A DNA stretch of 64,000 nt, from assembly GCA_030272155.1 (NCBI GenBank), contig CP126196.1, forward strand, positions 124,001-188,000. The letters run 5' to 3'. The position numbers and the translations under genes are program-made. Every line of letters begins with the position of its first letter. The first letter of the stretch is position 1. The notes beneath the pieces are model-generated. The model searched no databases. It saw only the letters and a program-made list of their open reading frames with translations, and was not told where the DNA came from. Of the stretch, positions 1 to 64,000 are shown in pieces. The stretch comes from Tetradesmus obliquus (taxonomy: Eukaryota; Chlorophyta; Chlorophyceae; Sphaeropleales; Scenedesmaceae).

Positions 1-628
1 GCCAGTGGGCAGTGCCGAGAGCTCTTGACAGCAGCCTTCTCCTGTACTGAAGTTGCACATGTGCCTCTTTTGCACCCATCATGCAATACACAATGCGCGG
101 CGCGTGCCTTGCGTTTGAGCAGGACTCGGAATGTCGCAGGCCATTGATAGACGCATGCTTTCATACGGAAGATGCACATGTGCACCATGCACACCTTCAG
201 GCAACACACACTGCACATCACGGAACTCACATCTGAGCAGGGCTTGCTGTGCTGCAGGCTTGTGCTTATACAGCCGCTGCCTGGGCGGCCCAGACAGGTA
301 TTGCAATACGCATGTCACACACACTCTGAGAAAGCCACCCATGTGGGTAGCCACAACATGCGAACCACAGCAGGCGACTGATGAGCTACCTACACACACA
401 TCTGCTACACTGTAGCACTTTGTGACAAAGTATAACTTTGAGCACAATCCTAGCTATGTTCCAGCACCTGGTCTGCAGGCTTGAAAAGCATGTTGCATAT
501 GTGCAAATCTTTACAGGCTTGGCAGAGTTGCTGGCATTTTCAGCACATGGTATCTAAGCTTCAGAACATGACACATGCTGCAGCACAAGTGTACGGTGCC
601 ATCGAATGCTGTTATTCAAAGCTCATCT

Positions 629-743
629 TCAATGGCGGCGCCTGTAAACTTGCCTGTAGGTGGCACTCTTGCCGTTGTGCAGTGCAAGGCTGCAGGTGAT
701 GTGCAGCTCATCACCGCCAACCAGCACCACCTCCTCGACACCT

Positions 744-794
<51 letters not shown>

Positions 795-2672
795 CAAAGG
801 TGATTGCCTTACATCACAGTTTGCGAGTAGACATGCACTGCAGGGTGACCACAGTTGCAAGGCGTGCACTGCACTGTAGCAGCCGTTTGTGCATACAGTG
901 CTTGCAAGGCTCGAGACACGCAAGGTATTCGACAGGGGGCTGGCATGGCTCACCTGTGCCTGCGTAGGCTCCCTCCCATCTCATCTGAAGCTGCAGGCGG
1001 CTTGCGGTGGCCGACGCCAGCCTGATGGAGTTTGCGCCTGGCAGCAGCAGCGGCAGCGGCAACGGCAGCGTGAACAGCTCGGCAGGGAAAGGAAAACCAC
1101 ATACAAGGACACCTCTTTACCATGTCGTGCTGCCATTGTCTTTGTGCGGCTGCTGACACCCTCCATACATGGAAGCCGCAGCTTTGCTGTGAGTTGAGCT
1201 CTTGCGTTCCATGCATGCGGGACACAAACTCCGCAGGCTGCCAGGTCGGCGTGCAGTGCGTGCAAGTCGGCAGGCGGCTGCACCAGCACATCCGGCTCAC
1301 CTTTCCTGAAGTCCCTGCGCTTGGCTGCGCTCTCTGCGCCATCAAGGCGGTAGTGCTCCGTGAACTGCAGCAGCAGCAGCAGCCCCAGCAGTTATTTCAG
1401 AACATTCAAGCGCTCCTGCTTCTGTCCAGCTGCTGCAATTTCCAATAACCTCACAGCTTGCCGCTGCCCTTTGCAGTGGCCAGCTTCTTAAGCCATGCAA
1501 TGTGCTGGCAGCTGCCACACCTGGCGGAAATGCAATGCAGGGCGCCCTTGCCACTCTATAGGCCACCCTGACTAGCTTGTTAGCTAGTGCCACGGCCCTC
1601 ACCGTGAACCACTCCACCAGGCTGAACACCGCCACATTGAGCACGCCTGCCTCGATGCTGATGCTCAAGCCAGCTCAGCATGTGAGTGTGTACTACACAC
1701 CCTTGATGTCATTGTCCCCACTTTCACCCACCGTGAACCACTCCACCATGCTGAAGACCGCCACAGTGAGCACGCCTGCCTCGATGCTGATGCTCATGCC
1801 AGCTCAGCATGCGAGTGTGTACTACATACACGTGATGTCATTGTCCCCACTTTCACCCACCGTGAACCACTCCACCAGGCTGAAGACCGCGAAGTGAGCA
1901 CGCCTGCCTCAACGCTGATGCTCATGCCAGTTCAGCATGCGAGCTTGTACTACACACACATGATGTCATTGTCCCCACTTTCACCCACCGTGAACCACTC
2001 CACCAGGCTGAAGACCGCAACAGTGAGCGCGCCCGCCTCAATGCTGTTGCAATTCGCCAGTTCAGCATGAGAGTTTGTACTACACACACATGATGTCGTT
2101 GTCCCCACTTTCACCCACCGTGAACCACTCCACAAGGCTGAAGACTGCAACAGTAAGCACGCCCGCCTCGATGCTGATGCTCATGCCTCGCAGCAGCTCC
2201 AGTGCGTTGCGCATGATCATGCCCAGCGACATCAGCGAGGAGGGGCCTTGCAGGCTGTCACTGGCGGCCTTGTCCTGACAGCAGCAGCAGCAGTCGAACA
2301 GATTATTAAGTATTGCTTATTGATGGTTCCAAGTGAATGGGCACATCCATGGCCTGCAGGGCGGCGCATAGTGTGGTTGCACCCTCTGCAGCAGAGCGCC
2401 GCCTCAGGGCCACAGAACGGGATGCAATCTCGACGGTGCATAAACTATGGATGCCTTGTATGCGATGTAGTCTCGTTCAACTGTGGTCATCGCAGTGAGA
2501 GCTACGGTGCTGCTTGACGCAGGACACATGCAACATTCAGTGGCACTGGGTGCTGACACAACTGACACACTGACAAAGCCAGCTGTCCTGCCCCTCTGTC
2601 CTTACAGAACTGCGTGTGCCTTACCAGCATCCAGGTCCCCACAAAGTCGCAGAGCTTCGTGGAATGGTGCAT
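629..2672 (-). CDS. Small protein of unknown function, four exons
   Basis: I do not recognise this protein. Proposed exons are 2672-2625, 2274-2119, 1364-1301 and 741-629, joined in consistent phase to 126 residues. The start is the first ATG after an in-frame stop. Exon 2 has a good acceptor (a CTG run ending TCAG) and a GTGGGTG donor, and encodes a mostly hydrophobic stretch (GVLTVAVFSLVEWFT) that could be one membrane segment. Exon 3 is charged (RLDGAESAAKRRDFRK). The last exon reads VEEVVLVGGDELHITC and ends RRRH-stop; a CAG|GCAAGT sequence inside it could instead be a GC donor to a further exon. Support comes from phase agreement and from intron 2 holding four diverged copies of the exon 2 edge, as in the better-known genes of the window. 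Upstream exons may be missing. Confidence 0.45.
1560..2118 (-). repeat. Four tandem echoes of the 3' edge of exon 2 (gene at 0.6-2.7 kb)
   Basis: Four diverged copies, about 128-131 bases apart, each contain the last part of exon 2 (SISIEAGVLTVAVFSLVEWFT) followed by a donor (GTGGGTGAAAG or, in the last, GTGAGGGCC). The authentic donor is near 2118; the echo donors lie near 1987, 1859, 1728 and 1600. Copies differ by scattered substitutions and one 3-base change, so they are not one sequence re-read. Confidence 0.8.
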
Positions 2673-4498
2673 GGCGCTGCTTGTGAGCGTTCAGCAAAGA
2701 TTGCTTGTAGTCTGCGACTGCACAAGAGTTTCACGTGATGCACCTGTACAAGTGCGAACTCCAGTATTGCGGTGCTTGCTAACCGCTTGCGAACAGGTGC
2801 TCTTGAGACGAAATTTGTGCGGATACCGTTATCGATAACAAATTTCGCTTATGCGCACCGGCTTAAAAGCTCCAGCTAACCTTGGCTTCGACCTTCAGTA
2901 CTGTCCGACGAAGAGAAGCTCGACGAGCAACTCTTTCAAGAGCAGATATAAAGTCAGACAATTGGTTTGAGATCACTTTTTCCCACGTTTTGGAGCCAAA
3001 GGAGGCTAGTATTGTGATTAGGTTGAGCGTAAAGCCGCGTAATAGCTGCGCGCAACGGACGCTGGATTATGGCACCACGGCATACAGGCACCAAAGCGAC
3101 TCAAATAAGTAAATTCGCTTGGAGATTCAATTGTTACCCTGCCAGACTCTCGAACAACAGCCACTGCTGGTACTGCGCTGCACGTCCAAGAGCGACCCAA
3201 AAGTCTATACTACTGCAAAGCTGCCTGCACGTGCTCACACATACTGCCCTAACATTCTCCAGCGGCGCAAACACAAGACCGAACACCCAGAAGCTCATGC
3301 AGGGTCGCGATGTTGTCCAATGTGCACAAGCTCAACACCCTGTCACAGCAGCAATGGGTTGCACCATACACACTCCAAGGCAGGATGCACCAGATGCAGC
3401 ATTTAGTGCCCCAAACAAGATGCAAATCGGGACACCATATCTGCATTGGCTTCACAAGTAGGTACAGTCAGCTGAGCAACCAGCTGACAACCCGGCCTTG
3501 GCTGCAAACGAGTGCATGTCACAATGCTTGCCAGCAATTGCAACCTCCGTGGTCCAGAGTGTCAGCAAAACATACCATCCCCGCAACAGCTACTGCCACC
3601 TGCAACCACAACAACTCAACTGCGTTTGGAAACACAGTTACGTGCAGCCCCACAAGGGCAAATGTTCAATCTTCAAAAGGTTTCCCTGCTGAGTTCCTGT
3701 TGGCGCTGCAACATATGGCTTGCAGCAGACACAGGCATAGCTTGCAAACATAGCTACAGTCTGTAGCCTGCCTGGTGCTGCTGCACATCCTGCTGCGCGA
3801 AACACGCATCCGTGCCTGAGCAGACCTATAGAAGCTGTCACATCACGGTATGACCTGCAGCAGCCACCACAACTACTGCTCTGTTTGCTGCACCCGTCAC
3901 ACAGAGACGCTGCAAGTACACAAGGTTCTGATACAGTATCACCAAAGCGACACACGCACCTCTGCTGCAGCACAATGCTACCATGTCAAAAACAGCTGCT
4001 GGATGCTCAGAGCACAGCGGTAACACCTGGCGGACATTCACAGTGTATCAGTTGATGCCAGAAAGCACCACAGCATGTGCCAGGCCGCTGCTGCCACAGC
4101 AGCTGCTGCTCCGCCCAACAGCACACCAGGGCAGCCCCCCAGCATTCACAGCAACAGCATGTCAGCAGCTGCCATGACAATTGCTGCTGTAAGCCGCCAA
4201 AAGCAGCCGCACACCAGCGACTGCTGCTGCTGCTACAGCTGTGGCAGCAGCTGCTAGGGGTCACACGGCTGGTGCTGCCGCCGCCACCACTCCCCCTGCT
4301 GCTGCTGCTGCTGCTTGTTCAGCAAGCTTTGCACAGCTTCTCGCACATGGTGTTTGCTGCAGCTTTCATGTTCACCTGCTGTTGCTGCTGCTTCTTGTTG
4401 AGCACGCTGCTCAAAGCTTCTCGCCGACAGCGTTTGCTGCAGCCAACATGTCCCAACTGCTGTTGCTGCTGCTGCTGCTGCTTGTACCAGCATGCTGC
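2673..4498. other. Intergenic stretch with no gene I can support
   Basis: Open frames here (such as the + frame at 3310-3753) have no recognisable domain, no splice-junction logic and biased low-complexity composition. The only structure I noted is the inverted repeat at 2809-2847. From about 4080 the sequence becomes CAG/CTG-rich and leads into the 3' end of the isocitrate dehydrogenase gene. Confidence 0.5.
2809..2847. repeat. Inverted repeat with a nested palindrome
   Basis: Perfect 10-base arms (CGAAATTTGT at 2809-2818 and its complement at 2838-2847) flank 19 bases. Overlapping the right arm is a perfect 12-base palindrome, GTTATCGATAAC, at 2828-2839. It is AT-rich against a GC-rich background. 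It could be a hairpin, a factor-binding site or the end of a small mobile element; nothing else in the sequence decides. Confidence 0.6.
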
Positions 4499-4837
4499 TC
4501 ACAGCTTCTCGCAGATGGCGTCGGTGAAGGTCTGCGTGTTGCCGCTGCCTCCCACGTCTGGCGTGAGCACGCTCTTGTCGCCCGACAGGAACGTCTCCAT
4601 CACAGCAGCCTCCAGCCTGAGGGGCAGCAGCAGCAGCAGCAGCAACGGCAGGTTCAGCAGCATAAATGTCATCAGCCGACTTTCACTACTTGCCGACAGG
4701 AACGTCTCCATCACAGCAGCCTCCAGCCTGACAGGCAGCAGCAGCAGCAACGGCAGGTTAAGCAGCATGAATGTCATTGTTGGCGACTTTTGGTTACTTG
4801 CCAACAGGAACACCTCCATCACTGCAGCCTCCAGCCT

Positions 4838-4870
<33 letters not shown>

Positions 4871-6940
4871 CATTGCGGCGCAATGCATTAGTTAGCAATA
4901 TGACAAACGACGTATAGTGACAGGCTTGTGGTGCGTACAGTACTGCAGCACCAAGCACCCAGCAGCAAGCAGCGAATCAGCATGTGCCGACATTATTAGT
5001 CGCCACTGCCACAGCCGCACACAGCCGGTGCCGCACCTGTCGCTGAAGCTGTGCAGCTGCAGGTGCCGCAGCATCATGCTGGTGGCCAGAGTATGTTCAG
5101 CATTGTTAGCAGAAGTTGGTTACTTGCCGTTTACACCACGTCAGCTGGCCATGCGGTCCGCTGGCGAGTTGCTTGCACTGTGGTGAAGCTGCGCCCTAAG
5201 AAGCTAGCTACACGACACAGGCTACAAGTGACACGCCTGTGCTTGAAGCTGGACCCGCAGCCGCACACCATCAGCCCCACAGCCACAGCCGCACCTGTCG
5301 CTGAAGCTGTGCAGTTCAACCCCTTTTCTTAGCTGGAATATTATTGCATAAAACAAACTCTCGCACACCATCACCCCGCACAGCCGGTGCCGCACCTGTC
5401 GCTGAAGCTGTGCAGCTGCAGGTGCCGCAGCATCATGCTGGTGGCCAGCAGCAGCGCGGTGGGGTTGGCAATGCCCTGGCCCGCAATCTTCTTGCTCACC
5501 TGCGCGCAGCAAACAGGCAGCAGACATCAGCAACACACAGGCAAGCAGTGCACGGCTGTTGAGCGGGCGCCAACACGTTCAGTGCAACTGCATGCTTTTG
5601 AACTCTATGTGCTTCCTGCAAGCTGCTGAGGCAATGTAGTGCAGCAGTACAGTGACAGCTTCGCTTGTGCTGTGCATTAAGAAGCTCAGGTCTGGATATC
5701 GCAACATATCCACAAAATCCGCAATCTTCTTGCTCACATGGCGCGCGCCCTGCTCAAACACAGCCACATCTGTGCCGATGTTGCCGCCAGGCACGATGCC
5801 GTTGCCGCCACACAGGCCTGCAGCAGCAACCGGAAAGGGAACAGGCAGCATGTCAGTCTCTCAAAAGCTCAGCAGCGGCACCTGTACCCCGCGGCCCACA
5901 CCTGCCACAATGTTTGGCACCAGGTCGCCGTACAGGCTGGACAGCACAGCGACAGCACTGCAACTTAGGCGAAACCTGTACCCCAGACACCCCACACCTG
6001 CCACGATGTTGGCCACCAGGTTTCTGTAAAGAACTCACAGACACCATGCATAACACCATGAGCGTTGCGCAGCACAGCAGCAGAACAGCATACAAGATGG
6101 GCAGCACCTGTACTGACGACACCCCGCACCTGCCACGATGTTAGCGACCAGGTTTCCGTACAGGTTGGGTGTGACCATGACGTCAAACTGGTGCGGCCTG
6201 CTGACCAGCTGCATGCAGGTGTTGTCCACAATCATCTCCGTGTACTCGATGTTGGGGTAGCGCGACGCCACCTCCTTGCAAGCCTGCGGCACACGCAAGT
6301 CAAATATGGACATTAGAAAATGATTCACTTGTCACAACAGCCCAGCAACACCCCTCTTCTGCAAGCCTGCAAGCACAGCCAAGCAGCAGCAGCAGCATAC
6401 ATAAGCTGCATCGGTGGTACTCAATGTTGGGGTAGCGCGACGCCACCTCCTTGCAGGCCTGCGGCATGCAGGAATCCAGACATGGATTTTTGAAGATGGG
6501 CAGGCGCATACAACATTATATACTCGATCCATGTAGATGATGTTGGGGTAGCACGACGCCACCTGCTTGCAGGCCTGCAGCAACAGCGGAAATTCACCCA
6601 CAATCAGGCAGATGTGCATCAGCTGAAAGGGAGACGGCACGTCCCACAAGGTGGGCGGCCGTGCTGTTGCAATGATAAATACAGGTCAGCAGCAAGAGAC
6701 ACGACGGGTCGAGATGTGCTGCTGATGGCTGCAACCGTCCTACATGCTGAACTTCTTACTTGGAAGCTCATGTAGAAAGGTGTGAACTTCACCCTTTACA
6801 TACACTCACCTTGAGGAACATGCCATCTCCCTTCTTCATGATGTTGGCCTTGTGCACTGCAGTCACGCGGCGTCTGTTGTTGAGAAACGCAAACTCAAAT
6901 GCGTACTCCGCTGTGCGCAGCGAGCGCTCTTCGGTGATGA

Positions 6941-6980
<40 letters not shown>

Positions 6981-9900
6981 GCAAGTGCGGGAGGTTGCAG
7001 CGCTGATTTGGTGGTGTTAATTTGTAGCACAGTTGACGGTGTGCTCTGTGCGCCGGCAGTGATGGCCTCGGCACAGCAGAGCAGCAGAGCGCACACAAGC
7101 GCCCCCCGAGTCTGTCCATGCTGCTGCTGCTGCTGCTGTTACTGCCGCTGTGGTGGGGCAATGGCGGCTACGTACCACAGCAGCGGCGACCTATTGCTGT
7201 TCATACGCTGCCTCAGCACACCTTGAGGCTCTCCACCACGCCATCTACCATGCTCCAGCCCACTGTACTGCCACTGTACTGCCACTGTACTGCCATTGTA
7301 CTGCCACCCACCTTGAGGCTCTCCACCACGCCATCCACCACCTCATGCTCCAGCCCACTGTACTCGCCCTCAAGGTTCTCCCTGCAGCAGCAGCAGCAGC
7401 AGCAGCAGCGAAATCAGGCTTCAGATACCATGTGATATGCCCTAGCACCTAAAGCGTGCACCAGCATGGTCAGCTCCTACGAACAGGAGCCAAACAAAAG
7501 TCAAACCAAGGTCAAAAGCCCATCTGATGACGACAAATGTCCAGGTCCTCATGGCGCACAGGGATGCACGGCAGCGTGAAGCCGTGCACCAAGTTCCTCA
7601 TCAACCCTCAGAACAGAAGTGAAATCTGAGTCAAACGAAAGTCAAACATCGCACCTGATGACCACGATGTCCAGGTCCTCGTGGCGCACAGGGATGCCCG
7701 GCAGTGTGAAGCCGTGCACCAGGTTCACGGCCAACCCTAAAAACAAAAGTCAAACAAAAGTCAAACAAAATTTAAACAAAAATCAAACGAAAGTCAAACA
7801 CCCCACCTGATGACCACGATGTCCAGGTCCCCGTGGCGCGCGGGGATGCCCGGCAGCGTGAAGCCGTCCACCGAGTTCCCCGTCCACCCTCATGACAAAA
7901 AATCAAACAATAGTCAAACAAAGTCAAACATCGCACCTGATGACCACAATGTCCAGGTTCTCGTGCCTCACGGGGATGCCTGGCAGTGTGAAGCCGTGCA
8001 CCAGGTTCACTGTCAACCCTCACGACAACAGTCAAACCAAAGTCAAACTAAAGTCAAACAAAGTCAAACATCCCACCTGATGACCACGATGTCCAGGTCC
8101 TCATGCCTCACAGTGATGCCTGGCAGTGTGAAGCCGTGCACCAAGTTCACTGTCAAGCCTCACAACAGTAGTCAAACATGAGTCACACCAAAGTCAAACA
8201 TCGCACCTGATAACCACGATGTCCAGGTCCTCGTGGCGCACGGGGATGCCTGGCGGCGAGAAGCCGTACATCAGGTTCACCAACAACTCCCAAAACAAAA
8301 GTCAAACCAAACTCAAACAAAAGTCAAACATCACACCTGATGACCACAATGTCCAGGTCCTCATGGCGCACGGGGTTGGCCGGTAGCGTAAAGCTGTGCA
8401 CCAGGTTCACCGTCAACCCTGATCAACCCTGAAAACAAAAGTCAAAAAACAGTCAGCAAAAGTCAAACAAAAGTCAAACGACAGTCAAATCCCACCTGAT
8501 GACCACGATGTCCAGGTCCTCGTGCCTCACAGGGATGCCTGGCAATGTGAAGCCGTGCACCAAGTTCACCGTCAACCCCCACAACTCAAGTCAAACATGA
8601 GTCACACCAAAGTCAAACATCGCACCTGATGACCACGATGTCCAGGTCCTCATGGCGCACGGGAATGCCTGGCAGTGTGAAGCCGTGCACCAGGTTCACT
8701 GTGAGCTCCAGGTCCTTGCGCATCTGCACGTTGAGCGACTGCGTGGAGGTGTTCTTCTTGCTGAGGGGCGTGAACAGCGTGCCCTTGAGGCACACCTGTG
8801 TTAGCATGGCAGCAGCGTTCAGCACAACAAGAACCTTGAGCACGTGTTCTTCTTGATGAGGGGCGTGAACAGCGTGCCCTTGAAGCACACCTGCAAGGTT
8901 TAAGGTGTGTGGCGGCAGCAGAGGGCAGCAAGTAAAGCAGCTCACATGCACCGCAAACGAAGAACCGAGCTGTGCAACACTACTTGTGTGAGTGCTTGCA
9001 GATGTTGCCACAGTTGCTGCACCTGCTGCATCTGTCTGATGCTGCAGCAGAAGACCCTGCGCCACACATGCCGCAGCAGCTGCTGCTGCTCTGCTGCTGC
9101 TGCTGCTGCTGCTGCGTGCTCTGCTGCTTCTTGTGCCTGCTGTCTGCTAGTGCGCCAGCATGCCAGCTGCAGTGCCAGCTGTGCGTGCTCCCCGCTCGCC
9201 GACGCTGCAAGCACAGCCGGCAGATGCAGCCCCAGCGCTGAACAGCTGCTGCGCCTCTCAGCTTCAGCGCACAGCTACTCAACAGCCAAGATGCGAAACT
9301 CATAAGTCATTCGATTTACATACTGTATCTCTGCCCACCTTGTTCTTCCTGATGCTGTCCAGCACCTCTGCGGGCACCTCCAGGCGAGGCATGCCGTCAG
9401 GACTGTGCTGGCTTGCTGGGCGCCTTTCCACTGCAGTGCTTGGCTGGCGCTACGTCTAGAGTTGAGGCTGGAAATGAACAGCATAACAGCCCAACTTGTA
9501 GTGTGCTGAGGTGCTGGCCAGCATCAGGAAGAAGTCTTCTTCCTGATGCTGGCCAGCACCTCAGCACACTACATCACGCCCACCCAGCCACAGCATGATA
9601 CACTGGTGATCATAACATAACAACATGTAACAGCGCCCACCTTGTTCTTCCTGATGCTGTCCAGCACCTCTGCGGGCACCTCCAGGCGAGGCATGCCGTC
9701 AGGCATGGCACCAGACAGCCCGTCAAACCTGAGGGGCCCCAGCAGCAGCAGCAGTGGAAGCAGCAGCAGTAGCAACAGCACTGAGCGCACTGGAAGGGCA
9801 GCTGCGTGTTTACAGTGCGTTTGTCTGCAGGATGCTGGGGTTGCGTGCAGACTGCGCGTGGCTGGGGCCCAAAGCACATCTCTTGAATGTTTTCAATGGG

Positions 9901-10647
9901 TGCTGGATCATTTGACAATGTTGAATGCTGAAGAGGATCTTTGGAGAGAGACGTGTCACTGCCAAACAGAGTACATGCCAGGTGTGCAACTGTGCTCGAG
10001 TCACTGCCCTGGCAACTTGCAGGAGTCCAACTCGAGTCCAGGCTGCAGGCTGAGTGTCATGCTGCGCAGCACATGCAAAGCCAAGCGGCAGCACACGCCC
10101 TGTACACGTCCAACCACTGCACTTGCTTGTATACAGGCTGCTGCAAGCCTGCATTGCTGCACAGCCAACGCCTCCACACGGCAACATTGCACACAGCAGC
10201 ACACACAGTGCCTGCAGCCTGCTGTGCCTGCTTCTGCTGCACAGCTGCGGTCCAGATCGCAGCCCCAGGCGCACCTGTCCCATCTGATAGGTGCTTTGAG
10301 CTGATCCACAACCTGTACGACTGAGTTTGTGACCTCAGGGCCGATTCCATCGCCTGGGATAAGCGTGACACGGTGCTCTCTGCTAGCCCCGGGCGTCTGC
10401 ATGTATGTCATCAGGCCCCGCCTCATCCCCTGATGCAGCACAAGTCAAAGCAGTCATTGTGAGCCTTGTGAGCGAGGCGTGAGTGCTGCTCGGCTGCTGC
10501 TAGGGCTTGGCCTGGTCACGCCTGCTGCGTGCACAGGCCTCCAAAGCGCCAGGCCGGGAGCTTTACCTGTTCTTGCTGCATGGCTGCCACACATGCTCCC
10601 GCCAGCTTCGTCAAACTAGACGCGTTCGAAGAGACTGCTTGCAACAT
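4499..10647 (-). CDS. IDH: NAD-dependent isocitrate dehydrogenase subunit (mitochondrial, IDH1/2-like regulatory type)
   Basis: The enzyme oxidatively decarboxylates isocitrate to 2-oxoglutarate in the TCA cycle. Ten exons join in phase to 383 residues: 10647-10567, 10429-10275, 9728-9641, 8795-8626, 7381-7312, 6941-6810, 6283-6130, 5817-5738, 5499-5396, 4616-4499. Family landmarks in order are [79 protein letters not shown] and a C-terminal [13 protein letters not shown]. The [13 protein letters not shown] form and the neighbouring CMQLV resemble the plant IDH1/2 regulatory subunits more than the catalytic one. Exon 1 (27 residues, Ser/Ala/Lys-rich) suits a mitochondrial presequence. One oddity is that the conserved RENTEGEY reads RENLEGEY. 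Almost every intron holds echoes of its neighbouring exons. It is transcribed divergently from the OPR gene. Confidence 0.93.
4694..4840 (-). repeat. Two upstream echoes of IDH exon 10
   Basis: Copies at 4694-4731 and 4801-4840 repeat the start of exon 10 ([11 protein letters not shown]) with its CAG-rich acceptor context. The authentic exon begins at 4616. Both lie on the 5' side of the exon they copy. Confidence 0.75.
5031..5320 (-). repeat. Two downstream echoes of IDH exon 9
   Basis: Copies at about 5031-5090 and 5289-5320 repeat the end of exon 9 (LHSFSDR) with the GTGCGGC donor. The first retains more of the exon ([15 protein letters not shown]). The authentic donor follows 5396. Confidence 0.75.
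5896..6028 (-). repeat. Two downstream echoes of IDH exon 7
   Basis: Copies at about 5993-6028 and 5896-5940 repeat the exon 7 end (NLVANIVAG) and its donor. The authentic donor follows 6130. The farther copy is more diverged. Confidence 0.7.
6421..6585 (-). repeat. Two upstream echoes of IDH exon 7
   Basis: Copies at 6421-6470 and 6538-6585 repeat the exon 7 start ([14 protein letters not shown]) with its GCAG acceptor. The authentic acceptor precedes 6283. Each copy ends within the exon and runs into unrelated intron sequence. Confidence 0.8.
7205..7252 (-). repeat. Downstream echo of IDH exon 5
   Basis: One copy repeats the exon 5 end ([16 protein letters not shown]) followed by a GTGTGC donor. 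Between it and the authentic donor (after 7312) lies a short tandem tract of CCACTGTACTG units at about 7260-7305. Confidence 0.75.
7500..8622 (-). repeat. Tandem array of eight echoes of the 3' edge of IDH exon 4
   Basis: Eight copies of the exon 4 end ([19 protein letters not shown]) plus donor follow the authentic one. Donor positions, counted as the CACC complement, are about 8623 (authentic), 8493, 8334, 8204, 8074, 7934, 7804, 7652 and 7521; spacing is mostly 130, with a few of 140-159. The spacers are made of GTCAAAC-like heptamers. The outermost copy (7521) has CAT in place of CAC, so its GT donor is lost. Confidence 0.9.
8838..8892 (-). repeat. Upstream echo of IDH exon 4
   Basis: One copy repeats the acceptor and first codons of exon 4 ([16 protein letters not shown] against [16 protein letters not shown] in the authentic exon starting at 8795). 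Substitutions show it is diverged. Confidence 0.8.
9335..9402 (-). repeat. Downstream echo of IDH exon 3
   Basis: This is a near-identical copy of the 3' part of exon 3 ([18 protein letters not shown]) followed by a GTGGGCAG donor. The authentic exon ends at 9641. Confidence 0.85.
9497..9573. repeat. Perfect 38-base-arm palindrome made from IDH exon 3 sequence
   Basis: Bases 9497-9534 and 9536-9573 are exact reverse complements separated by one base (T at 9535). The arms contain the exon 3 segment for EVLASIRKK, so this is an exon echo present in both orientations, fused head to head. A perfect match over 38 pairs implies recent origin or gene conversion. In the transcript it would fold into a long hairpin inside intron 3. 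Confidence 0.92.
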
Positions 10648-11188
10648 TTTGCTGTAGGTGTGCAGAAAGGCCCCTGTGCGCTGCCAAACCGAGTAAATGA
10701 CCTGACACAGAGCTGATCAACGCAACGGAATGGCCTGAATTGGCTTGTGTGACGTGCAGAACGTGAAATCGGATGGAGGGCGCACTGCTTGAGAGGGTTT
10801 CAGTGTCACGTGTTCTCTGCAGCAACGTTTTGTGCTACTTTGTTGCTTAACGCATTAGAGTTGCGACCAACATAGCACTGAGGCATCTGGGTTGCTGGAT
10901 CGCTATGGTAAACCGAATCCGGCAGTGTCCGTCATTGTTGTGTCCTCTCATAACCCACCAGTCAAATGTAAAACTGCTGATGTGCACTTTTGAGACATAG
11001 TAATACGATAAGAAGTTTGCTTGCGCCTACAAGCAAACACGGTTTCTTACAGGGACAGCGGCAGCAGCAGCAGCAGCAGCAGCAGTAGCAGCAACAGCAG
11101 CAGTGCCAAAGATGTCATGCTCGTAGCATTTGTTACAGCCCGAAGGACCGCAAAGATAAGGCCTGTATGAGAGCCTGAACATCCAGCT
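10648..11188. promoter_or_regulatory. Divergent intergenic region between IDH and the OPR gene
   Basis: The proposed start codons of the two divergent genes lie 541 bases apart, so both promoters and 5' leaders must be here or overlap first exons. I see no clear TATA box. A CAG-rich tract at 11055-11103 is the only low-complexity element and probably lies in the OPR 5' leader. Confidence 0.5.
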
Positions 11189-11596
11189 ATGCTGCCATAC
11201 AGGGTGCTGGATAGCAGCCACTGGTGCTGCCACCGCCAGGTGCATGCAGGCAGCAGCATGCACATGGCGCGTCCATCCAGCAGACAACACTGTCGTGGCG
11301 ACAGCAGCCAATGGAGTAAACCAACACTGGTAAGGCTTCAACACTCATGCACAAGCCTAACAGGGCCAGCAGCAGCCAAGGCTAGCGGGTCAAGCAGCAG
11401 CAACAGCAGCGATGTGCAGCAGGCACAGGAAGACACAGCTGCAGCCAGCATGCGCTGGAATCCACAGCAACAGCAGCAAAACCAGCAGCAGCAGCATACA
11501 GACAGTGAACCCGCACCATACAGCAGCAGCAGCAGCAGCAGAGGTAGAGGTAGAGGTTCAGGGTTGAGAGGCAGGGGCGGCGGCAGGGTGCAGCCA

Positions 11597-11640
<44 letters not shown>

Positions 11641-13791
11641 TGGCTGGGGCAGCAGCAACCAAGGCCGTGCTTGGCCCCAGCAGCAGCAGCAGCAGCAGCA
11701 GCCTCAGCTGCTGTTTCAGGGCAGTAGAGCGGGGCAGGGTTCAGCCGCAGATGAACCTCAGCCTGGCAAAACCCTCAGCGGGCTCTTAATCGCCAAGCTC
11801 AGCAACAGCAGAGACCTGCAGGAGCTGGCACAGGTTTTAGAGCAGCACAAAACCGCACTGGGGCCAGTGCACATCAGTGCAGCGATCAGCAGGGCAGCAA
11901 GGCTGCACCCTGGGCTGCTGGCGCTCCAACAGCCGCCGCCTTGGCAGCAGCAGCAGCAGCAGCTGACACAGCAGCAGCGGCAGCAGCAGCAGCTGCAGGG
12001 CTTGCTGTCCTTGCTGCTGCCGCGCTTTGTTGCGCAGCTGCCGCAGGCGTCTTTTGTGGAGGTGTCGTGTGTTGTGGGCGGCCTGGCGCGCATGGGATGT
12101 TACAACGCCCCAAGTGACGTCATTGATGCCTGCCTGGATGTTACGCGGCACGCGCTGTACAGAAATGACGTCAGTAACAAGGAGCTGCTGCAGCTGGGCT
12201 GGGGCTTGGCACGCATGGGGCGGCAACCTGACAGCAGCTGGCTGGCGGCGTTCGAGGCAGCAACACGAGACAGGTGAGGGTGGGCAAGTTGCGTGCATTT
12301 GAGGACGGCAGAGCGGGTTGGCCACCAATCCTACAGCTATGTGCTGCGCTTGCAGCGCAGGGATTGTGCGCACCAGAGAGTAAAAGCACCCGAATGCGGG
12401 CATATTCTGTGAAGTTGTCGTGCACAACGTCCAAGTTGGCTTATGTGCCAGCAGCATGAGTTTCGGCTGCTGCGACCTGCCTGCCTGCCGCGCATGTCCC
12501 ACATGCTGACACGACTGTGTATCTTTTGCAGCCCTGAAGCTGCCCAGCCTGAAGCAGATCTGGGTTCAAAGTCATAAGTTTGAACATCATACCATGTACG
12601 GCGCACCGCTGCCACTGCTTGCATGCAGGATGCCCAGCCTCAACCACATCAAAACCGCCAACGTGCTGTTAACAGTCCATTGATTACAATGATGTCTTCA
12701 ACAGCAATTCAACAGTTTTGGTGCACACCTTTCCACACCCAATGTGCTGTGAACAGTCGATTCAACGCAACAATAGTTACAACAGTTTTTAGTGCACACC
12801 ATTGCCACTGCTCTCCTGCAGGATGCACACCCTGAACCACATTGAGACCGCCAATGTGCTGTGGGCCTTTGCCAAGTGGGGCACCCCACCCTCACCTGCC
12901 TGCCTGGCCGCACCCGCAACACATGTGACCTGCTGCCTGTTCCCAGCCCCCTGTACCCTCTGAACTTGCCTCGCCTGTAACAGATACCACACGGGAAAAC
13001 GTAACATTTGATTATCTTATCTATCTTGTCATACATCGGCACACTACTGCCACCCTGTTTGCAGGATGTCCAGTCTCAACCACATTGAGACAGCCAACGT
13101 GCTGTGGGCCTTTGCCAAGTGGGGCACCCCACCCTCACCCGCCTGGCTGCCGCACATGTCAACACATCTGACCTGCTGCCTGCTCCCTGCCCCCCTGAGA
13201 CTTGCCTCGCCTGTAACAGACACCACACGGGAAAACTCAACCTTTTCATCTTATCTATCTTGTCATACATCGGCACACTACTGCCACCCTGTTTGCAGGA
13301 TGCCCAGTCTCAACCATATTGAAACAGCCAACGTGTTGTGGGCCTTTGCCAAGTGGGGCACCCCACCCTCCCCTGCCTGGCTGGCCGCATACCTGGCCCA
13401 CCTGCCGGGGCAGCTGCTGGCACTGCAGCCGCCTGAGCTGTGCAGCGTGATGTGGGCGGCAGCAATGCTGCAGCTGGCACTGCCGGCTGAGCTGCTGGAC
13501 GGACTGCTGCTGGAGGCGCAGGTGCGTGGAGGTCTTGAATTTGGGGTGTGGTGCAGAGGGCGAGGTACTTGTGGCAGCCATGCTGGTGCTGCCGGCTGAG
13601 CTGCTGCTGGAGGCACAGGCGGGTGTGTGTATTGGGTGTGTCTGTGTTGTGGTTGAAGGATTCTAGTGTAATGCCGTGTTGAGTAAATTGCGAATGTTGG
13701 TGCCTGCGTGTGCATGGGTGTCGGTGACTGCTGCTGAAACAGGTGTGCGAGCTGGCATGGCTTGTGACCTGCCTGTAACAGGGGCGTGATG

Positions 13792-13883
<92 letters not shown>

Positions 13884-14345
13884 GGCTCAGGTCAAGTTTG
13901 GCGGCTTCACCGGGCAGGGCCTGGGCACGCTGGCCTGGTCACTGGCGCGCCTCGACATACGGCCACAGCCCTTCTGGCTGCAGGTGAACAGCCGTTAATG
14001 ACAGATAAAGTACAGTGCCAAAGTGGTGATTCGAGTAGTTGGATTGCCCCCGCTGTCCTGCGTCGTTTGTTGCGCCGGACTATTGCTGTAAAGCATGCTG
14101 CTGTCATTGTGGTGAGGGCTGAGACGTACGCATTACAGCCGCCTGGCTGCAGGTGGGCTGTATATGGGCTGCTTGCATTTGGAGGCAGCGGTGCGTTCCA
14201 CACACAAAGATGCTGAATGTGTAGGGCCTGCTGCTGCTTGTGCTGCTGCAGGACTTTGTGCGTCACAGTGGCGTGATGCTGCCAGCAATGGCAGCCATCA
14301 AGCGTGACCAGGGCTTCACCAACCTCATCTGCTGGTGACACCTCC

Positions 14346-14387
<42 letters not shown>

Positions 14388-16253
14388 GCCGCTGCTGCTG
14401 CTGCCGCTGCTGCTGCTGCTGCCGCTGCTGCTGCTGCTGCTGCAGGACTTTGTGCGCCACAGCGGTGTCATGCTGCCGGCCATGGCGGCCATCAAACGTG
14501 ACCAGGGCTTCACCAACCTCATCTGGGCGCTGGGCTGCTGGGGGCATGCGCCTCCACAGGCCTGGCTGCAGCAGTACTGCAGGTGGGTGGGTGGCAGGTT
14601 TTATCAGCCACCTGTTACGGGTGTTTTGAGTGCTTCACCAACCTCATCTGGGCGCTTGGCTGCTGGGGGCATACCCCGCCCACAGCATGGCTGCAGCAGT
14701 ACTGCAGGTAGGTGGGCGGCAGGTTTTATCAGCCACCTGTTACAGTTTTTTTGAGGGCTTCATCAACCTCCTTTTAAGCGCAGGGCTGCTGGGGCCATGC
14801 ACCTCCACAGGCCTGGCTGCAGCAGTACTGCAGGTGGGTGGGTGGCAGGTTTTATCAGCCACCTGTTACGGGTGTTTTGAGGGCTTCATCAACCTCATCT
14901 GGGCGCTTGGCTGCTGGGGGCATACCCCGCCCACAGCATGGCTGCAGCAGTACTGCAGGTAGGTGGGTGGCAGGTTTTATCAGCCACCTGTTACGGGTGT
15001 TTTGAGGGCTTCATCAACCTCATCTGGGCGCTTGGCTGCTGGGGGCATACCCCGCCCACAGCATGGCTGCAGCAGTACTGCAGGTAGGTGGGCGGCAGGT
15101 TTTATCAGCCACCTGTTACAGTTTTTTTGAGGGCTTCATCAACCTCCTTTTAAGCGCAGGGCTGCTGGGGCCATGCACCTCCACAGGCCTGGCTGCAGCA
15201 GTACTGCAGGTAGGTGGGCGGCAGGTTGCATAAGCCACCTGTTTAGATGGTTTGTGCTGAGGGCTTCATCAACCTCGTTAAAGCGCAGGGCTGCTGGGGC
15301 CATGCACCTCCACAGGCCTGGCTGCAGCAGTACTGCAGGTGGGTGGGTGGCAGGTTGCATAAGCCACCTGTGTAGATGGTTTGTGCTGAGCGCTTCACCA
15401 ACCTCATCTGGGCGCTGGGCTGCTGGGGGCACACCCCGCCCACTGCGTGGCTGCAGCAGTACTGCAGGTGGGTGGGTGGCAGGTTCTATCAGCCACCTGT
15501 TACAGGTTTTTTGAGGGCTTCATCAACCTCGTTAAAGCGCAGGGCTGCTGGGGGCATACCCCGCCCACAGCATGGCTGCAGCAGTACTGCAGGTGGGTGG
15601 GTGGCAGGTTCTATCAGCCACCTGTTACAGGTTTTTTGAGGGCTTCATCAACCTCGTTAAAGCGCAGGGCTGCTGGGGGCATGCACCTCCCAGTGCGTGG
15701 CTGCAGCAGTACTGCAGGTGGGTGGGTGGCAGGTTTGATCGGCCACCTGTTTCAGGGTTCTGTGCTTGTTGACGTCATCTGGGCGCTGGGCTGCTGGGGG
15801 CACACCCCGCCCGCGGTGTGGCTGCAGCAGTACTGCAGGTAGATACTATGCCAAATGTTGCTTTATCACCGCATTTTTGGATCCAAGGTCAGGGCATTGT
15901 TGGTGTTCAGAATGTCACGTGCTTGCAAGTGCTGCAGTCAACCTGTTGCTGCTGCTGTCCTGCAGGTGTGTCGTGCCTCAGCTGCCACACATGACAGCGC
16001 AGGGCTTAGCCATTGTGGCCGTGGGTTTAGCAGAGCTGAACCACGTGCCACCTCAGCAGCTCACAACCTACCTGCTGCTGCTGTTCCACAAGCAGCTGAC
16101 AGCAGCAACGCCCAGCCAGGCTGCATGCTTCCTATGGGCCCTGCCTAGGCTGCTGCTGCAGCTGACACACAGCCAAGCAGCAGCAGCAGCTGCTGCTGCT
16201 GCTGCTGGTGGTGGTGAGGGCGCAGAGGGAGATAACAGTGCAGGCTTGCTTCT

Positions 16254-16291
<38 letters not shown>

Positions 16292-18033
16292 GAGGTGCTG
16301 TTGCTGCTGCGTCTCCTGCCGGTGGTTGGTTGCAGCAGCACTGCTTTCTGTTGCAGGTAGGCTGTGACCTTGGCGCGTGATCTGTTGTGCAAAAGCAGCA
16401 GCTGGGACTCCAGATGACTTGAACATGTGTTTGGCATTGTCTGAGTTTCCGACAAGTCCTCTGATGGTTCTTCTGTCACACTGCCAAATCAGCCAATGGT
16501 ATGTGTTTTCTGTCTTTGTTTGCTTTCAAAGACTCCTTCCTTGACAAGTGTTTTCGTGACAGCCTTTGCATTGACCAAACACATGTGGCGCATTGATCAA
16601 AACATGTTGCTTGCAGGACAATGCTGACGTCATCCTGCAAGGCATGGACAAGCTTCCTTACACAGAGCTGGTGGATGCAGCAGCAGGGTTTGCCGACCTA
16701 GGGTTCTTCCCTGGGGTTCAGTGGATGGATGCCCACGAGTCAAACCTAAACCGCCACCTTGACCAGCTGACCACGATTCAAATAAACCTGGTCAAACATG
16801 CATACCTGCGGCTGGAGCAGCAGCAGCAGCTGCAGCAGCGGCTGCTGCTACCGGAGCAGCTGGCGCTGCTTCAGCAGCAGCAACGAGCAGCAGCAGCAGC
16901 AGGTATGCAGCAGCAAGCAACAGCAGCAGCAGGGGAGGTGTGGCGCAGCAGGGTCAGCTATGTGCAGCTGGCGCAGGCTGCTGCTGCGGCTGCTGCTGCC
17001 ACTGCTGCTGACCTGATGGGGCTGGATGCTGCGAGCCTAGGTGAGGAGCTGCGCTGTACTGCACTGCGCTTCACTGCACTGCACTGCACTGCGCTGCGCT
17101 GCACTGCACTGCACTGCTCTGATCTGCACTGCAGTGGTGCATCGCCGGTGTGTGATCTTGCATGCAATCAGCCAGCAAAACTATGCAGTGTACTGTATTT
17201 TCGTGCAGGGGCCTGCGCGACGGTGCACTGCACCCAGCTGCAAAATTGATTGCGTGTCGCAGCTCTGCAGCCTGTCTTTCACATGGCAAAGCGCTGCAGT
17301 TGCTGCATGATTGTGTGCAGTGGTGCCACTGCAAAGAAGGAAATGTTTCTAGCTCGCCCATGTTTGCCACTTGAGGGAAAGGTGGCAGCTAAGAGCAGCT
17401 ATGTGCAGCTTATCCTTCGTGTGGTGTCCCTGCTGACATGGGAGCTGGCTGTGATGCATGGCATCTGCTGCTGCTGCCACAGGAGATGGCGTGTCAGCTG
17501 CAGATGCAGCAAGCCAACACGACAACTACAGCAGCAGCAGCTCAGCCAACCGCCGGCTGCAGCCATATGAAGTCAACAGCAACAGCAACAGCAGGGACAG
17601 CAGCAGCATGCAGCAGCGCGGCAGGGGCAGAGGCAGGGGCAGGGGCAGGGGACGTGGCAGGGGCCGAGGCGCAGCAGCAGCAGCTGGTGCGGGCTGGGAT
17701 GACGAGTTCAGTGATGACTATGCTGCATCTGTTCCTGGGTTTCCAGGGTATTCAAATGGCAGGGTGCAAAGCCCAGATGATGGAGGTTTGAGTGTTAATG
17801 AAAGCCCTAGGGAGCTGCCGCAGCTGCCCAGGAAACCGAGAGCAGCAAGGATCCGGTTGCAGAAGATCAGGGAAGCTGAGACAGAGCAGCAGCAGCAGCA
17901 GCAGCAGCAAGGAGAGTTGCAGCAGCAGTCCCAGCAGCAGCGGAGGCGGCCGCAGCAAGGGCAGCAGCGGGGCACACAGCAGCAGCGGTGGCGCGGGCCG
18001 CAGCCAGGAGGCATGGATGACTTTGATGATTGA
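11189..18033 (+). CDS. OPR (octotricopeptide repeat) protein, likely organellar RNA-binding
   Basis: OPR proteins bind organellar RNA and control its stability or translation. Seven exons join in phase to 967 residues: 11189-12273, 13299-13521, 13891-13983, 14446-14582, 15966-16356, 16617-17040, 17483-18033. The N-terminus is Ser/Arg/Gln-rich with an RG patch (GRGRGSGLRGRGGGR) and could hold a transit peptide. At least six helical-pair repeats with the P-P-x-x-W signature follow: GLARMGRQPDSSWLAAF, WAFAKWGTPPSPAWLAAYL, SLARLDIRPQPFWLQ, WALGCWGHAPPQAWLQQY, LAELNHVPPQQLTTYL and GFADLGFFPGVQWMDA. The C-terminus is another RG-repeat and poly-Gln region ending in DDFDD. No RAP domain is visible. 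Exon borders fall within repeats, and introns 1 and 4 hold large echo arrays. Start choice: first in-frame ATG; a second lies about 70 bases on. Confidence 0.85.
12616..13150 (+). repeat. Three upstream echoes of OPR-gene exon 2
   Basis: Copies at 12616-12672 (decayed), 12822-12908 and 13064-13150 repeat the exon 2 start (LNHIETANVLWAFAKWGT) with its GCAGGATG acceptor context. The authentic exon starts at 13299. The two better copies are about 240 bases apart and share the intervening intron sequence, including a TTATCTATCTTGTCATACATCGG-type tract. Confidence 0.85.
13793..13882 (+). repeat. (CTG)~30 microsatellite directly before an OPR-gene acceptor
   Basis: About 30 uninterrupted CTG units end in CGGCTCAG, which is the acceptor of exon 3 at 13891. 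The repeat occupies the position of the polypyrimidine tract. Confidence 0.9.
14246..14335 (+). repeat. Upstream echo of OPR-gene exon 4
   Basis: This repeats the acceptor and first 80 or so bases of exon 4 (DFVRHSGVMLPAMAAIKRD) at lower identity, then meets a stop (CTGCTGGTGA). A CTG/CCG-repeat tract separates it from the authentic exon at 14446. Confidence 0.85.
14583..15842 (+). repeat. Tandem array of ten echoes of the 3' edge of OPR-gene exon 4
   Basis: The authentic donor at 14583 is followed by donors at 14708, 14834, 14959, 15084, 15210, 15339, 15468, 15593, 15718 and 15839, so the unit is 121-129 bases. Each unit carries the exon end (TNLIWALGCWGH..AWLQQYCR) and the same intron start (GTGGGTGGGTGGCAGG or GTAGGTGGGCGG). 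Two sub-types alternate: one keeps FTNLIWALGCWGH, the other reads FINLV/LLKAQGCWGH. Every copy keeps CAG|GT. Confidence 0.92.
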
Positions 18034-18158
18034 AGCGGCTGCTGCGCAGTACCTCAATGTGTACATCAGCGTGTTTTTGCCTGTGCGGCCTCACTGTATA
18101 CGCAATGCACCGCATTCATTGGCTGTGGACCATGGCCCCAGGGTCACGTTAGCACTAG

Positions 18159-18199
18159 TGCCGGTACCATTACATTATGCCTTACATTACATACCGGCA
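18159..18199 (+). repeat. Stem-loop around a short TTACATTA tract
   Basis: Perfect 8-base arms (TGCCGGTA and TACCGGCA) enclose a 25-base loop containing ATTACATT repeats. It lies about 130 bases after the OPR stop codon, probably in its 3' untranslated region. Confidence 0.55.
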
Positions 18200-18368
18200 T
18201 GGCGGCTGTCAAGGCACACAGCTTTACGCTGGCTAGCAGTCTGGATGATGTATTGGTTTGTGGCATCATAGATGCAGATTGACACTCTCATTGGGCTTTC
18301 AAACTGGCAGTTTTGCTGAGTGTGCTACATGCACAGCTGCTGGAGGCCCTCTGTACCAGGTACAACAT

Positions 18369-18373
18369 TGTAA
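18369..18373 (+). terminator. TGTAA polyadenylation signal, OPR gene
   Basis: TGTAA is the usual poly(A) signal in Chlamydomonas-type algae. It lies 336 bases after the stop codon. Without a transcript the cleavage site is inferred. Confidence 0.4.
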
Positions 18374-19449
18374 AGCGATCATGCTGTTGAGGCTTCGCAA
18401 ACGAACGCCAGCCATTGAGCCAGGGACAGCTGCATCATGCACAAAGAGCCTGCCCTGTTACCATGGGTAGCGGAGCGGAGTCCACTCTTGTGCAGCCTAT
18501 AACACCTGCATGTGCCAGCATGGTGCCTGCTCGCACCAAGGCAAGCGCAGGTGGCTGACCAATGCGAAGTGCATTGAAACACATGTCCAGCGCCAATGAC
18601 TGCAGTCATGTCATATGATCATGTCTTGATGGCAACTACTGTGGCACACCAAACCAACATAGCAAGCAGGTCAACACAAACGCGCTAGTAGTAGTGTAGG
18701 TGCCGGACACCTACTGTACTGCTGCACTGCCAGAGCCCAAGCCAGGCCCGCAGCTTCCCGCTACATGATGCTATGCTGCATATGTGTTGACTATGCTGAA
18801 ACCCAAACCAGGTGAAACGTATAGCTGTTGCTGCACACCATACATGAAAATGCTAGCTGTGAACAATACGCAGTGCGGCTGCAGCTGTTGAGTACCATGT
18901 GCTGCAGCCTCAGCGTGTGCAAAAAGGCTGCACAAGTACTGCCAGTTGCAAGCAGCAGAACGGTGCCATGCCCTACACGACGCAGTGGAGGCTAAGTAGC
19001 ATTGACCACTTGCTGCTGCTTGCGAGCATTCACTATGCAATACAACCAACACCACAACCAGGGCAGCGAGCTTGGCGCAGCATCGCATGACTCAGTTGCT
19101 GCAAGCCACCTGGTGTATAGCTGCACCAGCACGCTGCAATGCCAACTGAAACAGACTGTCAGCTGCTTGCACATGCCCCAAGTGGTACTGCTGCAACAAG
19201 CAACGCCCACAGCAATTGATAAATCCAGGGGACAGGTTCGAGCACTGCCACTCGGCATTTCCTGCTGCTGCTGTTGCTGCTAGCCGCATTCAAAGCGCCT
19301 CCTGTAAGTGCTGCTGCCTGTGCTGCAGACTGTGCATATGCTATAACCCGCCAACTGTTGCACTGTGGTGCTGTTGCAGCAGTTCCTGCAAGCATTTGCT
19401 GGCTGCCTGCGTTGGTCCAGCCACTGCTGCTGCTGCTGCTTCTGCCGGC

Positions 19450-19835
19450 TCAGCCCAGGAACAGCAGCTGGCCCACAGTGGGCCGTGGCTTCGTGAACAG
19501 CATGCCAGCCACTATGATGGCGGGAATGAAGCCGTAGTGCATGATAGGCTGCAAGACAGACCGTGCAGGAAACACATGTAGTTGCAACAGCTGGAGCAGC
19601 AGCATTCAGCTTAAAGTACACCTTGGCACGCTGCTGCGGATGCAGGCCAATGGCTCCACAACAAAGGAGTGCAATACGTTGTATCGGTTGTCTGACGTAT
19701 CGCGCTGCAGGCAGTTGAGCACGCTGTTGCCTGCAGACAGCTGCAGTGTGCTGCTGCTGTACCAACCTTGCCATACTCTGCGACCAGCCGCTGCGCCTCG
19801 TCCAGATACTTCTTGAGGTCCTGAGTGCCAGGCAT
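19450..19835 (-). CDS. TOM7: Mitochondrial import receptor subunit TOM7
   Basis: TOM7 is a small tail-anchored subunit that modulates assembly of the TOM translocase in the mitochondrial outer membrane. Two exons (19835-19767 and 19548-19450) join in phase to 55 residues, a normal length for the family though shorter than the plant form with its extended N-terminus. The second exon begins PIMHYGFIPAIIVAGM and ends KPRPTVGQLLFLG, matching the conserved TOM7 core: His-Tyr-Gly-Phe-Ile-Pro, a single hydrophobic segment, then Pro-x-Pro and a Gln-Leu-Leu end. The first exon (MPGTQDLKKYLDEAQRLVAE) is amphipathic, as expected for the cytosolic part. The donor is AAG|GTTGGT and the acceptor CTTGCAG. 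No echoes were seen in its intron. Confidence 0.9.
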
Positions 19836-20618
19836 GGCTGCTACGTGTGTCGAGCTATCAGCACGTGTGCCAGAGATCAGGCCTGATGTTGCAGCAGCCT
19901 CAACAGTCGATATGCCAATGTGCACCAGTTGCTCAGCTACTTTATCGCAATGACGTTTTCGTTGCAAGCCGTATGGGTTCGCAGTTGCTTGCCACCCATG
20001 ACCCAAGTTGTGGTTCACCAGATGAATTTGCATGTGCTGCAGGCTGGAGCCAGAGCCCTGCAGTCAAGTGCCACTGTTGCGCAAAGAACCAGCACTTGAC
20101 ATGTGCGAGATCCAACAGTCCTACATGCTATATTGCGTGCGACTGCTAGACTGCTACGACCAGCAAAGCACGCCTTGCTCTTAAATCAGTGGCACTTGTA
20201 CTGCCAGTACTGCCATGCATTGCCTGGCCAAGTAGCGCGGTGCACAAGCACAGCAGAAGTAGCCTGAGCGTACATGCTGCTGCAAGCGCCTGATGTGCTG
20301 GATTCAGCCACGGTGAGCTACTTGCTCACGTGTGCGTTCACTTTTATGCAGCAACATAGCATTGGACTCCTAGGTTGGATGCTGACATGCATGCATGCAG
20401 TGTTCCCAACTTTTATGCAGCAACATAGCATTGTGTTCCCACACGTAACAAAGTATGAGCAAACTTGTAGTTGCGCAACAGTTTGAGAGTGACAAGTCCA
20501 CTCTATACATTCATGAGCAGATTGGAGTGACCACAGGCGGCCTCGATAAGTTCATGTGCCAACCTGTTGCTGGCTCAACACTTCAGTCCCTGTACTTCAA
20601 GTCGCAGGCACAAAAAAA
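19836..20618. other. Intergenic stretch with a 25-base direct repeat
   Basis: This lies between the TOM7 start and the 3' end of the TPR/MYND gene, both on the minus strand, so it should hold the TOM7 promoter. No gene is supported. A 25-base direct repeat (ACTTTTATGCAGCAACATAG then CATTG) occurs at 20340-20364 and 20409-20433, with 44 bases between. Confidence 0.5.
20340..20433. repeat. 25-base direct repeat pair
   Basis: Two identical 25-base copies at 20340-20364 and 20409-20433 are separated by 44 bases. Part of an inverted or nested structure (CATGCATGCATGCAG) lies between. The function is unknown. Confidence 0.85.
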
Positions 20619-22565
20619 TCAAGTCGCAGGCGCTGCACACACTGCCCCGCCTTGAGGGCCGCACAGCTTGCGCAGCCGCTTGCACGCTGAGCTATGCTGC
20701 TGCCAGTGCGCCTCCTGGCACTGCCGGCTGCAGTAGCGCGTGCCACATGCTCCGCATGCCTTGACTGCTGCAGCAGCTTCTGAGATGCCATCCCAGCACT
20801 GGCAGCTGGGATTGTTGCACACCTCAGGCAGTGGCACTGCTGCTGCTGCCACCCGGCAGAAGCGCAGCAGCTCCTGCAGCAGGTCGTCTGCAGATGCTGC
20901 ATGCTGTGACTGCTGCTGCAGCGCAACATCATCAGGCTGCAAGCTGCTGACTGGTGGAGCTGGTGCGCTGTTGCTGCTGCTGACGGTGCTGCTAAAAAAC
21001 GTACTGGCCGTGCTGCTGCTGGCATCCATGACACTTTAAGGGTAGTCATCACTGCTGCAGTAGGCGGTGTCCTGGGTGCTGACACTGGTGTTCTCCACTG
21101 TGGCTGTGTGCTGGTGTGCAAGCGCACAGCCCTGCTGCAGCCTATCCACTGCTGCAACTAGCTTAGGTATTGCATGCAGCTGCAGCAGGTGCGGCCACGC
21201 GGTGGCAGTGGCTGCTTCATAGCTGCCTGCATCACTATTGATATGTGTGTGGCCAGATGAAGCCCGGCATCCTCAGGCGTAACCAGTTCTGCGCTACCAC
21301 TGCTGCTGCGCTGTTGGCAGGCACCAACTGGATCATCTGGGGTCTGGTGCTCTGTTTCTGCTGCAACTCGCTGCTCCATTCCATGCAGCAAGCCCTCGAC
21401 TGTGGTGCCGACCGCAGCTGCAGCTGCATGCAGCTCGCCATACACTGCCGTGAAAGACCTAGCTACTGCTAGCATGATCAGCCTGGCGCTAGCTGCCTGC
21501 TGGGCGCTGCTGCTGCTGCTGTTGTGTGTCTTCTCGTTCAGCAGTAACTGAGCAGCAGCCACTGATGATGCCACTGGCACAAGCACATGGCACAGTTGCT
21601 GGCACATCAGGGCTATGCAGTAATCGCATGTGCTGCAGCTGCTGCTCAGCACTCCTGGCTGTTGTTCATGGGACTGGTTGTGCCGTGCCACAACAGCGAC
21701 TTCGGTGCTGCCATAGGTTTTGCCTGGTGCAGAGTTGTTGGTTGCTGCTGTTTTACTGCTGGAGCCATCACAGCTGCGGCTGCAGTCACACGGTGGCCGT
21801 CTCTTGCTTAACCCAATCACTGCTGATGCCAGCGCGGCAGCAGCTGATGGCTGCGCTAGAAGCTGCAGCATAGGAGCTGCTGGTTGGCCAGCACCATCAC
21901 ACAGCTCCTCTACTGCCATGCTGTGTGCTGCAGCGTCCATCCCACAGCGACTGCTGCAGTCCAGGATACCAAAGAATAGCATAGGTTGCGCAGCTGCAAG
22001 CTCCATGCGGCCTGCAGACACAAGACTCAAATCTTGTCAGTGTGTGCTGTTGCTTTGTGTGCAGTTGGTTGACGCGACTAGTGGCTACCATGTTGTTGTA
22101 CATGGCTGCGACTGGAAACACATGCTGGGCCTGTGAGGATGCCGCCTTGCGTCTTGCGCTGTCAATCATACTTGTACACTTTGTCTTGTGGTTGGTTGCA
22201 CAGGTGACAGCAGCAATGTCATGCAAGCAGCAGCATCAGAATTGCAGCTGGGGACAGCCTGTGCCATGTCGCTCTGACAGCTTTGTTTTACCCTCTGGTG
22301 TGGATGAGTACATTAGTCGATCCACTGCTGTCTCAGCCCAGTAGGGAGCTTCATCAGCCCAGGACTTCGCTGCTCCAGACTGGTGCTCTGCTGCCAGTGC
22401 AACTTTGGCATGCTGCACTTGCAGCATTGACACCTGCAGCATCTGCACTCCCGCCCTGTCCTTGCTAGAGCTGCCCTGCCCATGGCACATGCCCATCGCT
22501 CCCGTCCGTGCGCTTAACAGCCAGTTCAGGTCACTGAGCAGGCTGTAGTGCGCTGACAGGGAACT

Positions 22566-22599
<34 letters not shown>

Positions 22600-25500
22600 C
22601 CCTGCTGCAAGCAGCAGTGCTGCAGCTGCATTGCTTCTATAATGAGCTCAACGCTGCCAGGCAGCGCCGCCTGCGCCGCCAAAATCCGCAGCCCACATCT
22701 TCGTGCTTCAGGATCTGCGACGAGGCACTCAGAGCCACCAAGTGTGCACAACACCGCTCCCAAGCCACTGTGAACAAGATGCGCCAGCTGAGATGAGTCC
22801 AGGTCGCCCCATATGTGGCGAAGGCAGCGAACACACACTGAGCTGGTGTCACCGAACAGCTGCTGCAGCAGCTGCTCGTGTGCAACAGCCAAAGCTTGCG
22901 CCTGCACTTTGAGCGGTTGCCGAGGTAGCAGGGATCCTTGCAGAGGCCGCGGATACTGGTGCTGTGCTTTCTGCTGCTGCTGCCCACGGCTGATCCCTTC
23001 AACTCCATCCTTCAAGGCTAGCTGCTCACGCCACATGCTGCACGCAGCAGCAAGTAGCTGCATTGCGGGCTCAGCAGCAAATGCTGTTAGCCCGGGGAAG
23101 GCCGTTGCAGCAGCAACCCAGTCCTGAGCTGCATCCGCCCCTGCTGACTTGCTGGCCTGCCACATCAGGCTGTTGGCTGCTTGGATCAACTTCAAGTGCA
23201 GCCACACAGCGTAGTACTCAGTGCTGGCCAGCACATCGTCACGGCTGCTGGTGTGCTGCGTGCTGCTGCTGGTGCTGGCACTGCTGCTGGCGTTACTTTG
23301 GTGTAGGCCTGAATTGCTGTTGTGTTTAGCCAGAGCCTTGACACACCCATGCGCCTGCTGCAGCAATGGCTCCAAAGCTGCTGCAAAGCAGGGCCACTCA
23401 CTTGGGCACTGGCTAGCCCTTTCTGCACAGTGGCCCAGCAGGTTGCAGTACCTTGCAAGGCTGGCTGAATCCACCAGCATTTTCTCGGATAGTTCTGCCA
23501 GCCTGTCAGGTGCGCTGGCAAACAGACCTGCACATCAGGTGGCACGATTCATCATCATTAGCAGGTATGTCCTTAACCCGCAATGTTTTGATTAGCTCGG
23601 TTGCACAGCTGGTCACCACGCCTGAAAAGGTTTGTGTAAAAGATTGAAACGGCAAACTACACGCGCCCTGTGTCCTGTACCTGCATGTTCAGCAATTGCC
23701 ACAGCAGCCTGTCGGACCCTACCAACTCCATAGCAGGTGCTGGTGCAACAGAACCGAGTGTCTGAATGCAGCGTTGCTGCCATATCAAGTCTGGCAGTAA
23801 TGTCGTTAATGGCGTGTGTCTCTGTGTGTTCAGCTGACCTGGCACCCCCTTCCGTCTCACCTGAGCTGTCCAAGGCATGCACTGCCGCGTTGATCTGAGC
23901 ATCAGTACTGCACCAGGTGCTGCCCGGCTGCATATCAAGCAGCAATGTGAGTAGGGTGACAGACGTCTGCCAGATGGTCTCATACAGAACAGTTTGTGCG
24001 CCCTCGCTGCTGCTGCACCTGCTGCTGCTCTCAATGTTGCTTCTCAGCTTGTGTTGCTGGCTCCACTTTGCTGCAATCGCCACGGCGGCAACATCCTCAC
24101 TGCTGTACGCCTGTTTGTGCTGCAGACACGCCTCCACTGCAACCATATAGGCATGCAGCAGCAGCACACACTGGCTGAGGCGGCTCGCATCCTGCATTTG
24201 TTGCGCACCAAGAGGGTGCTGCTGCATCATGGCAACCACTTCTGGCAGCTGGCAAAATCTTGAAACTGCCTGCCTGCTGCCTGCACTGCTGCAAAGGGGT
24301 CCGTGCTGCTCCCATCAATGAAAGCCCCAACAAGCGCTGGCATGTCTGCTGCTGCGCGCTGTATAGCTGTGTGAGCACATGCCATTTCTTCAACTGCGTA
24401 CTGCCACTGCGCTGATGTTGCAGCATCATAGCTGTGTGTGCTGTGCTCGAGCGCACGCTGAGTATTCTTCAGCCCTTGCAGTGCCAGTGGATGTCCTGGG
24501 TGCATCTCCAGCAGCCAAGAGTAATTCTGCAAGCATCATGCCAGCAATTGCAGCAACTTACTCATCAAGCAAACAGCGAGTGCAGTGACACCGCGTGCTA
24601 TGCTCACGGCTGTTGGAGCTGCAAGCTGTTGACTACACACTGATCAGGCTTCGGCTACAGGCACTGCACACACTGTCACGGTCTACTGCAAGCACATGCA
24701 AGTATGGGCTCACAAGCAGCGCGTTGCCACGGTTTGCAAGTGCTGCGTTTGCCTCCGCCCTGCGCATCAGCGCCTTGCCTCGCAAAGCGCGGCTGCTGCT
24801 GGTGCCGTAGCAGCTCAACAATGTCATGGGACCTGCAAACGCAAATGGCAGGAAGAGTAGCTGTTCAAATGTAAATGGTACATCAGTTTCCTACAACTGA
24901 CCAGCCATACAGAGCCAGGTACAACTGGCAAAACGCTGTATGCTGCGATTGAGGTGCTGCAGCTGAGGTGCTCCCTTGGAGTGCGCGCCTGCCAGGCGCC
25001 AGTGGTGGCAACCAGTGGTGGCAAGTGGAACTTGCAGGAAACCACCACCAAACAGGTGCGTGCGCATCCGTGCCTTTGTTTAACTGCAGGTGATTGCTGC
25101 TGCTATGGTTACCATGTGAATGGTGGAGCCCTGACAGCGTCGCCATATTCTGAGATGCAGCGGCTGCAGCTGCCAAAGCCCTGCAGGGGCTGCAGCTGTC
25201 AAGCCCACCTGCGGCCGTTTAGCAGTAGCGTCAGGGCTTCATTGCAGTCCTGGATGGCTGCCTGCCACTGCTCTAGCTGCAGGTGTGCTGCAGCCCTGTT
25301 GGTGTAGGCAGGCACTGAGATAGGGTCCACTCGTATGGCAGCAGTGTACTCTTTGATTGCCAGTGCAAAGTTGCCAGCCCTGCAGGTGCGCATCAGTTGA
25401 GGTGGTGGAGCAGCGCAGCCAAAGTCAAGCTAGGTCACAGGTACCTGTTCGCACCACAGCTTACGCCTGCAGCGGCCTACACTAAAGTTGTTGAGATCTC

Positions 25501-26142
25501 AGCAGGGTTCACATGAATACAGCCGAAAGTCTCAGCAGAGTCTTGCGCACATGCTGTTTGGGCATCTGTTGGCAGCACACTCACCTGAAGCATTTGTTTC
25601 CACTGATGCGCAGCTTCTCAGCCCTCTCCTGGTCCAGTTCCAACGATTGACTGCTGCATGCTGCTGTGTTGTCGCTGTGTTGCTGCTGGTCTGCCACCTG
25701 CTGACCAGAGGCTTCTTCTTCATCGTCTTCACCAAAATGCACTAGCAGTGTAATTGGGCCCTTGTTGCCACCTGTGCTGCCGCATATTTGTTGCCTGAGC
25801 TGCACAGCAACTTCCTGCAGCATCTGCTGTCGATACTTGCTGTAGGAGCGTGCATCTGTACTGTTGAAAGGCAGTGTTATTGTTATCTGGGGTTCGTTCT
25901 GCTGCGTCCGGTGCTGTTGGTCTTGTTCTCCTTGGCTTCTTTCTGCTGGAATGTGCACCCTGTAGCTGTTAGGCAGGCCCATGGGTTTGACAGTGCCTGG
26001 GGCAAGCACCGCTGCAACATTGGTGCGGCGCTTGGGCGATGTGTCCTGCAAGCAGGTCAGCTGGTGGTAAGCACCTGATAGGAAGCTAGCAAGTGCTGAT
26101 GTTGTGCAGAACATGCAGCTAGTGGCGTACCGTAGCATGCAT
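20619..26142 (-). CDS. TPR-repeat protein with C-terminal MYND zinc finger
   Basis: Function unknown; TPR-plus-MYND proteins usually mediate protein-protein contacts. Supported exons are 26142-26131 (MHAT, probable), 26045-25585, 25379-25209, about 24795-24705, 24526 to about 23681, 23527-22292, 22011 to about 21180, and about 21029-20619. TPR motifs are seen in ERAEKLRISGNKCF, AIKEYTAAIRVDPISVPAY, QWQAAIQDCNEAL and ALMRRAEANAAL. The middle is a long helical, Ala/Gln/Ser-rich region. The MYND finger shows CNNPSCQCW, CGACGTRYCSRQCQ and HWQQHSSAC, the full Cys/His set. The reading frame shifts near 24255 with no plausible intron (QFQDFAS to PEVVAMM), and the junction near 21150 is unresolved. 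Either there are base errors or the gene is damaged. Confidence 0.72.
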
Positions 26143-27642
26143 GCTTGAGAAAGTCTGGCTTACAGCAGGTAACAAGCTGGTGGGTGTGCCTCCCTGGTGT
26201 GTGAGGGCTTGCCTCTGGTTATGTTGGGCATGGGGAACGTGCAGGGACTATAGAGACAGACTTTAAACAATGTTTCAGCTTCTGTTCTTTCCGTCCCACT
26301 GCGTGGGCAACAGTGTTGGCCATTGCAGTTCGGCGTGTGCAAGAATCGGCAGGTTAACAGCCTTGACAGCGGTGTTAGCAAGTCAAGAGCGCAGCAAATG
26401 TAGAAGCTGTCTCAATGCTATCATCGATGCAATGGTTGCACTTGCAAGACCCTGACTATTTCAAACTAGTTCTGCGCCATGGACAAACCCTAAAACGGTC
26501 AAAAACCCTCACGACTGCAATCGAATCTCATCATCAACCTGGACTAGCAGTTTCCCGTGACTACGTCACTCCTATCTAGTAAGGATGGGCGGCACCCGTG
26601 CTTGCTGGTGCTGTCCTCAAGGCAGCAACTGCAACACCTGCAATGTTGGAAGCCACCCATGATCATCCCTACCCCGTTCGCCTTTCGCTTGAAGTAATCG
26701 TCTCAATCCATCGCTTTTAGAATTTTGTTGCTTCACTGCCTGCTGTTCCTGCTGTAGCCCGTGATGTTGGCAGTAGCAGCCCGCAACAGAACACCACTGC
26801 ACCCAGCCCACGGCCTTGAAATAATTTTTCATGCCTGACCTAACTTTTAAGTGTTGCTATCGCGCGATCGTTTGCGTCCTCTGCGCTTTTTCGAATCGCC
26901 CTGGGGTTCAACGGCCAGGTCCTAAGCCAGGCTGGACTGACTGACTGACTGACGCACCGTATTTCTTTCTAGTGATCTAGTAATCTAGTAACTAGTAACT
27001 AGTAATCTAGTAATGGATGGTCCTTGCACGCTTCAAGCAACAGGTTTTTGACGTGTTTTAATAACCACACACTCAGGAACTTATGATTTCGCAAGGCAAG
27101 CATGGGTCTAGCCGTCCAGGGGCAGCTGTCAAACACCTTACCATTGGCTGGCCATATTTTCGCAGGTATGAAGCTGTGCAAGCAAAACCGAGCACCATAG
27201 CCACCACATGCTTTGGACCCTGCATCTGCCATTGCACACCACCCTGGGATTTAGCGCTGGGGTTATGCATACCAAGGCGCGAGACTTGCATAGTGGCACT
27301 GCCGCAGTACTGCTGCATCAAAACAAAACACCATAGACGCTGCGACACAGACCTCAAAGTGCACATTGCAGCATGCCTGCAGCAGAAGCCAACCCTGTCT
27401 AGCCAGGTGGCAGACTAGCAGTGTACCGCCCCTGCTGCTGACATGTCTGCACATCGGCATCATAAACACAAGTTATCCAGGCAATGACGACACAACCACG
27501 ATGTGCTGATGAGGCAACTTGGTAGGAGGCGTGGAGGCGCATGAGGTACCCTCATCGCCACACACGTCCCCTTCCTTTACTTACGCGGGTGTTAAGTGTG
27601 AACACACCACGCGTAGCTCATTCATTCATTCATAAGGCAACT
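26143..27642. other. Intergenic stretch with short AT-rich tandem repeats
   Basis: This lies between the TPR/MYND gene start and the SEN34 3' end. It contains a CTGA tetranucleotide run (26937-26952) and a CTAGTAAT-type run (26969-27013). Open frames such as 27073-27366 (-) have no recognisable domain or splice logic. Confidence 0.5.
26937..27013. repeat. Microsatellites: (CTGA)4 and CTAGTAA-type repeats
   Basis: Four CTGA units at 26937-26952 are followed, from 26969, by imperfect repeats of CTAGTAAT, CTAGTAA and CTAGTGAT up to 27013. Confidence 0.85.
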
Positions 27643-29735
27643 TCACTTGGATGCTCCAAAGCCATCCTCTTTCGCAACTGTTATGTACACAACATTGGCG
27701 CCACCACCACTGCTGCCAGCTTTACCACAATCTTGGCAGTCCATCTCTGACTCCTGCTGCTGCTGCTGCTGCTGCCGCCCCTCCTCACGCCCGTCGCCAC
27801 CCTCCCCATCACCGCTGCTGCATACTACACTCGCCAGCAGCAGATGCTTCCGCGCAGCATGCACCCCACGCGCCAACCCCTTGAACAGCACAGGGTTCAG
27901 CACCTGCCCCAGCGGCAAAACCCTAACAACAAACTGTGCATGGTACAGGTTGGGGTCCCCAGGGTATGCAAGGAAGTCCCCTCCAAACTTGCTGCCACTT
28001 GTCAGGAAGTAGCCACGGGAGTGCAGGTCTGCAAACACTGCCATGCGCAGGCGTTGCTGCTGCGTGTGGGGAAAGCTCCACTGCACCGGCTGCAGGGTGC
28101 TGGGCTGTATGCTGTCTGCCGCGGTGATGCCGTCCGTTTTGCTGTTGCTATCGCCCTGACCTGCAGGCGCATCAAGCAACAGGGGCCACATCACAAACCC
28201 CATAAATGCCAGTGGCAGCAGCAGCAGCAGAAAATTGCTCCCGCGTGTCATCTCCATTGTGTCCACATATGGCAAGTGCCTGTAGCCTCAGCTGCATGCG
28301 GGTAAAAGCATGGCCTCCCACTAGCTTCAGCTCAGCAGCGGCTGCAACAGCAGCTCCCAGAATGAAGCTGCCAGCGCATGCCCGACCACGCCAAACACAC
28401 GCATCCCATACGCATCTCAAATCTTCCTGCAAGCAGCGCAGAAAGCGCCTCTGCCACCTCTCACCTGCTGCTACTGCTACTGCTGCTGCTGATGCAGCCG
28501 CCTGCTTGGCTGTTAGCGGCAGCTCAAAGCAGGCCCCTGAGGCTACTGCAGCCTGCCAGGGCGGTACAGGGCCCCGCTGCTGCTGTTGCTGCTGCTGCCG
28601 CTGCCGCTGCCGCTGCCGCAGTTGCTGCTGTTGAAGCTGCTGCTGCTGCATCTGTTCCTGAGTCGGTGGCGGTAGGCCATAGTAGGCTGCGTAGTATTCA
28701 TCATACCGCTCAACGTCACGAGCTGAGTAATCTTGTGCACCGGAGTGCTGCTGCTGCTGCTGCTGCTGCTGTATGCTTGGCGGCGGCTGCTCGTTTGCTA
28801 ACGGCTGCACACATGTTGCTGCTTGCTGCTGCTGCTGCTGCTGTGTTGCTGTCCTGCCGGTTGGAATGCAGAAGCAGGTCTGGTGCAGCTGCACCCATCC
28901 TGCATGGCACCCACCATGAACATGAGGCCACATGCCACTCGAAGCATGCGCATCAGCACACAGAAGTTTGCTGTCATGGGCAGCATACCATGGCCAGTCA
29001 GCCTCTCAAGCCACTGACAACCGCCAGGCTGCTGCTGCCAGTGCAAAGCATGTTGGCTTCACACTAAGCAAAAGAAGCGTGTTGCAGCTGCTGCATATCG
29101 GCGTCTGGCCGCACCTGCTGCCAGTGCGAGTTTCACCTCCTCAGGTGACAGCTTGAGGGGCAGCCCGCCAACAGACACCTGGTTCTTGAAGCCTGAAGGA
29201 GCAAGGGCAGCATTAAAGCCGGTGTGTGCCAATGGCCTGATGCAGGACACGTGATGGGTTGTAGCAAGCGGCGAGCCTTGCAGTGCGCTGCTGCCTCAGG
29301 AGTGTGTTTGCAGGAGATGTGGCCATGTGCATGTGCCAGCATGGTCTTGCGAACATCGCATTGACATGCCGAACTTACTGCTTGAACATCATGGTTGGGG
29401 TCGCCGCTGTATGCATGGCTGATATAATTTGCGTATTGTGCCTGTTGCTGCTGCTGCTGCTGCTGCTGCCGCTGCCGCTGCTGCTGCTGCTGCTGTTGCT
29501 GCCTCTGCTACCCACCTGTGATGCCACCAACCATGCAGCCCACTAGGCGATGCTCCAGTCGCAGCTTCAGTATATCTGCAAACACATTGCCAGTTGTTCA
29601 GCTGCTGCTGCGGTCTTCGAATTCAAGAGCCCGCCCTGCGCTCCGATGCTGCTGCACACCTGGCACACTCCACACTAGCCCGTGGTCGCCGACGATCTGA
29701 ACATATATCTTTTGTTTGTCACGTTCCGCTTCCAT
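27643..29735 (-). CDS. SEN34: tRNA-splicing endonuclease subunit SEN34
   Basis: SEN34 is the catalytic subunit that cuts the 3' splice site of intron-containing pre-tRNAs. Five exons (29735-29660, 29575-29516, 29192-29115, 28797-28465, 28160-27643) join in phase to 354 residues. The N-terminal domain shows IVGDHGLVWSV, LRLEHRLVGCMVGG and SVGGLPLKLSPEEVKLAL. A poly-Gln linker encoded by exon 4 follows. The C-terminal nuclease domain reads FADLHSRGYFLTSGSKFGGD then AYPGDPNLYHAQF. The expected catalytic triad is Tyr248, His256 and Lys287 by my count, with the family's 8-residue Tyr-His spacing. The C-terminus is extended (poly-Gln, then NVVYITVAKEDGFGASK). The exon 4 acceptor (GTTAG) is the least certain; phase supports it. 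No exon echoes were noticed. Confidence 0.92.
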
Positions 29736-30368
29736 CCGTCGTTCGAACGGCCAGCCACACGCCGCTTGCCGGCACGGGAAGTGATTGACAGCAGTGAGGC
29801 AGCAGCACTGCAGTGGCACCTAAATCTACTGCTGTCTGTCTATCAGCACGAACAACAGTAGCTACTAACCAACTGTTCAATTTCTTGACCAGACAGTGCG
29901 CTGGTGTCAAGCTTAAAACTGCCGCTGCGCAAGAAAGCGTGGCAGCCCTTGAGCCAGAACCCTAACAGGTCAAACATTTGACCAGCAGGCACGACAGTGT
30001 TACACCGAGCAAGGTCTTGACGAAGCTTTCACTGAGCAGCACTGAACCCAATGTGCCAATGTTAGCATGCAACCCAACGCAGCCAGAAAGATCAGCATCC
30101 AGCAGTCGTGCTACATGTACATCTCCAGTCAACATCACAAGCGGTTGCAGCTTGACATCTGTGCGGCAGGCAAAGAGTAAAGTTTGGACTGACACATCAG
30201 CGCACATTCTTCTAGCTCCCATCGTGCAATACCCACTATACACTGCAGTAACTGTATCAGCCTGCAGCGGCAGGCCTCTCCCGCCATCGCAGTACGTACA
30301 GCACCCCACACCCCATTTTGTGAGCTGACATGTCAGCTCACAAGAGCAAACTGCATTTAACTGCTGAT
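29736..30368. other. Intergenic stretch upstream of SEN34
   Basis: This lies between the SEN34 start and the stop codon of the unknown membrane-protein gene, both on the minus strand. It must hold the SEN34 promoter. I see no supported gene. GTCAAAC/GTTTGAC motifs occur near 29970-29985. Confidence 0.5.
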
Positions 30369-33300
30369 TCATCTTGCCAGCTGCACCTGCCGCAGCCTTG
30401 TCAGCACCCTTGCCAGGCCTCCACCGTCCTGCTGCTGCCTCCAGGGCTCTGGCCGCGCATCCAGCACTGCTGTGCCGCTGCTGCTGTTGCCAGCCACAGC
30501 AGCACGCCTCTCCAGCCGCACAAGGCTCCAGCCAGGCAGCAGCGGCTGCTGCTGCTGCTGCTGCTGCTGCTTTTGTACGGCCTGTGCTGCCAATCCTGCG
30601 CTGATAGTGGTTGGAATTGTGGCATGGGTACAGGGGCCTGCTGGCAGCACATCTGCAGGCCGGTCTGCAGCAGCTGCTGCTGCAGAGTCCGACACAGGTG
30701 GCAGCCGTGCCAGGAGCTGCTGTAGGCGGGGGAGCACTGCTGCTGCTGCATCCAGCAAAAATCTGCCAGCATAGCTGCTGCTGCGCAACCTGTTGGCGTC
30801 ACTGATTGTATCTGCAATCGGCGCCTCTGCTGCCACGGCTGCTGCTGTTGCAACTGCCTGGCCCCCCGCACCTACATAGCAGGCATTGCAGTACAATATT
30901 GGTGGGTCCATGCAAGCACTTTCTCAAGGTAAGCACAGCAGCACATTCCCAGACTAGCATATGTGAAAATAAGGTCAGGATGTGTCCTTGTGCTTGAAGT
31001 TGTGGCCAACGAAAGTTCATAGCACATGCTGGACCGGTGTGTCCAAGAACTGCTGCTGCTGTATGATTGCTGCCGGCGCATACCAAGGCATACCTGCTGT
31101 TTGTGGTGCAGAAAGCGTGAAGGTGCCTTGCTGCCAGTCGACAGCCAGCACAGCTGCGCCAGCTGCAGCTGCCGCTGCACTGCAGCAGACAGCAGCGCTG
31201 CTTCTGGCCACCACACCATTGCTGCTGTTGCTCGTGGTGGTACCTGTGGCAATGCCTTTACAACTGCCGGGCAGCTGCGTTGCCGTGCGCTGTGTGCTGT
31301 GCACTTGACACCAGCCGCCTGCAGCTGCATCAAACGCTGCCTGCTGCTTCTGTAAGCCACCATCACACATGCCACCAACTGAACATGTGCTTGTATTCAT
31401 GCTGCCACCTCTGCCTGCATCAACCCCAGCTGCGCTACCTAGCCTGCTGCCGCCGTTGATGCCACCAATGCTGCCAAACTGTCCAGATGCCTTTCTGGCG
31501 CTGCCTGGTGAGCTGCCAATCCTACTGCAAGCACTGCTGCCGCTGCCACTTAGCCTGCAGGCTGTTCGTGGGGATCTGAACCCTTGCTCACTAAACCTCC
31601 TGCCCAGCATCCAGTCCCTCATGAAGCTGAGAGGACTACTGCTGCTGCTGCTCCTGCTGTGCTTTGCTTTGGCTGCTGCTGCTGTTGGTGTGCCTGGGTT
31701 GCTGAGGATGTATGACTGGGGCGTGCTGGCTGCACCTCGTTTACTTGCTGGGCTGCTGTGGCCTTGCTGCAGCAGCACGTGAGCTGCTGCTTCGGCAGAA
31801 GCATATTCTTTGCAATCTGTGTGCCCACACAGCAGCAGCTGACGCAGCCGACGGGGTTTGCTGGGTGTTGCTGCAGGTGTGCCAATTACTTCAGTCTCGC
31901 TGACAGCGCTGACAGCGCTGTTACGCCTGCTGGGTACTGCCAGCCGCAGCTGCGGCAGCTGTGTGTGGCACTGCTCTTGCTGCTGCTGCTCTGGCTGCTG
32001 TTGCTCGTCCCTGCCTGCTGCTGCAGCAGCAGCTGCTGATCCTGCTGCCAGCACCCCAGGCAGCTGTGAAAGGTCCAGCTGCTGCTGCAGCACACTGCCG
32101 TGCTCCTTTAGCAGCTGCTGTGCACAGGCTGCTGCAGCACCCACCACGTCTGACGCAGATGTGGCAGCAACGGCCGGTACCTCTCCTGCTGCTGATGCTG
32201 CTGGTGCTGCCACTGCTGGACCCTGCAGGCGGTCTGACACCACCATCAGCGTATAGACCCCTAGGCAGACAATGATCACGCTGCACGGCAGAACCATAGT
32301 GCCTGCCGCTGCTAGGCTGCACACCCCCTCTCCCTCTGCGGTGCCTGCTGCTGCTGGGGAGTCAAATGCCTCCAGCTGCTGCCGCATCTGGTCAACCAGG
32401 CACGTCTGCTGCTGCTGTCGCTGCTGCTGCAGCTCCTGCACACTCAAAATGGCTGACAAACCCTGTCCTGCAGGCCCTGCTACTGCCACTGCTAGCGCTC
32501 TGCTGCCAACACAGCTACTGCTTTTGCTGCATCCATGGCCTGCCGCCAGGTTTATGCTGCCGTGTTGGAGCAGCAGCGCTGGCGGGTGGTGGGCTGTGCG
32601 GCTGTGCAGGCCCAGGGACCAGGCCAGTCCCCACAGCCGCTGAGCAGTCCATGGCCGCACGCTGCTCAGCAGCAGACAACCCCTGTAGAACACAGCAGGA
32701 GCGGCTTAATGCTGCTGAGAGCAGACGGCTAGGCTTGGGTGCTTTACTGCAGGTGCATATAGCCATGTACCGTGCGCCGAGCAAGGCCATGCACAGGCCG
32801 GTGCTGCTGTAGGTCGTGAACTGCGATTAGCACGGAATGCTGCTGCTGCTGCATCTCTGCATGATGGCTAGTAGGGTCAGCCAAGCTCACCTGGCAAACA
32901 GACAGCAGCTTGGCCGCATCAACTGCTGCTGCTGCTGCTGCTGCTCCGACTTTGGCGCAATCTGCGCTAACGGCAACCAACAAGGCAACTGCTGTGTCAA
33001 TGATGATAGGTTTGCCCACAGCTGCTGCTGTATCTGCTGCGGCAGGTGCACTGCTGGCAGGCCAACAGAGAGCAGCAAGCGTCCTGCTGCAGGCTGCTGC
33101 AGCAGCAGAGTATGCAGGGGTACCATTAGCACTGGCAGCAGCTGCAGCAGCTGCTGTGAACACCATGGTGTGAGCTGCACTCCTGCAGGACAGCAAAAGG
33201 TGAGAATTTGCGCCGTGTTATATGTGTCTTTTAGGTGAGTGTTGCAGTTACTTCTTCTAAACTATGATGCCTTGCAAGCGACATTTCACTCTGTGTGCAC

Positions 33301-34899
33301 GTAACACATGCGCTGCAACAACACAAAATGCTGGCATACGGTGTCAGTGACTGGCCCCCAGGCTTTGATACTAACAAAGAACACAGGATAGTCAAAAGCA
33401 TACGTAGCTGCTGCCAAAGAAGCTGCTTCAAGCCTCACCCGCGCCACTTGGCTGCTGCTGCAGCCAGCCTGATAGAGGTCCCAGCAGAAACAGCAGCATG
33501 TGCACCATCCAGAGTGCAGCAGCATTGGCTGCTGCGCTGCAGATCTGACCTGGCAGCAGCTGCACGACCAGCAGCTCCTGCAGGACAGCAGCAAGCGCTA
33601 GTTAATGCGGAGTGGAGGTGATAGAAAGGGCAAGCAAACTTAAAAGTATACGCATGGAGAGGGTAACAATCAGAAACTTTACGGTGTGTTGTAGCTGCAG
33701 CTATCACCATGGCCTGCCATTACGGATGACCAGCACCTACCCGTGTATGCACAAAGGTGATGCGTAGCGGCGCCCCGCTGTCTGTCCGTGACAGCAGCAT
33801 GGACTGCACCTACAGGCCAGCAAGGATGCAAATAGTTTTACTAGGTGCCAATTCAGTAGTAGGCGTTTTATACAGGTTGAAAAAAAGGATGCCACTTATC
33901 CACACATGCCCAGCCTGCAGCATCTAAAAGCAGTACTTCTGCTGCTGCTGCATCGCACCTCCTGCCCTGCAGCAGCTCGGCCAGCTCCTGCAACAGCTGT
34001 AGCGAGGTTCTTCAACTTGTCAACATTCACAAGCCCAGACGGACGCGTGTAGCTAAACAGCAGCTGCAGCAGAAGAGAACGTGAATTCGGGCCCGCCAAA
34101 ACTGAGTCTCGACACGCAGAGGGCCAGCACGCTCACGTTGTCGTTCGTGTTATCTGCCTCTGATTTATCGCAATGTTTCGAGCTGATCAGCAGCAGGCCA
34201 GCTGATGGAACATCCATGTCAACACTGCTGAGCTGGCGATGCCAACATTTCACCAGGTGGTGTCTGCAGAAAACGCGCACAAGGGCTGCTAGGAGTGCAT
34301 ATGGCAAAATGCACGCTTAGCACAGTGACTGCCAATCTCATACTCCTGACTGCCGCAGGAATATTTTGAACCATGATGAGGATGCTGTGTTATAACACCT
34401 GCCATATAAGGAAAGTTGCCGAATTGCATTCATTACAAGCATCATATAAGGAAAGTTGCCGAATTGCATTCATTACAAGCATCAGCATCATGCAACATAA
34501 TGCGCACTCACATGGCAAGAAGCACTGCCAGTACAGTATACCTGTACTGCATGATCATCAGATGATGAGGGCGGTGCAGAACACAGAGGCAAAAGTTGCT
34601 GAACACAGCCAGCGTGCTCCCGCTGTCGCGTAAGGTGAAGAGGTTACATCAATGAGTCACAGCAGAAAATATCAAATGGATGTCCACGCCAAGCACTGCG
34701 CACTAGACAACCGCACTGTGGCAGGCTACTGCATGCATGCGCTAACAACCATTACCCACGCGATTGCCAGCACATGACATGTACAGTAAGCCCAACGCCG
34801 CTGTAAATGTTCTGAGCAACATTACCATAGCAGCTTTGCACAAGTCACCGCTGCATTCTGCTTGGCACACGCCAACGCGCATCCGTTGCTGCACTGCAT
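30369..34899 (-). CDS. Unknown multi-exon protein with probable membrane segments
   Basis: I do not recognise the family. Eleven exons join in consistent phase to 1006 residues: 34899-34871, 34800-34756, 34622-34542, 34263-34137, 34063-33959, 33809-33741, 33577-33439, 33174-32891, 32820-32771, 32682-31094, 30871-30369. Exon 1 (start) is the weakest. The N-terminal third is conserved-looking: GSTLAVFSNFCLCVLHRPHH, SAGLLLISSKHCDKSEAD, LFSYTRPSGLVNVDKLKN and APLRITFVHTRELLVVQLLP. Hydrophobic segments follow (LWMVHMLLFLLGPLSG; PIIIDTAVALLVAVSAD; MVLPCSVIIVCLGVYTLMVV). The long exon 10 is Ser/Ala/Gln-rich and low in complexity, with SRSSSSSSPLSFMRD. The C-terminus contains AGRFLLDAAAAVLPRLQQLL. 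Ten junctions agreeing in phase is good evidence that it is a real gene. Intron 3 holds a perfect 40-base tandem repeat. Confidence 0.62.
34403..34482. repeat. Perfect 40-base tandem duplication
   Basis: Two identical 40-base units (starting CATATAAGGAAAGTTGCCGA) abut at 34442/34443, inside intron 3 of the unknown membrane-protein gene. The lack of any difference implies a recent event. It does not include an exon. Confidence 0.95.
34489..34522. repeat. Dispersed 34-base repeat, copy 1
   Basis: This matches 60160-60193 at 31 of 34 positions (CATGCAACATAATGC, then ACTCACAT, then GCAAGAAG). It lies just beyond the perfect 40-base tandem repeat. Confidence 0.75.
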
Positions 34900-35169
34900 G
34901 TTTGCAGCAGAGCAATCGGCTGTACAGAAGCAGCAATAACCAAATAGGGTATGCCAAGCTGCCAAGAGAGCACTTGCAGGATCCACTGCTGCCTCATAAG
35001 CTTGCAGCTTGCAGGAACCAGGTGCTGCATACATCACGCCAGCTGCCAGCTCAAGAATCCCAATCAACGTATGTACGGGTCTGCCTACAGTCCTAATCAA
35101 CACACACACCGTCTGGTCTTAGCACACAATCTGTCACACATGTCAATATAACATGTTATGTAACAAGGT

Positions 35170-38100
35170 TTAAGCGGACTCCTCGCGCGCCAGGGTCTTG
35201 CTGTCCATGGCCAGGCCCATGATGTTGAGGCCGTTGTCAACGTAGCAGCAGTGGCCGGTGATGGCGCTGGCCAGAGGGGACACCAGGAAAGCAGCCACGT
35301 TGCCCACTTCCTGCAAGCAGCAACGAGCAGCGACCACCAGCAGGCAAGCCAAGTTCAAGTGCAGGCAGCAACAGGCATTGCACAAGCGCGATGCCCAAGA
35401 ACGCAAGCATGGCAACTGCGTTGTTGCCCCTCCCGTGCATGTGTAGAAGCTTCAAGGCAGTTGTTGGCAACAGTGCATGTTGTAAGCTGTACCCCACAAT
35501 GCATGCACCTTGCACACACGAAAGCGAGTGCCGTTTTCGTCACACCAGTCATAAACCAAACCCCTCAACACCCCGCACCTGTGCCGCCAGCTCCTTCTGC
35601 ACGGGTGCGTTGGCGTAGCTGTAGCGGATCATGTCGTCGATGAAGCCGATGGCCTTGGCGGCACGGCTGCCCAGAGGGCCTGCGGAGATGGTGTTCACGC
35701 GCACCTGCAGCAGCAGCAGCAGCGCCAGCGGCAGTTCAGATGTGTTGCTTTAGGGAATACACTTGCAACAGCAAGCAACAAGATGACGGGCAGGCAACGC
35801 TGCTGCTGACAGATGCTGTTATCGAGCCATGCATTGTGCGCGCATGAGCTGCGCTGCTGTGGCTTCTGCGCTAGCCAGCTGCTCTCCTGCAGGGCTCTCT
35901 CATATACTGTAGAACCTCCTGTTGCTGTGCCCTAAATCCTGCATCTGTGGCCAGGCTGTATACCGCAACTGTGCCGCTGTGATCGGAAGCTGCCTTTGCG
36001 CACGCTGCTGCTGCTGCTGCTGCTGCTGCATGATGCGTTGCACTGCTCTGTGTGCTGGCTCCCACCTGGTACTTGCGGCCTGCCTCGTATGCCAGCACCT
36101 TGGTGTCGCTCTCCAGCGCCTGCAGCAGCAGCCACGCAGCACACTCACAACTTGCAGGACTTGCCAACGGAATGGCTGTGCCAGCGCTCCTCAAACGGCA
36201 GGGCAGGTTCCAGCTCATGCTGGTTTGAACGGGCGGCCAATGCACGCAATTTCACGTCACCTACCACTTGCAGGAAAGCGCTCCCACCCCCAACCAGAAC
36301 AACACAACACAACAGCCAGCTCACTGCCCTAGCGCTGGTGATGCTGCCGGTGAATCTTGCCATCCCACGCTAGCCACTTGCAAGAGACCCTCCCTCCGCC
36401 CCACTTGACAAACAAACTCACCGGCTTGGTGCTGCTCATGCCGCCGCCGTAGCCTGGGATGACGTCCTTGCTGGCGATGTAGGTCAGGCTGTTGGCAGCA
36501 CCCCCGGGGTTCATGATGGGGCCCCACCACCCCCACCCCACCCCACCCCACCACAAACATAACAGCCAGCTCACCGCCCTAGCGCTGCTGATGCTGCCGA
36601 TACATCTTGCCATCCCAGGGTAGCCACTTGCAGGAGAGCCTCCCTCCGCCCCACTTGACCAGCAACTCACCGCCTTGGCGCTGCTCATGCCGCCGCCGTA
36701 GCCTGGGATCACATCCTCGCTGGCGATGTAGGTCAGGCTGTTGGCAGCACCCCCTAGGTTCATGATGGGGCCTCACCACCCCCACCCCACCCCACCACAA
36801 ATATAACAGACAGCTCATCGCCCTAGCGCTGCTCATGCTGCTAATGAAACTTGCCATCCCTCGCTAGCCACTTGCAGGAGACCCTCCCTCCGCCCCGCTT
36901 GATAAGAAAACTCACCGCCTTGGCGCTGCTCATGCCGCCGCCGTAGCCTGGGATGACGTCCTCGCTGGCGATGTAGGTCAGGCTGATGGCAGCGCCCCCG
37001 GGGTTCATGATGGGGCCCCACCACCCCCACCCCACCCCACCACAAACATCACAGCCAGCTCACCGCCCTAGCGCTGCTGATGCTGCCAGTGAATCTTGCC
37101 ATCCCACGCTAGCCACTTGCAGGAGACCCTCCCTCCGCCCCACTTGACAAGAAAACTCACCGCCTTGGCGCTGCTCATGCCGCCGCCGTAGCCTGGGATC
37201 ACATCCTCGCTGGCGATGTAGGTCAGGCTGATAGCAGCACCCCCGGGGTTCATGATGGGGCCGAAGCGCTGCATCATGCTCACAAAGGAGTAGGAGCTGG
37301 CAGACATGGCAGCCAGGTAGCCCTTGCGGCTGGTCTCCAGCAGCGGCTTGGTCACCTCAGGGCCGTTGGCCAGCGAGTGCACCTGTCACGCAGTTTGAAT
37401 GTTGTTACAAAGTTGTTACTACTTGAGGAGCTGGCAGACATGGCAGCCAGGTAGCCCTTGCGGCTGGTCTCCAGCAGTGGCTTGGTCACCTCAGGGCCGT
37501 TGGCCAGCGAGTGCACCTGTCAGGGAGAATTTGAATGTTGTTACAAAATTTGTTGCTAGTTGAGGAGCTGGCAGACATGGCAGCCAGGTAGCCCTTGCGG
37601 CTGGTCTCCAGCAGCGGCTTGGTCACCTCGGGGCCGTTGGCCAGCGAGTGCACCTGTCAGGGGGGTATTTGAATTGTGTTACAAAAGTTGTTACTTTTGA
37701 CAGTGTGCATATGGCACCCCACTTTGATGTGGCGATGGCAGATGGACAAAAGCATTACAGGCAGTGGGTTGCATGGGGCGGGTCCGCCATATGGTCAAAC
37801 ACGGCTACATAACAAGTTTTGACCAGCAGCTGCTGACTCACCACGATGTCGATGTTGCCGACATCTGCCTTCACGCGTTCAGCAATCTCGCTGACGGTGA
37901 ACGCGCCGGCACCTGCGTAGCGCTTGTTGGTGCGCACCTGGCAATGCAGCAACATAACAGCGGAGCCAACAGCGCAGGCAGCAGCAGCAGCAGGGAGCGT
38001 CAGTGGTCCCGCTGGCAGCAATCATCCTTGTGCATGCTATCGCAGGACTGCAGCGCGTAGTGCCATGTGCGTGTTGCTACAGCACCTTCAAACACCAAGC

Positions 38101-39406
38101 ATTTGCTGCGTCCCATGCAGTGCTGGCCTTGTCAGCTGTCTTATAGTGGGACCTTGTGTTAAGGCTGTGCCCATGCATGTGCCGCGCAGCACAACAGCTG
38201 CTGCAAAATGTTATGTTTGACCATGTTTGACTATTGTTTGACCGGCTCACCTCCTCAGGCACGTCCTCGGGTGTGTCGAAGACAGCGTCCATGGGGTAGA
38301 TGTGTGCAAAGTCCAGCATGCCGCCGTTGGAGAGCTTGCGGCTCTCATCGAACTTGCCGCGCCTGAAGCTGGTCTCAAAGATGTTCAGAGCAGGCACCTG
38401 CAGAGGGCCGATGCATGACATGACACAACATGGCAAAGAAAGCGAGCAGTGCGGGGGTCATGCATGCAGGGGAGAAGGGAAGCAGCATACATGGGGCTTG
38501 AGCAAACGTGCAACAGCAAGCATGTCCATTGGTACATTGACTATGCTGCAACAAGACTATAGCTTGGGCTGGCATGCTGTGCCTGCTACATGGATGGATT
38601 GGCTGCAGGACTTGCTAGCGCGTCAGGTCATGGGCAGTAACTGCAACAGCATAGCTGCGCAAGCATTCTTGGGTTGGGTTGTGCTGCTGTATCTTGGATG
38701 GGAGGCTGCAAAGCAAGCTGCACTTGACTGTCTTGACTGAAGATTTAAGCAATGATAGGCGAGCATGTGAAACAGCCCTCACACAATTGCTGCTGCTACT
38801 GCTGCTGTTCTTGCCGCCGTTCTTGCCGCTGCTGCTGCCGCTGCTGCCTCAGCACAGGCACATTGGTGAGGACACACACTACACCACATCTTAACGAAGT
38901 TGCACAACTGATGCTGCATTCAACTGCCAGGCCGAGCTGTTGTGGCAGCTGCAGAATATATTAAACTCACCCAGACACCCAGGGAAATCTCTGCACCTGC
39001 CTCTGCCAGAGCCTTTGCAATGGCCCAGCCGAAGCCCTGCAAGGTATAGCATCAAAGATGAATGAGAAGTCGTATTGCCAAACAGCAGCCGCTGACAGTT
39101 TCGAGGTGCGCTGATCTAACGCCAACCTGGTCGTCAGCAACTCCTGCGATGAACGCCTTCTTGCCTGCAGCCAATTGATGAGCGTAATAAGCTGTTGCCA
39201 TCAGAAACCGAAATCGCTGTATAAATGCACGCAACGTTGCGATACACACCAGTCAGGTCGATGGACAGGCCAGCTGCAGCAGCAACACTGCGACGGCCAG
39301 AGGCCGCAGGCCGTGCCACGACGGTCCTGAGACCGTTGGGCATTGCCATAACCATCCTGCTAGTGCAGGCGGTGAATGGGCGTGCTGTGCTCATCGACAT
39401 TGCCAT
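35170..39406 (-). CDS. FabI: Plastid enoyl-[acyl-carrier-protein] reductase (NADH)
   Basis: The enzyme catalyses the last reduction of each type II fatty-acid elongation cycle in the chloroplast. Nine exons (39406-39250, 39164-39127, 39036-38971, 38397-38251, 37937-37842, 37382-37161, 36119-36066, 35704-35579, 35310-35170) join in phase to 348 residues. The N-terminus ([20 protein letters not shown] onward) is a transit peptide. Landmarks are [20 protein letters not shown] (nucleotide binding), [22 protein letters not shown] text, [19 protein letters not shown] with catalytic Tyr233 and Lys241, [17 protein letters not shown] and a C-terminal [14 protein letters not shown]. The plant-type insertion places Tyr and Lys eight apart. 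It is divergent from the RG-rich gene at 39690. Exon 6 is flanked by echo arrays on both sides. Confidence 0.95.
36418..37020 (-). repeat. Three downstream echoes of the 3' half of FabI exon 6
   Basis: Copies near 36914-37018, 36671-36770 and 36420-36520 begin at [11 protein letters not shown] and end GGGMSSAKA (or TKP), each followed by a GTGAGTT donor. The unit is about 244-250 bases and includes a conserved intron part with CCCCACC repeats. The authentic donor follows 37161. No copy has an acceptor. Confidence 0.92.
37428..37660 (-). repeat. Two upstream echoes of the 5' half of FabI exon 6
   Basis: Copies near 37428-37517 and 37560-37656 repeat the acceptor and the first 26 or so codons ([20 protein letters not shown]). 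The unit is about 134 bases. They stop inside the exon and run into intron sequence with a GTTGTTAC motif. The authentic exon starts at 37382. Confidence 0.92.
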
Positions 39407-39689
39407 CTTTGCAAGTGTGCTCTGATTACGACTGCAAACAGGCAGTGATCAATGCAGCTGCTGGGTGGCAGTGTGGAAAAGTGCTTATGCAGCTGAGCAG
39501 AGGCGGCAAAAGCCGGAACAAACGCCACGTAATCGTTCAGACCCTTGCTTGCTGAACCCGCTAGTGACATGGACATGTGCACTTCACGCCTTCCCTAGGC
39601 AGCTTAACAAACAACGAACGCTACACTGAGTAAAAGATCGTTTGAAGTGTATACTGCATGTTCCGTTCGCTGACTGGACCAGCACAAGC
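39407..39689. promoter_or_regulatory. Divergent promoter region between FabI and the RG-rich gene
   Basis: Only 283 bases separate the two start codons, so the promoters are shared or overlapping. Both proteins carry plastid-type N-termini, which makes co-regulation plausible. I see no definite TATA box. Confidence 0.5.
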
Positions 39690-42600
39690 ATGCTGTTATC
39701 GAGAGCAGGCCGAAGTGGCCTGCTGAGTACTAGGCAGCAGCCTCAAGCACGCCCATTCAACACCGGACACCATGTTCGACTCGTTACCGTCCATGCCCGC
39801 AGTCGCAGGCCTAGAACAGACGCCGAACAGGAGGTCCCGGAGGAAGAGCAGCAGCCAGAGGTTGTGCAGCAGCAGCCTGAGATAGTCAGGAGCAGCAGGG
39901 GCAAGCCCTCCGCTCGCAGGACTGCGCGGGAAACCCGGTCAACGACGCAGAAGCTGGTAACACCCCACCAGGCGCTTCGCGAGATGGGTATCATCGCCAC
40001 AGATGCCAAGGGGTGAGTGGCCTGCTGCTGACACTGCCAGTTCAGCAATTTTGCACATGCAAAGTGTGGTGATACCCCGGCGGCATGGGATTAACGTAAT
40101 AAGCAGATGCACTGTCTTGCTTTCAAATCAGGCATGCATGCTGTATGCATGGCGCACCAGTTGCTAGGGTTTTGGGCACCTGGGGCAACAGGTGGACATC
40201 AACTGAGTGCATCTGACTTGTGCATACACAGCACCGTGATAAGATGTGCACAAAATCAATTGCAGATTGCTAGGCTTCACAGCAGCAGCAGTCATCCACG
40301 CACAGAAATTGTTGCAGCAGTGGTATTGGCCCTGCAGCAGCAGGTGGTCCGCAGCATTTGTTTGCCTGATGTAGCTGCACACATTGCTGCAAGGTGACGT
40401 GTGCGCGCGTTTTCCAGCACTTCTGACCTGTGCTGGACACCACATGCACAAGTCAGCAGTGCTGGACAACACACGCACAAGTCAACAGCAGCAGCAGCAG
40501 CAGCAGCATGAGGCAACTTTGTTTGGAAGCATGTCTGTCGAATGCAGCATGCATATGCAAGTAGGCTTCAACCATACTGCTTCAACCGTGCTGCTTGCAG
40601 GAAGCCGTTTGTGGACGTGTCCTGCCTGGGCAGTGGCAAGCCCCACTGGTACGCCATCGGGGTGAGTGACCTGCTGCATCTGCGGCACAGCAGCCCAGAC
40701 TAAGGTTTGTTTGGCTCTCACATGTGGTACAGTCACTCAGTGGCTGAGGCGAGTTTGGCTTGCTGGGATGGTGTGTGGCACTCCACAGTAGTGCAGCTGT
40801 TGTAATGCCTAACAGCAGCAGCAGCACAGCGCAGCAACCGCGGGCAGGCGCAGCTATCGCCATTGTTGCAACTGTGTCCTGCACTTCATCACTGCAGCTG
40901 CTGAAGAACAAGGAGGGCCTGGAGCAGCTGGCTGCATTCTGGAGCCTGCTGACTAGTTTCTGTGTGTGTCAAACCTGTCTGTTTGACACTGCAGCTGCTG
41001 GAGAACACGCAGGACCGCTACCTCATGCTGACATGCACTGTGCTGCTTCCAACTAGAAGTTGTTGTTGAGAATTTTGCGACTGTACCGCAACTGTACTGC
41101 AACCTACTGCAGCTGCTAGAGAACAAGGAGGGCCGCTACCTTGAGCAGCTTGCTGCATTCTGGTGCCCTGTAAATCCTTAAATCTTTATTCTCTGCCTTC
41201 CAATCCTGTTATTGTGACACTGCAGCTGCTGGAGAACAAGGAGGGGCGCTACCTTGAGCAGCTTGCCGCGTTCTGGTGCCCTGTATATCCTTAACGCCTC
41301 CCAATTCTGTTATTGTGACGCTGCAGCTGCTGGAGAACAAGGAGGGCCGCTACCTTGAGCAGCTTGCTGCCACCTTCCAGCAGTACGGCCTCAGCTTTGA
41401 CCACACAGCACTGTACAGCCCGCCGGCACCCGGGGATGATGCGGCAGCAGCAGCAGCGCAGCAGCTGCTGGAGAGCCAGGACGTGGTGGCATGGGTGCCT
41501 AAGAAGAAGATGATGGTGGGTTGGTACTACCAACTAGTAGTGCTGCTGCTTGCAGTTGTGAAGGGGCTAGCAGCAGCAGCAGCAGCAGCAGGTGCAGCTC
41601 GTGCATGCTGGGATGTTGCAGCTAGTCGCCTGAGATACTTACTGTGTATGTACACTGGTGTGGAGGTCTCAGCATAGGATTGTGAAGACATATGCTTGCA
41701 GCAGAGGTTTGTGAAAGCTCCGTGCATGTGATGGAGAGCCAGGACGTGGTGGCCTGGGTGCCCAAGAAGAAGATGCTGGTGGGTTGGTGCTGTGCGGTGT
41801 AGGCGCAGTGACGTTGCAGCTGCAAATTCAGCAGCCATAGCAGCAACAGCAGCAGCAGCAGCAACAGCAACAGCCAGGACGTGGTCTAAGGGTGCCCACA
41901 AAGAATATGATGGTGGGTTGGTGGTGCTTGCAGTTGTAAGGGGGCTATCAGCAGCAGCAGCAGCAGTTCAGTTCAACTTGCCTGGTGCATGCAGGGATGT
42001 TGCAGCTGTTTGCCTTCAGTGGCAAGACTGTCATGCGGCGGGCGTCCCTAAGCGTGCATGTCACCAGGCGTGCTGCTGCTCCTGCTGCTGCCGCCTTGCA
42101 GGTGTACAGCCCCAACACAGACAAGCTGTCGGAGCGTGAGGTTTCGTATGGCAGGGGCACGGGCGCCAGCACGCTGCTGCTGCACATGACACTGGACCCG
42201 CTGCTGTTCGACATGTGAGCTCCAGTGCTGCGGCTGCTGCTGCTGTTGCTGGTGCTTGCTTGAGTGTGTGTTGCGCAGCAGCAGCTGTGCGCCGTCACTG
42301 GGGTGGAACTGGTAGTTGTTCGCACTCTTGTAGCTGCTGCAGATGCACTCTGGGCAGTGCAGGCCGCGGTCGGTTCTGCAGCCCAGGAATGCTGCCTCTG
42401 CAGCTGCACCTTTGCAACCTGCTGTTCTGCTGACTGCTGTGCGCCTGCCATGCATGCTGCTGCTGCTGCTGATGCTGATGCTGCTGCTGCTGCTGCTGCT
42501 GCTGCTCCTGCCCCTGCAGCATCTCCAACACCTACTACTTCCTTTCGTGGCGTGATGAGCAGCTGGTGCCGGCCATGCTGCTGTACCAGGCTGACCTGCT

Positions 42601-45191
42601 GCCACGTGACCAGGAGCTGGACGAGGTGAGAGCGATGTTTTGTGATTCAAGGGTTTAAGCCAGCTGGCAGGGGTTTTAGGGCACATGTTCTCTGTTGATT
42701 GGATGCCGGCCTGCTGCCACGTGACCAGGAGCTGGACGAGGTGAAAAGCGTGCAGGCAGGGTGGTAGGGTTCACAAATGTGGTTTGGGGGTGAATAGACC
42801 CGAGTGCGTTTATGATTTGCTGCTGCTGTACCAGGCTGACCTGCTGCCGCCCAACCAGGAGCTAGACACGACATGCCCTGTTGTGCTGGTGTGTCAACTG
42901 CCCTGTTGTGCTGGTGTGTCAACTGCCCGAGCCCGGCAGTGCAGAGGTCATGGCGGCTGTCAGCCGGTGGCAGTCTACTGGAAGGCTGATCGTAACACAG
43001 CATGTCTTTGAATGTGTGTTTGTGTGCGTTGCTGTGCAGGTGTACCAGCTGCCCGAGCCGTGCTCCCCTGAGTTCCTGGCTGCAGTCACCCAATGGCAGT
43101 TTACCAAAGAGTCTGATTGTAACACAACATTTCTTTGAATGTGTGTTTGTGTGCGTTGCTGTGCAGGTGTACCAGCTGCCCGAGCCGTGCTCCCCTGAGT
43201 TCCTGGCTGCAGTCACCCAATGGCAGTTCACCGAAGAAGCCGAGGATGAGGAGGCGAAGCGGCATGAGTTCTACGGCATGGGCGGGGGCACCACCTTTGG
43301 CGAGGTGAGAAAGCACACAATGGTGCTGATTTTTTGTTTGTGTTTGTATGTTTTGGGATGTAACTGGTGGTTGTAGGGGTTGGTGGTGTGCAAGCAGTAT
43401 GCCGCGGCTGCATGGCAGCTGCACTTTTTGAACCGGTGAGTGTCCTGATGTGTGTAGATGCTGTGTGCTGCTGGTGGTGTGTGCTGATGCTGTGTTGGTG
43501 GCGATGAGCAAGCAAAGCGGCATGAGTTCTACGGCATGGGTGGGGGCACCACCTTCGGCGAGGTGAGCGAGGTTGCTGCGCGTTTTGCGCGTTACGTGCA
43601 GCGTGCGCGTGCGTGTGTGTGCGTGCGTGCGTGCGTGCGTATTTGTGTTGCGGAGCTGGTAGTAGTGTGCTTGGTTGGTTGTGTGCTTGGGGTTTGTGCG
43701 CGGGATGCATTATGTGTGGTGTCCGGTGAGTTGAGTTTGACCTGGATTGCCAAAGGTCATTATGCAGCTGCTGTGCGCTCACGCACCTACAGCACTCAAC
43801 ATGTACCTGCTGTCCCTGTTGGTCTGCTGAACCTGCTGATCAAACCTCCCAACTGAATTTGCCAAGTACTCCTGCAGAGCGAGCACTAAGACATTCACAA
43901 GCACAACGTTGAGCTGGACGAAGCAGGAGACGCCACACCACATGTAACATTACTAAGTGCCTGATCACTCCTCAACCAGCGACTGCTGTATGCAGAACGA
44001 GCCTCTGAGCAGCACAAGCACAACCTTATCCAGACCATACCACACGTGCTTTGGTCCCAAGTGTGTTTGTTCAACTGCTTTGCTGAACTTTTCTCGCCCG
44101 TGATCACCTGCTGCAGAGTGAGCGCTATGACAAGGACAAGCGCAACATGGAGCGGGATGAGGCGGGCAACATAATCTACCGCCAGGGTTACGCCGGCGAT
44201 TACAACAACCCCAGCCGCTGGTCTGCTGCTGGGCCCGGCAGCAGCAGCAGCGACGACTTTGGCAGCAGCCGGGGCAGGGGCCGTGGCGATAGGGGCCGCG
44301 GTGACAGGGGCAGGGGCCGGCAGCAGCAGTACCAGCAGCGCGAGCAGTACCAGCAAGCCTCCCAGGGTGGTTATAACAGTTATAATGACAGTTATAACAG
44401 TCAGGGAGGTGGATATGATGACGGGTATAACAGCGGCGGCAGGGGCCGGGGTGACAGGGGCAGGGGCCGGCAGCAGCAGCAGCAGCAGGGGCGGCAGCAG
44501 TGGCAGCAGCAGCAGCCGCAGGAGGATGATGGCGGCTGGTTTGGCGGCAGAGATGATTCTGTGCGGGAGCGGCAGATGGACTTTATGGGTGAGATGGGCT
44601 CAGGCAGATACAGCGATGATGAATTTGGCCCTGGCTTTGATGCAGCACCTGGCAGGGGCAGGGGCAGGGGCAGGGGTGGGCAGCAGCAGCAGTACGGTGG
44701 CCGTGATGACTCCTACCGGCAGCAGCAGATGAGCTACATGCAAGAGAGGGGCTCGGGGCGATACAGCGATGACTATAGCAGCGGCGACAGTGGCATGTCA
44801 GGCAGTGGGAAGGAAGATTGGCAGCCGCAGCAGCAGCAGAGGCGCGGCGGCAGTGCAGGAAGAGGAGCTGCGCCTGCGGGAAGAGGAGTGGGCGGGGCGT
44901 TTGGAGGTACAGGCGATGCTGTGAGGCAGTGGCAGATGAGCTATATGGAGGAGATGGGCTCAGGGCGATACAGCGATGATGAGGAGTATAATGGGCCAGG
45001 TGCAGCAGCAGCATGGGGTGGCAAAGGTGCTGGTGGTGGTGCTGCTGGTGATGTTGGCGGGCGGGATGATTCTGTGCGGGAGCGGCAGATGGATTTCATG
45101 GGTGAGATGGGATCCGGCAGATACAGCGATATGGAAGATGCGGGTGGTGATGAGTATTATGCAGCGCCACCTAAGGCTAGCCGTGGCGGCC

Positions 45192-45231
<40 letters not shown>

Positions 45232-46003
45232 GGATGACGGGCGCAAAGGCAGCTTGATGTCTGATATTGCTGGTGCCTTTGAGGGCCTTGATGCGAGCAG
45301 CGACCTGTTGAGGTTCAGCAGCAGCGGCGACAGCGGATTCGGCAGCAGCATGGACATGGATGTGGACAGCCCAAGCAGCAGCAGGGGTGCCACGCAGCGC
45401 AACAATCGCCAGCAAGCGCAGCGAGGCAGCAAGAATTGGGATGCACCTGCAGCAGCAGGCGCAGGGAAGGCCTCTTATATGGAAGAGGATGGGTTTGCAT
45501 GGGGCCAGGGCGGTGGCAGCAGCAGCGGAGGAGGTTCTTTTGATGATGAGGGCCCTGCTGCTGCCAGGCAGCTGCTGAATGATTGGCAGCAGGATGGCCA
45601 GTCTGCTGATGTTTGGGGGGGCTACGGCGCTCCAGATAGCTTTGATGACCAGATAGCAGCAGTAGCTGGCGACGATCCGCTACTTCAGCAGCTGGCAAGC
45701 ATGCCAGACAATGCGGCCGGCGGGCAGCAGCAGCAGCAGCAGCAGCAGCGGCAAAAGCTAGTTGGGCGGCAGCAGCGGCAGCCGGCGGCGGCTCGTGGCG
45801 GCCGTAGAGGCGGCAGGGCTGCTGCTGGAAGGGGCAGGGGTGCTGCTGCTGCTGCTGGCAGGGGTGGCGATAGAGATGATAGCTGGAAGGGTGCAGGTGA
45901 TGGGCCTGATGATGCGGATGGATTTGAGGAGGGGTGGGCTGATCGGATGATGAGTGATGGCAACGATAGGGTGGGCCTGGATGACGTGATGGGCAGCCAG
46001 TGA
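39690..46003 (+). CDS. Unknown plastid-directed protein with RG-rich C-terminus and four internal repeats
   Basis: I do not recognise the family. Seven exons (39690-40012, 40601-40661, 41327-41515, 42102-42214, 42520-42625, 43167-43304, 44117-46003) join in phase to 938 residues. The N-terminus is rich in Arg and Ser and contains VTVHARSRRP, like a chloroplast transit peptide. The middle has conserved-looking text (FVDVSCLGSGKPHWYAIG; NTYYFLSWRDEQLVPAML; VYQLPEPCSPEFLAAVTQW). The last exon encodes RGRGDRGRG-type repeats, poly-Gln and four copies of an RQMDFMGEMGSGRYSDD motif (about 44551, 44701, 44917 and 45061), then an RGGR-rich tail ending DDVMGSQ. RG-rich proteins often bind RNA; that role is inference. 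For exon 3 two alternative donors exist in its downstream echoes. Confidence 0.75.
40890..41290 (+). repeat. Four upstream echoes of exon 3 (RG-rich gene)
   Basis: Copies near 40896, 40990, 41107 and 41224 repeat the acceptor (CTGCAG) and start LLENKEGRYLEQLAA of exon 3 (authentic at 41327). The two nearest copies are almost identical and the two farthest are degraded (LLKNKEGLEQLAA; LLENTQDRYL). Similarity thus rises towards the exon. Confidence 0.9.
41730..41915 (+). repeat. Two downstream echoes of exon 3 (RG-rich gene)
   Basis: Copies at about 41733-41780 and 41868-41912 repeat the exon end (ESQDVVAWVPKKKM) and the GTGGGTTGG donor. The second has an in-frame stop (GTCTAAGGG). The first could still act as an exon end, so the true donor among 41516 and 41780 is uncertain. 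Confidence 0.85.
42705..42885 (+). repeat. Two downstream echoes of exon 5 (RG-rich gene)
   Basis: Copies near 42710-42742 (ADLLPRDQELDE then GTGAAAAG) and 42820-42872 (LLLYQADLLPPNQELD) repeat the end of the exon whose authentic donor follows 42625. Confidence 0.85.
42915..43110 (+). repeat. Upstream echoes of exon 6 (RG-rich gene)
   Basis: One close copy at 43040-43110 repeats the acceptor and YQLPEPCSPEFLAAVTQWQF; a decayed one lies near 42915-42975 (QLPEPGSAEVMAAVSRWQS). The close copy starts 127 bases before the authentic exon (43167). Confidence 0.88.
43505..43636 (+). repeat. Downstream echo of exon 6 and a GTGC microsatellite
   Basis: The copy at 43508-43563 repeats AKRHEFYGMGGGTTFGE and its donor (GTGAGCG). 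A GTGTGTGCGTGCGTGC tract follows at about 43606-43640. Confidence 0.88.
43870..43950 (+). repeat. Decayed upstream echo of exon 7 (RG-rich gene)
   Basis: CTGCAGAGCGAGCACTAAGA near 43872 resembles the exon 7 start (CTGCAGAGTGAGCGCTATGA at 44111), and similarity continues weakly through the text for a KHNVELDEAGD-like segment. A still weaker match lies near 43990. Confidence 0.55.
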
Positions 46004-46072
46004 CTCACCCGGAGTTGATGCTGCGAATGTGCATGGTCCAGTTTTTGAATTGTTCAAATCATACATTCAGGG

Positions 46073-46100
46073 CGCGAATGACGTGATGGGCGGCCAGTGG
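46073..46100 (+). repeat. Echo of the last codons of the RG-rich gene in its 3' region
   Basis: AATGACGTGATGGGCGGCCA repeats the end of the coding sequence (GATGACGTGATGGGCAGCCA just before the stop at 46003), about 97 bases on. No splice junction is involved. Confidence 0.6.
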
Positions 46101-46152
46101 GTGCGACTGAAGTGCTTTGCCAGCAACACCCGCATAGTGCAGTGTCGTGCCT

Positions 46153-46157
46153 TGTAA
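46153..46157 (+). terminator. TGTAA polyadenylation signal, RG-rich gene
   Basis: It lies 150 bases after the stop codon at 46003, a usual distance in chlorophycean algae. Confidence 0.45.
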
Positions 46158-46926
46158 ATCCGCACAGCGGCTGACACGTCACGGCGTAGTGCTGGGATGC
46201 TGGCTAGATGTTCAACCAGTTGTGAGGTTGCCGTTGCCCCGGCAGTCGCATGCACACAGGTATGCAATTTTATGCATGCACTCTCCATTGCTCAAGGTGG
46301 GCCCGGGGGCCTGTGGCGTTGTTGCTATGGCTTGATGGGTACATTGATCATATTGATATGCATGCACGCATATGCTAGGGTGCCTGCACTTCACTGCCTT
46401 GGCTTTGGATTGCGCCACGCATGCAGACAGCTGACCCATATAGGTTGGCTTGTCATGCTGGCCTTGACAGTGGCGTGCAAGCGTGCAGGCTATCACAAAA
46501 CCATGTTGCAGTGGGTGGTCGCTACACTGCGCTTGTAGTCCCATTTCTGAATCTGCGGCAGCTGTGCAGCGGTACTGCGCATGTGGTACAGTATCATCGC
46601 TGTGATTGCAAGCGGGGTAGCGATGCAAAGCAGACGTTACTCGAGCTCCAATGCCGGTGGCGGCCTGTAATCTTTCCAAGTGTACTGCCTCAGCTGCTGA
46701 GCCTCAGACTTCTAAAACGTACTGGCTTGTTATATATTTGTAACAGCTGTTATAACAGCTGCGCTGGAGAACATTCATATATTATATTTTGTTGAAATGG
46801 GCTGCACTGCAACCACCGTCTACACCTCAAGAAACATCCTATCATGTCAACTGTGCCTGGACGCAAGGAAATGCATGCCCATGACTGGCATGCGCAGCCC
46901 ACTGCACCAGACTGAACTCAAGTAGT

Positions 46927-46992
46927 ATTACATTACATTACATTACATTACATTACATTACATTACATGCTCCACTCAACGAGGAGTTGGAA
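46927..46992 (-). mobile_element. Probable tail of a dispersed (retro)element with (TAATG)n end
   Basis: Eight ATTAC units (46927-46966) are followed by ATGCTCCACTCAACGAGGAG, which recurs at 56881 next to another ATTAC tract. Read on the minus strand this is a shared 3' end followed by a TAATG/TGTAA microsatellite, the form of a SINE or non-LTR element tail. The element body upstream is not recognisable. Confidence 0.45.
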
Positions 46993-47174
46993 CCCCAGTC
47001 AGGAGCCAACGAGAGGCAATATTGCACAGCGCGCGGCACAGTGTGGTTGACAGCACTAGTCACACCAGCCGCAGCGCCACAACTATGATTGCTCCTCTGC
47101 GTAACAGGTTCGTACTCGACAAGACTAGTTGGATAAAACTGTGACACCCACTTCAGACAAATGAATTCGCGCGC

Positions 47175-47179
47175 TTACA
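47175..47179 (-). terminator. TGTAA polyadenylation signal, zinc-knuckle gene
   Basis: TTACA on the plus strand is TGTAA on the minus strand, about 160 bases past the stop codon at 47341. Confidence 0.4.
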
Positions 47180-47289
47180 TGCCAACTGCAATCTCTCTGT
47201 GTCAACAGCTGCAGCTGTGGCAGATGCTGTGCCAGCTGACCTGCCAGCTAGCAGCTACTGCCTTTTGTTCGTGTTTCTGGTCAAACGTC

Positions 47290-47400
47290 TGTGCTTATCG
47301 CTGATGTCAGCTTCACGCCTGCCTGAAAAGTAGTTCTTTGTTAGCTGCTGCTGCCATGACCTGTTGGTGCTGCTGCTGCTGCTGCTGCTGTCAAATCCTT
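47290..47400 (-). repeat. Echo of the terminal exon of the zinc-knuckle gene
   Basis: Exon text SRSWQQQLTKDYFPGR is followed, about 115 bases on, by a copy reading NRSWQQQLTKNYFSGR in another frame, after a short CAG repeat. The copy overlaps the predicted stop, so the true C-terminus may depend on which unit is used. Confidence 0.85.
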
Positions 47401-48320
47401 GTGCTTTTGGCAGATCTGTTGCACAGATCTGCCTGGAAAGTAGTCCTTTGTTAGCTGCTGCTGCCATGACCTGCTGGTGCCAGCGCTGCTGTCGCTGTCA
47501 AAGGTTTTGATGCGAACCCAGATGCTGCCCACTGCTGGGGTGCCGTCTACATTACTGCCAAGTTCACCTCTTTCAGCAAGTGCATAACGCGCCAGCAGCA
47601 GCTCCACCTCATCTGTTGTCCACCCCCGCTTCTTCTTCTGCTGCTTGCTCTGCGACGCTGCAGCAGCAGCTGCTGCAGCCACCACACTGCTGCTGCCGCC
47701 GGCGCCGTTGCCATTGCCAGCACGTGCGGCCCTGCCGGTCCCACCCGCAGCAGCAGCAGCAGCAGCAGCGAGCTCCTCTCCTCGCAGGCCTCGCACTGCG
47801 GCACCGGCTGCATAGTTGTCTGCTGCTATCTCCGGCCGCAGGTTGCGCAGCGCAAAGCACTGCTTCAGCTGCTGCGGATCTGTGAGTTCAAATTCCACCA
47901 CTGGCCGGATGTGGTCAAGTGTCCAACAGTCCTGGCTGTTGTCAGCGCGCCTGTTAGCGGCGGCAGCAGCAGCAGCAGCCTGTGAGCATAGTGTTGTTAC
48001 TGCGCTACAGCTGCTACAAGCTGGGTGGTATCTGAGCAGCAGGACGCTGGATGCGCCCCCTGCTCCATGCACAGCTGAGCTGTGAACTGGCTGTATGCTT
48101 GCGACGCCTGCAGCGGCCACTGGCTCAAGCCTAACAATGCCTGCTGCTGCTGCTGCTGCTGCCGCTGCTGCTGCCAGCCGCGCCACTCACCGCCAGTCGT
48201 CCATGCTCATCTGTCTGCCATTTGTCTTGCGCAGCCCCTGCAGCAGCGGCTCAATGTGAGCCACAAACTCCCCAACTCCCCACCCAACCAGCCGCACAAG
48301 ACTGCTGCTTGAAGCCGCAT

Positions 48321-48375
<55 letters not shown>

Positions 48376-49594
48376 TGAAGAGCCCCCTTTCTGCAGAGCT
48401 GCTTTCAGGTTGGCATGCACCCGGATCCGCACCAGCTCACTGCCGCTGCGGCTGGCCGCCTTGCAGTCGCTGCAGCGCGAGTCATACCCATCTGGCCGGT
48501 TGCAGTTGTGCCAGAAGCTGGGCAGCGGCAGCTCCTCGTGGCACGCAGCACACACCTTGGTGGCTGCTGCTGCTGCTGCTGTTGCAACCGCTGCTGCAAG
48601 CTTGGCAGCCTGCAGACACGAAAGCAACGCCGGTGAGGGGGCATGTGGTTGAAAAAGGGCATGAGACACTTGCATTGGCGATGTTGTTGGCTCCAAGGGT
48701 CACTGTGCTTCGGCTTTCTTGCTTCGGTGCTGAGCAGGCGGGAGGCAGCTGCTGGTGGTGCAGGCAGTATGCACAATAACTCACTCTCCTTTTCTGGTCT
48801 CAGACCTTGTGTTCAACCTGTTGTGGCTTATACTTCCCAAGAGATGGTGCCAGGGCCAGGACGCACATGTGACTATCCTCTCTCAATAGCTGACTTGGCA
48901 GCTGGATGCATGGTGATACCTCTCTGGACAACACAGGCTCAACACACCAAGTGGCAGGATTGAAACTTTGACTGCAGCATCTGGTGGGAAAGTGCACACA
49001 ATGCAATTCATCACCCACACTATACAACACATACGTAGCAGACCAAAACAATGAAGGTGGTAACAAAAAACACCACACCTGTTTCTTGTTGACCTCCTGG
49101 TGCAGTTTCTGGGTGGATCTAACATCCCTGCTGCTGACGCAGCTCCTGCACCGGGCCTGGTGCTTGCTTGCCATGAACTTTGGGTGGTACCAGCAGAACC
49201 GCTCGCCGTGTTCCTTGCAGGATAGGCACTGACGCAAGCCATAGCTCAGCACTGACCTGTCTGCTTGCAGCACCTCACAGGTGGTGCGGTCTGCTGCTTT
49301 GGTTTTGACGTGCGACGTGCTGCAGCTGCTGTCTCCACACTTGCTGACACAGCCCCGCCAACAGCCACCTGAAAACACTAGCTGATATGGCCCAAGGACC
49401 TTCACGCCTGCATTTTGGCAAGCTGCTGCAGCTGCCTGCTCATGTGTTGCTGTCTTCGCAGCTGCCTCTGGCTCCGGAGCTGCAACTTGCTTCCCTGTTG
49501 CTGCTGCTGCTGCTGCTGCCGCTGCAACTCCTTTGTCTTGTGCACCTGCTGCCATTGCAACCCCACCAACAGCAAGCTCTGCAGTGCTGACGTG

Positions 49595-49651
<57 letters not shown>

Positions 49652-49760
49652 GGCAGCAGCTGAGGCAGAAGCCACGGCTGCTGTCAGCTGCTGCGCCAGG
49701 TGCAGCCGCTCTTGCCTCAGCCTTTCCCTGGCAGCAAACTTGCTGGACAGCACGGCTGTT

Positions 49761-49807
<47 letters not shown>

Positions 49808-49918
49808 TGCTGTTGCTGCTGAGAAAGCAGGGCAATCCTCTCGCTGTCCTGCCTGGTGTGAACCCTGCTGCTGCTGCTGCTGTTGCTGGGCACCCACTCC
49901 AATTGAAGCTTCCAATGG

Positions 49919-49970
<52 letters not shown>

Positions 49971-50825
49971 GCACCCGCTCCGATTGAAGATTCCAATGGC
50001 TCCTGCTGCTGCTGCTGCTGGTGCTGCGGCCGACTTGCCTGCAGCGTCTGCTGCTGTGCCTCCTGGTAGCTGCGCTTCTGCCCTCTTTGCTGCGGCTGTT
50101 GCTGCTGCTGTACGGCTGGTACACTCCCCACAATGGCTTGGTGCGGGCTGCTGCTGCTGCTGCTGCTGCTGGCCTTGCTCATCATCTTGCGCATGAACAG
50201 CGGCAGGCGTGCTCCTCCGACACTGCTGCTTGCAAGAGCCACCTTGTCTCGTCCGCTGCCCAAGGCAGGCAGCAATGCGGCGGGCTGCGCTGCTTGGCAG
50301 GCTGCATCCTGCTGCAGCTGGTCAAGCACAATCAGCCGCCCCTGCAGTGGCAGCTGCGACAGGCGCCGCTGCTGCTGCTGCTGCTGCTGCTGCATTGGTG
50401 GCAGCGCTGCATCATGCTGCTGGTGACTTGCACCAGCTTGATGTGCTGCCAGCCTATTCAGTTGTGGCTGTTGTGGGGCGTCAGCTGTGGGGCACCTGCG
50501 CTGCTTTTTCAGTGGTGGCAGCTGCTCTGGTGCTGGGAAACACTCAACGGCTGTTTCCTGAGGTAGCACCACTGGGTGGCATGCTGTTGTCGCTGCTGCT
50601 GTTGTTGAGCACAGTCACTTGTTGGCCACGCTGTACAGCAGGGGCTGCTGCTGGACTGCCTGCTGCTGGATGAATCACTTTAAGTGCTGGGTGCTCCAAT
50701 GTTTCTGATGTTTTATTGCTGCTGCATAGCTGTGGTTTTGTCCCACTCGGATGGAGTTGCACCCCTTCATGCTGCCAGCATGGGACAGCAGCATCTGCAG
50801 CAGCAGCACCACCACCGGGTGGCAT
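47341..50825 (-). CDS. Poly-Gln protein with two Cys-rich knuckles, HNH-like motif and Myb/SANT-like tail
   Basis: Function unknown; probably nuclear and DNA-binding (inference). Four exons (50825-50619, 50557-49079, 48609-48191, 47950-47341) join in phase to 904 residues. The N-terminal half is poly-Gln and poly-Ala. Two similar knuckles follow: CLSCKEHGERFCWYHPKF..CRSC and CAACHEELPLPSFW..CSDC, spanning exons 2 and 3. Exon 4 opens with WTLDHIRPVVEFELTD and continues FALRNLRPEIAADN, which matches the His-x-x-H.../Asn-Leu-x-Pro/Asn pattern of HNH nucleases, a family in which such knuckles often sit nearby. The end, GWTTDEVELLLARYAL..KDYFPGRSVQQICQKHKDL, resembles a Myb/SANT-like domain. The start is the first ATG of exon 1. 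It lies downstream of the EML gene on the same strand. Confidence 0.72.
49588..49975. repeat. CTG/CAG microsatellites inside the zinc-knuckle gene
   Basis: Long CTG/CAG runs at about 49597-49650, 49759-49806 and 49922-49970 encode poly-Ala and poly-Gln on the minus strand. A duplicated segment QEPLESSIGAGAQQQ / QEPLEASIGVGAQQQ shows that a poly-Gln unit has been copied within the exon. Confidence 0.85.
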
Positions 50826-51370
50826 GTCCTCCTGCTGTCCCTGCTGCTGCAAAGGTTGCTGGTTACTTTAAGCTTGCTGGTCTGTGCCTTTATACAGCAG
50901 ACGTAGTGCACGGATTTTGCTGCACTTACCCGTTGGCAGCAACAGCAGCAGCGAGGATGCGGCCACTTCTGCTATGTACAGCACGTGGAAGCAGAAAATT
51001 ATTGGATCCGATACAAACGCGAGCGATACAGCGGTGAAAAGCTGGCAGCTCTGGATTTGTTGCGCACAGCACGGAAGCTTGGGTCTGCGGTCCCGAGCTG
51101 AAGGTACGATTGCAGCTGTAACAGTCTGTAAGTTGGTAGCAATGACTTTGATCAAGTGGCTGTTCTGTGCGAGTACTGGCAAGGCCGTGCGCAAGTTCCA
51201 GATGCGTTATTCATGAGTTCAAAAAGCACCAGACAAGAGTGGCAACCGCCCAAAGCGCTTGTCTTCGTGACAACTCATTACCCAGCAACAAAAAGCTCAT
51301 GCTAGCATGCCGGCACGATCCTAATGTTGCGCTAATTTGAATGTGCCAGCCATGATCAGCTGCTGTGTTA
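50826..51370. other. Intergenic stretch between the zinc-knuckle and EML genes
   Basis: It should hold the zinc-knuckle gene promoter and the EML 3' untranslated region. I see no supported exon. Confidence 0.45.
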
Positions 51371-53257
51371 CTACCGTCTGCTGCCAGCTCCACCCCTGCC
51401 TGGGTCAACCCTGATCCGACCCTCAGGCTCGCCATACACCACCCCTGCAGGGTCAACTGCTGCCAGCACCTGCTGCTGCCGCGCCAAGTGCGCCGCCTGC
51501 CGCTCCTGCTTGCTAGGCGGCAGCAGCAGCCGCCATTGCAGCAGCGCCCGGTCATGCCCGCCAGTGCTCACTGCATAGCTCTGGTCTGCAGACCAGCGCA
51601 CACATGTCACGTGGCTGCTGTGGCCGCCGTAGCAGCGCCCTGGCGCATCCTCCACCACACATGGGCAGTTGAACAGCTTCACCTGCAGGCAGCAAGCATT
51701 GCAGTGCGGCTGAGACAGTGATCAAGCAAGCCCCGGCTCAGGACGCCACTCAAGGCTTCGGCTGGGCCGTCACATCACAACAGCACCCACACCTGCCGCA
51801 GCACTGCACGCGCTTTTAATGCAGTCAAAGCAATCACTGCAATTGTTCCAGGCGTTCAGTGCCGCACCTTGCCACTGTCGTCTGCTGTGAGCAGCAGGTC
51901 CCCTTGTGGTGACCGGTCCGCAGAGTTTATGTCTGTGCCGTCGCTATCAGGCGGCCATATGCCCATCACTGGGAAGCCCAGGGTGCTGCTGAAGCTGGCC
52001 CAGGCTGTGTCCCTGCAACTAATTTTCAGCAGGCGGCCGCTGGCGGCATCAAAGTACAGCAACTGCGGCAGCAGATCAGGACAACACCGCAGAACAATGT
52101 GGGTGTTACGGCTAGAGCCAGTGGTTGCTAAGGTCTCATGTGCAGCCATTCGATGGCCAGATGGCCGTCACAGGGAAGCCCAGAGTGCTGCTGAAGCTGG
52201 CCCAGGCAGTGTCCCTGCAGCTGCCCTTCAGCAGGCGGCCGCTGGCTGCATCAAAGTACAGCAACTGCAGCATACAAACAACAGGAATATCGGCGTGGCA
52301 GATGTGGGTTTTGCAGCTAGGCACAGCAGCGATGCAGCTGCACACCTCTCCCACCAGCTCATCACATTCTGCTGATGATCAGCTGAATACAAACTGTGCA
52401 ATCACGTGTCAGCAGTGCTGCAGCCCTGTGACCGCAGCTACGCCGCCACACACCTCGTAGGCCTGGTCCATGCTCTGGATGCAGCTGCCGTCTGCAGACC
52501 AGTCCAGGCGCCGCACCGCAGAGGAGTGGCCCACGCAGCGACACACCCTGGCAGCAGCAGCAGCAGCAGCAACGCGCCAGCCGTGAGTGCAGCTGTCCCG
52601 GTAAACACAGACATCACGGCGTGCAAGCAATCGTGCTGGGAAGCTTTGAACAGCTGCTGGCGCCAACAACAGGTCTGCGCAGCAGCGCCTGCCAGGCCCA
52701 TCCTGCGTGCTGGCAGCTGTGCGGTTCATGTTACACTGGCCCAGGCACCATCATCATCAGGATCATCAGTGCCAAGCCTGCATGCCCCAAAAAGCACTTC
52801 ACAGCGCAGTGTGCTCACCTGCGCAGCCCGTCTGGCGTGATGTCGTACACCTCCACCACCTTGTCGTGGCCTGCTGCTGCCAGGCGGCTACCGTCAGGGC
52901 TGTAGCGCAGCACGTCAACAGCACTGGAGAAGCCCTGGTGCCACCACACCTGCAGACATGAGGTTCCGATAGAATGGCGGTAACGCATGGGCAGATGGTA
53001 TGAGCCACAACAGGACGATTGCATGGTCTGCGACAAGCAATCACGAACGTGAAAACACAGTCTTGGTAAAGTATGCCATGATGCCATCAACACCACACCC
53101 ACAAACCAGCCCCACCTGGCGCATCTCCGGGTGGAACTCGAAGCCCTTGAGGCCTCCCCCGTCCAGCCCCACAGCCAGCTGCCTGCCATCAGGGCTGAAG
53201 GCGGCACATAGCGCAGTCATGCCCTGGCCGACAGGAAAGATGCGCAGCGGCTGCAGC

Positions 53258-53315
<58 letters not shown>

Positions 53316-56104
53316 GGTTCGATACCTTGGCTAATGGGGATGTGCCAGCTGCTTGCCATCAGGGCTGAAGGCGGCACACCGCGCAGTCATGCCCGCGCCC
53401 ACAGGGAAGATGCGCAGCGGCTGCAGCAGCAGCAGTAGCAGCGGGTTTAGTGCCTTGGCTGAAAATATGCCAGGTAAGGTAGGTTAAACTGCAACAGACC
53501 GCAGCCACAACTGTGCTTGCAGCCGTAGCGCGGATTGCACATGGGGCTGTTTGACGTGGTACGTGATCATGAACAGCGGTGCATGTTGTGCTGCTGGCAG
53601 GCATCGTTGCACGCGAGTTGCTGGCTGGCTGCTGGTGCTGCGTGAAAAGAACCATCCTGCTACGATGCTGCGCATGCCATGCCTTGCGTTGCTTGCCGGA
53701 GCTGCTTATCTTTGCTCTTTTTGCTGCTGCATCAACCTTGACACCCCGCTGGAGGCTGCACCATCCCTCAGCAAATGCGTGGCTGCGTTCCTCACTGCAA
53801 CGTCCATCCTGCTGCCCAACGTCTATCCTGCTGTTCCACGCGCGTGGTGTGGCATGTACACTCACCATGTGTGTGGCTGCGTTCCAGACTGCCACCTTGC
53901 CGCCTGACGCTGTGCTTGCAAACACGTGCGGGTAGCGGGGGTTGGTGGTGCAGCAGCTGGGCTGCCCCGGCTGGCCATGCAGCAGGATGCGGGGGTCACC
54001 GTCCACCTCCCATATATCACCCACAGCAGTGCCTGCAGCGGAAGTGTTTACTGGAGTGATTGCATGCACGATCGCATGCATCATATGATGTGCATGTGTG
54101 TTTGCGCAAGTGGTGAAGCAGCATGTGCTCAGATGCCAGCTGCATGGCACGCCGCGCCACCGTCCACCTGTACGCACCACATACATGTCCCAGCAGCAGT
54201 GCCTGCAGGCGGAAATGTGTGTGAGAGAGTCCAAGCTTTCGCAGTTGATCCTTGTGCACTGCAATTGTTAGGCATCATTCATTAATAGCTCAGCAGGCAA
54301 CACTGTGCATGGAAACGCATCTGCACAGCTGTCAAGCAAGGCAGCAGCAGCAGCAGCAGCAAGCACAGCCTCACCTGCCACAAACACTCCTGCAGCGCCA
54401 TGCATAGCATCCAGCGCCCGTATGGCATGCGGCAGCCTCCCACTAGGCTCCGGGCCAGCACCCATCAGGGCAGGCGAGCGCTGCGCTGCTGCTGCCGCCT
54501 GCGCTGCTGCTGGCGTGAGCAGCGGCAGGCGCTGCAGGCACTGGCCCAGGTCCCCTGCTGACACATCCCACTTGAGCACGTGCCTGCGGCACATAGGAGA
54601 TGACCAGTGCCGCAGCATGTAACACAGCGTGTGACAGGGCCTAGCACGTGCCGCCAAGCAGTGCGCAGCACAAGGTAGGGCCATGTTAATGTGGCAGCAC
54701 CACCAGGCAAACACACTGTCAACATCGGTCAGACACCTGCGTCCCACAACCTCATGCATGCAAACCAACAAGCTCCCCCCCCCCCCCACACACACACACA
54801 ACCGTTAACGCCTCCACTGAGCAGTGTCTTGCCATCCTCCAGCAGCATGCGCGCAGCCACACCCCACAGCTCTGCATGCCATCAGGCCGGTGCTGCAGTA
54901 CAGCTCACTCACCCATCTGCACCCCCACTGAGGAGTGTCTTGCCATCTGCCAGCAGCACCAGCGCAGCCACACCCCCGTTGCTCTGCATGCCATCAGGCC
55001 GGTGCTGCAGCGGGCCCTTGGCGTGTGCTGGGTGAACGGCAATGCAGCGGCAGCCTCTCCAGCTGCAGATGGCACCGTCTGGGCTACCTGCAGGGCCACG
55101 TCATACATGTGGTGGTGGTTTTTTTGTATAAAACCGAGTCTAGCCACCCACTGAGTCCTGAGGAGTACGGTGGATGCGTAACTGCACATTTGTGCGCGTT
55201 TGTGTTGTGTTGTTGATCCTTGTTTGAGATCTGCCGGCACCAGGCTTATGCGGCTCACAAAAAAGCACAACAGGACATATGACAGCACCTGTTCCCTCAG
55301 CCAACTGCAGAATCTAGCAGCGTAAGCGTGGGGAGACTTTCTTACGCACATTGCCTGCGGCCTGCACCCAGGACCTGCTGCTTCTCCTCCTGTCTGCCGC
55401 ACCTGTGAGCACCACCCCACTCGGCAGGAAAGCAGCGCTGAGCACGCTGTGGGTGCCGCCCTTGCCAAACACACCAGCATCAGAGCTGGCAGCCAACTCC
55501 CCTGACGCACTGCTACTGCTGCTGCTGCTGGAGCGGTCCAGCCGCCAGAACCTGATGTGGTTCTGGCCAAATGTGACAAGCCTGCATAGGCACAGCCAGC
55601 CAGCAGTAGCGTGAGTGTGCAGGGTAACGGCTTCAGGAGGCCGGTGTTGTGCAGGGACGACAGCAAGCTGCACTGCAACAAGTTTTGCATTTGAACTGCC
55701 GTACAAAAAATGAAGCACACACAGGCGTCTTGGGTCCTCAAGTTTGTTGATACAACATGCAAGGCTTCACAGCAGACAGACACAGTCGATGGTACGCCTG
55801 CAGCCTTGTGCAACTGCGCCACATCCACATGTACTTGTGGCTGCCTACCTACAGGCCCACCACACACAAATTTCACCTACAAGCGCACCTGTCAGGCTCG
55901 AAGCGGCTCCACGCCACGCCATACACAGCAGGAGGCGCCCCTGGCTGACTCTTGCGCTCCAGCAGCTTGATTGCCTTGGGCCAGTGCCACACGAAGAGGC
56001 TGTGGGAGTTGTCTGTGGCGATGCAGGCCAGCTTGCTGCCGCTGCTGGAGAAGCAGAGCGCCTGGATGCCACGGTAGCCGTACCTGCGGTCATCAAACAA
56101 TTAG

Positions 56105-56136
<32 letters not shown>

Positions 56137-59100
56137 CATGTTCAGCAGCAGCACAGGTTCTCAGAGGGCAGCTGCAGGCTTGGTGGTAACAGCTTCACAG
56201 CAGCTGCCGCAGCACTGCCAGTTGGTGATGTGCAACACACGCGTTTGATGTGCGCTGTCGAAAGGCTGCAGGCAGCTCACCCATGCGCCAGTCGCGCCAG
56301 CTGCGTGCAGCTCACAGAGTCCCACACCTGCACCAGGCAGCAGCAGCCAGCACAAGTACTGCATCGCACTTTTTTTGCACAAGCAACGCACACCAGCTGC
56401 CAGCCTCACTCAGCAGCAGCAGCAGGCGCAGCAGCGCGCTCACCAGCACTGTGGGGTCCTTGCCCAGCTGCCCACAACCCAACCTACACCCATACGATTA
56501 CCACTAGCCCTACGTGATTGCAGAACAACAAAGCAGCAATGACACAACACAGCACCGCACCCACCAGCACGGTGGGGTCCTTGCCCAGCTGCCCACTGGC
56601 AGCGATGCGCTTGTCAGGCGCCAGCGCCAGGCAGCAGATGTCATCGTCGTGGCCCCTGCAGTGTATATGTACGGTAAGCATGCAACGCAGGTGTGATGCA
56701 TGCAGCATGTCACGCAATGGTGGTGAGAGCGCCAGCGCCATGCAGCAGATGTCATCGTCATGGCCCCTGCAGCATGTATGTAAAGCCAACACATGTCCAG
56801 CATGTACGTATGCGCCAGACATCAAGGCAAGTGTGATGCATGCAGCATGCAAAACATTACATTACATTACAGTACATTACATGCTCCACTCAAACGAGGA
56901 GTGGGAATAAAACAAGCGTGACACGAGCAAACAAGACATTGGGTTGACCAGAGGCAGGTGGCGTGTAGACTGGTTGCTGCTGTGCGGCACCTCATGGCTG
57001 AAGCACAGCCATATAGGCAAAGATTGGGTGGCTACTGCAGTGAAGGAGCATGATGCACATGCACCAAACTGTGGCATGGACTCTGTGTACAAATGCCTGC
57101 AGCAAAGCCACTTCATTTGCAGCACACTGCCCACCTGAAGTATTGCTGCTTGTGCGCTGCAGCGTCATACACCACACACACCGCCGCAGCGTACGTCACG
57201 ATGTGGCCGTTGCAGTTGACCCAGATGTTGTTGCTTGTGGCGCGGTGGCTGCGGCACATGACAAAAGGCAGCAGGAAACAGCAATAGTCATGAGACGGCG
57301 CAGCTGCGCATGCCAGCGGCCAATAAAGTACACAGTTGGCAACTGTGGGAAGCAGCCATACCTATCAGTCCTGCCCTTGCATTTGAACTCAAGAGCAGCT
57401 ACAAGTAGTACATGAAATCAGCCACAAACCCAGCTGTTCAAACAGTGACCAAGTCTGCAAATTATTAGGAACATTCAGCCCCCGCACTGGCGTTGCATGG
57501 CATGTGTGGGCTCGCTGCCAGTGAACGCATGACTCTCAACTTTCACTCACACATCATAGCCATACACCCACTCCAGCGCCAGCTGCTCCTCAGGCAGCCG
57601 CGCGCTGCGAAGCGCCAGCGCTGGGTCCCAGTCACTGGGAGGCCTGGCGGTGAAAGAGTGCAACATATCTCAGCAGGATGTGCGACATACAATGGGCGGG
57701 CCCCATACAAGGCCGGGCAGCCTAATATGCACATGGGCAAGATACTGTGCCCGCAGCACAAAGCATGTCAGTGCGACGGGATGCTGCCAACGTGCTTTGC
57801 ATGGCCAGCTGTGACTCCCAGGCAAGCATGTTACAAGCTGTGCTGGCGCAACCACTGCATGGAGTAGCTGTACATAGCGCTATTGCGTGCATCGCGCGCC
57901 TGCCTCTCAGCGACACCCCCATGACATGTGGCGTGCTTCCAAGAAGCTGCGGCACACTCACCACACGCCTGTCTTCCTGCACTGCGGGTATAGTATCTTG
58001 CCCATGTGGCTGGCTGGCTGCCCTGCCTTGTAGGGCCCCCGCTGCACTTCTGACTCCATCAGCATCAGCTGCCGCGGGCCGCCTACTATCAGTGACTCAA
58101 CAAACACCTGCAGGGGGCGGCAGACACAGCACAACCGAAGAACAGAAGAGTCTTGCAGGACGCAGGGTGCTGACTCCATGAGCATCAGCTGGCGCGGGCC
58201 GCCTACTATCAGCGACTCCACAAACACCTGCAGGAACAGCAGACACAGCGCAAATTTAACCTGCTCGCTATTGATGAAGATTGGTCTGCATCTATCTTTC
58301 CTTGAAGATATGTGGCAAATACACAACAGCCTTGCAGCAGGCCACTGCACTGGACCAGGGGTCACATCCCTCTGCTGGCGCAGTGATGCTGCAGCTGCAT
58401 CTCCCACCTGACATACAGCACGATTGCTTTCCTCACACTGTTGTCCTAGTACACACTGCTTGCCTAGTGTATGCCCATTGGGAGAATCCTCACCATGACT
58501 GGCAGCCTGCCGCGCACATCCTGGCCGTAACGGTTGAACAGCCCGGCAGCATGTGCAGTGCTGACAGCCAGGCCCAGCAGTGCCCAGGCCTGCACAAAGC
58601 CCTGCACATCAACTTTGTCTGATGCAGCCACTTCACTGTGGCCAGACCTGCCCAGCACCTGCAGCAGCATGTGTAAAAATTGTTGAGTTATTACAACAGG
58701 GCTGCACATTTAATGAGTGAAGTGCTGCAGGGTCTCTGTTTTGACATGTGAGAGCTAGATTGCCTGTGTGCAAGTGGCTCATGCAGCGTGCTGCCAAACA
58801 GCTGCTGCTGCTGCTGCCGCCGGGTACGCCGAGCACAAATGCTACTGGTGTGTTTGAATGACATTGCTGATGAAGTTTGCCGCTGCTGTGAACAACTACA
58901 TGCCTACATGTCCTGCAAGCAGCATGAACATAATACATTGTCTCCACACACCTGAGCGAAGGCCTGCAGCAGCACCACACGCTCTGGCTTGTGCACTGTT
59001 GCTCTCGCATGCAGCTGCCGCCGCATGCGTTCCTCAAGTCCTGCAAGCTCAGGGTTCAGCCCTAGGGTTTGCTGCCCGTAAGCCCTAAGCTGCTGCTGCT

Positions 59101-59307
59101 GCTGCCGCTGTTGTGGGATGTTGCTGTTTGCAGAGCCAGCTGGTGCAGAGGCTGGTCTGCCTGGGCCTGCAGCTGCTGCTGGTGTACCCACTGCTTGCTG
59201 TTGCAATCCTCGCCCGTGCTGCATCTGCTGTGAAGCACTGGGATTGCTGCTGCTGATGCGTGCAGCGCTGTTTACCCGTCGCTGCTGTGGGTCTGTCGCT
59301 CCTGCAA

Positions 59308-59350
<43 letters not shown>

Positions 59351-59849
59351 GTGAGGCACGCGCTGCTGTACTGTCTGCAGCACGCCGGGGCGTATTTCCA
59401 CCCGTGCTGCCTGCTGCTGCCCTGGAGAGGGTGGCTGCCTGAAGTTGCCATATGCTTCGCCTGCCAGGCACAGTGTGCAGGAATATGTTCATGTGCAGAG
59501 TGCTTCATCAGCTGCGGTCAGCAGCTGAAGTATGAGGGTTTGAAACTATCTGTTGCTGTCATTAATTGGTATGTGCTGCATCCGCTAGGCAGCAGCCAGT
59601 CCTGCAGCTGATGCATCAGGCCATGGCAAGCACGCACCGTGCAACTTTGCGTTCCAGAAAGGGGGGTCAGCAGCTGCCTGCAAGAGAATGATAGTGGACC
59701 AGGACATATATCCTTGATGTATAACCAGCGCTCGTAGACATAACAGTCTCTGTGCTTGTGTCCTGCTTGTGATGCAGTTTTGAAAGCAGCTGAGCAGCAG
59801 GCTGTGCACAGTCACCCACCTGCTGCTGGTTGTCCCTGCTTCTCCTCAT
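51371..59849 (-). CDS. EML-family microtubule-associated protein (HELP + WD40), with EF-hand-like N-terminus
   Basis: EML proteins bind microtubules through tandem WD40 propellers led by a HELP motif. Nineteen exons join in phase to 1008 residues: 59849-59820, 59677-59638, 59460-58952, 58658-58494, 58107-57962, 57643-57551, 57248-57135, 56655-56565, 56327-56281, 56083-55889, 55581-55403, 55087-54913, 54583-54375, 54032-53866, 53250-53116, 52949-52819, 52547-52454, 52062-51868, 51682-51371. Order of parts: poly-Gln N-terminus; helical segment ending FNRYGQDVRGRLPVMVFVES, like the EF-hand pairs of algal axonemal proteins; HELP (EWVYGYDV, WVNCNGHIVTYAAAVCVVYD); WD blades (GHDDDICCLALAPDKRIAAS, YGYRGIQALCF, TFGQNHIRFWRLD, GHSSAVRRLDWSADG); the EML signature TLGFPVMGIWPPDSDGTDIN; and YGGHSSHVTCVRWSADQ. 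A ciliary role is likely but inferred. At least seven introns carry exon echoes. Confidence 0.93.
52160..52265 (-). repeat. Upstream echo of EML exon 18
   Basis: A close copy repeats the acceptor and first part of exon 18 (LLYFDAASGRLLKGSCRDTA) as far as GFPVTAIWPS, 202 bases before the authentic exon at 52062. It ends inside the exon text. Confidence 0.9.
53250..53425 (-). repeat. Upstream echo of EML exon 15 and a CAG tract
   Basis: The copy at 53350-53425 repeats PLRIFPVGAGMTARCAAFSP, about 171 bases before the authentic exon (53250). Between them a long CTG tract (on the minus strand, about 53251-53312) runs into the authentic acceptor. Confidence 0.9.
54150..54205 (-). repeat. Decayed upstream echo of EML exon 14
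   Basis: The text for CRHCCWDMYVVRTGGRWR parallels the exon 14 start (GTAVGDIWEVDGDP, in a shifted frame), with the GCAGGCACTGCTG acceptor retained. Confidence 0.6.
54820..54900 (-). repeat. Downstream echo of EML exon 12
   Basis: It repeats the 3' part of exon 12 (HRPDGMQS..GVAAxxLLxDGKTLLSG) at moderate identity after the authentic donor at 54912. Confidence 0.75.
56445..56485 (-). repeat. Downstream echo of EML exon 8
   Basis: It repeats QLGKDPTVL plus a GTGAGCG donor, about 110 bases past the authentic donor (56564). Confidence 0.75.
56725..56770 (-). repeat. Upstream echo of EML exon 8
   Basis: It repeats the acceptor and GHDDDICCMALALS, about 106 bases before the authentic exon start (56655). 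Thus both edges of exon 8 are echoed, each on its own side. Confidence 0.8.
56856..56906 (-). mobile_element. Second copy of the dispersed-element tail with ATTAC repeats
   Basis: ATTAC units (56856-56880, one variant) are followed by ATGCTCCACTCAAACGAGGA at 56881, nearly identical to the sequence at 46967. It lies in EML intron 7. Beyond about 26 bases the two loci no longer match. Confidence 0.45.
57694..58050. repeat. Inverted repeat: an EML exon 5 fragment copied in reverse orientation
   Basis: The plus strand at 57694-57756 reads RAPYKAGQPNMHMGKILCPQ, and the minus strand at 58050-57988 (inside exon 5) reads RGPYKAGQPASHMGKILYPQ. The two 63-base arms are roughly 84% identical and about 230 bases apart, straddling the exon 5 donor. 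The transcript could fold the exon end into a long imperfect duplex. Confidence 0.88.
58160..58230 (-). repeat. Upstream echo of EML exon 5
   Basis: It repeats the acceptor and VFVESLIVGGPRQLMLMES, 120-124 bases before the authentic exon (58107), then diverges. Confidence 0.9.
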
Positions 59850-60159
59850 GCTGCAGCACTACAAAGCTTGAATAAGGAAACAGCAGACTAAGTTGTGTGA
59901 TAGCGACGTGACGTCCATCAGAGCAGCTATTTCTGTGGGACCGTCAATCGCATCTGTTACTTGATGCATGCGTACGATGGCTGCGAAGACATGAACCAGA
60001 AAAGATCGCGCAAAAACTTCGGATTCAATTGCATCATGAGCACACACTGCCGTAAGAGGGTTTCAAACCTAGTAAAACCTTGGTCAGACCAGTCAAACAT
60101 GTGTCAGAATAAAATTGGTACAACGTGCAAGCAGGTCAATCATTGCAGGTCAATCATTG

Positions 60160-60193
60160 CATGCAACATAATGCATACTCACATAGCAAGAAG
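60160..60193. repeat. Dispersed 34-base repeat, copy 2
   Basis: It matches 34489-34522 with three differences. As at the first copy, it directly follows a short perfect tandem duplication (here AGGTCAATCATTGC twice). Confidence 0.75.
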
Positions 60194-60886
60194 GGGCCCC
60201 CCAGGACCAGCATGGCTACTTCAACTTTAATGTTGTGGTGCTGCTGCTGCTCCTACTTGTTCTAGTAGCATCTGCATTCAAAGCAACACCAGGTCAGTGC
60301 CGCCCTCAGTAGCCACGATGGCCTGGGGGGCAACGGCACTGACGGTCTTCTGCTCCTTTGTAGTCAGAGGTAATCCTGGTGCTGTGTTGCCATTAACATT
60401 CTCAGTCTGTATGTGTCAGTGCTACGAACATCATTACACTTCAGGTCGTCGTGGCGCTCAGCGCTGCTCCATGCTTGCATACCGCTTGAATACAATTGCT
60501 GGGCAGGACACAAAGCATCATGGTCACAAGGCCGCTGTATGTCAAATGCATGCTGCAACTGTAGTGATGGCTAGAAGCTATCAGCTGCTGCCACCATATG
60601 ATGCTGCAGCATGCATGCTGGAACCAGCAGGCAGCACAGCTGCACGAGATCAGAAAGACAACGCATGCTAAAATGCACGTGCAGAACATTCAACAGACAC
60701 TCCTGCTCCGTGAAGCTCGGGGCCCACTGGATATGCATCAATACGACATCCCAAAGGCAAACACACGGCCTGCAGCAAACTTGAACAAGAGAAAGACTGC
60801 TGTGTGGTCACACTCTGTGGCATGCAATGCACCCAAGCATAGTGTTCAGTCGAGGCACGTACTCTCAAGCGAAAGGCCACAAGAGT

Positions 60887-60891
60887 TTACA
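60887..60891 (-). terminator. TGTAA polyadenylation signal, serpin gene
   Basis: TTACA on the plus strand lies about 95 bases beyond the serpin stop codon at 60984. Confidence 0.4.
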
Positions 60892-60983
60892 CAGATCTGT
60901 ACAGACACATCACCCTTTTACCCAGCACTCCAGCTGGCTCCCAGGCCTCCTACTGCAGGAAACCCCACTAATGACCAACCGCC

Positions 60984-61549
60984 TCACTTCACGCTCATCT
61001 GTGTGGGGTCTTTGACCACCCCCATGAACAGCACGCTGCTGCTGGCATCATCAACCAGCATGAAAATGAAGGGCCGGTCGAACACGATGGGCGGTGTGGT
61101 CTCCTGGATGAAGGCGGTTGCTCCCACCATGATGCTGGTCACTGCTGCTGCCTCAGTGCCCACCTCATCCACAATGACCACCACCTGCAGCAGCAGCAGC
61201 AGCAGCGGCAGCAGCAGCAGCAGCAGGATTGTTACTTGGGCAGTGCAGGAAATGCTGCTGTCCGCATGAGCTGCCATGTGTCATACCAAACGAGAAAATT
61301 TTGTATGCTTTGCATAACCATACCTGCAGCAGGCATGCAGTAGCACCAGGCGCCCCACAGGTGACTGGGTGCCACGTATGCACAGACAGCTGATAAGTGT
61401 GTCTCCTGGCCATGCCAGCCGCTTGATGCACGTGGTCTGGCTCACCGACTGTGTCACGTCTGTGATGAACAGGTCATCCTTGGACAGCCTGTCCAGGTTG
61501 GCCACGTCAGGTTTGAAAGCAGCAGTCACATTCAGCGCCTTGAGCGCCT

Positions 61550-61618
<69 letters not shown>

Positions 61619-62150
61619 GCAGCAGCAGCAGCAGCAGCGGCAGCAGCAGCAGCAGCAGCACCAGCACCAGCAGCAGCAGGAACAGCAGCAGTGAAACCCA
61701 TCGGGAGTGACTGACTCGGACCTCAGGCACAATATCACGTCAGCTGGGACAGTTCCTGCAACTCAACAGCACGGGGCCGCAGAAAATCCAAGTGCACCAA
61801 TGGACAACACAACGCTCCTTGCTACTCTGGTGCGGGGCAGGAGCAGCAAACCCCCCACAGAACCCTTCAAAACCCGTCCACCATCAACTGCGCGGTGCAC
61901 GTACCTGTCCAACAGGCAGCATCTCCTGGCTGATCTTGAACTTTGGCAGTGACACCTGCAGCTTGGGCTCTGCTGCTGAGGCAGGCTGCCACGGGGCGTT
62001 CAGGATGCGGCTCAGGCCAATGCCTGCCAGCGCAGCAGCAGCATCCAGCTTGTACGCCTTCTGCAGCAGTGCAAAGAGGCAGCAGCAGCAGCAGCAGCAG
62101 CAGCCACACGTAAGGTAAAAACCAGGCACAAACCGCCTCACCAGTACCAC

Positions 62151-62188
<38 letters not shown>

Positions 62189-63836
62189 CATGCACATGCA
62201 CATTTGTGCAGTTGCAGTCACACAGCCCTGTGTTATGGCAGTACTGTGGGACAGCCATTGCCGCAATGCACCCCGCAGCACACTGTCCACCACCCATGCA
62301 GCTGCAGCTGCTGAGCCGCCCCTCAGCACATTGTGCCCTGTTTTACAAACGCACCTGGTCTGGCAGCACAGCCACTGCCACGATTTTGCTGCCCTTGTAA
62401 GGCAGCTTGACCGCCCTGAACTGGCCCGCCACCTCAGCCCACTTCACATCAGCCTGGTAGAAGCCCTTGCCCATCATGTCCACCTGCACACACATATAAC
62501 AACCTTACTGTGATGGACAGTGCTGCATCCGCATAGCTGGACACAAGCTACAAACAAGCAGGTGAAGCAACATGTATGACATCGACCAGCATGGATTGTG
62601 AAACAAACAGCCCAGGCCTCCTGCTGATGCATGGTGGGACTGTTGCACTGCCACCTGCCGCAAGATATGTGCGTTTCATTGTTGTTTTCTTGCAATTTGC
62701 AGGCTCACCTGCACTTGCTTGTTGGCTGGCGTGGTGAAGGGCCGCTTGTAGGTGGAGCTGGGGCTGAACTGGTACTGCCACGCACCCTGCAGTCACAGCA
62801 ACCAACCACGCAGCAGTGGAAAGCAGCGGGGCAACGCCGTGCGATTGCTACTGTCAGCAGCACAACTGCACTTCTAAGCGACGTAGGGGTTGCAAGTTTG
62901 TGTGTGTGGAACGACTGCTACTGGCAGAGCAGGCAGCACAGAGCAACACCAACACATCTACAGCGTTGCAGGAGCCCTGGATGCAGCCAGGCGGGCCCTC
63001 CTGACCTCTGTCACTGCCACTGTTACACCATTTGCAACTACATGTTACATGACAACTACATGTTACTTGAAATCCTGCCGAGGCTCGCCTTGAAGTACAC
63101 CGCGTTGGTGATGACTGCCTTGAACTTGCTGTTGGCTGGCACTGCCGTCTTGATCAGGCTGGTATATGGCAAGTTAACAATACATAACATGTGGCAGACT
63201 GATGTCGAGCCTCACCTTGAAGTACACTGCATTGGTGACAACTGCCTTGAACTTGCTGTTGGCTGGCACTGCCGTCTTGATCAGGCCCCGAGTGGCCTTC
63301 ACAGCCCAGTCATTGATGGGCGCGGCGCTGCTCACAGCAGTAACAGGGGCCTGCAAGGGTGATAGAAAGAAGCAGGCTGAGGACATCATTGCTATCTCTT
63401 ACAGCGCTGCTGCAGTATGCGAGGTGGGTTACGCATGTGGCGCAGCGTGGGAGGCAGCTGCAGTTGCTACCGCAGCATCAGCATGCGCAGCAGGACGTAG
63501 CAGAGGTACCAGCATGTCTGCAGCAACTGCATCGACATCAGCAAGTCGCCAGTAGCAGCTGCAGGGCCCAGCATCCGCAGCAGCAGCAGCAGCTCAATGC
63601 AGCATGCTACTTGCCTGAAACAGCTTCAGCATACTGTCCGAGTAGGGCTTCAGGACATCAGTCTTGTTGGTCCAAACAGCATTTGCAATCGTCAGTTGCG
63701 TGCCGTTGCTGCTAGACTGTGCAGCAAGGGCTTTCATAAGAGCTGAAGCTTCACTGTTGAGTGCTGTCTCTGCTGTGTTGGCTGCTGCCAGTGTGTTGGG
63801 CAGCTGCTTCTGGGTGAGCACTGTCCATAGCTCCCG
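60984..63836 (-). CDS. Serpin (serine protease inhibitor family), 5' end outside the window
   Basis: Serpins trap proteases by a conformational change after cleavage of a reactive loop. Seven exons are visible: 63836-63615, 63350-63216, 62786-62709, 62483-62355, 62060-61905, 61547-61446, 61184-60984, all phase 0. Landmarks are TIANAVWTNKTDVLKPY, INDWAVKATRGLIK, AVVTNAVYFKGAWQYQF, VAVAVLPDQ, SLPKFKIS, ALNVTAAFKPD..LDRLS and the C-terminal DRPFIFMLVDDASSSVLFMG. The reactive-loop hinge, DEVGTEAAAVTSIMVGATAF, has the small-residue composition of inhibitory members. Counting from the hinge puts P1 at Thr in VGAT|AF (inference). The first intron shown has a CAG|GCAAGT donor, a GC-AG intron. The N-terminal exons, including any signal peptide, lie beyond 64000, so the cell location is unknown. 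Confidence 0.92.
61551..61690. repeat. CAG microsatellite abutting a serpin acceptor
   Basis: About 22 uninterrupted CAG units (61551-61617) and further CAG/CGG units to about 61690 read as CTG repeats on the minus strand and end directly in the acceptor of the exon at 61547. Confidence 0.92.
63084..63165 (-). repeat. Downstream echo of a serpin exon
   Basis: It repeats the end of the exon at 63350-63216 (LIKTAVPANSKFKAVITNAV-type text, to YFK) 125 bases past the authentic donor. Its donor reads GCGAGC in place of GTGAGG. Confidence 0.9.
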
Positions 63837-64000
63837 CTGTGTTGAAGAAAGTGGGCCTGCACGACCATTGGTGACAATTTCATGTATTTAGTACTGCAGC
63901 ACATGGTGTGCTGCATGCAAGTGATGCTGGGTGTTGCATTGGTCAGGAGCAGGGTGGTGCAGCAACACATGCAGGCTGGCTTCTGCTGCTGGTCACTCCT
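63837..64000. other. Serpin intron, window edge
   Basis: Upstream of the acceptor at 63837 I see no serpin exon. The sequence is probably intron and continues past the window. Confidence 0.5.

Follow-up and report, generated by a model that had tools for sequence, protein, structure and literature searches.

What process leaves partial copies of exon edges, splice site included, inside the introns that flank those exons? The question was raised by a first-pass annotation of 64,000 nt of Tetradesmus obliquus DNA (assembly GCA_030272155.1, 104.66 Mb in 17 contigs; contig CP126196.1, positions 124,001-188,000, forward strand), hereafter the window. We searched for duplications with TRF and self-BLAST, both of which recover arrays and pairs, and counted families in the window at bits > 50 and offset < 700. 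The search was widened to 254 kb in 20 sequences, and a replication sample of 60 kb contributed 13 adjacent pairs. Simple repeats were masked throughout, family counts omit sequence L017 (satellite arrays), and pairs rich in CAG-type repeats were omitted from the splice-junction scan, from the first analysis of block and spacer lengths made with it, and from the analyses of codon position and decoy conservation. Exon and intron labels are predictions of an HMM whose training used this sequence itself and no RNA.

The introns do carry such copies. Local direct duplications in the window fall into 29 families, whereas no local pair above threshold appeared in any of 20 order-3 Markov sequences modelled on the window without masking. 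Over the 254 kb we counted 99 families, present in 15 of the 20 sequences, so that the phenomenon is not confined to the window. Copies are 31-120 nt long with identities running continuously from about 70 to 100%, and the local pairs (L017 left aside) are overwhelmingly direct, 181 against 3 inverted, two of the latter being self-palindromes. By reading, the families of the window lie in at least eight gene regions: at ~1.6 kb, an IDH3-like gene (4.5-6.6 kb), 7.4-9.7 kb, 12.6-15.8 kb, FabI (35-38.9 kb), 40.9-43.6 kb, a HELP/WD40 EML-like gene (52-58.3 kb) and a serpin gene (61-63.8 kb). No duplication family occurs between 15,841 and 36,282, consistent with the remark of the first-pass annotation that some genes show none. 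Searches for Rfam matches and tRNAs found none.

The arrangement of the copies was read by eye at exons of the IDH3-like, FabI and serpin genes, where protein homology fixes the exons. In the IDH3-like gene two acceptor edges are each preceded by two copies and two donor edges each followed by two; in FabI two copies lie upstream of an acceptor edge and three downstream of a donor edge, and the serpin gene has one donor edge with a single downstream copy. Throughout these exons a copy lying upstream repeats the start of the exon with its acceptor and one lying downstream the end of the exon with its donor, as had been annotated, and each copy takes one edge only; whole-exon or mutually exclusive exon duplication was not encountered there. 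It is the innermost copy, again in agreement with the annotation, that gives the family-correct protein, the inner-copy joins running gapless across the edges in FabI (E 1.3e-102), the IDH3-like gene (E 7.4e-43) and the serpin gene (E 1.2e-14). The direction rule follows from geometry and selection, since any protein-sparing direct duplication across an edge must leave either an acceptor with the 5' part on the upstream side or a donor with the 3' part on the downstream side; the rule holds where it was read and needs no special bias.

Coordinates of duplicated sites in the window (columns: position, strand, gene, structure; R, repeated block)
1600..2187	-		exon 3' part + donor, 5 copies (R ~72 nt, unit 129); R/spacer array ending in R, different sequence after last R
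4582..4864	-	IDH3-like	exon 5' part + acceptor, 3 copies, unit 111; 4582-4644 copy adjoins exon body
5020..5448	-	IDH3-like	exon 3' end + donor 5379-5448; downstream copies 5262-5314 and 5020-5089 (latter 100% over 70 nt)
5880..6163	-	IDH3-like	exon 3' end + donor (6074-6163), 2 diverged copies downstream
6242..6582	-	IDH3-like	exon 5' part + acceptor 6242-6291; upstream copies 6417-6466 and 6540-6582
7219..7364	-		coding block, 2 copies, offset 90, one with 5-nt gap
7481..8702	-		exon 3' part + donor, ~10 copies, unit 130-152; only ~8651 copy adjoins exon body
8749..8893	-		acceptor-side pair, 50 nt, 96%, offset 95
9333..9703	-		donor-side pair, 69 nt, 100% identical, offset 302; spacer contains palindrome made of part of that exon
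12599..13389	+		coding block, 4 copies, unit ~245
14504..15840	+		block ending in donor, 11 copies (R 87, unit 125)
36283..37262	-	FabI	exon 3' part + donor, 4 copies, unit 245-249; copy ~37144-37262 adjoins exon body
37292..37695	-	FabI	exon 5' part + acceptor, 3 copies, unit 134-137; plain contiguous tandem including intron part
40891..41370	+		exon 5' part after CTGCAG, 4 copies
41466..41926	+		coding block, 3 copies
42595..42867	+		exon 3' end + donor, 35 nt, 100% copy at offset 115; third copy partial
42904..43237	+		3 copies, unit 126
43245..43567	+		exon 3' end + donor GTGAG, 65 nt, 92% copy at offset 258
51953..52272	-		118-nt coding block pair, 89%, offset 202
53174..53442	-		99-nt coding block pair, 91%, offset 170, CAG-rich end
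54811..55010	-	EML-like	pair stops 9 nt short of donor, offset 111
56429..56596	-	EML-like	donor-side pair, offset 121
56618..56782	-	EML-like	acceptor-side pair, offset 111, same exon as donor-side pair 56429..56596
58050..58253	-	EML-like	acceptor-side pair, 85 nt, offset 120
63076..63286	-	serpin	exon 3' end + donor 63203-63286; downstream copy 63076-63159, GT -> GC

One intron of the IDH3-like gene invites a different interpretation. The first 19 nt of the following exon recur at the head of intron 5738-5500 (5481-5499 / 5719-5737), and the intron is exactly as long as the offset, 238. Were introns born here by duplication of exon sequence containing AG/GT, the intron would equal the repeat offset, with its donor in one copy and its acceptor in the other; this is the one clean case, and 591 in L011 and 6582 in L016 are possible further ones. 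However, the 224 predicted introns show no excess of the kind, an intron start like the next exon start occurring 0 times against 0.36 expected at 12/18 and an intron end like the previous exon end once against 0.43, and the serpin, FabI and IDH3 copies sit inside introns whose other end is elsewhere. We regard intron birth as a highly improbable general explanation.

Are exon edges really singled out? Of the 99 families, 82 involve coding sequence, where random placement gives 59.7 and GC-matched placement 71.7, with the proviso that some families labelled exon-touching by the HMM models would be called otherwise by eye; noncoding-only families, of which random placement would give 39, number 17 of 99 if the model labels are followed and fewer if the loci are read by eye. 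Of 68 pairs, 37 have their best splice junction within the copied block (24 on the donor side, 13 on the acceptor side), compared with 91 of 392 scored random windows, in an automatic scan that misplaces some pairs relative to reading by eye. Where the junction lies inside, the intron share of the block has a median of 0.155 (KS against uniform, p 8e-7), and blocks end sharply a few nucleotides past the junction on donor and acceptor sides alike. This count of edge copies against controls speaks for the annotated pattern in the 254-kb sample, but the coding-score test in the replication sample showed no coding bias (n = 7, p 0.47); read by eye, most replication loci do involve exon or coding-sequence edges. 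The bias for coding edges is real in the first sample, insofar as the predicted gene models place the edges correctly.

Sharp block ends on both sides of the junction, together with the near restriction of the families to intron-bearing genic DNA in the sample, are what would be expected if exon ends as such were copied in a process coupled to splicing or transcription, for example through R-loops bounded by splicing factors. Against this stand copies at stop codons outside the window (at 5402 in L006, 7737 in L021, 1957 in L016 and 3087-3507 in L023), which have no splice site and show that splice sites are not required. We consider such coupling, with its putative RNA step, quite unlikely. 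The annotated pattern needs correcting for these stop-codon copies and for some families that are in-frame coding repeats of a protein (44.3-45.1 kb).

The copies are strictly local. All 20 decoy copies tested (33 had been prepared) match only their own neighbourhood in the assembly, and none of 25 spacers tested has a match outside its neighbourhood better than E 0.08. Spacers drawn from a dispersed filler, an introner or another mobile element were rejected on these grounds, as was an origin of the copies in a second haplotype or paralogue. Offsets cluster, with 35 of 113 adjacent pairs at 110-129 and 4 at 100-109, and in the replication stretches 6 of 13 adjacent pairs lie at 110-122. A fixed offset, with block and spacer lengths compensating each other, was entertained and dropped: an earlier correlation of -0.64 between the two lengths had been inflated by the offset cut, and for pairs not cut by offset it is weak (Spearman -0.23, p 0.12, n = 49), with 29 observed in the 105-145 range against 21.6 (P 0.012).

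Repeated tandem duplication across junctions, the origin first suggested, fits arrays such as FabI 37292-37695, where the copies form a contiguous tandem that takes in the intron part. It does not fit the many two-copy cases built as copy-spacer-copy, in which the spacer is mostly 15-100 nt or more and, in all 25 tested, unique in the genome. In 46 such pairs the spacer was no more like its expected tandem partner than like shifted local sequence (7 of 46 at p < 0.05, against 9, 3 and 6 of 46 in shifted controls). An anchored alignment test for a contiguous tandem with a diverged spacer was mildly positive against other loci (7 of 49), but a shifted local control did equally well, and this origin was rejected as the general case.

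The decay of the copies bears on the same point. As expected if one copy is constrained and the other drifts, differences between copies fall 90/63/161 by codon position, 122 of 254 differing codons are synonymous (0.26 by permutation), and 26 of 28 gaps shift the frame. In the closest pairs the synonymous fraction exceeds what free drift predicts (20 of 27 codons in 13 pairs, largely from two pairs), and stops are depleted (1 against 7.3 permuted, P 0.005). Of 25 arrays, 17 show less divergence in the block than in the spacer (means 0.142 and 0.237, p 0.022). The pattern in the closest pairs and in the arrays could mean that the structures are old contiguous tandems, in which the intron parts have diverged past recognition and selection or gene conversion has held the coding part, for example because it serves as a regulatory splicing decoy or an alternative exon end. 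On that view the coding edge would of itself set the limit of the visible block, stop codons included as we see, and noncoding-only duplications would be invisible. The frameshifting gaps, the spacers without a trace of a tandem partner above local background, the 98-100% identical pairs that nevertheless have unrelated spacers and the 8 of 25 arrays in which the spacer is the less diverged part all argue in the other direction, and we judge this history unlikely, while granting it some weight. Strong conservation of the decoys was rejected, the frameshifts counting against it and the synonymous bias partly for it; the suggestion that decoys drive alternative splicing found no support in copies so often frameshifted.

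Mainly synonymous differences in the closest pairs, and copy-bearing introns about twice as long as others, might also arise from a chimeric assembly, the exon edges of two diverged haplotypes having been joined in series with both introns kept. Such an artefact is hard to reconcile with identities that span their whole range continuously, with the many frameshifted copies, with arrays of up to about eleven copies, and with the finding that none of the 20 tested copies has a second version elsewhere in the assembly. We view it as very unlikely.

The account that we favour, tentatively and at a little under an even chance, is recurrent short-range direct duplication, probably in the course of break repair, filtered by splicing. 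Short stretches of genes, mostly coding edges, would be copied directly to sites ~100-140 nt away, repeatedly. Insertions within exons would be purged by selection; an insertion would survive if the intact exon stayed joined to its own splice site, because the outer copy would then leave with the intron or sit after the stop codon. That outer copy would drift, through frameshifts and substitutions, while the functional copy keeps the protein. Some copies are plain tandem duplications, and the copy-spacer-copy structures would be templated insertions made when an intron breaks and is repaired: one end primes on the single-stranded tail of the other, copies part of it and rejoins. Once two copies were present, unequal exchange could expand them into arrays, and the net outcome would be longer introns and decoy splice sites. 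This scheme leaves unexplained why blocks end near the exon edge and why noncoding-only families are scarce; the synonymous excess and few stops in the closest pairs are at odds with a freely drifting copy, and the balance of block and spacer lengths that a repair model suggests is weak.

Several known processes resemble parts of this scheme. Polymerase theta extends one 3' end on the other end as template, producing templated insertions; in plants these are said to occur often and to be patchworks (PMC8654963). The local copy made on the other break end and the multi-step patchworks are alike, but the T. obliquus copies are 31-120 nt and nearly all direct, and no report of a preference for exon edges was found. 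Local direct copies are what the sample shows; microhomology at the joins, also expected of such insertions, is inseparable from the aligned block. Where breaks carry 3' overhangs, CST-Pol alpha-primase gives rise to small tandem duplications (PMC8355091), likewise short, local and direct, but described as contiguous, whereas the two-copy cases here mostly have spacers and favour coding edges. In Drosophila, novel intron positions arose where coding sequence that contains proto-splice sites was duplicated in tandem (PMC2891723): there too exonic sequence is duplicated locally and one copy turns intronic, but the intron is new and lies at a proto-splice site, while in T. obliquus the junction is usually outside that geometry. 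A reported intron gain by duplication across an intron-exon boundary also copied splice signals and part of an exon, yet it is one case, with a new intron; in T. obliquus many genes are affected, most copies lie within introns that are longer than others, a unique spacer is common, and there is no general sign of new introns. Tandem duplication of an exon with adjacent intron, giving mutually exclusive exons (PMC6071210), similarly takes in part of the flanking intron, but involves whole exons with both splice sites rather than partial exons with one edge. A literature search, with most subscription papers outside its scope, found no genome-wide report of junction-bounded partial exon copies.

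The lengthening of introns that had been anticipated is borne out. Predicted introns with a duplication have a median length of 424 nt (n = 71), against 227 nt for those without (n = 154; p 3e-9), and duplication spans hold about a quarter of the predicted intron bases of the sample (20,641 of 81,733). A stronger reading is conceivable, namely that an active mutational process in this lineage preferentially copies coding exon edges, directly and at ~110-140 nt, perhaps within limits set by transcription or splicing complexes, and is a main source of intron length and decoy splice sites; we think it doubtful. Should the pattern extend genome-wide with RNA-based gene models, it would offer a measurable route for intron growth and splice-site multiplication, a way to ask how the spliceosome separates a true edge from nearby copies, and dated fossils of exon edges inside single genes. 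Exon-edge copies are also a hazard for gene finders: a simple gene model joined copies into strings until the copies were masked.

Using Tandem Repeats Finder and self-BLAST, we recovered the arrays and pairs at the positions where the first-pass annotation had placed them. A single threshold (bits above 50, copy-to-copy offset below 700, simple repeats masked) defined 29 families of local direct duplicates within the window and none in 20 Markov-3 versions of it. The main sample, comprising the window and 19 ten-kb stretches of the same assembly (254 kb; stretch L017 was excluded for its satellite arrays), contained 99 families spread over 15 of 20 sequences, with no family at threshold in L002, L003, L004, L008 and L018. 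Local pairs were direct in 181 cases and inverted in three. Genome-wide checks used the 104.66-Mb assembly (17 contigs), in which the window is C6:124001-188000; judged by gene content and composition, the source may be a green alga. CAG/GCA/CTG triplet runs are common throughout the window and give rise to long stretches of Gln, Ala and Ser in its predicted proteins.

The earlier reading, which placed partial exon-edge copies, splice site included, in introns of eight of twelve genes and took them for a genome-wide bias, also proposed a direction rule, in which upstream introns repeat the acceptor edge of an exon and downstream introns its donor edge. This rule was borne out where it was checked, in genes whose exons are set by protein homology. 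The IDH3-like gene has two acceptor edges, each with two copies upstream, and two donor edges, each with two copies downstream; its protein, read from the body-joined copies, aligns with human IDH3 gamma over 120 gap-free residues (E 7.4e-43). FabI has an acceptor edge with two upstream copies and a donor edge with three downstream copies, and the protein from its inner copies matches plant-type enoyl-ACP reductase over 182 gap-free residues (E 1.3e-102). In the serpin gene, exon end TACTTCAAG joined to GGTGCGTGGCAG yields YFKGAWQYQF, which is serpin-like (E 1.2e-14), while the outer copy, 127 nt downstream, is intronic and has its GT changed to GC. Every direct duplication that crosses an edge and spares the protein must leave copies arranged in this way.

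The location of the families was compared with 200 runs of random placement, with and without GC matching, using predicted exon labels. Predicted exons were touched by 82 of 99 families, against 59.7 at random (s.d. 4.6, largest 70) and 71.7 with GC matching (s.d. 4.4, largest 85). Only five families were confined to intergenic DNA (25.6 at random, 14.7 GC-matched), and the 12 confined to introns were close to the random expectation of 13.7. Because several of these 12 proved to be coding when read, the labels understate the exon share. Exactly one copy was at least 30% exonic in 79 of the 99 families. When splice and coding signals were scanned, the junction fell within the block, the copied segment, in 37 of 68 pairs versus 91 of 392 random windows; in junction-containing blocks the median intron share was 0.155, compared with 0.60 for random windows (8e-7 in a KS test against a uniform distribution). 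Read by eye, the intron part was mostly 3–15 nt and in some blocks 20–69 nt. Other blocks end at a stop codon (Table), and the factor common to these and the splice-site cases is the edge of coding sequence.

Coordinates of duplications and neighbouring features (L-numbers, other sampled stretches of the assembly)
Sequence	Position	Feature
Window	1600-2187	Block-spacer array; different sequence after last block
Window	5481-5499 and 5719-5737, minus	Intron-birth-like case, IDH3-like gene
Window	6242	Labelled intron-only, coding when read (IDH3)
Window	9497-9573	Near-perfect palindrome (98.7%) made from part of exon copied at 9333 and 9635
Window	15841-36282	20-kb tract free of duplication families; intron-bearing genes predicted
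Window	34403-34484	Twofold perfect repeat of 40-bp unit
Window	37292-37695	Plain tandem, FabI
Window	44285-45135	RG-rich protein, in-frame repeats; every copy coding by gene model, hence not decoys
Window	63076	Labelled intron-only, coding when read (serpin)
L006	5402	Block end at or just past stop codon, copy beyond
L014	6882	Pair of at least 92% identity
L016	1957	Block end at or just past stop codon, copy beyond
L016	6582	Pair of at least 92% identity
L017	1-6039	Satellite-like arrays, periods ~274 and 351 bp
L021	7737	Block end at or just past stop codon, copy beyond
L023	~2150-2802	Upstream acceptor-edge copies and downstream donor-edge copy of one exon meet at same intra-exon point
L023	3087-3507	Block end at or just past stop codon, copy beyond (four copies)
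L024	979-2139	550-bp direct duplicate, 99% identity, 61-bp spacer

A replication sample of 60 kb (five further stretches and both window flanks) contained 13 adjacent pairs, six at offsets 110–122, and one inverted pair. In the coding-score test, the seven pairs short enough for it did not differ from GC-matched windows (p 0.47). Five short pairs were read by eye and comprised three exon edges, one pair near a C-terminus and one minisatellite. L023 carries two arrays of four copies each, at an acceptor edge and at a stop-codon edge. Density was uneven, with seven pairs in five mid-chromosome stretches versus six in the 10 kb that adjoin the window.

In the FabI tandem, the exon part and the intron part are repeated together. 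The majority of two-copy pairs are instead copy-spacer-copy, and their spacers had no extra resemblance to the expected tandem partner (p < 0.05 in 7 of 46, and in 9, 3 and 6 for shifted local controls), including those between copies 98–100% identical. Each of the 25 spacers tested occurs once in the assembly if weak or local matches are set aside. Arrays are often block-spacer repeats closed by a block, as would be expected if a copy-spacer-copy seed had expanded. Of 113 adjacent pairs, counted with L017, 35 cluster at offsets of 110–129 and 15 form a second group at 240–269; compensation between block and spacer lengths is weak.

We favour a reading in which short-range direct duplication would recur, splicing would filter the products, and the copy-spacer-copy type would arise through a break-repair step. 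PMC4974935, PMC2891723, PMC8355091, PMC8654963 and PMC6071210 provide precedents for each part. This reading does not account for two features, why blocks stop so sharply close to the coding edge and why noncoding-only families are so rare; these are the most valuable parts of the finding, and no report of either was among the papers listed by our literature searches.

Divergence was counted in 48 pairs, with reading frames taken from the functional side. Differences by codon position were 90/63/161, 122 of 254 changed codons were synonymous (0.26 expected with random changes), 26 of 28 gaps shifted the frame, and the copies held one stop versus 7.3 permuted. Drift explains most of this pattern. 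By our own estimate, a synonymous share of ~0.4 would be expected if one copy drifted and the other was constrained; pairs below 86% identity lie at or below this value (41 of 120 codons), and those of at least 92% lie above it (20 of 27, largely from the pairs at L016 6582 and L014 6882). Some constraint, or a source that had already diverged, could also play a part.

The median predicted intron length was 424 nt with a duplication (n = 71) versus 227 nt without (n = 154). The mark of intron birth, an intron start resembling the next exon start or an intron end resembling the previous exon end, showed no excess among 224 introns. There is one clear case of this kind, in the IDH3-like gene, where the first 19 nt of the next exon recur at the start of the intron and the intron is as long as the offset, 238 nt, the geometry of textbook intron gain by duplication.
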